From assembly GCA_949130485.1 (NCBI GenBank), contig OX422194.1:5096699-5160698 (forward strand): a DNA stretch of 64,000 nucleotides, in the 5' to 3' direction. The notes under the pieces were generated by a model. The model was not told the origin of the DNA. It was given only the letters and a program-made list of their open reading frames with translations, and made no database searches. Numbering within the stretch: position 1 is the first letter of the stretch; every line of letters starts with the position of its first letter. Source of the DNA: Agelas oroides (taxonomy: Eukaryota > Porifera > Demospongiae > Agelasida > Agelasidae). Below, piece after piece: positions 1-64,000 of this stretch. Made by a program: the position numbers and the translations under genes.

Positions 1-840
1 CCTGGACCAGCTGTATATGTGGTAGTTACAACATTGGATGATGGTGAGTGTCACAGCTGGTGTGCTAAATATTGAGATGGGCATATGTGTTCATATAGTT
101 TGTCTGCTCTATTGTCTAGCAATGTTGTTTCAGTTGAGGCTGAGTGGGAGTGGATCTGAGAGACTGTCAGGAATGAGTTGTAAGTATTAGTTCTTGTGAG
201 TGGATTATCGGTCATGATTCATAAGAGATTGTACCATGATGTGTGGGTGGATGAACAGTATGGTTGCTTCTTACGGCATTCAGTAACGTGTGTAGAAATC
301 ATTAGCAATGGTACTCATCTATGTGTGGGTAGTGTGTATGGGAACATGTCCTTAATTCATGTAATCATATCCATCTAAGTGCTTCAGGGTACAAATTCCA
401 TAGAAACTACAAAACACTATCTGCAGGATGTTACTATAAATGCAAAATTAAATGACATCACCCATGGAGTTGTTCAGGATATAAATCAACTCTGCCAGTG
501 TGGACTCAGTGCAGAACACATCACTGCATGAAGGTGCATTTCAGTGTTTTGAAAACTCGGAGCAGCAGGTGACATTTCGTGCAAGGTTGCATGGAACTGC
601 CCAGTTGACTAGCTCACAGCTGGTAGCATATTTGGAAACGTTTGTTGTGCAAACAGACTCCACCATTGTTGTACAAGGTTTGTGTCTGGATGTGGACAGA
701 AGCTGTCCCGTAGTCATCAACACTTGGTGACCCACAATGCACTTCAACAACCACAGCTGACAACACTGAAGCCATCATCGGTGGAGTGGTAGCTGTGATA
801 GTAATTATGATTTTGGCTGTGACTGTAATCATCATTATAA

Positions 841-1437
841 AAGACTTAAAAAACATTAAAAATGTAAAAAGATGTAGGGATGGCATGCCAAAAAGTATGC
901 AAACAAGGTAGGGATAATGCATGAAAGCAAAGGTCAACATATTGGCAAAGCCCCATCCCTACATCTTTTTCACACTACAGTTAGTGCATGGGGGTCTTCC
1001 TAAAACGTACCACAAGTTCACAACCTTTATTACTGGCAGTTCATGGCTGTAGCCTCGTTCTCAGGTCACCTCCTTCTCCCACATGGCCTGGTAATGAGGC
1101 TAGTATGACCCTCTTGGTAGCATTATGTTATACGGAACCTCTTCAACAACTTAAGCAGTGAGTTGGAGTAGACTGCAGACTTATGATAGTGTCGTTAAAG
1201 TACATGGCATGGTTTTAACCTCGTCCCCAGGCCACATTCCTTCTCCCACATGTTGGCTCAGGGACGAGGCTAATATGATCTAGCAGCATTGCATCAACTG
1301 TAGTGTGAAAAAGATGTAGGGATGGGGCTTTGCCAATATGTTGACCTTTGCTTTCATGCATTATCCCTACCTTGTTTGCATACTTTTTGGCATGCCATCC
1401 CTACATCTTTTTACATTTTTAATGTTTTTTAAGTCTT
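841..1437. repeat. 142-bp perfect inverted repeat with 313-bp spacer
   Basis: Bases 841-982 and 1296-1437 are exact reverse complements over 142 bases by direct reading; the bases on both sides of each arm do not pair. Each arm contains a small hairpin element with ends aaaaagatgtagggatgg and its complement. The spacer (983-1295) contains two degenerate copies of the CCTCGTTCYCAGG / GAGGCTA hairpin family. The left arm begins in sequence that continues the transmembrane exon of gene A, so part of a gene fragment has been copied in inverted orientation. Confidence 0.9.
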
Positions 1438-2879
1438 GTTTCTGTACTTTTTTGATGTTAATCTCAGTTACAGTTACACGTAAGTGTAATCACAACACCA
1501 GAACTTGAAACGGCGTTGACAGTTTAGTAGTGGTTCCAGGCACGTATTAAATAATTAGGCCTATGTGTAATATAGCCAGCTAGAACCTGATGAAGGGCCA
1601 ACCACTCTTCCTACCAAACTTTGTGAAACCAATTTCAGTTGTCAATCACATGACGACTGACCAGCTGCAGCACAGAAACTACTATCCTACTGACAACTGA
1701 CCATCCTAGCTTTACAGTTCAAAGGCTATTTTTAGTGTAGCTACAAGTAGGCAGCTGAATGCAGCGCCTTACCTACGTAGTGTTCATAAGCCTTGCCCAA
1801 TGCCGGCGGGAGGAAAAAACCGTGACAGCCAAGCGTACTGTCCGCTGGCGATTTCGCGCGCGTGTGTACTAGTCTCGCTTCCAGACCAATGACCATGGTC
1901 TTTGGTCTGGGAACGAGACTTCGTGTGCGCATGCGTACAAAATTAGAAAATGGCGTCCTAAGCAACGCACAGCAGCCTCAGAGTGTTGTGAATGGCTTTT
2001 GTTGACTAGGGTGAACTTGAAGCTATGAAGACGCTGAGTGGTCGTAGAGCTCCGCGCTGTGATAAGCATCAGTTTCGTGCTAAAATTACGGTGAGTGCTT
2101 GAACCGTTTTTGAGTTATTGTTGTTTGAACAAAAGTCGTAACAAGAAAGAAAGAAAGAAGAATACGAAAAATGGCACTTTTGCTATCGCACACTTTTGCG
2201 TTTAGCTGTCTTCCGCGTGGCTTTTGGCCACTTATATGAGTCTTGCTGATCACAAAGGCACTCAAAGAGGAAGCCTGGATGCTTAAATAAACTTTTTGCG
2301 TGTTTGTGGTGAAGTTATACGGCTTTTGCTTAAGTATTGCATATATTGCGCGTCGGCGCCATCCCTACATAGAGAGTCTACCGACTCTCTGACAATTGTT
2401 GCCTTTGTAACAAGGAGTCGTTCGGCATATTCCTCTATTCACCAGGATGTTGGGTAAGAAAATAATATATCTAATAGCTAGTGCATATATAGAGTCATGG
2501 CGAAGGAACCGTAGCGGCCGTAGCGGCTTTGGCCGCTACACTTTTTAGGCCGCAAATTAATATTCTATATTAGGCCACTGTTAATGAAATTCATGTTTCT
2601 GGTCAGGGAATTACCTTACAGCTAGTGCGGGCGGGAGGTATTCATTATTCATTATGATGACGTCACTGCCTGAGAATTCGGAGCCTACTTTCTCTTCATA
2701 GAACTGCTTGAAGGTAAAAGTAGGAAGTGGACATTCTGCTATCTTCCATGGCAAAGAGTTATTCTTGCTGAAGTGTAATACACACAAATTGAGCAGACCC
2801 ATACTTTATCAACAGTAAAAGGCGAGAAAGCTCGAAACACAGACGGGCAGAACAGCTGCACGAGGTGCTGAATCTAGAT
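1438..2879. other. Intronic or intergenic stretch of gene A, no firm gene
   Basis: I see no conserved protein here. A 50-bp hairpin (1871-1920) starts agtctcg and ends cgagact. A CpG-richer part (about 1800-2100) holds a possible short first exon, ATG 2025 to 2090, followed by a good donor (gtgagt at 2091), but no downstream exon could be joined to it. A short tandem of gtagcgg-type units lies at 2508-2545. Confidence 0.4.
1871..1920. repeat. Hairpin element, AGTCTCG family
   Basis: The ends agtctcg and cgagact are complementary, and the inner sequences ccagacca and tggtctgg also pair around a ccatgg centre. It belongs to the same family as 22829-22874 and 22945-22995. No clear target duplication is visible here. 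Confidence 0.6.
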
Positions 2880-5800
2880 CTTCTTCTTCTTCTTTATAAC
2901 CTCCACTTAAGGAGAGTATCCCTGTTTGGGCAAACTTCTGCAGTCAGTTATGGGGGCCTAGTCCGAACGGAGAATCAGGGAGCTGCGGGCGCTCTTTAGT
3001 TGGGTCAGGAAATCGATGATAAACATTTGGGTGGGCGTGTCCTTAATCCATTCCAGGCCGAGTACAACCTCGGCGAATCGCAGTGGGTCTGCTTCCAGGT
3101 CTGGGAGGTGCGGTTTTATCGTTTCGGGGGTAGCACTTAAAAGGCGAGATCGGACAGGTGAGAGGGCCGGGCATTTGGCTATGAAGTGGAGGGGGTTTTC
3201 GGGCTCGGAGTGGCAGAGTTTGCAGGTGGGGTTATTAGGTTGGCTGCGATCTTTCCTCCATCGAAAGCGACTGGCATCTGCTTCTAGCCCGTCGCACCCT
3301 ACTAGAAGGCGGATGCGAAAGTTGTTCCTACGGGTTGCGTGGGTGTCCTGGAGGGTGACGGTCCAGTGTGGGGCGGGTCTTCCAATCGGTAAATCACAGT
3401 CACCTAGGGGATATTCCTCGCATTGGTCTAGCATGGTGATGTATGCTCGGATGTTCAGGAGCCGTTTGATTGATCGTTTCCAGGTCTCTTTGTTGCGGGG
3501 TGTACTAAGAAGCTGTTTGATGGAGGGGAGGCAGAGCTCGTCAAGGAGGTTTCCCCAGGTGACAGTGATTCCTTTAGCTCTGGGGTTTGCAACTCTGGCT
3601 TCGAGCAGCTGCTTGGGGAGGTCACTGGCTTGCATGTTAATGATGGAGTTTATGAAAGCCAGCTGTCGTTGAGAGATGTAGGATAAAATGGAACGGGAGC
3701 CAATCAGGCTCTGGAGGGCTGCCGCTGGACATCTGATAGGGAGGCCTTGGATGGTACGGAGGATCTTACGGTGGGTGCGCTCAAGAATGTTCAGTTCGGT
3801 ACTGGTGAGTGACCACAATTCTGAGCCATAGAGCATGATGGGGATGGATAAAGTCGAGTAGAGTTTGTATGATGTGACAGGGTGTAGACATCCAAACCTG
3901 GATCCTACAGCGTTAAGTGCGAAGAATGCACTTCTCCCTGCTGTGCTCCGCTCTGTGGTGCGTGACAAGGTGGAGAAGGAGACTGATCGGAGGATCCCAA
4001 GATGGTGCACCTCATCTACTTCTTGCACTTTCTCACTCCCTAGGTGCCATTCCCGTAAGGATCTTGCTTGAGTTCTTGAACGGGGAGACTCTCCAAAGAC
4101 CATGATGAATGACTTGCATGCGTTTAGGTTGTAACGCCATTTCCCTGCATAGGAGTGTACGATGTTTAGCATGGCTTGGAGTTCTTGAGGAGATTCTGCA
4201 ATTAAGGCAAGGTCATCAGCGTACATAGGTGCTCCGATGTAAATGGAATTCGCTCTCACTCCAAGTCCTGAGATGGAGAGGAGGTCGAGGAGTTCGTCAA
4301 CGAAGATGGAGTAGAGAAGGGGTGAGAGGATGGCACCCTGTCTGACACCTTGGTGAATGGGGAAGCTGGCAGAGGTGGCGTTGTTCCAGGCAACAGAGCA
4401 GGAAGAGTTCTTGTACCATGTATAGAGTAGATGCCATATGCGCATGGGGAGTCCCTTGTTGTGAAGCTTAACAAAGAGACCTTCGTGCCACACAGTATCA
4501 AAGGCTTTCCTGGCATCTAGAAAGGCAACATATGCTTTCTTGCTTCGTTCTCTTGTGTGTTGGATGGCCTCTTGTAAAATGTAGGCAGTGTGAAGACAGC
4601 TGTATCCAGACCTGAAGCCACCTTGCAGTGGATTTAGTGATATATCTGGTGAGATGATATTGATGAGCACCTTCTCAAGGACCTTACTGATGGATGACAG
4701 CAGAGATATGCCTCTGTAGTTGGATGGATCACGTAGGTCCCTGTCATGGCCTTTGGGGATGGGTATTACGTGGCCGTGCAAGAAGGATGCAGGGATGTGT
4801 CCAGTGGCAAGTATGGCATTAAAGGTGTTGGCCAAATGTATAATGAGGGAGGGCCCTCCAAAATGCAGGTGCTCAGCCTCAACCTCATCTGGACCAGGTG
4901 CTTTGTTGGAGGCAAGTGATTCAATGGCCCTGGCTACTTCACCTGGAGATACTGTGATGTCTTCACCAGGTGGGATGGTGAGTAGGTGTTGGAATTCCGC
5001 AGTGATGGTGGGGTGGAAGGTGTCATCAAAGGAGGAGGATGGAGTTGGGGAAGCAAGATCTTGGAAGTGAGTTTTCCAGCCGTCCATGATCTCAGGGCCT
5101 TCATAGGTCTTTCCTCTAGAGACTAGTTGAGTGGTGGGGACCATTTGGTGGCCATTCTTCTGTCGGATGGTACGAAAAAGTTTCCGGGGATCAGTGTTGT
5201 GAAGGTCTAGAGAAGCAAAGAAGTTCTCACGTTCTTCCCTTTTGCGTTGTCTTAGAAGAGAGCGGAATCTTCCCTTAGAGGATTTGTAATGATTGCGCAC
5301 AGGATGGTCTGAGTTCCTGGGTTTGCCAGCAGCCCTCCACACTTTATAAGCCTGTTGGGCAGCTCGCTGTGCCTGGCGAAGTTTGTCATCCCAACCCTGC
5401 TTTTTGTGAGGGGAGTATTTTTTAGGTGGGATGGAATTGTAAGCTGTCTGCAGCATCAGTGTTGTTAGGGTGGTGAGATGCTGATCGATAAGTGTTGGAT
5501 TTTTCAGACACTCTTCCAGGGTTGGGCACTTTATTTGGCTGAGTTGTTCCTCTATGGGTACTGTGTAGAGAGCTTCTATCTCCATAGGTGAGAGTTTGTC
5601 CCAGTTTGGCTTAGAATGTGTCTGGTTCTGTGGCTCTACAGGGCTGGGTGCTGCGTTTGGGTGGAAGCAAAGCTCCATCTGTGCCAGGATTGGAAGATGG
5701 TCTGAGGTGTTAATAGGGTCTTCTTCAGCCACTACACACTTGGAGATGGAAGAGAGCATGTGTGATGGACCAAGGAAGTGGTCAATGGTGGATAGGGAGC

Positions 5801-6053
5801 CATGTGCTTCACTCTCATATGTGTGGGTGGTCTGAGAGGGACTAAGATGAAGGTGATAAGACAAGTACTTCCATCTGCGTAGATATCGGAGTAAGATGCG
5901 GCCATGCTCGTTGGCAGGTGTACATGCTTGAGGGCCCCCTTCTGTCCCCAGATCTGCATTAAGGTCTCCTAGAATATATACATCGTTGTCAAGACCGTAG
6001 AGACCAAGAGTTGCATCCAGGTCACGTGACCAATAATGACGTAGCGTCACCAA
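2880..6053 (-). mobile_element. 5'-truncated non-LTR retrotransposon (LINE)
   Basis: The element lies on the minus strand. Its 3' end is marked by a short run of GAA/AAG triplets (plus-strand ttcttcttcttc near 2880) about 70 bp past the ORF stop. Its 5' end falls inside the endonuclease domain near 6053, so it is truncated, as target-primed reverse transcription often leaves copies. At that end the motif accaataatgacgta occurs twice, about 24 bp apart. I found no target-site duplication. It sits in the intron between the transmembrane and tail exons of gene A. Confidence 0.85.
2958..6053 (-). CDS. LINE endonuclease (partial) / reverse transcriptase protein
   Basis: A frame of 1,031 codons is open without interruption. 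The first codon is TTG and an in-frame stop lies five codons upstream (6069-6071), so the natural start is lost with the 5' truncation. Residues 1-125 are the C-terminal half of an exonuclease-endonuclease-phosphatase domain: GDLNAD at 29-34, STIDHF at 88-93 and SDHLPI at 117-122. Reverse transcriptase follows: NKAPGPDE at 383-390, PIPKG at 431-435, SNYRGISLL at 444-452, FLDARKAFD at 511-519, HQGVRQGAILSPLL at 567-580 and the catalytic YADD at 611-614. Near the C-terminus is a CxxC-HxxxxC cysteine cluster (CKLCHSE ... FIAKC), as in CR1/Jockey-type and related LINEs. The exact clade is not assigned. The intact frame over 3 kb suggests a recent insertion, but without the N-terminal endonuclease half it is not autonomous. 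Confidence 0.85.
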   Translation of the reverse strand: MVTLRHYWSRDLDATLGLYGLDNDVYILGDLNADLGTEGGPQACTPANEHGRILLRYLRRWKYLSYHLHLSPSQTTHTYESEAHGSLSTIDHFLGPSHMLSSISKCVVAEEDPINTSDHLPILAQMELCFHPNAAPSPVEPQNQTHSKPNWDKLSPMEIEALYTVPIEEQLSQIKCPTLEECLKNPTLIDQHLTTLTTLMLQTAYNSIPPKKYSPHKKQGWDDKLRQAQRAAQQAYKVWRAAGKPRNSDHPVRNHYKSSKGRFRSLLRQRKREERENFFASLDLHNTDPRKLFRTIRQKNGHQMVPTTQLVSRGKTYEGPEIMDGWKTHFQDLASPTPSSSFDDTFHPTITAEFQHLLTIPPGEDITVSPGEVARAIESLASNKAPGPDEVEAEHLHFGGPSLIIHLANTFNAILATGHIPASFLHGHVIPIPKGHDRDLRDPSNYRGISLLSSISKVLEKVLINIISPDISLNPLQGGFRSGYSCLHTAYILQEAIQHTRERSKKAYVAFLDARKAFDTVWHEGLFVKLHNKGLPMRIWHLLYTWYKNSSCSVAWNNATSASFPIHQGVRQGAILSPLLYSIFVDELLDLLSISGLGVRANSIYIGAPMYADDLALIAESPQELQAMLNIVHSYAGKWRYNLNACKSFIMVFGESPRSRTQARSLREWHLGSEKVQEVDEVHHLGILRSVSFSTLSRTTERSTAGRSAFFALNAVGSRFGCLHPVTSYKLYSTLSIPIMLYGSELWSLTSTELNILERTHRKILRTIQGLPIRCPAAALQSLIGSRSILSYISQRQLAFINSIINMQASDLPKQLLEARVANPRAKGITVTWGNLLDELCLPSIKQLLSTPRNKETWKRSIKRLLNIRAYITMLDQCEEYPLGDCDLPIGRPAPHWTVTLQDTHATRRNNFRIRLLVGCDGLEADASRFRWRKDRSQPNNPTCKLCHSEPENPLHFIAKCPALSPVRSRLLSATPETIKPHLPDLEADPLRFAEVVLGLEWIKDTPTQMFIIDFLTQLKSARSSLILRSD

Positions 6054-6204
6054 TAATGACGTATGGGGCTAATGCACATTTTCACACAGACTCTACCACA
6101 AGCGACGAAAGCTGGGCGGTCTCCTGGGAACGACGACGAAGTCAGTACGTATAATCTTACTGTTTTCCAAATATTTTACTGGATGGTTGGTAGGGTCTGA
6201 AGGC

Positions 6205-6335
6205 TTATACCCTCGAAAAAGGGGCTTTATTTTGCAGTCTAAAGGTGCACATTTAGAAAAAATTCGCCGCTGCGCTTCGCGCGGAACAGCACGGCCTCTA
6301 CACTTCAAATTTGCTTCCTACGCCTATGCTTAGTG
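6205..6335. repeat. Dispersed repeat, copy 1 (second copy at 34950-35095)
   Basis: The segment with ttttgcagtctaaaggtg, aaattcgcc and ggcctctacacttc ... tttgcttcctacg recurs in the same orientation at about 34950-35095 with scattered differences and one insertion. It is probably the remains of an interspersed repeat. I cannot assign a class. Confidence 0.55.
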
Positions 6336-6460
6336 ATAGTCTGATACCATTGAGTGTACATATATATACATGTACACTCAGTGTATATAGCTATACACAG
6401 CAAAAACAACTATATGTTTTCAATTTTTTTTAAGTGAATAGTCCAAACTCTCCTGATAGT

Positions 6461-6517
6461 TAGCTAGCCTTGTTCCCAGGCTCTCCTCCTTACGGGGGAG
6501 AGCCTGGAAATGACACT
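6461..6517. mobile_element. Hairpin mini-element with 10-bp direct repeats
   Basis: A 57-bp palindromic insert contains ccttgttcccaggctctcc and its near complement ggagagcctggaaatga. It is flanked by tcctgatagt at 6451-6460 and again at 6518-6527, a target-site duplication. It lies in the last intron of gene A, next to the tail exon. Confidence 0.75.
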
Positions 6518-7927
6518 TCCTGATAGTCACTTGTTGTGGTCTTTAGACAGCAATGCTAAGTGATGCTGGAGCTAGGAAATTGGTTGATCTTTTGCTACAA
6601 GAAGGAACCAGCTAAATGGAGTGATGTTGCTAGGTCAGGAAATGAAACCGTTACCACCACACAGTGTGAAGCATATGAGTTAGCAAAGTTAGGCCATGAG
6701 TACGAGGACCTCTCTGTGTATCAGAACTCAGAATACGAGGTCTCCAGCCCCAGAGGGTCCTCATGTACCTACCGGAAAGTCTGGAGAATGAATGAGAACG
6801 CATAATATTATCATGTACTTGCTTTAATGAATTACTTATAAGTTGTCCGAAATTGTAGCTGAGTTAGACATCGAAAATTATACAGTACTAGAGATGCTCA
6901 GTACAGCAGCTTACACCATGCATGTCCATGTAACAATTGACTTAGTGCTATATTCACCCTGCATTTATATAGTTATTAGACCATTGTGTAATCATTTAAG
7001 TGTACATGTACATTTACAAAAATTTTTTTGATGTAGTATGTTTATTCAAGCAGATTGCACAGGACGGCCTATATTGTTTTCTGTTGCATCTTTTTGAGGC
7101 AGATAAAGTTACATTTCAAGTGTAATTATACCAGAGGCACATTCTGCCAGGCAAACAATACAAAATGGGTAAACAAACTTTTACAAAACACTATACTCAC
7201 TATAAACCACAGCTTCCATCGCAGTGAACTATCTGCAGCCAGTAATTGATGTGTACGCATTATATGTATATGTTACAAAACAGTATACGCCTTCGGCTTG
7301 TACTATTTTCAATGAGACCCTGCATGCATGGTTGAGTACTATTAGTGATCCCTAGATGGAGCAGCATGGGCCCAGTAAAATGCTGCTCCGTCTAGCTGGC
7401 TCCGGGGATGACTGATTTGTTGTTCTATGTCTATGACCATCTCCACCTGCTGTAACTCACAAGCAGTAGCAATGTCAATTTTGGACTGGGTCGCGACTGT
7501 GCGATCTCGCCTACAATTTCCGGGACGAGACGGAATGAGGCGTGACTGCGGTTACGTAGTCGTAATCCACGACCACGGGACGGTAGACGTGACAAGAACG
7601 GCAGGTACATGCATGTACATTGGCTCCTTTTGTTAAGTTATGTCCAGGAGATTTGCACTGTGGTACACACCATGTGCAGAGGTGCGTGATATATCTGTGG
7701 TAATTTTTGTTCAGGGTTTTCATACAATAATGGTGCCTTGGCCAGGGGATGCATTCTCTAATGAATGCCGTCTCCACGAGGTGTAGGGAAATCATACTAC
7801 AAATACATGCACTGTGTGTCCCTAAGAGATTGAAGCTCTTTAGTGTCACTGGTAGATGACTCTTGATTACACAAGTACAGCCGGTTAGGAAGCAGCAAAT
7901 GTAGATTTGATATACAGACATCTTCGG

Positions 7928-7980
7928 GCCTTGTTCCCAGGCTCTCCCCTCGGGGTGAGGAGAGAGCCTGGGAATGAGGC
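7928..7980. repeat. Hairpin element, CCTTGTTCCCAGG family
   Basis: The arms ccttgttcccaggctctcc and its complement (gagagcctgggaatgagg) form an almost perfect hairpin with a short centre. It belongs to the same family as 6461-6517 and the centre of 8267-8413. No target duplication is evident. Confidence 0.65.
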
Positions 7981-8266
7981 TATAGCTATTGACTAAGTGG
8001 ACCTGGGTGGAGTATTCCCAAAGTTCTGCCCATTATGTTATTTTATGATTTCTGAATATTCTCCCAATTATTCCCTTATTTCCTTAGTCTATTATTTCTG
8101 AATCACTTGAACAGTTTCAGAACAAACAGTGTATTTACGAGTGACCTGATTTTTACTGGTAGACTGAATGGAATTAATGTTGTTCACTAGCTGCTTATCT
8201 TCCTCTAATTCACAACCTGTGTCTGTATCAATCACTGCAACATTCACCTACTTTTTCAGAACAATT

Positions 8267-8413
8267 TTCTACACTTTACCTTGTTTCTATGGTAAACAGG
8301 CGGGGAAAGGCAAGCCTCCTTCCCAGGCTCTCCCTGCTAAGGAGGGGGAGAGCCTGATATGAGGCTAGCTTTTCCCTACCTGTTTACCATAGAAACAAGG
8401 GTAAAGTGTAGAA
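8267..8413. mobile_element. Nested palindrome: 45-bp arms around a hairpin
   Basis: The outer arms (about 8267-8312 and 8368-8413) pair as ttctacactttacc ... ggtaaagtgtagaa and tttctatggtaaacagg with its complement. The centre is a CCAGGCTCTCC-family hairpin. The structure looks like a MITE with a second palindromic element at its apex. A related arm fragment (tgtttctatagtaacaggtg) appears near 9034-9054. Confidence 0.7.
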
Positions 8414-9386
8414 TATATAGTTAGTTGTTACCTTGGGTACAAGTGTCAGTAACACATTTACAGCATGTCAGCCATGTGTGAGTCTAGCCTGACTTTGAGA
8501 GTAGCTCTGAACAAAGGTAAGTGTAGCAGGGAATGCCTGGTAGGGAAAGGCCAGGGTATAATGCCAGGAAGTTGTAGATTCTGTTTCATATACCACAGGA
8601 AGTTGTAATGATGTTTCATACAAACCACCTTGTTTACAGTGTCAACTGTCTCAATACCAACATGACTAGCATGGTATAGCCATAGATTTTTATGGCTTAC
8701 AAAACCATGCAGCTTTGTTTACTACAAATGCACAAGCACGTTCCTGTGAGATTTATTCTCTTTAGTGCCAGCAGTACATGACTACCCAAGTACAGTTGGG
8801 TGAGACAACAGTGCTGCTCAATATACAGAAGCCTTAGCTATCAATTAGACCACAGTCTGTTGTTTACTAAACACTTCGTTGGATCTAGAGCAAACTGTGT
8901 ATATAGCTATGTTATAGTTGGATTTGTGGTTAATAAAAACTAAAAACTTGGAGACAAGTAGTAATCCCATGCATGTCTGCCATGCTGCAAGTGTGCTACT
9001 GACGCTTGTATCAACCTAAGATATACAGTGTATTGTTTCTATAGTAACAGGTGGGGAAAGGCCTAGGAACAATGCTGGTCATATACCACCGGATGTTGTA
9101 AGGATGTTTCATATAATTACAGTGTCTATTATCTTGCATGCGTAGCATCAAGTAACAATCTGGTGGAAGAATAGCATGGTATAGCCATGGGTAGTTATGG
9201 ATTACAAAAACCAACCCTTGTCCTCAGACTTTGCCCTCGGACCTGAAGTGATTACTTACCCTAAATCCCAAGAACAAGAACAATTCAACAGCAAAATTTA
9301 CTTCACTGTGCATGGAATCAGGACAGACTTGATGTAGCTGTGTTGGGTGATTTGATCGAAGATCTTCATTCTGCTACAGCTATACA

Positions 9387-12300
9387 ATGGCACTCCTGGG
9401 TCTATTCTCCCTTCTCCTGGTGGTGTGTTGGAGTGGACGATATGTTGATGGGCAAGAAGGTTAGTGTTTGTGTGATGGTATGTACATGTGGAAAAATAGG
9501 ATAGATGTTTGTGCATGAACCTATGTGCTATGTGTGTGATAAGTGTGTAAGCTTTGGACACGAAGACAACTGGGACCGAATTGGAATTGTGAAGATATAT
9601 GGTGTACCACGTAACTGGAGTGGGAGTGTGTCAAGTTTGGTGTGCCAGGTATGGCAACTATACATCATTTTCTGTTTGCACTGGTGAAAATTTTTGGCAC
9701 AACATCATTGTTTACGAGTCCCTACTGTCGCCAGTAGTAAGTAACGCCATTAATACTAATTCCATGTTCTCATGCCAACTGACTGTACCTAAGAATATTG
9801 TACCAAATTCTTCTTTTTTCATTGGTGAGAAGTCTGGTGTGTTGATTGTGTGAGTGTTTGTTCCTGTCGCAATGAGACTAGTATGTTGATTCATGGACAC
9901 TCTTTGTGTTCACTGTCTCTTCCAGTCTTCATGTATACACAAGTAATTATTATTGATGCACACCATGTGGCTGCATAGGAGTACCACTGGAGAGCTACTG
10001 CAACTGTGATGTAAAAATCATTTTGTGTTTGTCATGTGCTATAGGAATTGAGTTAATTCTGAATATGACGCAATATAATAACAACAGTGTTGTGACCATC
10101 ACGGATGTTGGAACTGGTAGTGCTGCTCTGCTCTGCACAACTACCTACCAAGCCTGCTGTTTATCCACTGATGGGTCTCAGTGGTACTTTCCTAATGGAA
10201 GTGCAGTCCAACGTTCTGAGTCTCTGCCATACTACAGAACTAGGACTTTTTTGGGTAGTGGAACAGTACGTCTCAACCGTAACCCTGGGGCAACCACAAC
10301 AGGAGTCTTCCACTGTGACATACCTGATGCCAGTGGAGACCTTCAGAGCATCTATGTGGGGATGTATACTGCCACCACAGGTGAGTCCTGTAGCTACGTT
10401 GAAAAGCTACAGCTTTGTTATAGCAAGAGCCCATTATCATACTCAAGTGAGAGCCTTTTGAAGTACAATCTAAATATAAAACATCTCACACTGGTGCAAA
10501 TGTGAGCACAATACAATTTTCAGTGATGGAGCAACACAATCAATGCTGATTTCATAGCTTATCACAGCACACAGACCATGCATGTAACTTTAGCTACAGG
10601 GTTTTGTCACTAACCTTTGCGCATATTTGCAAGCAGCCTACAAGGTCAACTCACTGTGTGAGGCTGAGAGCTGGGATAAGGACATTTGTGTGAACAAGCC
10701 AGGCTGCTTAGAGAATGTAGATGGCAGCAGAACTGCTGTAAAGCGTGATCTAAATGTACTACCCTCAGCAGTGTTACATTTTGCCTTGGCAATCCCCACA
10801 TTTGTTAACATTACTTTAGAGTCCATTCGGATGATTATCATGCATCATCAATTTTTTTAGGTTCCCTCCATGTAACAAACCTGGTTTATGATAGTGGGTC
10901 CAGAGCTCTAACCTGCACTTCCACTGGTGGACCTGCTACCACTGTCACCTGGATGAAGGACGGGGTTGTGATAACTCCCAATGCTGTCTACCAACAGACC
11001 AAGAGAGTAGTTGATCCTGTTGCGGGTACTTACCAGACAGTGCTCACCATTGACCCGTCATTGAGTCAGAGTGACATCGGGGGATTGTATGAGTGCACAG
11101 TGGAGAATACAAGGGGACGATCATCAGTGACTCGGATTGTAGCTGGTAATGGTGAGTTGATCCCATGCATGCACTATTCGTTGGCATAGGATGATAATGT
11201 ACCACCGTCAACTAATTATTTTAATCTGGTTACACTGTCAAATGTATTTGACTGAAGTGAAACACTTGTCAATTGTGCTATGATTCTACATGTCCAAGAT
11301 TTTCAACAGATATCCAAAGTAGTCCTGAATGTTCCAAGATGTCCTGAAATTTCTCTTCACTGCATTCTGCACATCCTATCCCATACCAAGGGATGGTCTC
11401 TCCTATTGGTACATGAGCACATGCAGTACATTGTACTGTGCACCAAGCACTTAGCTAGACCTATATCCTTACACACAATTTATGTATGTAAAGAGAATTT
11501 AGATGTTAGTGAAAAGGCCAGCAGCCGCTGGGAATCAAACCCAGGACACTGGTTGTCAGCACAAGTAGGTAATGATGTTATATCTGAAACTGTAAGTTTG
11601 GCCTTTCCTCTTGTAGTCAGTTTCTGGCTCAACGGTACAACATACCAGAACAACAGTCTTGTGACCCTGGAGAACATTGGTGAAGGTGATGCTGCCCTTC
11701 TCTGCCTGACCGACCAACCTGCTTGTTGCCGACCACCTTATACTGGGTCTGCCATAGGAAACTGGTACTTTCCCAATGGAACTTTAGTTCCTAACACTGC
11801 TATCCAGTGGGACTTCCACAGAACAAGAGGTCAGATGATGGTGCTTATGCATCGCAGGAGAGGTGGAGTGACTGGAATCTACTACTGTGAGATACCTGAT
11901 GCAATGAATGTTACTCAGTCCATATACATTGGAGTGTTCACAGAAAACACTGGTGAGTGGTACTTGTATAAATGGTAAAACGTACTTCCAGATAGTCATA
12001 CTAATGTGCTAATTAATTATTAGACATCTAATTGTGTATTACACTTTTCCAGACAGTCATTAGTTGAAAAAAGCCTTGATGGTAACATTTAAAATGCAGA
12101 ACTTGATGTTACAAAAGTCACCCATTTGGCCAGGATGTGTTTCAGCTGCGCAATGCAAAAAATCTTTGCAACACTACTTAACAATTTAATAGCTGGAGCC
12201 AACTCACGTATTCAAATGTTGTAACTTTTGACCTCCCTAATTACTATATTGTTGCATCTTAATTTCATTATGAAAGATATCACTGTTACACTGGGTTGTG

Positions 12301-15300
12301 GAAATGGGTTACGAGGATAACATAATTATACACATCTTAAGAAATGAAGCTGTTTTATGAAATGCTTTTCAGATTTGTGGTACGGCTTCTCCACAAAAGA
12401 CTCCTTCTATATATGTGAAAAACCTTGTGCTTTTAATAGTATGTTACCTAGAAATACTGGAAAAGAGCTTGCTGTGGTCTTCTGGATCTTTGTTTAAGTT
12501 TTCCAAAGTGTCGTATATTTTATTGTATGTGTGAGTAAATATGCTGTTCAGATGGGATTTTACTAGGAGAGCCACTATTCCTGTGTGAGTATGCATTGTG
12601 GAGTTTGCTGGTTAGTTACACATAGCATTGTGCATTAAAATTTAGTGACTATAGTGGCTAGTATCAAGAAGGTAACATTTCTAGGTAATTTGTATTAGGC
12701 CTAGATTATTAGTTTCTCATCCCTGCACGCATGCTTCTGGCACACCCACCTACTGCTTGCAGTCTAGTTTTGCTCACGCTGCTGCTTGCTCACCCAGGGT
12801 TTACAGTATATGAAGAAACGTGATAATATTGAATATAATTATCTCCCAACTGCTTCTGTTTTTGTCAGGAAGTGGGTGAGAAAATGATAATCTAGTTTGC
12901 CCATTTCAGATTCTGTGCCACAAAGTTAAAAGAAGATGGGAATGAGGCTAGCACTGTGATAGCATCATGGGATTTTGCATTGTTTTCATGGAGGCTAATT
13001 AGTACATGCAGGAGTTCATAACAATGAGAGTGTGCAACTTCCATATGGTTTCTACACCTGCCATCTGGATAGGATGATGTAGACAATCAGCAGTGAATAT
13101 GCTTATCAGGTCATGAAGCCATTCTAGGTGCTAGTGTACATTAGCTATGGGAACAATGTAGCAAAAGCCCCGCCTCTTTACTGCTGTGTTTTCACAGGTT
13201 ACAATATTCACTGCTGATTGCCTACGGCATGCTATTCGATATAGAAACAATACAGGAGTTGCACACTCTCTTACTGTTATAAACTCTTGTACATGCAGGA
13301 ACAAATGATGGAAATTGTTTTTGCAAAGATGTGCACGAGTAAAAACTGGCCCAGCTTATAGATACATACTGTTGCATTTTTTGTCTGCATCTAATAAAAT
13401 TACTAATTAAACTTAGTTGTTAGGCCATTTTCACCATGTATGGACACTAATAGAACTTTGTTGCACTATCAGTTCCTCAACATAATCTTAGTTTACACTG
13501 ATTAGGATATCACTTGTGTATATACAAATAGCATGCAGTTGTATGTCGAGTGGGGGAGCACCAACACCGCTGGCACATCGATGTTCAAAATTTCACACAT
13601 ACATAAAGTGTGAAGTTAAAACATAAAGGGAGATGGGGATGGGGCATTTATGGCTTAGATGGATGGGGCATTTTATGGCTTAAATGGGTGGGTGGGGCAT
13701 TTATGGCTTAAATGGGTGGGGCATTTTATGGCTTAAATGGGTGTGGTATTTATGACTTAAATGGGTGGGGCATTTATGGCTCAAATGGATGGGGCGGTTA
13801 GTTACTGTTTTTTGGGAGATATGCTCAAAAAATACTGGTCTTCAGGGGAGTACCCTTTCCGGTCCTCGCATGACCACGGGTTTCGGTCCCTTTGAACTCC
13901 CGACCCGTGGCCTACTACAGAAAGGGCGGGACCACTCCCCGCCTAAGGTTTGCTTTGAGGAGCCCAGCTTTTGGTTGGCACATAGTGCTATGGGCATTCA
14001 CAGTGCTATAAATATTCAAATAACTAAACAAATTGGGGGTGGGGCTCAATGGGTGGAGTTATCATATTAACTTATAATAACTAGGGGGATGGGCGAACGG
14101 TTAACGTACGGGATTCTGGCTCGCTATCGTGTCGTCTTGGTGGAACGTCTGGGAGGCTTGTTCTTCGCTGGTAGGCGCTCCTGTACCGAAGATAATTCGG
14201 GTCTGTACTGCGGCGACCATCTCACGGTGAGTATTATTAGTTGTTTGTGTGTGATACTCGGTCGACGGGCTTTAAATGGGAGCGTGCTTCTCTTAGTAAC
14301 GGCGTACCTATCCTAGTAAGCTGTGCTTTTTCCATGTTCAGTGGACTACTTAATGATAACAGATAGTTGTGTGAAATGTGGAAAAGATGTGTGTTCTCTA
14401 AGCCATAGTCTACAAAGCTTGCAGTTTTACAGATAGCATAAACTACTTGGTGTATGGTAGCTAGTCTCCCCCTTACCACGTGTGTGAAGATTTACATTTA
14501 CCTTCAACAGGCCAGGTTACTATCCCAGGTGAAATCACCTTCCAGTTGCACACAGACCCAGCCACTGAGCCCCTTGTGTTCACCCTCACCTGCACCTCCA
14601 CTGGTGGTCCTGCCACCACTGTCTCCTGGAGGAGGGATGGCACACTGCTCAGTGATAACAGCATGTACAGTATCACTTCTCAAGTGACAGATGCAGAGAC
14701 AGCCACCTACACCCACACACTGACAGTGACTGGGAGACTGCTGGGAGAGTATCAGTGCAGTGTGTCCAACATCAGGACACCTTCAGGAAGTACCAGAAGC
14801 CTAGCTGTTGGTAAGGGTATTGGTATATAGCATGGCTTATGCATGTCAGTGTAGTAACAAATATATTTACTAGCCAGTTACAGTTGTATTACCTGTTACA
14901 ACTGTAATGGATCTAAATCCACAGGGGTTGCTGACCCACCAACTGGTCTCAGTGCTACCCAAGTAAATTCCACCAGTATCAGAGTCTCCTGGACTACACC
15001 AGACTCAGGACCCACTGTGACTGGGTACAGGATATCCTACAGTGGAGGGACTGACCAGGGCAGTGTGGATGTTGGAGCTAGTGCAACTGACCACAATATA
15101 ACAATCACTCCACCACAGAGTCGCCTGACCTACTCCATCAGTATCATCACTCTGTCTTCTAGTTTTCCAAGCTCCATGGCTGGGCCCATAATGGTGACAG
15201 TAGGTAAGCACAATGCTTAATTGTTCATTCTATGTTCTAAACTCTATGTTGCACCTCTCTAACCCATACTAACCTACCACTGCTGTCACACCTGGAACGA

Positions 15301-16670
15301 CTGCAGACCCTGTGAACAGTAAGTGTGCATGTGTACTGCATGATACTGTAATGATGTCTTATCCTCTCACAGTTGTCTATGAGTTTCAGAATGTGCACAC
15401 GGATGTATGCATGTGTACTAACCGCTTCCATTTCTAGTTCCTGGGCTGGTGAGCTCATTGAGTGTCACCAATACCTCACTACTGATCACCTGGGACCCTC
15501 CCCTCACACCAAGTGGTGACATCCTTGTCTATGAGGTTCACTACCAGGCAGAGGGAGGACGGGAAAGTGGGGGAGTGGTGAATGTCACAGCCACCTCCGT
15601 AGAGTTGACTGGCCTGAGACCAGAGTCCACCTACACCATCTCAGTGAGGGCCTACACAGCTGCTGGGCCCGGGGAGGAGAGAAGACTGACAGTAACTACT
15701 TCCAACATCGGTCAGTTGTGTTTGCTGTATTGGAAGTATTTCTACATCTTGTGCTCCAATTAACCAACTTGTTAACCATTTAGTTACCTGCTAATCAGTT
15801 TTTGAATTGCTACAGACATCTTGTGCAGTGGTTACTCTACATAATGTCTAGGCCTGTCCATTTTCTACCGGGAGATCTAGCTAGTTCATGGGTTGTTCGT
15901 GCATTGGAAGTGAAAATTGATTATGTTAATGACGTTCAGTCAAGTTTATGTACATAAACCATTTTTACTAACATCATCTCTACAAGGAATGAAATCTGGA
16001 TCTCTTGTTGGTGCATTTGTGGGCGTTTGTGTTGGCATAACCCTGTTCTACACTGTGGTTCTCCTTGTGCTGATTTGTGCACTGATCCTTTGGAATAAGA
16101 GACACAGGTAATGTTCATCTTGTAAAATACCTGTGCATAGCCTTCCCCATCTCCAGTTCTTGATCGTTTGCAGTTCTGCAACGTAGGGCCAGCCATTTAT
16201 ATATTATGTATATAGTTGGCCCAAACATCAGTGCAGCAGATCACATAGTAAGACCTTCTCACTCTGCATGTCAAACACAGGAGATAAGAGGGTCCTGAGA
16301 ATGAGACTACTTAACTGTGCATGCTTTGTAGGTATGCACCAACTTTCACTATTTCTGCAGGCAGACAAGAAAAGCTGACACACAAGAGAGACATTTGGTG
16401 TTAGTTGAGTCCTTGTACCATTCATCCTAGCCTTGTTCCCAGGTCATTTGCACTTATCACTAAAAATTAATGTAGTCAGTTCACAACTTGCTGTATATAG
16501 CTAAAAGTGCAGTACCCAAACTCATGCCATTATTAATCAAATATCCTGGGATTGAAGATGTAGCTCTGTTTCCCACCCACAGCACTGATATTGTGATGAA
16601 GGAGTGTGCTGCCTATGGAGGAGTGACTGCCCACAGTCAGATGGAGGACGTGTATGAGAGTCCTCAGTGA
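9387..16670 (+). CDS. Gene B: Ig(V)-Ig-Ig(V)-Ig-FN3-FN3 single-pass receptor
   Basis: This is a predicted cell-surface receptor of 698 residues. I propose nine exons: 9387-9459, 10045-10380, 10861-11151, 11617-11952, 14511-14810, 14925-15203, 15438-15710, 15987-16107 and 16583-16670. All have GT-AG borders and the total (2,097 nt) closes in frame at TGA 16668-16670. Exon 1 is a signal peptide (MALLGLF ... VVCW). Exons 2 and 4 (336 nt each) are V-like Ig domains with ALLC, an ACC pair, WYFPNG and YYCEIPD/FHCDIPD. Exons 3 and 5 are second Ig domains (LTCTSTGGPATTVTW or close variant, then YECTV/YQCSV). Exons 6 and 7 are FN3 domains. Exon 8 is a transmembrane helix (VGVCVGITLFY onward) ending in a basic stop-transfer (NKRHR). 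The tail is short, with ECAAYGG and DVYESPQ tyrosines. Domain exons are all phase 1-1. No kinase domain is present; ligand and function are unknown. Confidence 0.82.
11520..11570 (-). repeat. tRNA-like (SINE-type) fragment
   Basis: On the minus strand the motif ctgggtttgattcccagc resembles a tRNA T-arm with a B box (GGTTTGATTCC) inside a perfect short stem. The rest of a cloverleaf could not be drawn, so a tRNA-derived SINE remnant is more likely than a functional tRNA. It lies just upstream of the second V-like exon of gene B. Confidence 0.35.
13007..13297. repeat. Imperfect inverted repeat, about 94-bp arms
   Basis: The arms 13007-13100 and 13204-13297 are reverse-complementary with scattered differences; shared strings include gagagtgtgcaact and caatcagcagtgaatat. 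The spacing and length fit a MITE-like palindrome in the intron. Confidence 0.6.
13631..13796. repeat. Minisatellite, about 27- to 30-bp unit
   Basis: About six tandem units of the type tggggcatttatggctta followed by gatgg/aatgggt lie here, with small length variation between units. No coding potential is seen. Confidence 0.85.
15307..15318 (+). CDS. Possible 12-nt microexon of gene B
   Basis: The sequence ctgcag, 12 nt, then gtaagt lies between the two FN3 exons. It would insert four residues (D-P-V-N) in phase 1-1 and keep the frame, giving 702 residues. The acceptor has only a weak pyrimidine tract. It cannot be decided without transcripts. Confidence 0.25.
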
Positions 16671-16696
16671 ATTGACAATAACACTTCTATAAAAAC

Positions 16697-16702
16697 AATA
16701 AA
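16697..16702 (+). promoter_or_regulatory. Polyadenylation signal of gene B
   Basis: AATAAA lies 27 bases after the stop codon of gene B, followed by a T-rich stretch. This supports the last exon and the end of the gene. Confidence 0.7.
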
Positions 16703-17089
16703 ATTTGTTGATCCTGATATTAATTGCTGTATACTTCAGAGACAAGGTGCACATAGTGTAGCTATCTGATCTTGTAGGTGACAATCTAAATAACTTCACT
16801 TTTTCAACTGTTGTAATTGGTCACATGATAATTCTGAAACTGTCTTCACGCTAATTATACAAGTAAACCAATTGTCATCTTTCGCACTGGAGTGGAGATA
16901 ATGCAATGTGACTTAATGGACTATTTTGATCTGTGGTAGAACTTGAAGTCATATCATTTCATCAGATTTTGCCTCTGAATCCAACCCAATTACGGAATAC
17001 GCGCGCGCACTGGCCGAGTAAGGTAGCCACACCTCGGCGGATAAGGGTGCGGCCAGTGTGACTCGAACAATCGGCCCCTTCGTGGCATT
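16703..17089. other. Short spacer and presumed promoter region of gene C
   Basis: Only about 390 bp separate the gene B polyadenylation signal from the gene C start. The last 95 bp (from 16995) are CpG-rich (gcgcgcgc and repeated gcggccagtg-type strings), unlike the AT-rich part before it. This suggests a CpG-rich promoter. No TATA box was identified. Confidence 0.4.
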
Positions 17090-20000
17090 ATGATCGGTTC
17101 TTGGCGAGCATCGGCACTTTTTCTACAGCTGCTACTGTGCAGCTACCTACGTGGAACATATACTCAGGGTAAGCTGCAGTGTTTGTCCAAATTATTTACA
17201 CCGATAGGGAACTGTGTAGCAATGGGATCGTTCTAGGCGTAGCTCAGCCTGACAGACAGCTCTTGGTAATACTTCACGAGTGTCGTAGTTGTGCTATCAA
17301 CTTTACCTAGTGTCTACCACTGTGTGTTTCAGTAGTTACACTGCAAGTTATCATGTAAATGTGAACGTTTGTTTTATGCAAATGTCCTCCCATCATTCAC
17401 TTACTGGACAGACCAAGGGGTCCGACAAAGTTCTAGAACATGCAAGATTTTGATGATTCTGCTGCTAATTTCTGAACTACATTGAGACTTTATAAATGTG
17501 AATGCCGATTTCACCAACAGAGTATATGGACTGAATGTCCAGCTTGAATTCGATTTCTGCTTTGATTTCAGAATACAGTGTAAGGAACTTCATCAATGTT
17601 GGGACCCTTTTGGGCAGACCCTCATACGAAAAGACTGTGCAGCTGCGCAGTTTCATTGTTACATTCTCCGAATGTATACAACAGTGTTCTGTGGCGCTTA
17701 GAAATAGACATACCACAAACACCTGATCAAAGAACTCACCAGCCCAAAGATGAAAACGTGTGAAATGCATACCAACAAGAATCTGCTAACCAGAAAATCA
17801 CTTGAAAGTATGGTTCACTCAGGTAGACTTTACAAAATCATGAATGTGTTGACAAGTGTGTTCAAAATTAAGTTTTTAAAAAAAATTTTTTTTATGGACT
17901 GGACTTGATCATTGAATCCATTGCCGCACTATAGCGTAAACTAATATTAGTGTGCGGAAAGTATTGGTGGCATATGAAAAATGACTGTGGTAACTATTTG
18001 TAGATAACATCCCTTGAACCACGAAATGGTAGCATAACACTGATCCAAAACTCTAGCTGCTATATTTTTACGTCAATGCTTCATGTGTACTGCACTTATT
18101 TCACAAGTTTACTTTTCCATGCACACTTAGAAATCGGTTTAGGAAGTTGAAGAACTTATATTGTAAGCTAACTGATCATCTAAGATGTGGGGGTCTGAAG
18201 GGTGGCCATTGGTCGGGTATAAGCCTAGGCCAAGGGTGCATGGGCTACAACATTTTAAGGTTACAAATTATTGTGCTTGGAGATACACTATCAACAACTC
18301 CTTGGATGGCACTTTGTAGAGATTGCATTTACGAGGTAGGACATGATCACATGATAGATTGACATTCCAAGGCCAAGAAGTGTGGTTGCAAGCTAAATGA
18401 ATGACTATGGACGAAGTTGCAATGGGTACAATGGGTGTGCATGGTTTTTGACAAAGTTGTAGATGTTTGGCACTTAAAGTGACCTCCTGTGACTCACCTT
18501 GTGTCAAACTAGCAACTTACAAGCTTAGCCTGCAAGGTGAGTCATAACTTAACCAATTTTGACTAGCCAGATAGCTTCAGTTTAGCCGAAAACCCTATGC
18601 ACCCATCGTGACGTAGTCTATAGAGCGATTCTGGAATGTCATCAGAGTGCACTAATTGTCTCTATGACGTGTCATGTCCCCCCTCCTCTGCATTTAGATA
18701 CATTTCCCACACTGTGTTTATAATGCAACAACCTTGTTGTAGACTGGGGAAACACCATTGTCTTCTACATCAGCAGCTGTGCTGCAGGAAGTATCACTTT
18801 ACTACAGGGTACAGTATGTTGTTACAATGTTGTCTTTGTTGAAGCCACCTCAAAACCAAAGTTGTAGTACATTGTGATTACATTGTCATACTGTCTTTGT
18901 TGAAGCCAGTTCTAAATCCACTTTATGTATTAGCCCAGTTATTAGCACTGTGTGTAACAGTTGTGCTCCTCATAGTCTGGTTTCCAGTCCTTTGGTACAC
19001 TCCTGTTCCCAGACCCTAAGTACACAAAGCTGCATGCTGAAAGCTACATGGTCTGGAAATTAAGGAGAATGTGCTCCTCACTGCGAGGGAGAGTCCACTT
19101 GTCATCCTCATACCATTAGCTTCAATATATCCTACCGCCTATCAATAATTTGAAGATATACAGGTTGGGTGCATATTTTAATGCTTTAGCATAACACTGT
19201 CCTTGTTCTCAGATTTCCTCCTGAAATTTTTGGTCAAATGTGATCTAATATGATGTGTTATTATACAAGTGTCTGGTTTAAGGGTTGGGAATACTATTGA
19301 CACTGTAACCACTATAAACTATAAGCATGTGACTGAACACTCATCCGAATGAGGGATTGTCATTGTAACAACTACAAATATGAGGGAGCACCACAACCAT
19401 AACTGTGAATCCCATTGTATCAATGTTCACCACATTGCTGTGTTACTGTGCTAAATGTGTTTCATGTCTTACATTATCTATGCAGATGTTCGTGTCACCT
19501 TCATGGGAACCGAGATCCCTGATCATGCAGCGATACGTCTTGGGTTCATTCGTGTTGATCTGAATGATAATGTACACTGTGTGACTAACAACACTGACTG
19601 CTGTGAAAACAACCAGGAAGCTGGATGGTATTATCCGAATGGAACACAGCTCCCCACCAATGATAGTGGAGTGGTATTTTATTCCACCAAAGATCAGGGC
19701 GAGGTGCGGCTAAATCGTAAGGCTGGACAAGGGGATCCCGAGGATGCAGGAATTTACCACTGTGAACTTCCAGATGCAAGTGGAGTGACTCAGTTTCACT
19801 ATGTTGGAATATATAATCGTCTATCTGGTACGTAAATGATTATGGCTGTAGCTACCACATGCAGCATAAGCGTGACATACTGTGTAAAATCATGTACCGA
19901 AACTGAAAATGCTGGCACCTATAAAGTTTTGTATGAGTAATTATTCAACACTAATGCAAGTTATATGAGTAATCCTGACTCACTACTCCTTTCAGGATCA

Positions 20001-21312
20001 GGACAACCTTCTATTAATTCTTCTATCACCTTCAACCTTACATCGGCTGTTCCACCATCATTCACCCTTGGTTGTGTATCCACCAGTGGACCTCCCACAG
20101 TTGTGACTTGGACAAGGGATGGTATTCCTGTACCCATGGATAGCAGTCATGTGCTTACTCAGACTCTGGTGAACTCTGTGACAGCTACCTACTACAATAA
20201 TCTGACTGTGAATGGGATATTCCCAGGCTTGTACAGGTGCACTGTGACTAGTATTAAACCAGTGATTGGTGAAAGACTGAGTGCCTCTCAGGATGTTAGT
20301 ATAGCTGGTAAGTGCAATCAGTATCCTAGTATGTGTTTTAGTATTTTATTCAGGGTTGTGCTTTTATATAGCCTCGTTCCCAGGCCACTCCCAGATTTTA
20401 TCTCGCAGCGGTGAAGACTGGTTTTTCTTCACAGCTGGAGCTATGCATTAATTGTGCGTGCTTTCAAGAGTGAACTCTATAAGGACCCTTCCTCGTTATT
20501 AAAAAGATCACATTATGCCAGCTTGCAGGTTGTGGGATTATGTATGGCTTCCCCTCTCTCATCACAGCTGCTGATTCACCCACCAACTTACTTGCTATGC
20601 AAGCTAGTCCTACCAGTATCACAGTCTCCTGGACTGTGCCCCTCTCAGGAGCCACAGTGACTGGGTATCAGATAAACTACCAGTCAGAGAGAGAAGAAGG
20701 CAGCGTGAATGTTGGTGCCAGTGAAGCTACTGTCACTCTTGATGGTCGTTCACGTGGTTTGACATACAACATCAGTATACTAGCTCTGTCTCAGCAGCTA
20801 CCAAGTCCTGTGGTTGGTCCTGTGATAGTTACTCTTGGTGAGTCATTGAACAGCTCCTGTTCCATTGTTATTTCTTCATTCAGTGATCAAGAGTGTGAGA
20901 CAGAGTGGCAGCAGCCCACATCTGACTCTAACCTCCCAGCAATAATTGGTGGAGCAGTAGGTGGGGTAGTGGCACTGATAGTCACTGTGCTGATTGTGGA
21001 TCTGGTTGTGATTATGATAAAGAGGCATTCCACGAGGTATGAGCCATCCTGTCACAGCACAGCCATGCTGCTCCAAAATTGTTATTAACCAAGTTTTGTA
21101 CATACTCATACAGGAGGCCAAAAGAGCAGCCAGTGAAGTGGAGTGAAGTAGCTGAAACTGAAGAAACTTTTATCCCCACCAAAGAGTGTGCAGCATATGT
21201 GAAGACAGCTCCCCAGCAAGGGGCATTGGACTATGAGGTGCCCATGACACAGTGTGCTGCCTATGAAACTAGACCAGCTGATCCTTTGTATGAGAATGCT
21301 ACATTGTCATAA
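17090..21312 (+). CDS. Gene C: Ig(V)-Ig-FN3 single-pass receptor with fused juxtamembrane exon
   Basis: This is a predicted receptor of 466 residues in five exons: 17090-17168, 19486-19827, 19996-20307, 20568-21036 and 21114-21312. The sum (1,401 nt) closes at TAA 21310-21312. Exon 1 is a signal peptide (LFLQLLLCSYL). Exon 2 is the V-like domain (NVHC, TDCC, WYYPNG, YHCELPD). Exon 3 is a second Ig domain (LGCVSTSGPPTVVTW, YRCTV). Exon 4 starts as FN3 (TSITVSWTVP, TGYQINY) and runs without an intron into the last part of the membrane-proximal module (SCSIVISSFSD), then the transmembrane helix and KRHST. The tail has KWSEVAE, ECAAYV, LDYEVP, CAAYE and DPLYENA. At the fusion the former donor gtgagt (20838) is read as coding. 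Compared with gene D it lacks the second FN3 and most of the membrane-proximal domain. Confidence 0.8.
17169..19485. other. Intron 1 of gene C, nothing recognised
   Basis: About 2.3 kb follow the signal-peptide exon. Open frames are short and show no family motifs on either strand. A and T runs occur near 17875-17895. No clear mobile element was seen. Confidence 0.5.
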
Positions 21313-21316
21313 TAAA
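21311..21316 (+). promoter_or_regulatory. Polyadenylation signal of gene C
   Basis: AATAAA begins inside the TAA stop codon of gene C. The 3' untranslated region would be very short. Confidence 0.55.
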
Positions 21317-21512
21317 ATGCCAGATTTCTTTCACAATGCAATGTAGGAGTGTGCATCATCAAAATAAGTGTATGCTTTTCTTGGTGAAGTGCATGCCAAT
21401 GCACTGGTTTTATTCTCTGTAGCTACTCAATTGTTCAATGAAAAGTCAGTTTGCACACAAGGCCAGTATGTTAGGGCAAAGACTGAGATTTTAGCACGAG
21501 TGACATTGATGT

Positions 21513-21941
21513 CTACCCAAGCAGAGAGGAGTGAACTGAAAAATCTTGCCTAGCAGAGAAGTCTCCCAGGCTGCCCCTCTCTGTAAAACAATCCAAGTCT
21601 GTGATAACTTCATTTCCAGGCCTTTGCCATGCACCTAGTACTTCTTGTATGCATAGACAGAGATCCTGTGCATGTGCAGTGATGTCATGTAACATCAGGT
21701 TGACAGAATTGAGGATGAGGAGGGGGACATTGAGGATGGCAAGTGTATGTAAAGCAGCAAAGTCAAGAGCTTGTTCTTCACTTTGGAGAAGGTGAGCCAG
21801 GAACCAAAGTTTGGCTGAACTCTGATTGATTGGAGACCCAGAACCACACAAAGTAAAATAGTGTTTCTGCATCCTATATTGCCCATAGTGTGACTTAAAC
21901 ATTTCTAGTTTGTTCACTGCACTTTCCTCGATAAGCAACAA
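21513..21941 (-). CDS. Unassigned minus-strand open frame, possible gene fragment
   Basis: A frame of 142 codons starts at TTG and contains an internal Met 13 codons in. The composition is protein-like and largely helical: Leu/Ala-rich segments such as WFLAHLLQSEEQALDFAALH and LILNSVNLMLHDITAHAQ. No family is recognised. No convincing splice acceptor or promoter could be placed upstream, and an in-frame stop lies a few codons before it. It could be one exon of an unrelated gene, a processed fragment or chance. It is the only long minus-strand frame between genes C and D. Confidence 0.3.
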   Translation of the reverse strand: MLLIEESAVNKLEMFKSHYGQYRMQKHYFTLCGSGSPINQSSAKLWFLAHLLQSEEQALDFAALHTLAILNVPLLILNSVNLMLHDITAHAQDLCLCIQEVLGAWQRPGNEVITDLDCFTERGSLGDFSARQDFSVHSSLLG

Positions 21942-22184
21942 TCGCCCCTGTAGCTTTCCTTATTTTCTCAACGGTACACCATCGACAGATTTGTCAACCT
22001 TAGGCCCCAGTTCGTTGATTTTTAGTTTCTAATCAGGTGCTTCCCCTGCGCACAATGCGGGCGGGCGGGTATTACCATTATTCAGCCAACACAGATATTT
22101 CTCACGAAAGAAGTTGACAAGCGTGATTGCAAGATGATCGTCGCTCATTATCCGCCTTTGTAGAAGGGTTCTTCCGGATGCTGT

Positions 22185-22383
22185 CAAGGGGTAGTCACTT
22201 ACATGTCGCCTGTAGAAACGTTTACGACCGCGATCAAGTTTTTTTGATCGGCAAAAAGTGCGCTTGATCGCTTGATTTTCAAGGGTCAAAGGTCAAATTG
22301 CAGCCGCGCGTTCTTGATTGTGGATTTTTAGTTGTTCGGAGGTCAAACGCTTCTACACGGGACATATAAGTGACTACCCCTTG
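22185..22383. mobile_element. CAAGGGG palindromic element, copy 1 (199 bp)
   Basis: Ends CAAGGGGTAGTCACTTAcat and its complement (ataagTGACTACCCCTTG). It is flanked by the 5-bp direct repeat gctgt (22180-22184 and 22384-22388). The interior has gatcaag/cttgatcg motifs. It is about 90 bp shorter than the other copies because part of one side is missing. Confidence 0.85.
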
Positions 22384-22828
22384 GCTGTGCACTAGACAGA
22401 CACGTTTGATTGCGTTATGTTCATCGCTATGCTCATGACACCTATCCCTCGTTTGTTCAACGTCGCTGATATGTGCAAATAAAAATAATGGTGATAAATT
22501 CTATCGCAGAAAAGCCATGCGGGTGGTCGAATAATCGGGGCCTTATGGCCAACCCATGGCCTCCTTTGTCTCCACCCATTTCCGCATGCGCAGTTGTTAG
22601 CACACACTTCGCGCGCAGCCGAAAAATTTGTGGGACTCACCCTTTCTGTGGTGATGTAAGCCCAAAACAAACATGTCTAAATGGTTTCCTGTGCGCGCAG
22701 TATATACCCTAGTTGGAACGACTGAAGGTGGCGATATTAGGTATAATTTTGTGAATTAGCTATATAGAGTCTACATACTACACTATAGAGTCTACATACT
22801 AGACTAAGTCTAGACTAAGTCTTGTATC

Positions 22829-22874
22829 TAGTCTCGCAAGCCACTCTCTGCGAAGGGTGTGGATTACGAGACTA
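22829..22874. mobile_element. Hairpin mini-element TAGTCTCG...CGAGACTA (46 bp)
   Basis: The ends are exact inverted repeats over 8 bp. The flanks gtcttgtatc (22819-22828) and gtcttgtgtc (22875-22884) match at 9 of 10 positions, an apparent target-site duplication. Confidence 0.7.
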
Positions 22875-22944
22875 GTCTTGTGTCATGAAGGTTTGCTACC
22901 ATAATTAAGCTAATATTGTGCCACCTGCATGATTGACCAACTGA

Positions 22945-22995
22945 TAGTCTCGCGGAGCCAGACTTTCCACGTGAGAGTCTGGCTCTGCGAGACTA
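22945..22995. mobile_element. Hairpin mini-element TAGTCTCG...CGAGACTA (51 bp)
   Basis: It forms an almost perfect hairpin (tagtctcgcggagccagact with its near complement). It is flanked by accaactga at 22936-22944 and 22996-23004, an exact 9-bp target-site duplication. It is about 70 bp from a sister copy. Confidence 0.85.
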
Positions 22996-23054
22996 ACCAA
23001 CTGACTATCTATTGCTTACATGTCACAGTTTTGCTTTAGATGATGAAAACAAAT

Positions 23055-23342
23055 CAAGGGGTAGTCACTTATATGTCGCAAGTAGAAGCGTTTGCGACCA
23101 GGATCAAGATGTTTGATTGGCAAAAAGTGTGCTTGATTGCTTGATCGTTCCCTTCTGAAGCTCTTGATCGCTTGATTTCAATGGGTCAAAGGTCAAATTG
23201 TTGCCGTGCGTTCTTGATTTTCGCAGTTCGTAGGTAACCTTGATCCCTTGATCGGCTCTCAAAAAAGGGCTTCGATCACTTGATTAAATTTTGATCCCGT
23301 TGCAAACGCTTCTACATGGGACATATAAGTGACTACCCCTTA
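23055..23342. mobile_element. CAAGGGG palindromic element, copy 2 (288 bp)
   Basis: Same terminal repeats as 22185-22383 (the last base is A instead of G). It is flanked by the 5-bp repeat caaat (23050-23054 and 23343-23347). The interior contains many ttgatc/gatcaa motifs in both orientations (cttgattgcttgatcg, cttgatcccttgatcgg). No transposase frame is present. Confidence 0.88.
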
Positions 23343-23347
23343 CAAAT

Positions 23348-24950
23348 GCATTAACATGAGATGTCAATGTCTTTAAGCCTATTGATCTGAGCCCAAGTGG
23401 CTAGTTCATTGTGGCTTATATCTACATGGATGGGCATACAAACTTACTGTGAAGGCTGTGGCTGGGGAATCAATATAGGAAAAGCGAACTATTGCTGCAT
23501 TCTAAATTGCAATTCGTCAATTGTAGGAGTTTACAAGACTGTAGGTAGGAATGGTAGGGGAAGAGAGCATGCAGGTTGTAACATGTAAATCGGTGGTAGA
23601 ACCTGTGGGATCTTGGCATAGTGGCATGCGGGTATACATATACAAACACCACATCACCTCAGGAGAACTGTCAAAAATCTAATGGATAGCAGCTTATATA
23701 CAAATTGCACTACATCACAAGTTCACAACACGTGTAGTTACACAAATGTCAGAGTCAACACATACAAGTCCACACAAACACTATAAAAAAAACAATTTTT
23801 TGAGTATAGTACATGGAAGCTAGAAGGTTTGAATCTAGAGAGTATATATGTTTATCTGGACATATTGTTAGCCCAGGCCATTGTATTACATGCATATTCT
23901 GGTCCATGGCTTAGTCTACACTTTTAGTAACCACACACTGATATATACAAACTGTTGAGACAATCTTCCTCCTTTCATATGGAATATGCAATGCCTTGCC
24001 TAGCCTTCTCATTCTTTAGTGCTATTGCATGTACATCCCCCCCCCTCCCCTAAACAGTTTGTAGATGCCCTCTAAATAATGTCCTTTCCAGGCCTTCTCT
24101 TGATGCCAGTTTTTGATCACTTGCAGTATTCAAAACCAAAGGTGAAGGCTTGGGAGTTCTTGTCATGTGAATGACTTCAATGTCTACTTAGTGAAGCTAA
24201 AAAAGATTTATGCAACTTGACATTTGACCATGAGACTTTTTTGTGTAGCTAGTAGCCTCACACACAATTAAGGAGACATTCTTTACAGAGTGAAGAATGG
24301 ATAAAAGAAGCTAGCGTATAGGCACATTCTGCTGTGAAGAGTGTCTTTTGTGTATATAGCAATGCGGATTGTGTACCTACAACAACACAGCTGTGACTTT
24401 GGGCTTAGAACTTCACCACAAGTTGCTTGTAGTTGCATTTCTGTCACAACAGCTAAGTAAAACTCAGTCATCAAGAGTCTGGGTCCTCTAGTCCCTAGTC
24501 CTTGGGTCCCCGGTTCTCGGGTCCTTGGGTCCAATGTTTACAGCGTCCCATTTCAATGTGCAGTCAGCTATAAGTTTACAACATACTAAGTGCATTAACT
24601 GTAAAAAACATGTGGGTTAGTTCAACGATATTTTGGTCATCTCAGTTGCATGTCAAGTCACTAAAATGGGCAGATCGTCTACCTTCTGACTTTCTTCATT
24701 CTTCGTTTTTCTTCCACCAGGATAGCACAATAATAGCTGAAGGTATTACAGCGATTCAAATGCAAACAATACACAATTATGCAACCATAAACCATATTGT
24801 GTCAAAACTATTTATTTGCAGTGCGTGCGCATACATGCACCATGCAATCACCATGAATGAATAATTGTTCCTGTTTTATATGGTACTATCAATTTCATTT
24901 AAGTTGTGTGTGATTTTAGGGATTCCCTTTTTCTTTTTCCAGGATATACA
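23348..24950. other. Spacer upstream of gene D, no gene recognised
   Basis: This is AT-rich sequence without a supported coding region. A short tandem of gggtcc/gtcctt units occurs at about 24479-24533. A splice-acceptor-like tract (ttctttttccag ending at 24942) lies just before the gene D start codon, so a 5' untranslated exon may lie in this spacer. Confidence 0.45.
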
Positions 24951-27900
24951 ATGATGAAGCTTCAGTTCCTGGGTTTATTTATAACCCTGATGGTGTGTTG
25001 GAGTAGGCAGTACGTTGATGGGCAAGGTTTGTACTTGTGTAATTACTGTGTGTATATATGATTTTGGTGTCACGAGAGTGACGAGACCAACTCCTGCAAA
25101 ATCAACTTCCACATGGTCAACACTCATAAAATCAACTCTAACAAAATCAACTTCTCACGAGATCAACTCCCGCGAGATCAGGAGTGCACAATGCAACTGC
25201 TGTCATCTTCTGCACGAAATGCTTGAGAGTCAGGTCATTGGACTTGTACTCTTCAGCAAGCCCAAGTGATTGAACTTTACGCCAGATTGCTTGCATGAAG
25301 TGGCAGTAGCAGCCTCAATGTCTGTAGCACTGCGAAAAGGTTTAGGTTACTTCAACCATATTTTGGTCACCCCAGTTGCATTCCTTTTGTGTGTGTGACA
25401 CGTAAAGTTCAAGGAATGCTTAAAATTTGAAAGAGTTTAGTTGAGAAGCTTCCCTCTTTTGTTAAATTAGTATCTCCTTTCAGAAAGCCTATAAATCAGC
25501 ATTTCTGGTGAGGTTTGTTGTTTCTTTCTTTGATCTTACACAGCTGCCCCTGGATAGTTCCTTGGTTGCATGGTTGTGGTGGTCAGATGCCAGGAATGTA
25601 GCCAGATAAGTCTTCTGAAAGATGAGGCTAACTAATGGAACTGAAAAAGCTCAATGAATATTCAAGAAAACCTATTTGGTACCATTCCTTGGTCACACTG
25701 ATGCAACACAGACAACCTAATATGGTTGAAGTAACCAAGTGTTTTTGCTGTGTAGCATTTGAATAAGTGATGAAGCTTGAATATTGGCTAGCTCGAAGTC
25801 ACACATATGGAATGTAGGATCAAGGGTTAGCCAAGGTTCAAGGCAGCATCTTTCAGAAGCATGAAAGCACGGTTGTAAGATTGTCGTTGCTTGTTAGAAG
25901 CAGAGCATAAATTATGGAGAAATTCTGGTTGTATTTCATGATGTGGATGGTAAACCGCTGATAGACACACTTGGGTTCTCTAAGTATTCTTTGGTGTACT
26001 CTTTGATTTATGCCAAAGCTTATTTTATTTCTGTAACCAGTAGTTTACTTACCCAATTCTAAAACAAGAGTTGAACTCGCAGTCTTGTGAGAAGTTGATT
26101 TCATGAGGGTTGATTTTATGAGAGTTGATCGCATGGGAGTTCATTTCGTGGGAGTTGATCTCGTGGGAAGAACCCATTATACATTTTACTGGTGTTGACT
26201 TAGCCAATCTTTATAAGGAAGTGCAGGTTAAACAATTTTTCTCCTAAATAATGAGTCATTGCACAAACAGCTAACAAATTTAGCACTGTCCTGAATTTAT
26301 GCTGTGGAGCCATGTGTATCTCCAACCCTGAGGATTCCTGTTGATCCTGACCACTCCTTACTCCATAGCACTGCCAACCTTAAAATTTGTACTTTATGTG
26401 TGTTTTACCTTATGCTTCTATGTTTCAAATATTTAGTTTAGGTACTCAACTTTATACTCTAAGCCTGTGGCTCAGGTTTTGTTGCTATTATTATTGTTTT
26501 GTTACTATTATGTTTGGTTGTCCTGGATGTACCAATTATCTAATCCATGGTGTAGTACAGAGTCCAGGTTTTGTACCTACCTATGCATTTGCATATGTTT
26601 TCAATATGAAGACAATGCATGTAGCTTGTGCTTAGTATGCACTCTATGGTGATGCTTGTATTTGGATGCTTTTCAGGTATGTCCCTCAATGGCCAACTCA
26701 TTGCCAACAACAGCATTGTGCTCCTGCAGAGTATTGGTGAGGGTGATGCTGCCCTGCTCTGCACAACTGACAGGACTGCCTGCTGTACAGGTGCCAGCCG
26801 AGTTGGAGAGTGGTTCTACCCTGATGGAAGAATGGTTCCCATCATGACTCCTGTGGGTGGTCCTGAGCCATACTATCGAAACAGAGGCTATTCATTGATT
26901 CGTCTCAACCGAAGACCCAACCAGGGTTTGTCAGAGACGTACACTGGAATCTACTGCTGTGAAATACCAGACCAAAGCAATCTGATCCAGACCATGTGTG
27001 TGAGAGCATATCTCACAGAGAGTGCAGGTTAGTCTTTGTTTTTCAGTTTGTAAACAGGTGTGGATACACTGTGTATATTAGTATTATGTGTGCACCTCAC
27101 ATTACAATTCATAACACTGCTCAGAACTTTGTGTCACCTTGGTGACCTCCTCCCAAGGATTTACCAATAGTACATACTGCAATTTGGCTTCCGCTAGATT
27201 AGATTCATAAAAAATTCTGGAAACTGAGTTTCTTCTTCTGAATTAGATCCATCATTCTAATGGAAGCACATTTTCCAGGAAGGCACTAGCCACACACGGA
27301 GGTCTCCTTACCTCAGTGTTTGTTGCTTCAACTGCCTTCAATACTGAAGGGTTTCCAAGAAGTGTGCAGCTGAGAACTTTAACCATCTGATCCTTCTGTC
27401 TGGCAGCCAATTCTGCCTGTACTTGTTTTGATAAGAACACTGTCTGGGGGGCTGCAACTCGGTTGCTAGTGACTTCACAAGTATTTGGTAGCTAAGCTTT
27501 TCAGGATCAATATGTAACTATTTTCAAAGGACGCTTACCTACCCTACTGCGTTTCGCGGGTAGCGTCTTTGGCTTTTCTTGCTGATAACAAAGTGTAGCT
27601 CCAAAACTGTCTTGATATTTATGAAGCCCAAGGGCTGTGGCACAATCAAGGAAGCGCTCAATAGTCACCAGACCATTTTCCTCGTGAGAGGGTGGGGTCT
27701 GGGGACAAGACTAGTAGCTATTCGCACTGGGCTGTGATAACACTTAGCCGTAGCATTGACGTCTTTAGACATCATTCGTCATTAAGGTAGTACTCCACCC
27801 TGTATTTTCAAGGTTGACAAACCTGGAATCCAAGCTGATAGACTTCTTATAAACTTTTAGTAAACAGTCAATTTTGGGAGTCTTCAACCTTTCACTGTCC

Positions 27901-30900
27901 GTACAATTTGGGATTTCCCAGTTTCCTGCTGGCATTGGCATCCAATAATACGTTTATAGTTAAGATGAGGCCTGGCGGAACCCCTGATGTGGTGGTCGGA
28001 ACTTTGAAGATAAGCTTAGATCGACTTATTTTTTTTACGAGCATAACCGCACCTCAAGTGGAAAGAAAACGGTGACTTGAATGCGGGTGCCTTGAATGCA
28101 GGTGGACAAATCAGCTTGCCTTCCATAAAATATGTCATTAAGTAGCGATTCCGGAAGCTCGTCGTGAGGCGCGAAATTTTCCGTTAAATTAATATGCCAG
28201 AAGTGGTCTTGCAAACCGTCTACGTTACGAGCAAAATTGCTGCGTACTGGTGAGAAGAACCCCCATAAACTGTATATTGTTGGTGCTAGTTGGCAAACGT
28301 TTGCGTAAAGTATGTTTTTCCTGACAAATATTTGACGTTTTAAACGAGCACAAACAAAAAAAAGTAAAAGCGATACAAACTACCAACCGCGATATTCGAA
28401 ATCCTTGGCCCCGACCACCCCCAGAATGACTCTTTTTAGCAGCACTATTATTAGTGTAAGTTTGCGCAAGTACTGTTTGTTCAACACATTTATTGTTGTG
28501 GACCAGTACATATGAAAAACAAAGCCACATTGCAGTAATACTCACAAGGGGACACATGCCTGTGAGCCACAAAAGTTATGCAGTGTGAATAAATAACATC
28601 TTCTGCAACTACAGTTGCATCTGAGTTTTCTATCTTCTCAACAAACTTTTCAGTCCTCCATTGCAGACTATCTAGGAGAGAAGAAATAGGAAAGTCTTGG
28701 TTACAGACCTAATAGGGATACATGCAAGTACAAAACTGAAAATTCATGCATGTGTGCATGCATGGTGCTGGCAAACGTCTGATATGCTGTAGAATTCGCC
28801 TTGCTTCAAATGAGTGGGACATGAAGCATAAGCATGAAGCGTCAACACTCATGATGCAAGTACTAGCATGCAAATATACGCTTGTACTTGTACAAGCATG
28901 CGCATGCTGGTACACTCACGCCAGACTATTTGAAGTGAGGCAGAATCAACTCAGTACCCTGGAAGTAACTATATGTCACTAAGTGAACTGGGATAAAGCG
29001 TCCAGAATAAATTATTAGGCTGATCTGTACATAAATGTCACATACAGTATATATAGATTAACAACAAGAGTGCAACAGGAATGTCATACAGAGGATGATT
29101 CTCATAGGAAGCAACAGTGCAGCTAGATGCTAACTGGCACACATACACAAAGAGTGATTTTTAGTAGAAGATTGATTCTTGTTGCTGAAGTTGGTAGTAA
29201 TGAACTTGAGGCAAGGGTATCTGGGAAATGCACTTTATTTGCTGGAAGTGAACCACAACCAGTGATAGAATAGCGGTTCCTATAGAGTTGCATTCAGCAG
29301 TTAGGGCTAAGTATCTACCTGAAATACCATTACTAATGGCAACTGAGGCTATCTATATTGGTCAGCAGCTAGGGGAAAGCACCTACTTGAAATGCCATTA
29401 CTAATGACAACTGTGGCTTCCCCCTTCTAGTGCTTATAGCCCCAATGCCAATTGCTGGCAGCATTTAAAAAGCGCTATAGGAGAGATTGAGTGTAAAAAG
29501 TACAAGTCTAAAAACAGTGGTGCATGTAGCAGACCTACTCAATTTCATCAACAATGTTTTCTAGTGGCTAACAGTGCTTGTCAACCATCAGATTAGCCCT
29601 GTTTACCTTCAAATATTTCCTCCAAGAGGGAGACAGAAATATTGCCAAGCCAGCTGTAGCATGAACCATATTAAGCTAGAGTGAAGCTTTACCCAGTTGC
29701 ATAGTGTACTTGGTCCATCCCACAAAGCGCATACAATCAATAGGTCACATACCTCATAGTCAGGTTGCAGTATCTGTGCTTCTAGCGTCTTTTAAGGGTA
29801 CGCAATCACGACAGTTGAATTGCTAAGAAAATGACGATCAATTTGGTGTAAGTTGCATTCAAATCCATCCAGCCGTTCCAGAGATACAGCACTTACTGTA
29901 TGATCATATGACCACGTGAACGTACCGTAAATGATGAACTGTACCACTTTTTCTATTAAAAAGGATCAGAAAAATTTTCGTGTGCAAGTCCTCTTTCAAG
30001 TTACGGATCTCAGCTCAAGGGGTAGTCACTTATATGTCCCGTGTAGAAGCGTTTGAGACTGGGATCAAAATAGAATCAAGCGATCAAAGCCCATTTTGAG
30101 AGCCGATCAAGGGATCAAGGTGACCTCTGAACTGCGAAAATCAAAGGATCAAGAACGCGCGGCTGCAAATTGACCTTTGACCCGTAAAAAATCAAGCGAT
30201 CAAGAGCTTTAGAAGGGACGATCAAGCGATCAAGCACACTTTTTGCTGATCAAAATTCTTGATCCCGGTCGCAAACGCTTCAACAGGCGACATACAAGTG
30301 ACTACCCCTTGCAGCTTCTACGCAGCCGATTTGCACGGGACAAGAACCTTTCAGCTCGTAATTTAACGACGAATTTTCTGGTAAACATTCTGATATACTC
30401 AGAAAAATAAACGTCCGGAATCGCTACATAAGAGAACCCACTTGCTACACATAGTGTGGAAGCCTGGCTAGATTAGGGCAAAAGCGGACAGGGAACAGGG
30501 AATCAAAGTTAGGTGCACAATCCAGCTTCTAACAATAAGCATATATAGCCATTGCATGTAGAGTGAAGTTAAGCTTACTTGCTATCACTTGAACACTGTA
30601 GTGTGACCTATGATGGTTGCTAATTGGTGGTAATTGAAGCATGTAGAGGTGAGATGATACAAAGGCAGCCAACTTGCTGGGCAGAAGATAGCCATGTTAC
30701 TATTGTGTGTCTGTATATCTGAGTTGTGTAAGAGCTAACAACACCGCACAAAACCTATTGAGAGACGTCGGTCAGTGTTGTAAAGATCTCCGTTGCTATC
30801 AAAAGCGCTGTGGAGGCATGGGATGTGCTGTAGTGCAGCAATCCAGTAGCTAAGTGCGCACTTCACTGAAGCATCATAATGGCTTGTAGCTCAGTGTGGC

Positions 30901-33900
30901 TGTGTTGTATAGGTAGTCTGCTACCAGAAAGTAGTAGCTAATAGATCTAGCTTCTTAAAGATGTACCTGCCTTTATAAAGGCTCCAGAGCTGTAAGTTAG
31001 GATGAAGTTTGTGTGGTCACTGAAGGGTCAACATTTTTGACCATAACTCAGGTTAGCAGTGGTTTAAAATAAATTCAATTTTCTCATCTTTAGCAAATGT
31101 AAGTACCTTCATGCTAAGTTTGGCCACTGTAAAATCCTGCGTCACCATAGGTCCCATTTTGTGATGGCAAATGTTTGGCCCTGTATACTCTCCATGCATT
31201 ACCTCTCAGCCTTTGTGCTTTAACCAAAGATACTTATATGACAATTGTATCTAGCTGTGGTGTCAAGCTTCAGTAAGTCCTCTCAGGCTTGGAAAGAAAG
31301 CATATATTGGACATACATGAGCACTTTTGTGGCTTTTCATTACTATATATTTTTTTCTTTCCACTTGGGGTGTAACAAGGAAGGAGTTTAGTAGAGTGCT
31401 GTAGTGTCATGTAGCTAGAGTGCTGTAGTGTCATGTAGCTAGTGCGTAATGCCTGCTTGTGAAAGTAAGTTTGTGTGCAGAGGCAGCAGAAAGGCCACAG
31501 TGGCCAAGACTGTATTAGTTGAGTAGGCCCCAGGTCTCGCAGTCGTATGCCAAGCCTAGTAGGTGATCGTTGCCTGAGTGCTGGGCTGGGCTTTAACTGG
31601 AATACGCAATGCATGCTCGTGAATGAGCCCCTCCCATAGACAAGCTGTGAAGGTTTTGAAATGTGCATTCATTTTGGTGCAGTCAAAGTTGTCCATTCCA
31701 AGAGTAGTGACAAACATGAGCCTAGCTTGGCTTTGAGAGTAGGTAGCTCTGAACAAAAGCATGGATACACGGTGGTTGGGATGCAACCTACAGTGAGCAT
31801 GTAGATGCATCCATTGAGTGGCAGTTTTGGATTCATGAATATATTAATAAGCTACTATTTAAAATTAGACAAAGCAAGATTGCCCTAAAGCAAACCCTAA
31901 CCCTGAAACTAGCAGTAATCCTGGTCCTGACTGACTGCTGAGTGACCTGCGTGCCACTGACGGACACGACACCATCTGTGTAAGTGATGAAAATAGTAGT
32001 AGCTTGTGAAGGAGGCTAGTGGTTCTGTAAGTGTACACGCTTAGAAGAAATGAAAACACTCGATGACTGTGTTCAGTAAGCTAAACTAGACTACATGGGA
32101 ACATGTCTAAGAAGATGCCACCATCAGGCATTTAAAGAGTGATAATAATTACCTCTCAGTGTATTAGAACTTTGGGGTGAAAGAGGGGGGGGGGGGGGTA
32201 TTTGTTTGAAGTTGGTATATTAGTGAGTACATACAGTATGTATGCAGTCAATTTGGTTGCATTAACTGCAGAACATTAGCTTGCTCCCTTCATTGTGGTT
32301 AGGGTGGAAAGTAAACTTTCCAAGCACTTGAAACCATTTCTGCTTCCATTTCCAAGATGGACTGACCAAGTGATTTGTACTATTTACCTCAGACTACTTC
32401 ACACATGCATAGGCAACTTGTAGTGTATTATAATGACTGCATATGTGGGTTTGCCTCTCACAATAGTAGATGTACTCACTTTTGATGTAGGCTCTGAGCT
32501 GGAGACTGACAATGGTGTGACAGTTACTTGTTTCACTGTCCTTTTGATGTATAAGGTTTTTCAACCCTTCCCTTGTTCTGAGCATGAGAACTCTGTTTTC
32601 TCCCATTTCCCCAGGCATCCCCAGTATCTCAGAGCTGACATTCAATGCTACCACCAGGACACTCACCTGCATCTCCTCGGGTGGGCCAGCTACCAACGTT
32701 ACCTGGAGGATGGGAGGAAGTGAGCTGACGGTGGATGGTTCAACATACCAGTTTATGCAGACCCTGACAGATGGAACTACCTCCACCTACACCAATGTAC
32801 TCACCATTGCCAGCAGTGACCTCACCACCATTTTAGGCAGCACCTTCACATGTGAGGTGGAGAACACCAGGGGAAGAGCCACCATGAATATCACCATACC
32901 ATGTAAGAAACACTATACCGTGTAAGAATAACATGTATAGCCACCTGAAAACAGATTAGAGGTAGTTCCATTCACAAGCTCTCCCATGCACTGCAGAATG
33001 AGGTGGGAGATCTGAAGTATAATTTCCACATCCAATTGTGGAATGACAGGAAAGTACATATCACTGACAAAGATAACCACATACAAAACTGTATGTGAAC
33101 AAAAGCTGTATCTACACATTTGAATACCACCTGGTATACTATAATCGCTTCACACAATGTTAAAGTGCTTAGGTTAAATGCATGGGTGCCTACACCTTTG
33201 TGTGATAAAATGTTAACCACACTATAATCTTGCTTGAGGTCACACACGTGGTAAATGTACCAGGAGAAAACTAGTGCATAGATTATGTAGGCACAATTGG
33301 GGCCTGGATGGAAAGTACTAAATATCAAGTGAGCATACATATATAGGTGGCAGAACCTGTTGGGGGAGAGTGTGGCACATATTTTGTTCGTGGAGGCAGT
33401 GCTGCCACAAAATTTTCAAGTTTACACATAGTCCCACATGTTAATTAGATCATTCCATGCACCGGTAAATAAAGTTTTCTTTTTCCAAAAAAGTACCAGA
33501 AGTGATCTCACATTGCCAGCAGCGACCTAACTCCCATTTTAGGTAGTATCTCACATCAAATTTACCAGACACCTACCTTTCAAATGCTTATGCATTTACC
33601 GTAGTGTCCCTCAAATATGCCCCCTCTCGCGCATAAGCCCCCCTGCATTTTTAGCGCAAAGTCTTGCAGAGGTATTTTTATCCCGCGCATAAGCTCCCCC
33701 CCCCCCCCCCCCCCAGGTAAGGTTGGAGAGGTGCTAGAAAGTATAAAAACAGCTGACTTAATCATTTGCTGTCTTCGCAGAGATGTCTACTCCTTGTCGA
33801 AACTCCTACACAGTCAGGTTCAAGGTCTCTGTGGTGGAATGGCAGTGCAAGAATGAAGCCAGCATCCACAGAACCGCTAAACATTTCTCGATCGATCGCA

Positions 33901-36900
33901 AGCGTGTTCGCGAGTGGTGTCAAAAGTACAGTCTGCTGAAAGGACAAACCTGTGGAGCACTTGAAAAGTGTTGCCACCTTTGCTGTGGCAAACCCCTCTC
34001 GGTTGAGCTTGAGCTTATGTGGTAAGGGAGGGTGTAATCGCGAGAGAAAATGTCGCATCCCGCGTATAAGCCCCCCCTGCGCTTTGTACTAAGGCTAAGG
34101 TTGCAAGAGGGGGGGGGGGGGGGCGTATTTGCGGGACACTACGGTACTTATTAATCCTGTCACCTCAATCTGAAGGTCTTTCACTGTCTTTGTAATATAA
34201 TACAACTTTCAAACAAGAAAGCAAGCAAGCTACTAAAAACAAACAAAATAAACAAATACAATATGATAACATTCTATAGCTGCTTGGTCTTATCAACTAT
34301 ACCAAACTCCTATGCATGTAGTTGGTCCTAGTGAGTACCTGCTACTTACATAGGACTCTGCTTAAGGGACAGCTCTCAACAGCGAACACCCATGATATAA
34401 CGGACAATTCCAAATGTCCCGACTGTCCTTCCATTCACTTCAATACTTAAGCAACCCCTGAACAGTTGACACCCCACTACTCTGTATAATGGACAGTTTT
34501 CGTGGTCCCCATTGTATGCAAACAATACTTAACGACCCCAATTTAGTGGACACTCTTCACCGTTTCAGCAAGACTGTCCACCATTGCTGCTGAATTTAAC
34601 AACTTGACATTAGATTAGCACTGTTACTCGTAATACTAGCCTCTGCTTAGACTTCCCTGCTAGCGTACAGCAAGAGAAAGCTCTGAAAACGTAACCACAT
34701 TGTGCTGAACAGCCTGATTAAGCAGTACCATGCCTACTGGAAATATACCGGAAGTGAGGGACACCTCACCATAAGGGATTGGTCCCAATGGTGTCTTCTA
34801 TAGAGGGGGTTCCACTGTAATAACGTGTATTCATGTTATTCTGTCATTTTGGGGAGCTACAAATGACTGTTTGTGAAGGCCAAAATGTCCTTTGTTCAGA
34901 GAGTAAGAACAAATCAGACACGAACAGCATAATTATTGTGTACACCGTTTCATTTTGCAGTCTAAAGGTGAACACTTGAAAAATTCGCCTCCCTGCTACA
35001 CGTGGTGAAATCATCATCTAAAAAAATTGCTGCTGTGCTTTGCATGGCACAACATGGCCTCTACACTTCCAATTTGCTTCCTACGCTACGCATTCAGTGC
35101 ATGTACACCCAGATTTCAGTCAGATAACCAGGAAGGTATGACAACCTGCGTAAATGATGAAACTTTCAAATAATATATTAAGCCTTATTTCCAACACTTA
35201 AAGGTACTGGTCAATGCTGAACAAACAACTGCACTGAGTTCATGGTACTCTACTATTGCATGCATGTTCAGCCCCCTCTCCTCCAACCATCATCACGGCA
35301 GTCTCCCAGTCTCCCACATCCATCACCCTCATCTGGACCCAGCCAGCTGAGGAGGTTGTGGACAGCTATGAAGTGACATTCTCCTACCAGGGACCTTGCA
35401 GTGGGTTCAACCACACCAACACCACTACTGTGAATGGTACTACCAGGCAGTACACACTGACAGGACTGCAGGAGTTCAGTAACTACACTGTGACCATCAC
35501 AGCAGTAAACATTGCTTTACAGGCTGCAGCTATGGAAACCATCACATTGAGCACCACTGCTACAAGTGTGTTCTACCATCATACTCTGTATGTTGGTGTA
35601 CCCTCATGTAATGCACTGTGCCTTTCTCTCAGTCCCCAGCAGTACACCCCAGGGAGTCACTTCACTCACACTTAATTCCACTGCCTTCTCTGTTTCTTGG
35701 GATCCTTTGGGGTGCATTCATCAAAACAGTGAGATCACAGGGTACATAGTTCGCTATGGGCCAGCATCCAGCAGTACCAGACTCACTTCTGCAGTGTTGG
35801 GGACTACCTCTACTGAGAGAGTATACACTGCAGTTGGACTGGCACCCTCCACAAACTACTCCATTGAAGTGGCAGCGGTCAACAGAGAGGGAGATGTTGG
35901 ACCTTTTACTGCTGCCATTTTTGCAACAACAGTTGTGGATGGTTAGTGTACAGTGATCAATATATATGCAGCTTAGGCCACCTTAGCACATAATGATAAC
36001 GTCCATATATTTCTTTCTGATATAGCGATGCTGTTTCAGTTACGTTTGAGTGGTGTGCATAACTGTGGGGAATGGCAGGTAATGTATCATTCACACAGGG
36101 AGGAACAAATTGGTAGAAAATCGTTGCTCTACTGATGAAATTACGTATATGCTGATGTGCATTACAAAATTTATAGCGTGAATTTTAGTCTGTATAAGGT
36201 TACTGCATTTGGGATAACTCAAATTGGAGCTTAGAGTGTGGGTGGCTAAGTGATGAGATGATAGCCCTTGAGTGAATGTCTCGTACTGTGAATGAAACTT
36301 GGTTGTTATTGTAGTTGAGAGATTTACAAAACAAGCTGGTTGATGTGACCACTGCAGTTCAAGAGAACACTGAAAATATTTGTCAGTGTGGATTCAGTTT
36401 GCAACACATCTCTGATAGCACTTTTGAGTGTTCTTCGAACCCTGATGAAGTGACATTCAGAGCCAGACTGCATGGAACTGCACAGGCCTCAAGTTCACAG
36501 CTGGTGAACTTTATTGAACAGTGGAGTACCAGGGATGTGACAATTGCAGTCCGGGGGCTGAGACTGCGAGTGGACAGCTCCTGTTCCATTGTTATTTCTT
36601 CATTCAGTGATCCAGAGTGTGAGACTGAGCGGCAGCAGCCCACATCTGACTCTAACCTCCCAGCAATAATTGGTGGAGGAGTGGCTGGGGGTGTGGCACT
36701 GATAGTCACTATGCTGACTGTGGGTCTGGTGGTGATTATGATAAAGAGGCATTCCACTATAATTCATCTTAAGCAGTAAGACGGTGATTGTTCACAACAC
36801 AGCCATGTCGCCCAAACTTGTTAATTAGCTGATACAGTTTTTGTACACATACCCATACAGGTCGAAAGAGCAACCAGTGAAGTGGAGTGAAGTAGCTGAA

Positions 36901-37053
36901 AAAACTGAAGAAACTTTAATCTCTACCAAAGAGTGTGCAGCATATGTGAAGACACCTCCCCAGCAAGGGGGATTAGACTATGAGGTGCCAATGACACAGT
37001 GTGCTGCCTATGAAACTACACCAGCCAACCCTTTATATGACATCGTAAACTAA
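24951..37053 (+). CDS. Gene D: Ig(V)-Ig-FN3-FN3-membrane-proximal domain receptor
   Basis: This is a predicted receptor of 674 residues in eight exons: 24951-25026, 26677-27027, 32615-32902, 35272-35565, 35633-35941, 36026-36078, 36315-36775 and 36861-37053. The total (2,025 nt) closes at TAA 37051-37053. Exon 1 is a signal peptide almost identical to that of gene B (VCWS, YVDGQ). Exon 2 is the V-like domain (GEGDAALLC, ACC, WFYPDG, YCCEIPD). Exon 3 is a second Ig domain. Exons 4 and 5 are FN3 domains (LIWTQP; FSVSWDP). Exons 6 and 7 form a membrane-proximal domain with CQC, FEC, FRARLHGTAQ, SCSIVISSFSDPEC and then a transmembrane helix (AIIGGG, basic end KRHST). The last exon is the tail: KWSEVAE, ECAAYV, LDYEVP, CAAYE and NPLYDIV (an NPxY motif). 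The exon 1 donor is the non-ideal gtttgt. It is the fullest member of the cluster. Intron 2 contains an opposite-strand gene. Confidence 0.85.
25066..26175. mobile_element. Putative DNA element with repeat-built inverted ends
   Basis: About 115 bp at each end consist of degenerate short units (aaaatcaactc, gagatcaactccc). The two ends are inverted relative to each other (25066-25190 and about 26055-26175). The interior of about 850 bp has no recognisable transposase; parts of it resemble 41560-41860. It lies in intron 1 of gene D. The exact ends and target duplication are unclear. Confidence 0.5.
27194..29718 (-). CDS. Nested opposite-strand gene, 216 aa, unknown protein
   Basis: I assembled seven exons on the minus strand: 29718-29693 (ATG), 29653-29607, 28671-28546, 28472-28384, 27698-27539, 27451-27312 and 27256-27194 (TAG). 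All borders are GT-AG, the intron phases chain (2,1,1,0,1,0), and the total of 651 nt gives 216 residues plus stop. An in-frame stop lies upstream of the ATG. The protein is mostly polar and helical: SLLEEIFED, WRTEKFVEKIE, then a Ser/Gly-rich linker (KKSHSGGGRGQGF), ENGLVTIERFLDCATALGL, a basic patch (KPKTLPAKRSR), SKQVQAELAARQKDQ, and an acidic end (SNSEEETQFPEFF). No signal peptide or membrane segment is seen, so it is probably intracellular. I do not recognise the family. It lies entirely within intron 2 of gene D. Confidence 0.65.
30016..30311. mobile_element. CAAGGGG palindromic element, copy 3 (296 bp)
   Basis: A full-length copy in the opposite orientation to copies 1 and 2, with terminal CAAGGGGTAGTCACTT and its complement. 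It is flanked by the 5-bp repeat cagct (30011-30015 and 30312-30316). The interior is colinear with copy 2 when reversed. Confidence 0.9.
30317..32614. other. Rest of intron 2 of gene D, no gene recognised
   Basis: No supported coding region. A 24-bp unit is repeated twice in tandem (31393-31416 and 31417-31440) and a run of G lies at about 32187-32198. Minus-strand open frames near 31270-31810 have no protein-like features. Confidence 0.5.
33508..33557 (+). pseudogene. Fragment of the second Ig exon (pseudo-exon)
   Basis: The bases here (cattgccagcagcgacct then ccattttaggtagtatc) closely match the end of the functional gene D exon (cattgccagcagtgacct, ccattttaggcagcacc, about 32803-32853). 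The piece is in the intron, has diverged and lacks the rest of the domain. It is a relic of an exon duplication. Confidence 0.6.
33599..34144 (+). mobile_element. Non-autonomous pogo-like DNA transposon, 546 bp
   Basis: Terminal inverted repeats begin CCGTAGTGTCCC and end GGGACACTACGG, flanked on both sides by TA (33597-33598, 34145-34146), the usual duplication of Tc1/mariner/pogo elements. Subterminal copies of cgcgcataagccccc occur near both ends, next to runs of C or G. The interior carries one short helix-turn-helix frame but no DDE catalytic domain. Confidence 0.85.
33783..34025 (+). CDS. N-terminal helix-turn-helix of a pogo/Tigger-type transposase
   Basis: This is an 80-codon frame with ATG. 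Residues 8-53 (SYTVRFKVSVVEWQ ... RTAKHFSIDRKRVREWCQK) have the pattern of the Brinker/CENP-B-type DNA-binding domain found at the start of pogo and Tigger transposases. The frame ends at TAA soon after the domain, so it lacks the CENP-B second domain and the DDE nuclease. It could bind the element's ends but could not cut. It may be an internal-deletion derivative of a longer element. Confidence 0.6.
   Translation: MSTPCRNSYTVRFKVSVVEWQCKNEASIHRTAKHFSIDRKRVREWCQKYSLLKGQTCGALEKCCHLCCGKPLSVELELMW
34145..35271. other. Intron 3 remainder of gene D with degenerate transposon sequence
   Basis: Bases 34340-34830 contain strings typical of old DNA-transposon ends (agagggggttccactgtaa; repeated tggac/gaca motifs) but no intact ends. 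Bases 34950-35095 are the second copy of the dispersed repeat seen at 6205-6335. No coding region is recognised. Confidence 0.45.
34950..35095. repeat. Dispersed repeat, copy 2
   Basis: Same family as 6205-6335 (ttttgcagtctaaaggtg, ggcctctacacttc, tttgcttcctacg) with an extra segment in the middle. The class is unknown. Confidence 0.5.
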
Positions 37054-37167
37054 CTAGATATTACAGTAGCTAGTATACATCACATTCAATTAGTATACAT
37101 CAGTTTGTGCAGTGAACTTTTATAGCAATGCAATGGGCTAGCCTTAACACTATAAAAAACATACTAC

Positions 37168-37299
37168 TGTAACTTAGTCGGGCATTTTATGCAAACATCA
37201 TGAGGCCAATCTGAATCACGTGATACATCGTGAATAATGAAAAATTACAAGAATGATATAATTGTATGAATATTCAGTCATAGTCTATTAGATATCACA
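37168..37299 (-). repeat. 3' LTR (132 bp)
   Basis: It begins TG and ends CA on either strand (plus strand TGTAACTTAG ... GATATCACA). It matches 41403-41534 except around attgtatgaa versus atagcatgaa. Confidence 0.9.
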
Positions 37300-37316
37300 C
37301 ACCCCCCCTTCCTCAC
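37300..37316 (-). promoter_or_regulatory. Polypurine tract of the LTR element
   Basis: On the minus strand the sequence gaggaagggggggtg runs directly into the 3' LTR. It is the expected primer site for plus-strand DNA synthesis. Confidence 0.7.
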
Positions 37317-37335
37317 TTGAGTTCGTCCCGAATGT

Positions 37336-39828
37336 TCAGCAGCAGTAATAGTCTGGGGGTACAACAGTCCTAGTACGAGTTCGAATTCCGGTAGGCTGCT
37401 GTTGGTTGCTCTGAACAATGGAGGGTTGGTCTGCAGAGGGACCCAGTTCAGGTTCCAATTCAGTTACTTCTTCAGGGTCCTCCTCAGAGTCAGAGTCCAC
37501 TTCAGGCAACTCTTCAGTTCCACTTGCTGGGTCAGGCTGTGGGGAGTCCTGAGCAGGCAGCAGTCGATCGATCCACTTAGGTGGTCTCCCAGGTCCATTC
37601 CTGCTATCTCCATACCAGTAATATCCAGCAGGGAAGTTAGGGGGACACTTCGACACCCGGTGGAGGTGGACACGAATTGGGTCACTTTTAGAAGTGTATA
37701 CTCTCTGTGCCAACACTCCAGTGGATGCGACTTCCAAAACTCTATATGGCCCATGCCACGGACGAGAGAGTTTCCTCATTTTTCCTGACTCTTCGTGGGG
37801 AAACCGTATGAGGATCCAGTCCCCTTCCTTGTAGGGTACAGGTGAGCATTTGTGAATCCGGTCATACTGCCGTTTGTATTTCTTCTGGGCAGCCTGGATT
37901 GACTGTGCAGCTAAGTCTCGAGCCTTGGCGAGTGTCACTGTGAGCTCTTGCCGATAATCAGTCAGTTCTGCTGTCTGTACTTCGTCAGCAGGCAAGAATG
38001 CAGCTTCTATGGGATAGCGACAGTCACGGCCAAATAGCAGAAAGGAGGGCTTTTCCGCAGTAGCCTCGTGTGGGGTATTCCTGTAAGCCCATAGCACATC
38101 ATGCAAGTACTGATCCCACTGCTTGCCATACAAATCAGCATGTTTTCTCAACATGGTCTTGAGTGTCCTGTTAAATTGTTCAGTGAGCCCGTCACACTGC
38201 GGGTGGTATGCAGTGGTATTTAGCTTTTGAATTCCCAACAGGCCGCAGACATCTTTCATCAAGTAGGACAACAGGTTGGTGCCCCGGTCAGAGAGGAGGC
38301 ACTCCGGAACACCGCACATGGGAATGATCTCCCGCACCAATATCTCCACAATCCTGGAGGTCTTCTGGTCAGGAATGGGAAATACCCAGGGCCATTTGGT
38401 CAAGAAGTCCTGGATGACAAGGACGTGCTTGTTACCTCTCTCAGTTTGAGGGAGATCCATCACATCGATACCAAGGATCTGAAATGGTCGACTGACTGGG
38501 ATAGGTTGAAGTGGTGGTTTCCCTGGTATTCCTCCACCAGCGACAATGCAGCATTGGGGACACCCCTTACAGTGCTTGAGAGTGTCAGTAAACATTCCTT
38601 CCCACCACCATGTCCTCACAAGAACTTTGAACAGACGGTTTCCAGAAAAGTGTCCTGCGAATGGACCTCCATGGACACTCTGCATGATCTCCTCTCTGAG
38701 ATGGTCTGGAACCACTGCACGCTTCTGATGCTTCCTCTTGGGATCAACATAAAAGAGCACACCGTCCACAAGTGCAAACAAAGTCGATTGGGCCACAACT
38801 CGACGACACTGCTTCTCATCACAGGGCAATGTGCCATCCTCCAAATACTTGATCAGTTCCAGGATCTTAGGATCCTTTCTCTGTTCCTCCTTCAGGGAAA
38901 CAGAGGCAGCTGACTGTTCAGCATCAGGAATTTGTTCAAGGAGATCAGATACAGTAAGACTGTCGTCATCGGTGCATATTGGAGTCACTGTCACTGGCAT
39001 ATCATCTGTATTCTCTGGTGGAACTGATCCAACTGGGCTGCGAGACAGGGCATCAGCACTTGAGTTCTCTCGACCTGGCCGATAACGGATGGAGACATTT
39101 TTCACACCACTCCCATGCACCTTCAGCCACCATCTTGCATGTTTCCCACCAGCTCCGGGCTTCTGCAAAACTGCACCAACTGCGGAGTGGTCCGTATATA
39201 CCATCACCTCCTGCCCATACAAATAGCTCCTGAAGTGCGAGATGGACCACACCACGGCCAGGGTCTCCAGCTCTGTAATTCCATAGTTTTTCTCACAGGG
39301 GGAAAGAGCACAGCTTGCAAAGGCTATTGGATGTGGCTTGCCGTCTTCTTGAGCTTGTGACAGGACGGCACCCAAGCCTATTCCACTGGCATCTGTCTCC
39401 AATACGAAGTTCCGGTCAAACCGTGGGTACGCCAGCACAGGTGCCTCCGTAAGTTTTTGCTTCAGGCTGTCAAAAGCTTTTTGGCAGTTGCTGTCCCAGT
39501 CGAACACAGCTCCCTTTCGGGTTAGTGCGTGAAGAGGATGGGCCAGCTTGGCGAACGATGGCACAAATCTCCTGTAATAGGATGCCAAGCCAAGGAACCG
39601 TCTTACTGCGTGAACATCTCTGGGAGTTGCGAACTCCTTCACTGCTTGAACATGCTCCTCACTGGTCTTCAATCCACAGGGGGTGATAACATGTCCCAAA
39701 TAGGATACTTCCTGCCGTATGAACCGACATTTGGAGGGTTTCAGCTTCAGGTGGAACTTCACTAGTCTGGCAATCACCATCTCCAGGTGGTGTAGGTGCT
39801 CCTGCAGGGTTCGGGAGAAGACCAGCAC
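37336..39828 (-). CDS. Ty3/gypsy pol remnant: RT C-terminus, RNase H, integrase
   Basis: An 830-codon frame counted from a GTG; the same frame continues upstream through YIDD at the RT active site, about 40 nt before it. It lacks the RT fingers and most of the palm. Residues 1-100 are the RT thumb/connection (SYLGHVI, RRFLGLASYYRRF). RNase H lies at about 140-265 (ETDASGIGLGAVL, TDHSAV, NSSADALSR). The integrase zinc region has H386, H393, C420 and C423. The core triad is D455, D514 and E550, with the typical 35-residue D-E spacing. A GPY-type module follows near 690 (RPWHGPYRVLEV). No chromodomain is seen. The C-terminus is acidic (SDSEEDPEEVTELE). Integrase and RNase H look intact; polymerase is not. 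Confidence 0.88.
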   Translation of the reverse strand: MLVFSRTLQEHLHHLEMVIARLVKFHLKLKPSKCRFIRQEVSYLGHVITPCGLKTSEEHVQAVKEFATPRDVHAVRRFLGLASYYRRFVPSFAKLAHPLHALTRKGAVFDWDSNCQKAFDSLKQKLTEAPVLAYPRFDRNFVLETDASGIGLGAVLSQAQEDGKPHPIAFASCALSPCEKNYGITELETLAVVWSISHFRSYLYGQEVMVYTDHSAVGAVLQKPGAGGKHARWWLKVHGSGVKNVSIRYRPGRENSSADALSRSPVGSVPPENTDDMPVTVTPICTDDDSLTVSDLLEQIPDAEQSAASVSLKEEQRKDPKILELIKYLEDGTLPCDEKQCRRVVAQSTLFALVDGVLFYVDPKRKHQKRAVVPDHLREEIMQSVHGGPFAGHFSGNRLFKVLVRTWWWEGMFTDTLKHCKGCPQCCIVAGGGIPGKPPLQPIPVSRPFQILGIDVMDLPQTERGNKHVLVIQDFLTKWPWVFPIPDQKTSRIVEILVREIIPMCGVPECLLSDRGTNLLSYLMKDVCGLLGIQKLNTTAYHPQCDGLTEQFNRTLKTMLRKHADLYGKQWDQYLHDVLWAYRNTPHEATAEKPSFLLFGRDCRYPIEAAFLPADEVQTAELTDYRQELTVTLAKARDLAAQSIQAAQKKYKRQYDRIHKCSPVPYKEGDWILIRFPHEESGKMRKLSRPWHGPYRVLEVASTGVLAQRVYTSKSDPIRVHLHRVSKCPPNFPAGYYWYGDSRNGPGRPPKWIDRLLPAQDSPQPDPASGTEELPEVDSDSEEDPEEVTELEPELGPSADQPSIVQSNQQQPTGIRTRTRTVVPPDYYCC

Positions 39829-39862
39829 ATCATCAATATAGACTGAGACGAAATCAGGCCCT

Positions 39863-41182
39863 TCAGTGGTACTGCCTACGCTTCCTCAGCTCCAGCTGCC
39901 GCTGCTCCTCTGTTCTGGCAGCCATACTCAATTCTTGATAAGTCCGTGCCCCTGACACTGCTGGGCTATGCATGAAGTCCAACCTCAATCCCTCCTGGAG
40001 CTGTCCGAAAAGGAACGCCTCATGGGTCTCCTTGCCCATTGAGTCTCCACCATACGCAATGTGAAATGCCCTCTCCAGGCGGCGAATGAAGTCTGCAACT
40101 TTCTCTGGCTGCTTCTGCACAGTGTGTCTGAAATCTTGTGCAGCTAAAATCTTGCTCTCTTGATCCAACTGCTGTCTAAGAGCAGGCAGAGCTCTTGTCA
40201 GGCTCTTACGATCTGTTTCCTCCATCAAGTTCCACTCCTGCAGTGCATGACCACGCAGATGGCCGGCCAGCTGGATTAGCTGCTCCTCCTCAGTCCATCC
40301 ATTCCAGCTAGATGCTCGGACCAGTGATGGGAGCCAGTCATCAAACCTGATCTCGGGGTTCTCCCCAGTGTAGTGGTCAACGGGTGGAGCTCGGCCCCTG
40401 CGAGAAGCAGATCCTGTAGGTAGTGGCAGCAGTGGGGCAGTAGACACTCCAGCAGACCCTTCCCCACTGTAGGTGTCTGGGTCAGGTTCTCGAGGACTAT
40501 CAGGGTCGTCTAGTTGACGTTTGAGTTCCTCAATCTCCAACTCCCTAGCAGACAGTAGCTCTTCTTGTTCTGCTGCCCGTTTACAGTTGAGCTTCCACAA
40601 CCTCTTTGCTTTCTCTTTCTCCCTCTTCAACTGCTTGCCAAGTTCCTCCAGCTCTGATGTGGCACCACTAGGATCTTCTGTCTCTCTTATTGCCCTCTCC
40701 AGTGCTTCCGTCAAGCGGTTCAATTCGGCTTGCTGATCGGCAAGTTTCTGGTTTGCCTCCTGCAATGCCACAGTGAGCTCCTCATTTTGTCTTGTCAGCT
40801 CTACATTCTTGGCCTCCATCTCTACGGGTGCATTCCCCTCTTTCTGCCCAACATCAGCCTCCAGGAATACTCCATTCTCATCAATCAGAAATAACTTTGT
40901 CTCCGTCTCCGATATCTCTTGCACAACAACTTGAACACTTAGTTCATCGTAGTCCTCTCTCAGCTTACTCTCTATGGTCAGCCGTATGTCTTCCCGTGAT
41001 CCTCTGGCAGGTAAATCCAGGGCTCGGGCGATCGCTCGCAATTGAACGGACGTTAGCCGCTTCGAATTAAGAGGAAGTACACGACCTTCCGGTATCTCAC
41101 GCTCCGTTTCCGGAGAGCCAACCGACGCTTCCGACTCTCCCCTCAGGCGATCCCCTAACACCAGTCCTTGTCGAGTTTCCAT
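39863..41182 (-). CDS. Ty3/gypsy gag (C-terminally truncated)
   Basis: A 439-codon frame with an ATG. Residues 40-75 contain a SAP-like or short helical motif (LRAIARALDLPARG). A long Glu/Gln/Leu-rich coiled coil follows (about 110-230). A retrotransposon capsid-type region comes next (IRFDDWLPSL, LAGHLRGHALQEWN, VADFIRRLERAF). The frame stops 14 nt before the retained pol sequence and has no CCHC zinc knuckle, which is normally C-terminal, so the gag end was removed by the deletion that joins it to RT. Confidence 0.8.
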   Translation of the reverse strand: METRQGLVLGDRLRGESEASVGSPETEREIPEGRVLPLNSKRLTSVQLRAIARALDLPARGSREDIRLTIESKLREDYDELSVQVVVQEISETETKLFLIDENGVFLEADVGQKEGNAPVEMEAKNVELTRQNEELTVALQEANQKLADQQAELNRLTEALERAIRETEDPSGATSELEELGKQLKREKEKAKRLWKLNCKRAAEQEELLSARELEIEELKRQLDDPDSPREPDPDTYSGEGSAGVSTAPLLPLPTGSASRRGRAPPVDHYTGENPEIRFDDWLPSLVRASSWNGWTEEEQLIQLAGHLRGHALQEWNLMEETDRKSLTRALPALRQQLDQESKILAAQDFRHTVQKQPEKVADFIRRLERAFHIAYGGDSMGKETHEAFLFGQLQEGLRLDFMHSPAVSGARTYQELSMAARTEEQRQLELRKRRQYH

Positions 41183-41402
41183 TCCTCACTGGCGATCCCC
41201 TCAGGTACTCGGATAGAGTCTGACACTCACCAACGCCCGATCTGCCAAACGAACAACGGCGCCACCTTCCACGTGGTAGCTAGGTTCTCGTACAAATTGT
41301 CTTTCCCGTAAAAGACGCGTCCCACAGCTAGATTGCACTTCAATCCAACTGTTTACACCGCTTCGACCCAAGGATTGGAGTTGGTCTCGGCGTGACCTTC
41401 AC

Positions 41403-41534
41403 TGTAACTTAGTCGGGCATTTTATGCAAACATCATGAGGCCAATCTGAATCACGTGATACATCGTGAATAATGAAAAATTACAAGAATGATATAATAGC
41501 ATGAATATTCAGTCATAGTCTATTAGATATCACA
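41403..41534 (-). repeat. 5' LTR (132 bp)
   Basis: The partner of 37168-37299. It is followed on its outer side by ctac, which repeats the base pairs before the other LTR. Confidence 0.9.
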
Positions 41535-42717
41535 CTACTCTTTAAACTGTGTGATTTGAGGTTGTCTCAGTTTCATCGGTGTGACCAAGGAATGCAGATA
41601 TGTCTTCTTGAAAGTCTGTCTAGGAACTTCTTTCTTTAGTCTCTTCTTTCAGAAGACCTATTTAATTGGCTACGTTCTTGGCATCAGGAGCTTGTGAACT
41701 GCTATGCTTATAACCTCCTTGTGCATGGTGTATGCACGATTATAACCTCACCATAGCCATACAGTCAAGGCAATCCTCTAGGGCCAGATGTGTCAGATGT
41801 GCAACAATAAAGTAATGCTGATTTATAAGTCTTCTGAAAGGAGAGACTAATTGGGGAGTCTTTATGAAAGAAAAAAAAGAGGATGCTGTTCTCACACATG
41901 CATGACTGAGTAGCCAGTATCTAACTACTAGTTACATGTTTTGGTCTGTTTACCTTTGGATGGTGAGAGCAAATGTACAAACTCATATCTTACATGTATA
42001 TGCTTTGTTGCAGTATGGTGTGGATAGGAAACCTGTAGCAGTATAGCCGTGACAGCAGCTACAACCACATCTCACATGCAAAGTACTTCAGCATGAGTAA
42101 ATGGCTGAAGCCATGAACACTAAAGCATGTGATGAAAGACCTGGGAAACATGTTTCAGGCAGGTAATGAGTGTTGGACACCAAGTTTCAGCTTCACTAGT
42201 AAATCCCCCCCCCCCACCTCAACACAATCAACCTCCTGGACCAGTGAGGGATATTCTGCATAGGATATACGTATCACACCCTCCAACACAAGCTGCTACA
42301 GGATTATGCAACTCGCAAGGTACGTTGTAGCCAGGGCCGACGTTATAGCTCTACATTTGTCGACGAAAGTTCGACAATAAAACTGGGGGGCAAACCCGCG
42401 TATCGTATATCTCTAAGCTAGTAGAAGGGCGTGGCTTTGTCGTAGTAACTCTCCCGGGTCTCCCGTCAGAGTCCGGCCTGCGAGACTAGCCGTCTACTGA
42501 AGCCGGATTGAAGGAGTTTTGGTTCAACCAGCGGCTATACCTCGCCGAAACGACCTAAAGGGTAAGTTTAGTGTGTACGTTCGTCTACTCTCTGGTCTGT
42601 GACGGTACGTGTTTTTTTATCGCTATTGATATCATATTTTAGTTATGTAATGTCAAAGTTTGGCACCAAACGACGTACTCCCTCTGCTTGGTAATGCCAA
42701 GACTTTCTACTGAAAGG
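41535..42717. other. Spacer after the LTR element, no gene recognised
   Basis: It contains a diverged repeat related to the interior of 25066-26175 (ttctttcagaagacctat, gtcttctgaaag in opposite orientations at 41640-41850), a short C run near 42207, and a CpG-rich stretch near 42430-42560 ending in a donor-like ggtaagttt. No protein-like frame. Confidence 0.4.
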
Positions 42718-42908
42718 GATTCCCGGTGGCCTAGTGATTCAAGCACTGGACTGTGAGTCGTAAGGCCCCAGGTTTCAGCCCCACTTGCAGCAGAGATTTA
42801 CTTCTCTTCCAGTAGCGGTGTCAAACAAAAACTTCGACCCTCTTCAGGGCTGCTGTGGTGAATTTCATCGCAAAGCGCTGCCTGAGTGGAGCCGAACGGT
42901 GGTTTTCT
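42718..42908 (+). repeat. tRNA-derived SINE-like sequence
   Basis: The segment ggtggcctagtgattcaagc resembles a tRNA A box, and caggtttcagcccc sits at the distance and with the shape of a B box. The rest (to about 42908) has no tRNA acceptor stem. This is the usual head of a tRNA-derived SINE. The B box is imperfect, so the call is tentative. Confidence 0.45.
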
Positions 42909-42917
42909 CATCAAATG

Positions 42918-42951
42918 TAGCCTCGTACACAACGGCCTGGGTACGAGGCTA
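42918..42951. mobile_element. Hairpin mini-element TAGCCTCGTAC...GTACGAGGCTA (34 bp)
   Basis: Perfect 11-bp inverted ends enclose a 12-bp centre. It is flanked by catcaaatg at 42909-42917 and 42952-42960, an exact 9-bp duplication. It is the smallest member of the hairpin family in this window. Confidence 0.85.
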
Positions 42952-42960
42952 CATCAAATG

Positions 42961-43477
42961 GAACTGAGTTACCGCATTGACTGTTTCGCGCGCATTGCGA
43001 AAATTTTCCTACCAAATTATCTATAACTAGGAGAATGTAGAACATTGTGGGGCGAGCGTGAGCAAGCAATACACAGCTTTAACTTATATCAAAGGCTGAA
43101 TCAGTGAGGTGTCACATCACAGCACACAGGTGGCGTGGCATGTAGCTGAACAAAGCTTGTCACTCTACTCTCTACAAAAGTGCTTAACAGCTTAGAGAAG
43201 ATGGTTGCAGAGACTAGCTTGTCATGGGGTGGTACCATATAATGCAGCCATTAGTGCAGCCATTAGTGCAACTTAAGCATCTACTCTGGCTAACTGTAGG
43301 CTAAGTCTAAACACAGCCTGGCTTGTCGCGCATAGTCCTTACTTGAGGCATCTAAGAGGTATAGAAGATGGGGTTCGCCATCCATCAGCCATGGATAGAA
43401 GGAGGGTCTCTGCCGCTTTCTGCTTTCAGCCTCTCTACACAACTGTTTAATAGCCCTTGTATACATACATATAGTAG
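42961..43477. other. Spacer with no recognised feature
   Basis: Apart from a short tandem (gcagccattagt, near 43251-43268) I see no gene or repeat structure here. Confidence 0.4.
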
Positions 43478-43730
43478 ACAGAGGAGGTCGGACATGGTTG
43501 AACTTTACTAATTAAAATGGCTGAGGTCACACTAATTGATTTTTCGTATCTCAACAGACTAGCTCTCTCGACTTTCACCGAGGTGGGCCCCAGTTTTCAA
43601 ATCAGGATTCAAGGCTGGATCCAGTCATAGAAAAAGTTAAAAAAATTTCTACCATGCAATATCCAAGATCAATTAGTGTGACCTCAGTTGTTTTAATTAG
43701 CAAAGGTCAACCATGTCCGACCTCCTCTGT
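43478..43730. mobile_element. MITE-like palindrome, about 70-bp arms
   Basis: The ends acagaggaggtcggacatgg and the complement ccatgtccgacctcctctgt are exact, and the arms continue with aaaatggctgaggtcacact against its near complement. The interior is about 110 bp. No clear target duplication. It lies immediately left of satellite A. Confidence 0.75.
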
Positions 43731-43734
43731 ATAG

Positions 43735-46700
43735 TCTCAGCACCGACAGTTTACTTCTTCTCGCCTCGACTGGTACTTTTGCCTAGTCAATGGTCAGTCC
43801 ATCGGTTCACTGGCTCTCGATTGTTCATCCGTCAATTCAATGGTCGTCCGTCCGCCCATTTTATGGTCAGCACTTCTGTTCACCGCATTTATTTCGCTAG
43901 TTGCTGCGTCGATGCATCGACCCATGGTCCTTCTGTCAAGTCCGAAGTTTGTCAGCCAAGTCAGTTGTCAGTGCTTCGGTTCATTGGTCTCAGCACCGAC
44001 AGTTCACTTGTTCTCGTACCCACTGCAACTTCGGCCTAGTCAATGGTGAGTACATCGGTTCACTGGATAGTGCGCCGTCTTTCACTGGCTTTCGCGGCGA
44101 TTGTTCATCCGTCAATTCAATGGTCCGTCCGCAAGTCTATGGTCAGCACTTCTGTTCACTGGATATTCCGCCTTTATCTCGCAAGTAGCTGCGTCGATGG
44201 TCCTTCCGCCAATTCCAAGGTTTGTCAGTCAAGTCAGTTGTCAGTCCTTCTGTCCATTGGTCTCAGCACCGACATGCAGTTCTCGCCTCGTTTGGTACCT
44301 TTGCCCAGTCAATTGTCAGTCCATCGGTTCATTCGATAGTGCACCGACTTCACACTGGCTTTCGTGTCGATTGTTCATCCGTCAATTCAATGTTCCGTCC
44401 TCCCAGTCTATGGTCAGCACGTCTGTTCACTGGATATTCCGCCTTTATTTCGCTAGTAGCTGCGTCGATGGTCCTTCTGCCAAGTCCAAGCTTTGTAAGT
44501 CAAGTCACTTGTCAGTCCTTCGGTCCATTGGTCTCAGCACAGACAGTTTACTTCTTCTCGCCTCGACTGGTATACTTTTGACAAGTCAATGGTCAGTCCA
44601 TCGGTTCACTGGATAGTGCGCCGTCATTTCACTGACTTTCGCGTCGATTATTCATCCGTCAATTCAATGGTCCGTCCGCCAGGTCTATGGCCAGCACTTC
44701 TGTTCACTGGATATTCAGCCTTTATTTCGCTAGTAGCTGCATCGATTGTCCTTCCGCCAAATCCAAGGTTTGTCAAGTTAGCTGTCAGTTCTTAGGTCCA
44801 TTGGTTTCAGCACCGACAGTTTACTTGATCTCGCCTCCACTGGCACTTTTGCCTTTTAAATGGTAAGTCCAGGATATTGCGCCGTCTTTTCACTTACTTT
44901 CGAGTCGATTGTTCATCCGTCAAATCAATGGTCCGTCCGCCAAGTCTATGGTTAGTACTTCTGTTCACTGGATATTCCGCCTTTATTTCGCTGGTAGCTG
45001 CGTCCATGGTCCTTCCGCCAAGTCCAAGGTTTGTCAGTCAAGTCAGTTGTCAGTTCTTCGGTGCATTGGTCTAAGCACGGACAGTTTACGTCCTCTCGCC
45101 TCGTCTGGCACTTTTACCAAGTCAATGGTCAGTCCATCGGTTCACTGGAAAGTGCGCCGTCTTTTCACTGGCTTTCGCTTCGGTTGTTCATCAGTCAATT
45201 CAATGGTCCGTCCGCCAAGTCTATGGTCAGCACTTCTGTTCACTGGATATTCCGCCTTTATTTCGCTAGTAGCTGCGTCGATTGTCCTTCCGCCAAGTCC
45301 AAGGCTTGTCAGTCAAGTCAGTTATCAGCCCTTCAGTTCATCGGTCTAAATCACCGACAGTTTACTTCTTCTCACCTCGACTGGTATACTTTTGACAAGT
45401 CAATGGTCAGTCCATCGGTTCACTGGATAGTGCGCCGTCATTTCACTGACTTTCGCGTCGATTATTCATCCGTCAATTCATTGGTCCGTCCGCCAGGTCT
45501 ATGGCCAGCACTTCTGTTCACTGGATATTCAGCCTTTATTTCGCTAGTAGCTGCGTCAATTGTCCTTCCGCCAAGTCCAAGGTTTGTCAAGTTAGTTGTC
45601 AGTTCTTAGGTCCATTGGTTTCAGCACCGACAGTTTACTTGATCTCGCCTCCACTGGCACTTTTGCCTTTTAAATGGTAAGTCCATCGGTTCACTGGATA
45701 GTGCGCCGTCTTTTCACTTACTTTCGAGTCGATTGTTCATCCGTCAAATCAATGGTCCGACCGCCAAGTCTATGGTCAGCACTTCTGTTCACTGGATATT
45801 CCGCCTTTATTTCGCTGGTAGCTACGTCCATGGTCCTTCCGCCAAGTCCAAGGCTTGTCAGTCAAGTCAGTTATCAGTCCTTCAGTTCCATTGGTCTAAG
45901 CACCGTCAGTTTACTTCTTCTCGCCTCAACTGGCACTTTTACCTAGTTAATGGTCAGTCCATCGGTTCACTGGATAGTGCGCCGTCTTTTCACTGGCATT
46001 CGCGTCGATTGTTCATCCGTCAATTCAATGGTCCTTCCTCCAAGTCCAAGGTTAGTCAAGTGAGTTGTCAGTTCTTCAGTCCATTGGCCTCAGCACCGAC
46101 TGTTTACTTCTTCTCGCCTTGACTGGCACTTTTGCCTTGTAAATGGTCAGTCCATCGGTTCACTGGATATTGCGCCGTCTTTTCACTTACTTTCGAGTCG
46201 ATTGTTCATCCGTCAAATCAATGGTCCGACCGCCAAGTCTATGGTTAGTACTTCTGTTCACTGGATATTCCGCCTTTATTTCGCTAGTAGCTGCGTCCAT
46301 GGTCCTTCCGCCAAGTCCAAGGCTTGTCAGTCAAGTCAGTTATCAGTCCTTCAGTCCATTGGTCTAAGCACCGTCAGTTTACTTCTTCTCGCCTCAACTG
46401 GCACTTTTACCTAGTTAATGGTCAGTCCATCGGTTCACTGGATAGTGCGCCGTCTTTTCAGTGGCTCTCGCTTCGATTGTTCATCCGTCAATTCAATGAT
46501 CCGTCCGCCAAGTCTATGGTCAGCACTTCTGTTCACTGGATATTCCGCATTTATTTCGCTAGTTGATGCGTCGATGGTCCTTCCGCCAAGTCCAAGGTTT
46601 GTCAGTCAAGTCAGTTGTCAGTCCTTCGGTCCATTGGTCTCAGCATCGAAAGTTTACTTCTTCTCGCCTCGATTGGAACTTTTGCCTAGTCAATGGTCAG

Positions 46701-48452
46701 TCCATCGGTTCACTGGATTGTGCGCCGTTATTTCACTGGCTTTCGTTTCGATTGTGCATCCGTGAATTCAATGGTCCGTCCGCCAAGTCTATGGTCAGCA
46801 CTTCTGTTCACTGGATATTCCGCCTTTATTTCGCTAGTAGCTGCGTCGATTGTCCTTCCGCCAAGTCCAAGGCTTGTCAGTCAAGTCGGTTATCAGTCCT
46901 TCAGTCCATTGGTCTAAGCACCGTCAGTTTACTTCTTCTCGCCTCAACTGGCACTTTTACCTAGTTAATGGTCAGTCCATCGGTTCACTGGATAGTGCGC
47001 CGTCTTTTCAGTGGCTCTCGCTTCGATTGTTCATCCGTCAATTCAATGATCCGTCCGCCAAGTCTATGGTCAGCACTTCTGTTCACTGGATATTCCGCAT
47101 TTATTTCGCTAGTAGCTGCGTCGATTGTCCTTCCGCCAAGTCCAAGGCTTGTCAGTCAAGTCAGTTATCAGTCCTCCAGTCCATTGGTCTAAGCACCGTC
47201 AGTTTACTTCTTCTCGCCTCAACTGGCACTAGTTGATGCGTCGATGGTCCTTCCGCCAAGTCCAAGGTTTGTCAGTCAAGTCAGTTGTCAGTCCTTCGGT
47301 CCATTGGTCTCAGCATCGAAAGTTTACTTCTTCTCGCCTCGATTGGAACTTTTGCCTAGTCAATGGTCAGTCCATCGGTTCACTGGATTGTGCGCCGTTA
47401 TTTCACTGGCTTTCGTTTCGATTGTGCATCCGTGAATTCAATGGTCCGTCCACCAAGTCTATGGTCTGCGCTTCTGTTCACTGGATATTCCGCCTTCATT
47501 TCGCTAGTTGCTGCGTCGATGGTCCTTCCGCCAAGTCCATGGTTTGTCAGCGAATTCAATTCAGCTCATTGGTCTCAGTACAGACAGTTTCCTACTAGCC
47601 TCGATTGGTACTTTTGCCTGTTCAATGGTAAGTCCATCAGTTCACTGGATAGTGCGCTGTGCTTTGACTGGCTTTCGCGTCGATTGTTCATCCGTGAATT
47701 CAATGGTCCGTCCGCCAAGTCTCTGGTCAGCACTTCTGTTCACTGGATATTTCGCCTTTATTTCGCTAGTAGCTCGTCGATTGTCCTTCCGCCAAGTCCA
47801 AGGTTTGTCAGTCAAATCAGTTGTCATCCCTTCGGTCCATTGGTCTCAGCACTGACAGTTTTATTATTATTATCATATGAAACACTCCAACAGAGGAGTA
47901 GTGGACAAAGAAGAGAAGAGCAACACAATATGCATATACAATAAACATAAACATGTAAATAAGAGATATAAGAGTGATGCACAGCAGGCAAAATGAATGT
48001 CATCCAGGAGAGAAGTGGTATTGAGTGCCGGGTAAGCCAGGACATCATGCATGAAGCTGGCAAAAATTGAATCTTGTTCTGTGTAAAGTTTAAGGTGCTT
48101 CCATCCAAAAACACAATTGTAGCCAGCAAAGCAGTATGCCAGCTTGGAGCTCTGGTAGAACAGTTTACTTCTTCTTGCCTCGACTGGCACTTTTGCCAGT
48201 CAATGGTCAGTCCATCGGTTCACTAGATAGTGCGCCGTCTTTTCACTGGCTTTCGTGTCGATTGTTCATCAGTCAATTCAAAGGTCCGTCCGCCAAGTCT
48301 ATGGTCAGCACCTCTGTTCACCGCCTTTATTTCGCTAGTAGCTGCGTTGATGGTCCTTCAGCCAAGTTCAAGGTTTGCCAGTCAAGTGAGTTGTCAGTCC
48401 TTCGGTCCATTGGTCTCAGCACCGACAGTTTACTTCATCTCACCTCGACTGG
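43735..48452. repeat. Satellite A, about 275-bp unit, about 16 copies
   Basis: The string ttgttcatccgtcaattcaa recurs at 43821, 44101, 44371, 44909, 45733, 46009, 46477, 47027, 47684 and 48262 (with variants between), mostly 270-280 bp apart. Other conserved blocks are gtcagtccatcggttcactg and cactggatattccgccttta. Some units are shortened (46009-46202). Longer repeats show unequal exchange: 46417-46562 recurs at 46967-47112 (offset 550), and 46563 onward recurs at 47235 (offset 672). The many open frames here are not genes; they appear because the unit is near a multiple of three and poor in stops. Confidence 0.92.
47862..48159 (-). mobile_element. Retroposon fragment (298 bp) inserted in satellite A
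   Basis: Non-satellite sequence interrupts a satellite unit exactly between two copies of acagttt (47855-47861 and 48160-48166), a 7-bp target duplication. On the minus strand it ends in repeated ATA/TAA triplets (plus-strand ttattattattatc at its left end). It has an open frame with no recognised domain. The features fit a 5'-truncated LINE or SINE 3' end. Confidence 0.75.
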
Positions 48453-51400
48453 ATACGATACTTGCATTAGTGCAACGTTTGTTCCGAGCTAGGATTAGCC
48501 GTCAATTTGTGTGAATTTCCATTGGCGGCATTATGCGCCGTTGCAGGAGACAGATTACTTCGCATGTTCGTAAGGGTTTGTGCGTTTGTTGCACAAACCG
48601 TGCGTTTTCATTTTCGCACTCTTCACTCCCTTAGCTTTTTAATGAAACGTTACTTGCATTAGTACAACGTTTGTTCCGAGATAGGATTAGCCGTCAATTT
48701 GAGTGAATTTCCATTGGTGGCATTATGCGCCGTTGCAGGAGACGGATTACTTCGCAGGTTCGTAAGGGTTTGTGTGTTTGTTGCACAAACCGTGCGTTTT
48801 CATTTTCGCACTCTTCATTCCCTTAGCTTTTTAATGAAACGTTACTTGCAGTAGTGCAACGTTTGTTCCGAGCTAGGAATAGCCGTCAATTTGCGTGAAT
48901 TTCCTTTGGCGGCATTATGCGCCGTTGCAGGAGACGACTTAATTCGCAGGTTCCTACGTTTTTGTGCGTTTATTGCACAAACCGTGGGTTTTCATTTTCG
49001 CACTCTTCATTCCCTTAGCTTTTTAATGAAACGTTACTTGCATTAGTGAAACGTTTGTTCCGAGCTAGGATTAGACGTCAATTTGTGTGAATTTCCATTG
49101 GCGGCATTATGCGCCGTTGCAGGAGACGGATAAATTCGCAGGTTCGTAAGGGTTTGTGCGTTTGTTGCACAAACTGTGGGTTTTCATTTTCGCACTCTTC
49201 ATTCCCTTAGCTTTTTAATGAAACGTTACTTGCATTAGTGCAACGTTTGTTCCGAGCTAGGATTAGCCGTCAATTTGTGTGAATTTCCATTGGTGGCATT
49301 ATGCGCCGTTGCAGGAGACGGATTACTTCGCAGGTTCGTAAGGGTTTGTGTGTTTGTTGCACAAACCGTGCGTTTTCATTTTCGCACTCTTCATTCCCTT
49401 AGCTTTTTAATGAAACGTTACTTGTAGTAGTGCAACGTTTGTTCCGAGCTAGGAATAGCCGTCAATTTGCGTGAATTTCCTTTGGCGGCATTATGCGCCG
49501 TTGCAGGAGATGGCTTAATTCGCAGGTTTCTACGTTTTTGTGCGTTTATTGCACAAACCGTGGGTTTACATTTTCGCACTCTTCATTCCCTTAGCTTTTT
49601 AATGAAACGTTACTTGCATTAGTGAAACGTTTGTTCCGAGCTAGGATTAGCCGTCAATTTGCGTGAATTTTCAGTGGCGGCATTATGCGCCGTTGCAGGA
49701 GACGGATTAATTCGCAGGTTCCTACGTTTTTGTGCGTTTATTGCACAAACCGTTGGTTTTGATTTTCACACTCTTCATTCCCTTAGCTTTTTAATGAAAC
49801 GTTACTTGCATTAGTGAAACGTTTGTTCCGAGCTAGGATTATACGTCAATTTGTGTGAATTTCCATTGGCGGCATTATGCGCCGTTGCAGGAGACGGATA
49901 AATTCGCAGGTTCGTAAGGGTTTGTGCGTTTGTTACACAAACTGTGGGTTTTCATTTTCACACTCTTCATTCCCTTAGCGTTTTAATGAAATGTTACTTG
50001 CATTAGTGCAACGTTTGTTCCGAGGTAGGATTAGCCGTCAATGTGCGTGAATTTCCATTGGCATCACAATGCGCCGTTGCAGGAGACGGATTATTTCGCA
50101 GGTTCCTGAGGGTTTGTGCGTTTATTGCACAAACTTAGGGTTTGCATTTTAGAACTCTTCTATCCCTAGCCTTCTAGTTCATATGATACTTGGGTTAGTG
50201 CAACGTTTGTTCCGAGCCAGGATTAGCCGTCAATGTGCGAGAATTTCCATTTGCATCACTATGCGCCGTTGCAGGAGACGGATTACTTCGCATGCTCGTA
50301 AGGGTTTGTTCGTTTATTGCACAAACTGAGGGTTAACATTTTCGAACTCTTCATACCTTTAGCTTCTTGTTGATATGATACTTGCATTAGTGCAACGTTT
50401 GTTACGAGCAAGGATTAGCCGTCAATGTGCGTGAATTTCCATTTGTATCATTATGCGTCGTTGCAGGAAACGGATTATTCGCAGGATCGTAAGGGTTTGT
50501 GCGTTTATTGCACAAACCGTGTGTTTTTATTTTCGCACTCTCCATTCCCTTAGCTTTTTAATGAAACGTTACTTGCATTAGTGCAACGTTTGTTCCAAGC
50601 TAGGATTAGCCGTCAATGTGCGTGAATTTCCATTGGCATCATTATGCGCCGTTGCAGGAAACTGATTATTTCGCAGGCTCGTAATGGTGTGTGCGTTTAT
50701 TGCACCAACTCAGGGTTTACATTTTCGAACTCTTCATACCCTGAGCTTCTTGTTGATATGATACTTGCATTAGTGCAACGTTTGTTCCGAGCTAGGAATA
50801 GCCGTCAATATGCGTGAATTTCCATTGGCATCATTATGCGTCGCTGCATGAAACGAATTAATTCGCTGGATCATAAGGGCTTATGCGTTTATTGCACAAA
50901 CCGTTGGTTTTCATTTTCGCACACTCCATTTCCTTAGCTTTTTAATGAAACGTTACTTGCATTAGTGCAACGTTTGTTCCGAGCTAGGATTAGCCGTCAA
51001 TGTGCGTGAATTTCCATTGGCATCACTATGCGCCGTTGCAGGAGACGGATTATTTCGCAGGATCTTAAGGGTTTGTGCGTTTATTGCACAAACCGTTGGT
51101 TTTCATTTTCGCACACTCCATTCCCTTAGCTTTTTAATGAAACGTTACTTGCATTAGTGCAACGTTTGTTCCGAGCCAGGATTAGCGGTCAATGTGCGTG
51201 AATTTCAAATGGTGGAATTATTCGCCGTCGCAGGAGACGGTTTACTTCGCAGGTTCGTAAGGGTTTGTGCGTTTATTGCACAAACTCAGGGTTTGCATTT
51301 TCGAACTCTTCTATCCCTTGCCTTTTTGTTCATATGATACTTGCTTTAGTGCAACGTTTGTTCCGAGCTAGGATTAGCCGTCAATGTGCGTGAATTTCCA

Positions 51401-54400
51401 TTGGCGGCATTGTGCGCCGTCGCAGAAGACGGATCACTTCGCAGGTTCGTAAGGGTTTGTGCGTTTATTGCACAAACTTGGGGTTTGCATTTTCCAACTC
51501 TTTTATACCTTGCCTTCTTGTTCATATGATACTAGCATTAGTGCAACATTTGTTCCGAGCTAGGATTAGCCGTCAATGTGCGTGAATTTCGATTGGCATC
51601 ACTATGCGCCATTGCAAGAGACGGATTATTTCGCTGGTTGGTAAGTGTTTGTGCGTTTATTGCACAAACCGTGTGTTTTCATTTTCGCACTCTCCATTCC
51701 TTTAGCTTTTTAATGAAACGTTACTTGCATTTGTGCAACGTTTGTTCCGAGCTAGGATTAGCTGTCAATGTGCGTGAATTTCCATTGGCATCACTATGCA
51801 CCGTTGCCGGTGACGTATTACTTCGCAGGCTGGTAAGGGTTTGTGCGTTTATTGTACAAATTCAAGGGTTACATTTTCGAACTCTTCGTACCCTTAGCTG
51901 CTTGTTGATATGATACTTGCGTTAGTGCAACGTTTGTTCAGAGCTAGGATTAGCCGTCAATGTGCGTGAATTTCAAATGGTGGAATTATGCGCTGTCGCA
52001 GGAGACGGGTTACTTCGCAGGTTCGTAAGGGTTGGTGCCTTTATTGCGCAAACTCAGTGTTTGCATTTTCGAACTCTTCTATCCCTTGCCTTTTTGTTCA
52101 TATGATACTTGCATTAGTGTAACGTTTGTTCCGAGCTAGGAATAGCCGTCAATGTGCGTGAATTTCCTATGGCGGCATTGTGCGCCGTTGCAAAAGACGG
52201 ATCACTTCGCAGGTTCGTAAAGGTTTGTTCGTTTATTGCACAAACTCAGGGTTTGCATTTTCCAACTCTTTTATACCTTGCCTTCTTGTTCATATGATAC
52301 TTGCATTAGTGCAACATTTGTTCCGAGCGAGGATTAGCCGTCAATGTGCGTGAATTTCCATTGGCATCACTATGCGCCATTGCAGGAGACGGATTATTTC
52401 GCAGGTTGGTAAGGGTTTGAGCGTTTATTGCACAAACCGTGTGTTTGCATATTCGCACTCTCCATTCCATTAGCTTTTTAATGAAACGTTACTTGCATTT
52501 GTGCAACGTTTGTTCCGAGCTAGGATTAGCCGTCAATGTGCGTGAATTTCCAATGGCGGCATTGTTCGCCGTCGCAGGAGACGGATTACTTCGCAGGTTC
52601 GTAAGGGTTTGTGCATTTATTCCATAAACTCAGGGTTTTCATTTTCGAACTCTTCTATCCCTTGCCTTCTTGTTCATATGATACTTGCATTAGTGCAACG
52701 TTTGTTCCTAGCTAGGATTAGCCTTCAATGTGCGTGAATTTCCAATGGCTTCACTATGCGCCGTTGCAGGTGACGGATTATTTCGCAGGTTCGTAAGGGT
52801 TTGTGCGTTTATTGCACAAACTCAGAGTTTGCATTTTCGAACTCTTCTATCCCTTGTCTTCTTGTTGATATGATACTTGCATTAGTGCAACGTTTGTTCC
52901 GAACTAGGATTAACCGTCAATATGCGTGAATTTCCAATGACTGCATTGTGCGCCGTCGCAGGGACGGATTATTTCTCAGGTTCGTAAGGGTTTGTGCGTT
53001 TATTGCACAAACTCAGAGTTTGCGTTTACGAACTCTTCTATCCCTTGCCTTCTTGTTCATATGATACTTGCATTAGTGCAACGTTTGTTCCGAGCAAGGG
53101 TTAGCCGTCAATGTGCGTGAATTTCCATTGGCACAAATATGCGCCTTTGCAGGAGACGGATTACTTCGCATGTTCGTAAGGGTTTGTACGTTTATTGCAC
53201 AAACGCAGGGTTTACATTTTCGACCTCTTCATACTCTTAGCTTCTTGTTGATATGATACTTGCATTAGTGCAACGTTTGTTCCGAGCTAGGATTAGCCGT
53301 CAATGTGCGTGAATTTCCATTGGCGGCATTATGCCCCATCGCATGAGACGGATTACTTCGCAGGTTCGTAAGCGTTTGTGCATTTATTCCACAAACTCAG
53401 GGTTTTCATTTTCGAACTCTTCTATCCCTTGCCTTCTTGTTCATATGATACTTGCATTAGTGCAGCGTTTGTTCCAATCTAGGATTAGCCGTCAATGTGC
53501 GTGAATTTCCAATGGCGGCATTGTGCGCCGTTGCAGGAGACGGATAAATTCGCAGGTTCGTAAGGGTTTGTGCGTTTGTTACACAAACTGTGGGTTTTCA
53601 TTTTCACACTCTTCATTCCCTTAGCGTTTTAATGAAATGTTACTTGCATTAGTGCAACGTTTGTTCCGAGGTAGGATTAGCCGTCAATGTGCGTGAATTT
53701 CCATTGGCATCACAATGCGCCGTTGCAGGAGACGGATTATTTCGCAGGTTCCTGAGGGTTTGTGCGTTTATTGCACAAACTTAGGGTTTGCATTTTAGAA
53801 CTCTTCTATCCCTAGCCTTCTAGTTCATATGATACTTGGGTTAGTGCAACGTTTGTTCCGAGCCAGGATTAGCCGTCAATGTGCGAGAATTTCCATTTGC
53901 ATCACTATGCGCCGTTGCAGGAGACGGATTACTTCGCATGCTCGTAAGGGTTTGTTCGTTTATTGCACAAACTGAGGGTTAACATTTTCGAACTCTTCAT
54001 ACCTTTAGCTTCTTGTTGATATGATACTTGCATTAGTGCAACGTTTGTTACGAGCAAGGATTAGCCGTCAATGTGCGTGAATTTCCATTTGTATCATTAT
54101 GCGTCGTTGCAGGAAACGGATTATTCGCAGGATCGTAAGGGTTTGTGCGTTTATTGCACAAACCGTGTGTTTTTATTTTCGCACTCTCCATTCCCTTAGC
54201 TTTTTAATGAAACGTTACTTGCATTAGTGCAACGTTTGTTCCAAGCTAGGATTAGCCGTCAATGTGCGTGAATTTCCATTGGCATCATTATGCGCCGTTG
54301 CAGGAAACTGATTATTTCGCAGGCTCGTAATGGTGTGTGCGTTTATTGCACCAACTCAGGGTTTACATTTTCGAACTCTTCATACCCTGAGCTTCTTGTT

Positions 54401-57400
54401 GATATGATACTTGCATTAGTGCAACGTTTGTTCCGAGCTAGGAATAGCCGTCAATATGCGTGAATTTCCATTGGCATCATTATGCGTCGCTGCATGAAAC
54501 GAATTAATTCGCTGGATCATAAGGGCTTATGCGTTTATTGCACAAACCGTTGGTTTTCATTTTCGCACACTCCATTTCCTTAGCTTTTTAATGAAACGTT
54601 ACTTGCATTAGTGCAACGTTTGTTCCGAGCTAGGATTAGCCGTCAATGTGCGTGAATTTCCATTGGCATCACTATGCGCCGTTGCAGGAGACGGATTATT
54701 TCGCAGGATCTTAAGGGTTTGTGCGTTTATTGCACAAACCGTTGGTTTTCATTTTCGCACACTCCATTCCCTTAGCTTTTTAATGAAACGTTACTTGCAT
54801 TAGTGCAACGTTTGTTCCGAGCCAGGATTAGCGGTCAATGTGCGTGAATTTCAAATGGTGGAATTATTCGCCGTCGCAGGAGACGGTTTACTTCGCAGGT
54901 TCGTAAGGGTTTGTGCGTTTATTGCACAAACTCAGGGTTTGCATTTTCGAACTCTTCTATCCCTTGCCTTTTTGTTCATATGATACTTGCTTTAGTGCAA
55001 CGTTTGTTCCGAGCTAGGATTAGCCGTCAATGTGCGTGAATTTCCATTGGCGGCATTGTGCGCCGTCGCAGAAGACGGATCACTTCGCAGGTTCGTAAGG
55101 GTTTGTGCGTTTATTGCACAAACTTGGGGTTTGCATTTTCCAACTCTTTTATACCTTGCCTTCTTGTTCATATGATACTAGCATTAGTGCAACATTTGTT
55201 CCGAGCTAGGATTAGCCGTCAATGTGCGTGAATTTCGATTGGCATCACTATGCGCCATTGCAAGAGACGGATTATTTCGCTGGTTGGTAAGTGTTTGTGC
55301 GTTTATTGCACAAACCGTGTGTTTTCATTTTCGCACTCTCCATTCCTTTAGCTTTTTAATGAAACGTTACTTGCATTTGTGCAACGTTTGTTCCGAGCTA
55401 GGATTAGCTGTCAATGTGCGTGAATTTCCATTGGCATCACTATGCACCGTTGCCGGTGACGTATTACTTCGCAGGCTGGTAAGGGTTTGTGCGTTTATTG
55501 TACAAATTCAAGGGTTACATTTTCGAACTCTTCGTACCCTTAGCTGCTTGTTGATATGATACTTGCGTTAGTGCAACGTTTGTTCAGAGCTAGGATTAGC
55601 CGTCAATGTGCGTGAATTTCAAATGGTGGAATTATGCGCTGTCGCAGGAGACGGGTTACTTCGCAGGTTCGTAAGGGTTGGTGCCTTTATTGCGCAAACT
55701 CAGTGTTTGCATTTTCGAACTCTTCTATCCCTTGCCTTTTTGTTCATATGATACTTGCATTAGTGTAACGTTTGTTCCGAGCTAGGAATAGCCGTCAATG
55801 TGCGTGAATTTCCTATGGCGGCATTGTGCGCCGTTGCAAAAGACGGATCACTTCGCAGGTTCGTAAAGGTTTGTTCGTTTATTGCACAAACTCAGGGTTT
55901 GCATTTTCCAACTCTTTTATACCTTGCCTTCTTGTTCATATGATACTTGCATTAGTGCAACATTTGTTCCGAGCGAGGATTAGCCGTCAATGTGCGTGAA
56001 TTTCCATTGGCATCACTATGCGCCATTGCAGGAGACGGATTATTTCGCAGGTTGGTAAGGGTTTGAGCGTTTATTGCACAAACCGTGTGTTTGCATATTC
56101 GCACTCTCCATTCCATTAGCTTTTTAATGAAACGTTACTTGCATTTGTGCAACGTTTGTTCCGAGCTAGGATTAGCCGTCAATGTGCGTGAATTTCCAAT
56201 GGCGGCATTGTTCGCCGTCGCAGGAGACGGATTACTTCGCAGGTTCGTAAGGGTTTGTGCATTTATTCCATAAACTCAGGGTTTTCATTTTCGAACTCTT
56301 CTATCCCTTGCCTTCTTGTTCATATGATACTTGCATTAGTGCAACGTTTGTTCCTAGCTAGGATTAGCCTTCAATGTGCGTGAATTTCCAATGGCTTCAC
56401 TATGCGCCGTTGCAGGTGACGGATTATTTCGCAGGTTCGTAAGGGTTTGTGCGTTTATTGCACAAACTCAGAGTTTGCATTTTCGAACTCTTCTATCCCT
56501 TGTCTTCTTGTTGATATGATACTTGCATTAGTGCAACGTTTGTTCCGAACTAGGATTAACCGTCAATATGCGTGAATTTCCAATGACTGCATTGTGCGCC
56601 GTCGCAGGGACGGATTATTTCTCAGGTTCGTAAGGGTTTGTGCGTTTATTGCACAAACTCAGAGTTTGCGTTTACGAACTCTTCTATCCCTTGCCTTCTT
56701 GTTCATATGATACTTGCATTAGTGCAACGTTTGTTCCGAGCAAGGGTTAGCCGTCAATGTGCGTGAATTTCCATTGGCACAAATATGCGCCTTTGCAGGA
56801 GACGGATTACTTCGCATGTTCGTAAGGGTTTGTACGTTTATTGCACAAACGCAGGGTTTACATTTTCGACCTCTTCATACTCTTAGCTTCTTGTTGATAT
56901 GATACTTGCATTAGTGCAACGTTTGTTCCGAGCTAGGATTAGCCGTCAATGTGCGTGAATTTCCATTGGCGGCATTATGCCCCATCGCATGAGACGGATT
57001 ACTTCGCAGGTTCGTAAGCGTTTGTGCATTTATTCCACAAACTCAGGGTTTTCATTTTCGAACTCTTCTATCCCTTGCCTTCTTGTTCATATGATACTTG
57101 CATTAGTGCAGCGTTTGTTCCAATCTAGGATTAGCCGTCAATGTGCGTGAATTTCCAATGGCGGCATTGTGCGCCGTTGCAGGAGATGGATTATTTCGCA
57201 GGTTCGTAAGGGTTTATGCGTTTATTGCACAAACTCACGGTTTGCATTTTCGAACTCTTCATACCCTTAGGTTCTTGTTGATATGATACATGCATTAGTG
57301 CAACGTGTGTTTCGAGCTAGGTTTAGCCGTCAATGTGCGTGAATTTCCAGTGGCATCATTATGCGCCGTTGCAGGAAACGGATTACCTCGCAGGCGCGTG

Positions 57401-60400
57401 ACGTTTTGTGCGTTTATTGCACAAACTCAGGGATTACATTTTCGAACTCTTCATACCCTTAACTTCTTGTTGATATGATACTTGCGTTAGTGCAACGTTT
57501 GTTCCTAGCTAGGATTAGCCGTCAATGTGCGTGAATTTCCGTTGGCACAACTATGCGCAGTTGCAGGAGACGGATTACTTCGCAGGTTCGTAAGGGTTTG
57601 TGCGTTTACTGCACAAACTCAGGGTTAACATTTTCGAACTCTTCATACCCTTAGCTTCGCGTTGATATGATACTTGGATTAGTGCAAGCATTTGTTCCGA
57701 ACTTGGATTAGCCGTCAATGTGCGTGAATTTCCGTAGGCACAACTATGCGCCGTTGCAGGAGACGGATTACTTCGCAGGTTCGTAAAGGTTTGTGCGTTT
57801 GTTGCACAATCTCAGGGTTTACATTTTCGAACTCTTCATACCCTTATCTTCTTGTTGATATGATACATACATTAGTGCAACGTTTGTTCCGAGCTAGGAT
57901 TAGCCGTCAAATGTGCGTGAATTTCCATTGGCATCATTATGCGCCGTTGCAGGAAACGGATTATTTCGCAAGCTCGTAAGGGTTTGTGCGTTTATTGCAC
58001 AAACTCAGGGTTTACATTTACGAACTCTTCATACTCTTAGCTTCTTGTTGATATGATACTTGCATTAGTGCAACGTTTGTTCCGAACTAGGATTAGCCGT
58101 CAATGTGCGTGAATTTCCATTGGCATCACTATGCGCCGTTGTAGGAGACGGATTATTTCGCTGGTTCGTAAGGGTTTGTGTGTTTATTGCACAAACTAGG
58201 ATTTTTCATTTTCGTACTCTCCATTCCCTTAGCTTTTTAATGAAACTTTACTTGCATTAGTGCAACGTTTGTTCCTAGCTAGGATTAGCCGTTAATGTGC
58301 GTGAATTTCAAATGGTGGCATTATGCGCCGTCGCAGGAGACGGATTACTTCGCAGGTTCGTAAGGGTTTTTGCGTTTATTGCACAAACTCAGGGTTTGCA
58401 TTTTCCAACTCTTCTATCCCTTGCCTTTTTGTTCATATGATACTTGCATTAGTGCAACGTTTGTTCCGAGCTAGGATTAGCCGTCAATGTGCGTGAATTT
58501 CCAATGGCGGCATTGTGCGCCGTCGCAGAAGACGGATCATTTCGCAGGTTCGTAAGGGTTTTTGCGTTTATTGCACAAACTCAGGGTTTACATTTTCGAA
58601 CTCTTCATACCCTTAGCTTCTTGTTGATATGATACTTGCACTAGTGCAACGTTTGTTCCGAGCTAGGATTAGCCGTCAATGTGCGTGAATTGCCATTGGC
58701 ATCATTATGCGTCGCTGCAGGAAACGGATTAATTCGCAGGATGATAAGGGTTTGTGCGTTTATTGCACAAACCGTGGGTTTTCATTTTCGCACACTCCAT
58801 TCCCTTAGCTTTTTAATGAAACGTTACTTGCATTAGTGCAACGTTTGTTCTGAGCTAGGATTATCAGTCAATGTGCGTGAATTTCCAATGGCGGCATTGT
58901 GCGCCGTTGCAGGAGACGGATTACTTCGCAGGTTCGTAAGGGTTTGTGCGTTTATTGCACAAACTCAGGGTTTGCATTTTCGAACTCTTCTATCCCTAGC
59001 CTTCTAGTTCATATGATACTTGGGTTAGTGCAACGTTTGTTCCAAGCTAGGATTAGCCGTCAATGTGCGTGAATTTCCATTGGCATCACAATGCGCCGTT
59101 GCAGGAGACGGATTACTTCGCTGGTTCGTAAGGGTTTGTGCGTTTATTGCACAAAACACAGGGATTACATTTTCGAACTCTTCATAGTCTTAGCCTCTTG
59201 TTGATATGATACTTGGATTACTGCTACGTTTGTTCCGAGCTAGGATTAGCCGTCAATGTGCGTGAATCTCCAATGAGGGTATATGCGCCCTTGCAGGAGA
59301 CGCATTACTTCGCATGTTCGTAAGGGTTTTGGGCGTGTAATGCACGAAACTCAGGGTTTGCATTTGCGAACTCTTCTATCCATTGCCTTCTTGTTCATAT
59401 GATACTTGGGTTAGTGCAACGTTTGTTCCGGACAAGGATTAGCCGTCAATGTGCGTGAATTTCCACTGACATCACTATGTGCTGTTGCAGGAGACGGATT
59501 ATTTCGCAGGTTCGTAAGGGTTTGTACGTTTAGTGCACAAATTCAGAGTTTACATTTTCGAACTCTTCATACTCTTACCTTCATGTTGATATTATAGTTG
59601 CATTAGTGCAACGTTTGTACCGAACTAGGATTAGCCGTTAATGTGCGTGAATTTTCAATGGCGGGATTGTGCGCCGTCGCAGGAGACTGATTACTTCGTA
59701 GGTTAGTAAGGGTTTCATCGTTTATTGCACAAACTCAGGGTTTGCATTTTCGAACTTTTCTATCCCTTGCCTTCTTGTTCATATCATACTTGCATTAGTG
59801 CAACGTTTGTTCCGAGCTAGGAGTAGCCGTCAATGTGCGTGAATTTCCATTGGCATCACTACGCGCCGATGCAGGAGACGGATTATTTCGCAGGTTCGTA
59901 AGGGTTTGTGCGTTGATAGCACAAACTCAGGGTTTGCATTTTCGAACTCTTCTATCCCTTGCCTTCATGTTCATATGATACTTGGATGAGTGCAACATTT
60001 GTTCCGAGGTAGGATTTGCCGTCAATGTGCGTGAATTTCCATTGGCATCACTATACGCCGTTGTAGGAGAAGGAGTATTTCGCAGGTTCGAAAGGGTTTG
60101 TGCGTTTATTGCACAAACTCAGGGTTTGCATTTTCGAACACTTCTATCCCTTGCCTTCTTGTTCAAATGATACTTGGATTAGTGCAACGTTTGTTCCGAG
60201 CTAGGATTAGCCGTCAATGTGCGTGAATTGCCATTTCCATCACTATGCGCTGTTGCAGGAGACGGATTATTTCGCAGGATCGTAAGGGTTTGTGCGTTTA
60301 TTGCACAAACTGAGGGTTTACATTTTCGAACTCTTCATACTCTTAGTTTCTTGTTGATATGATACTTGGATTAGTGCAACGTTTGTTCCTAGCTAGGATT

Positions 60401-63400
60401 AGCCGTCAATGTGCGTGAATTTCCATTGGCATCACTATGCGCCGTTGCTGGAGACGGATTATTTCGCAGGTACGTAAGGGTTTGCGCGTTTATTGCACAA
60501 ACTCAGGGTTTGCATTTTCGAACACTTCTATCCCTTGCCTTCTTGTTCATATGATACTTGCATTTATGCAACGTTTGTTCCTAGCTAGGATTTGCCGTCA
60601 ATGTGCGTGAATTTTCATTGTCATCACTATGCGCCGTTGCAGGAGACGGATTAATTCGCAGGTTCGTAACGGTTTGTGCGTTTATTGCACAAACTCAGGG
60701 TTTATATTTTCGAACTCTTCATACTCTTAGCTTCTTGTTGATATGAAAGTTGCGTTAGTGCAACGCTTGTTCCGAGCTAGGATTAGCCGTCAATGTACGT
60801 GAATTTCCATTTGCGTCACTATGCGCCGTTGCAGGAGACGGATTATTTCGCAGGTTCGTAGGGTTTGTGCGGTTATTGCACAAACTCAGGGTTTGCATTT
60901 TCGAACTCTTCTATCCCTTGTCTTCTTGTTGATATGATACTTGCATTAGTGCAACGTTTGTTCCTAGCTAGGATTAGCCGTCAATGTGCGAGAATTTCCA
61001 TTGGCATCATTATGCGCTCCTGCAGGAGACGGATTATTTCGCAGGTTCGTAAGGGTTTGTGCGTTTATTGCACAAACTCAGGGTTTGCATTTTCGAACTC
61101 TTCTATCCCTTGCCTTCATGTTCATATGATACTTGGATGAGTGCAACGTTTGTTCTGAGGTAGGATTTGCCGTCAATATGTGTGAATTTCCATTGGCAAT
61201 ACTATGCGCCGTTGCAGGAGACGGATTACCTCGCAGGTTCGTAAGGGTTTGTGCGTTTATTGCACAAACTCAGGGTTTACATTTTCTAACTCTTCATACT
61301 CTTATCTTCTTGTTGATATGATACTTGCGTTAGTGCAACGTTTGTTCCGAGCTATGATTAGCCGTCAATGTGCGTGAATTTCCATTGGCATCACTATACG
61401 CCGTTGCAGGAGACGGAGTATTTCGCAGGTTCATAAGAGTTTGTGCGTTTATTGCACAAACTCAGGGTTTGCATTTTCGAACACTTCTATCCCTTGCCTT
61501 CTTGTTCATATTATACTTGCATTTGTGCAGCGTTTGTTCCAAGCTAGGATTTGCCGTCAATGTGCGTGAATTTGCATTGGCATCACTATGCGCCTTTGCA
61601 GGAGACGGATTAATTCGCAGGTTCGTAAGGGTTTGTGCGTTTATTGCACAAACTCAGGGTTTACATTTTCGAACTCTTCATACTCTTAGCCTCTTGTTGA
61701 TATGAAAGGTGCGTTAGTGCAACGTTTGTTCCGAGCTAGGATTAGCCGTCAATGTGGGTGAATTTCCATTGGCATCATTATGCGCTCCTGCAGGAGACGG
61801 ATTATTCTGCAGGTTCGTAAGGGTTTGTGCGTTTATTGCACAAACTCAGGGTTTACATTTTCGAACTCTTCATACTCTTAGCTTCTTGTTGATATGATGC
61901 TTGCGTTAGTGCAACGTTTGTTCCGAGCTAGGATTAGCCGTCAATGTACGTGAATTTCCTTTGGCATCACCATGCGCCGTTGCAGGAGACGGATTACTTC
62001 GCAGGTTCGTAAGGGTTTGTGCGGTTATTGCACAAACTCAGGGTTTGCATTTTCGAACTCTTCTATCCCTTGCCTTCTTGTTGATATGATACTTGCATTA
62101 GTGCAACGTTTGTTTCGAGCTAGGATTAGCCTTCAATGTGGGTGAATTTCCATTGGCATCATTATGCTCTCCTGCAGGAGACGGATTATTTCGCAGGTTC
62201 GTAAGGGTTTGTGCGTTTATTGCACAAACTCAGGATTTACATTTTCGAGCTCTTCATACCCTTAGCTTCTTGTTGACATGATACTTGCATTAGTGCAACG
62301 TTTGTTCCGAGCTAGGATTAGCAGTCAATGTGCGTGAATTACCATTGGCATCATTATGCGCTCCTGCAGGAGACGGATTATTTCGCAGGTTCGTAAGGGT
62401 TTGTGCGTTTATTGCACAAACTCAGGGTTTACATTTTCGAACTCTTCTATCCCTTGCCATCTTGTTCATATGATAATTGCATCAGTGCAACGTTTGTTTC
62501 GAGCTAGGATTAGCCGTCAATGTGGGTGAATTTCCATTGGCATCATTATGCGCTCCTGCAGGAGACGGATTATTTCGCAGGTTCGTAAGGGTTTGTGCGT
62601 TTATTGCACAAACTCAGGGTTTACATTTTCGAACTCTTCATACCCTTAGCTTCTTGTTGACATGATACTTGCATTAGTGCAACGTTTGTTCCGAGCTAGG
62701 ATTAGCATTCAATGTGCGTGAATTACCATTGGCATCATTATGTGCTCCTGCAGGAGACGGATTATTTCGCAGGTTCGTAAGTGTTTGTGCGTTTATTGTA
62801 CAAACTCAGGGTTTACATTTTCGAACTCTTCATACCCTTAGCTTCTTGTTGACATGGTACTTGCATTAGTGCAACGTTTGTTCCGAGCTAGGATTAGCAG
62901 TCTATGTGCTTGAATTTCCAATGGCGGCATTGTGCGCCGTCGTAGGAGACGGATTATTTCGCAGGTTCGTAAGGGTTTGTGCGTTTATTGCACAAACTCA
63001 GGGTTTACGTTTTCGAACTCTTCTATCCCTTGCCTTCTTGTTCATATGATAATTGCAGTAGTGCAACGTTTGTTTCGAGCTAGGATTAGCCGTCAATGTG
63101 CGTGAATTTCCATTGGCATCCTTAAGCGCTGCTGCAGGAGACGGATTACTTCGCAGGTTCGTAAGGGTTTGTGCGTTTATTACACAAACTCAGGGTTTAC
63201 ATTTTTGAACTCTTCATACCCTTGCCATCTTGTTCATATGATACTTGCATTAGTGCAACGTTTGTTCCGAGATAGGTTTTGCCGTCAATGTGCGTGAAAT
63301 TCCATTGGCATCACTATGCGCCGTTGCAGGAGACGGATTATTTCGCAGGTTCGTAAGGGTTTTTGTGTTTATTGCACAAAGTCAGGGTTTACATTTTCGA

Positions 63401-64000
63401 ACTCTTCATACCCTTAGCTTCTTGTTGACATGATACTTGCATTAGTGCAACGTTTGTTCCGAGCTAGGATTAGCAGTCAATGTGCGTGAATTTCCAATGG
63501 CGGCATTGTGCGCAGTCGTAGGAGACGGATTATTTCGCAGGTTCGTAAGGGTTTGTGCGTTTATTGCACAAACTCAGGGTTTACATTTTCGAACTCTTCA
63601 TACCCTTAGCTTCTTGTTGATATGATACTAGCATTAGTGCAACGTTTGTTCCGAGCTAGGATTAGCAGTCAATATGCGTGAATTTCCAATGACGGCATTG
63701 TGCGCCGTCGTAGGAAACGGATTACTTCGCAGGTTCGTAAGGGTTTGTGCGTTTATTGCACAAACTTAGGGTTTGCATTTTCGAACTCTTCTATCCCTAG
63801 CCTTCTTGTTCATATGATACTTGGGTTAGTGCAACGTTTGTTCCGAGCTATGATTAGCCGTCAATGTGCGTGAATTTCCATTGGCATCACTATACGTCGT
63901 TGCAGGAGACGGATAATTTCGCAGGTTCTAAAGGGTTTGTGCGTTTATTGCACAAACTCAGGGTTTACATTTTCGAACTCTTCATACTCTTAGCTTCTTG
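48453..64000. repeat. Satellite B, 192-bp unit, about 81 copies, continues past the edge
   Basis: The string cttgcattagtgcaacgttt recurs every 192 bp, for example at 48461, 48653, 48845, 49037 and 49229, and near the right end at 62668 and 62860. Each unit holds gagctaggattagccgtcaa, gcgtgaatttcc, gcgccgttgcaggagacgg and gtttgtgcgtttattgcacaaac. Units fall into variants by the last part (ctttttaatgaaacgttac, cttcttgttgatatgatac or cttcttgttcatatgatac) and by ggcggcatt versus ggcatcac in the middle. The left part (48653 to about 49800) is a three-unit higher-order repeat of 576 bp. It abuts satellite A directly at about 48452. Confidence 0.95.
49878..57186. repeat. 3,646-bp tandem duplication inside satellite B
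   Basis: Bases 49878-53540 reappear at 53524-57186 (offset 3,646, about 19 monomers less 2 bases). Identity starts after the a/g difference at 49877/53523 and ends at the c/t difference at 53541/57187. All stretches I compared between these points are identical, including rare variants. It is either a very recent unequal exchange or an assembly duplication. Confidence 0.85.

What the first reader, a model, noticed from the sequence alone, without database searches (positions are those of the whole stretch)
1..37053. Tandem cluster of Ig/FN3 receptors with kinase-free tyrosine tails: candidate recognition system
Seen: four same-strand neighbours share signal peptide, V-like Ig, Ig, FN3, a membrane-proximal module, a transmembrane helix and tyrosine tails, with different domain numbers, one pseudogene and one exon fusion. 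Established: polymorphic clustered Ig receptors with signalling tails mediate allorecognition in Hydractinia (alr genes) and immunity elsewhere. Inference: this cluster may be a self/non-self or immune receptor complex in a sponge-like animal. No ligand or function is shown by the sequence.
Basis: partly seen in the sequence, partly recalled or inferred. Interest (0 to 1): 0.75.

Follow-up and report, generated by a model that had tools for sequence, protein, structure and literature searches.

The report
Sponge immunoglobulin receptor family, kinase-free branch
This stretch of a demosponge genome holds part of a very large family of cell-surface immunoglobulin receptors whose outermost domain varies most in two short loops and also occurs next to tyrosine kinases; such a family is a good candidate for how sponges tell self, non-self or microbes apart, though no function has been shown.

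Summary
The cluster is real. The window holds three same-strand genes with intact predicted frames: B (696 or 698 aa), C (466 aa) and D (674 aa). Each has a signal peptide, V-like Ig domain, Ig, FN3, TM helix and short tail. Upstream lies a broken relative, A. Two corrections: the membrane-proximal module is whole only in D (broken in A, truncated by the fusion in C, not found in B), and the cluster is a small part of something much larger.

Two capped searches plus gene D's own exon give at least 207 V-like exons, 110 on this chromosome, in same-strand arrays. Silicatein-type exons mark the animal as a demosponge. V exons keep a fixed framework and vary most, with nearly all indels, in two CDR-like loops.

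V exons also lie just upstream of tyrosine kinase domains on C15, C8, C10 and C112, seen in detail at one place. No scored kinase hit lies within 100 kb downstream of the 110 V exons on this chromosome. Kinase-free tails are enriched in YxxL/I/V and YxN.

Best reading: a germline-diversified Ig receptor system with a kinase branch and a kinase-free, SH2-docking branch. Allorecognition is possible but untested; polymorphism, expression and ligand are unknown.

The parts
1..905 (+). Gene A, broken: end of an FN3 exon and a short exon (read by eye), then membrane-proximal module and TM in two different frames with stops
   Evidence: its Ig and FN3 remnants continue upstream at C12:5094778-5096695
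6602..6805 (+). Gene A tail exon (5 tyrosines), separated from its TM exon by a LINE reverse-transcriptase ORF on the other strand
9387..9459 (+). Gene B signal peptide exon
   Evidence: in frame
10045..10380 (+). Gene B first V-like exon
10861..11145 (+). Gene B first Ig exon (alternative donor at 11151)
11617..11952 (+). Gene B second V-like exon; the query
14511..14810 (+). Gene B second Ig exon
14925..15710 (+). Gene B two FN3 exons (14925-15203, 15438-15710)
15987..16107 (+). Gene B TM exon
16583..16671 (+). Gene B tail exon, 29 aa, 2 tyrosines, stop (predicted splice)
17090..17168 (+). Gene C signal peptide exon
19486..19827 (+). Gene C V-like exon
19996..20307 (+). Gene C Ig exon
20568..21036 (+). 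Gene C fused exon: FN3 joined to the C-terminal strip of the module and the TM; compared with gene Z, two FN3 exons and most of the module are missing
21114..21312 (+). Gene C tail exon, 4 tyrosines, stop
24951..25026 (+). Gene D signal peptide exon
26677..27027 (+). Gene D V-like exon
32615..32902 (+). Gene D Ig exon
35272..35941 (+). Gene D two FN3 exons (35272-35565, 35633-35941)
36026..36078 (+). Gene D short exon that brings the frame to phase 0 before the module
36315..36775 (+). Gene D membrane-proximal module (no credible Pfam or PDB match) and TM
36861..37053 (+). Gene D tail exon, 4 tyrosines, stop
   Evidence: (as L039)

Best explanation
SHOWN: a demosponge family of predicted single-span Ig receptors with a V-like domain at the N-terminus that varies most in two loops; at least 207 such exons lie in same-strand arrays; on chromosome C12 (this window) receptors end in a short tyrosine-motif tail without kinase, while V exons on C15, C8, C10 and C112 lie upstream of tyrosine kinase domains (anatomy read at one locus, position only for the rest). 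INFERRED: the V domain binds another molecule through its variable loops; Ig and FN3 domains set the reach from the membrane; on binding, tail tyrosines (YxxL/I/V, YxN) are phosphorylated by a cytoplasmic kinase or by kinase-branch partners and dock SH2 proteins, so that the two branches work as paired receptors with different outputs. Tandem duplication, deletion-fusion and exon exchange keep making new versions. I think non-self recognition (microbes or other sponge individuals) is the most likely job.
For: Family size and arrays: (206 V exons in the union of two capped searches plus gene D's; 110 on C12, which is 3.6% of the genome; of the 206, 179 of 181 neighbouring pairs within 150 kb share a strand). 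Loops: 17 of the 30 most variable columns and nearly all internal indels fall at residues about 39-48 and 58-65 (29 of 33 rows); 39 distinct first loops among 43 exons; in L074, not used to define the loops, units 2 and 3 differ at 13/51 loop bases, 4/297 other V-exon bases, 10/1402 downstream; 17 independent close pairs: loop pN 0.199 against framework 0.063, gap codons 42 against 7. Kinase branch; L073 has four V exons followed by one open frame with TM, tyrosines and kinase domain. No scored kinase within 100 kb downstream of 110 C12 V exons; tail frames end in stops. Tail motifs: 17 of 18 tails with YxxL/I/V against 7.1 +- 2.0 in shuffles, 10 of 18 with YxN against 2.3 +- 1.4. Mosaic exons. 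Botryllus FcoR receptors with a V-type Ig domain and a core motif YxxI/L/V are described in PMC12065747 (passages).
Against: No polymorphism, expression or ligand data. The loops were defined from the variability itself, so the loop/framework contrast is partly circular. Loop pS is raised too (0.216 against 0.099) and loop pN/pS is 0.92, not above 1, so raised mutation, conversion or misalignment near indels could explain much. The L074 pair was picked after seeing it, and its upstream intron also differs (10/266 nearby, far more beyond), as a conversion tract would leave. 13 of the 30 most variable columns lie outside the loops. V fold not confirmed. Strict ITIMs rare. Tails are related by descent, so the shuffle test is not independent. 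Only 129 of 1424 kinase candidates were scored, and within 50 kb upstream a listed V exon was found for 10 of 16 C15, 12 of 20 C8 and 5 of 9 C10 kinase rows entered. Pairing of the branches is inference; in the tree V exons of both fall in one weakly supported group.
Confidence: 0.5

Rival explanations
1. Cell-identity or adhesion code without immune role: many V variants give homophilic cell sorting in development, regeneration or reaggregation, as Dscam or clustered protocadherins do (recalled comparison).
For: V-Ig-FN3 architecture is typical of adhesion receptors; profile similarity to NCAM2; tandem V and V-Ig cassettes could be combined or chosen.
Against: Loop-only divergence between otherwise near-identical V exons and turnover with broken and fused copies are more usual in recognition of changing targets.
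Confidence: 0.22
2. Decoys or modulators of the kinase branch: kinase-free receptors bind the same ligands, or dimerise with the kinase receptors, and damp or redirect their signal.
For: Second V exon of gene B is 73% identical to V exon C15:1404869, which lies in L073 upstream of a kinase exon; both branches in one tree group (8 of 44 rows from kinase clusters, none from C8).
Against: Tails are conserved and rich in docking motifs, which a pure decoy would not need.
Confidence: 0.2
3. Mostly neutral expansion: a duplication-prone, repeat-rich region makes copies faster than selection removes them, and loops vary because they are unconstrained.
For: Broken copies; retroelements and satellites nearby; loop pN/pS near 1.
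Against: Framework pN/pS 0.64 shows some constraint; three of four window genes have intact frames over 5 to 9 exons; 1 of 299 listed V matches has a stop inside, though such searches favour intact copies.
Confidence: 0.13

Closest known systems
Geodia cydonium receptor tyrosine kinase with Ig-like domain (GCRTK) and the kinase-free sponge adhesion molecules GCSAM
   Same: Sponge Ig receptors in a kinase-bearing and a kinase-free form (the kinase is cited in PMC12018476, passages; a Geodia Ig adhesion molecule is mentioned in PMC11999971, passages; the pairing and the names GCRTK and GCSAM are recalled).
   Different: Known to me from single genes, not chromosome-scale clusters (recalled). Sequence kinship not tested: no Geodia sequence was held.
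Botryllus fuhc-locus fester co-receptors (FcoR)
   Same: Clustered receptors with signal peptide, V-type Ig domain, further Ig domains, TM, tail with core motif YxxI/L/V (PMC12065747, passages).
   Different: FcoRs have a sushi domain and can have ITIM or hemITAM; here FN3, no sushi hit, strict ITIM in 2 of 26 tails.
Hydractinia Alr family
   Same: Clustered V-set/I-set Ig receptor family of 41 genes (PMC11999971, passages), with ITIM/ITAM motifs reported (PMC12065747, passages).
   Different: No FN3 in Alr (recalled); fewer copies; no kinase branch known to me; fusion genetics known there, nothing here.
Sponge aggregation factor
   Same: Candidate sponge allorecognition system (PMC12065747, citing Grice et al. 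2017, which I did not read).
   Different: Extracellular proteoglycan complex (PMC11999971), not a membrane Ig receptor.
Vertebrate paired Ig receptors (KIR, LILR; recalled)
   Same: Clustered, mosaic, related ectodomains on different signalling tails.
   Different: Pairing there is ITIM tail against adaptor use, not tyrosine kinase against kinase-free.

Membership tests
Immunoglobulin superfamily (V-like exon) | Ig residue pattern C...W...GxYxC and profile similarity to solved Ig domains | tested here: met
   Cysteines and glycine invariant, tryptophan and tyrosine nearly so in 33 rows; PDB profile, whole-chain E 6e-6 NCAM2 (best stretch 0.0068) and 2e-4 zig-8. Against: not significant
Immunoglobulin superfamily (V-like exon) | V-set fold | tested here: inconclusive
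   Pfam V-set hits 2 of 33 members, best E 0.044; AlphaFold pLDDT 42
Receptor tyrosine kinase (window genes) | Cytoplasmic tyrosine kinase domain | tested here: not met
   Frames end in stops after short tails; no scored kinase within 100 kb downstream of 110 C12 V exons (129 of 1424 candidates scored)
Receptor tyrosine kinase (C15 relative, L073) | TM followed by a tyrosine kinase domain in one frame, V exons upstream | tested here: met
   PF07714 E 1.3e-84; HRDLAARN and DFG motifs, TM-like run; V exons. That they form one transcript is inferred
Hydractinia Alr | ITIM or ITAM in the tail | tested here: not met
   Strict ITIM in 2 of 26 (gene B read unspliced, and L054); ITAM-like spacing in 2 of 26 (L047, L048); no strict ITIM in window genes A, B (spliced), C or D
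Hydractinia Alr | Extreme polymorphism and linkage to fusion or rejection | not testable with these tools
   One assembly only
Botryllus FcoR | Sushi domain in the ectodomain | tested here: not met
   No sushi hit at E up to 1 in the joined exons of B, C and D
Geodia GCRTK / GCSAM | Sequence homology of the Ig-like domains | not testable with these tools
   No Geodia sequence was held
Dscam-type alternative exon arrays | Mutually exclusive splicing of tandem exons | not testable with these tools
   Geometry fits (tandem V or V-Ig exons, each with its own acceptor and donor), but no RNA data
SEA domain (membrane-proximal module) | Pfam SEA match | tested here: not met
   SEA is not among the 24 families listed at E up to 1 for 27 members; AlphaFold failed (pLDDT 35)

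The most novel reading that the evidence does not exclude
A germline repertoire of more than 200 V-type Ig exons in a demosponge, diversified in two CDR-like loops and shared between a tyrosine-kinase branch and a kinase-free tail branch, works as a paired recognition system for self/non-self, with tandem V or V-Ig cassettes chosen or combined by splicing to widen the repertoire.
Probability: 0.22. Interest if true: 0.95.

Novelty: new variant of a known kind. Interest (0 to 1): 0.74.

Why it matters
The receptors of sponge graft rejection and of sponge-microbe discrimination are, as far as I know, not identified; the sponge candidate named in the review passages I saw is the aggregation factor work. 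A large Ig receptor family with loop-focused diversity and two signalling branches gives named loci to genotype against graft outcome, to profile after allogeneic or microbial contact, and to express for binding tests. If true, germline-diversified V-type receptors with paired signalling would reach back to the base of the animals.

Tried and rejected
AlphaFold of the V domain (4 window rows) and of the module (2 rows) gave pLDDT 42 and 35, so no fold search was run. A SEA-domain reading of the module, my impression from its pattern, was dropped as unproven. Strong positive selection on loops was expected but not supported in the pooled pairs. The idea that the window was a self-contained locus was dropped. 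The idea that the whole family is kinase-free was dropped. Use of the old FN3 donor in gene C to skip the TM would break the frame (phase 1 into phase 2; reasoned coordinates). Ten paper searches, of which I saw the listings, and passages of six papers, showed no description of this family; the library is open-access only, so this is weak evidence of novelty.
Full report
What the window holds. The window is C12:5096699-5160698 of a 259 Mb assembly with 141 contigs. Exon reading with splice sites and phases gives three uninterrupted genes on the + strand. Gene B (9387-16671) is signal peptide, V, Ig, V, Ig, FN3, FN3, TM, tail: 696 or 698 aa depending on one donor. Gene C (17090-21312) is signal peptide, V, Ig, FN3 fused to TM, tail: 466 aa. 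Gene D (24951-37053) is signal peptide, V, Ig, FN3, FN3, short exon, module plus TM, tail: 674 aa. Most junctions between extracellular exons are phase 1, so cassettes can be added or lost without breaking the frame; the exception is the short exon before the module in gene D, which ends in phase 0. These are predicted splices; no RNA was available. Gene A, at the left edge, is broken: its module needs two frames and contains stops, its tail exon at 6602 survives, and its Ig and FN3 remnants lie upstream of the window.

The neighbourhood. Forty kilobases upstream (L069-L072) hold gene Z (V-Ig-FN3x3-module/TM-tail), gene Y (V-Ig-FN3x3, no TM found) and a V-Ig-V-Ig stretch X. Gene C matches Z at about 90% over V-Ig and 94% over the first FN3; its fused exon then matches Z's TM exon 2 kb further on, so C looks like the product of a deletion that removed two FN3 exons and most of the module, leaving an open frame. 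Exons disagree about who is closest to whom: the Ig exons of Y and Z differ at dS 0.013 but their first FN3 exons at 0.209, while that FN3 exon in C and Z differs at 0.044. That is the pattern of exon exchange between neighbours, from few sites.

The scale. The second V exon of gene B finds 150 scored matches out of 340 candidates, the weakest at E 1.1e-40. The V exon of gene C, from a distant subfamily, finds 149 matches, 150 of 321 candidates scored. The union is 206; gene D's own exon is in neither list and makes 207, a lower bound. Of these 110 lie on C12, between 1.76 and 8.83 Mb; others lie on C15 (35), C8 (17), C10 (13), C1 (12) and eight further contigs. Of 181 neighbouring pairs within 150 kb among the 206, 179 are on the same strand. 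The Ig exon gives 150 scored of 455 candidates, the module 126 matches of 144 candidates, about three fifths of them on C12 by my count of the listing, and the tail 43 matches of 47 candidates, 40 of them on C12.

The animal. A search with a silicatein-like stretch gave 15 matches; of three places read, two carry the silicatein-type active site (CGASYAF, CGASYVF) and one is an ordinary cathepsin (CGSCWAF). That silicateins are sponge enzymes, typical of demosponges, is established knowledge, not a call. The species is not identified.

The V-like domain. Thirty-three exons align with a fixed framework: a cysteine, then an invariant CC pair, W-F/Y-F/Y-P-N/D-G, R-T-R, G-I/V-Y-x-C, P-D. Pfam does not name it. 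A profile reaches NCAM2 and zig-8 Ig domains in the PDB, which makes it an Ig domain by sequence; a comparison with the family's own Ig exons was not significant and structure prediction failed, so V-type rather than I-type is unproven. Among 29 of the 33 rows (the four most distant dropped) 17 of the 30 most variable columns and nearly all internal indels fall at residues about 39-48 and 58-65, where loops between strands B and C and between C' and D would lie; the other 13 are scattered. Of 43 exons with a readable first loop, 39 loops are distinct.

How the loops change. On C12 at 8.78 Mb, V-Ig units of about 2.3 kb repeat in tandem (L074). Units 2 and 3 differ at 13 of 51 loop bases, 4 of 297 other V-exon bases and 10 of 1402 downstream bases; units 3 and 4 are nearly identical where they could be compared. 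The pair was chosen after seeing it, its upstream intron also differs (10 of 266 bases nearby, much more further up), and a conversion tract could look the same. In 17 independent close pairs from 44 held exons, loops have pN 0.199 and pS 0.216 with 42 gap codons, framework pN 0.063, pS 0.099 with 7 gap codons; the loops had been defined by their variability, so this contrast is partly circular. Loop pN/pS is 0.92 against 0.64. So loops diverge faster, but the pooled data do not show positive selection.

Two signalling branches. The kinase search, answered at the sixteenth attempt (143 matches, 129 of 1424 candidates scored), places tyrosine kinase domains inside the V clusters of C15, C8, C10 and on C112. 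In L073 four V exons are followed about 0.5 kb later by one open frame with a TM-like run, several tyrosines and a full kinase domain (PF07714 E 1.3e-84; closest solved kinases DDR2, DDR1 and Trk). That these form one transcript is inferred. A same-strand kinase lies within 100 kb downstream of 22 of 35 V exons on C15 (the other 13 are on the minus strand), 16 of 17 on C8, 13 of 13 on C10, 1 of 1 on C112, and 0 of 110 on C12 (62 of the 143 kinase rows were entered; by inspection the remaining rows lie away from the other V exons). In the other direction, 10 of 16 C15, 12 of 20 C8 and 5 of 9 C10 kinase rows have a listed V exon within 50 kb upstream. So the window belongs to a kinase-free branch, as far as the scored hits reach. 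V exons of both branches share a weakly supported group in a quick tree of 44 exons, 8 of them from kinase clusters: three label changes against 7.4 in shuffles.

The tails. Of 26 distinct tail frames, four are the window's own (A, B, C, and D listed as L039); the frames end in stops after 49 to 82 aa, 25 of 26 have YxxL/I/V, 15 of 26 YxN, 2 of 26 a strict ITIM (gene B was read there unspliced and owes its ITIM to that). After dropping eight near-duplicates, among them L054 with the other ITIM, and splicing gene B, 17 of 18 have YxxL/I/V (7.1 expected from shuffles), 10 of 18 YxN (2.3 expected), none a strict ITIM. Related tails are not independent, so these are descriptions rather than tests. 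YxxI/L/V is the core tyrosine motif reported for Botryllus FcoR tails (PMC12065747, passages).

Mechanism and status. Shown: architecture, expansion, loop-focused divergence, co-location of V exons with kinases in some clusters and not in this one, motif-rich tails. Inferred: ligand binding by the loops, phosphorylation of tails, SH2 docking, pairing of branches. Which ligand, self, other sponges or microbes, cannot be decided from one assembly. The sponge papers seen here in passages do not describe this family: the Dysidea NLR paper mentions Ig only with TIR (PMC12909245), the haplosclerid paper notes many immunoglobulin and fibronectin domains (PMC4704026), and individual-specific expression of pattern-recognition receptors is reported in Halichondria (PMC8242945). 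The library is open-access only.

Noticed in passing
48452-64000: 192-bp satellite array, at least 81 copies, reaching the end of the window; 271/275-bp arrays within 43817-47340.
   Followed up: no
37336-41185: Gypsy-type retroelement frames (my reading of the translations) on the minus strand directly downstream of gene D.
   Followed up: no
2958-6068: LINE-type reverse-transcriptase frame of 1036 aa (my reading) on the minus strand, between gene A's TM exon and its tail exon.
   Followed up: no
L073:3523-6212: Four V exons within 2.7 kb, each with its own acceptor and donor, no Ig exon between them, then a TM-kinase frame; alternative or multi-V use is open.
   Followed up: partly
C12:8099670-8118218 (no locus held): Ig exons about 2 kb apart, five with the same score, suggesting another recent V-Ig array.
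   Followed up: no
C15:1.45-1.66 Mb, minus strand (partly L012, L017): 13 V exons in the C15 cluster lie on the minus strand and have no kinase downstream in the rows entered; their tails were not looked at.
   Followed up: no
L075, L077: Silicatein-type exons on C4 and C11; six matches to the query lie within about 40 kb on C11, one of them read.
   Followed up: no
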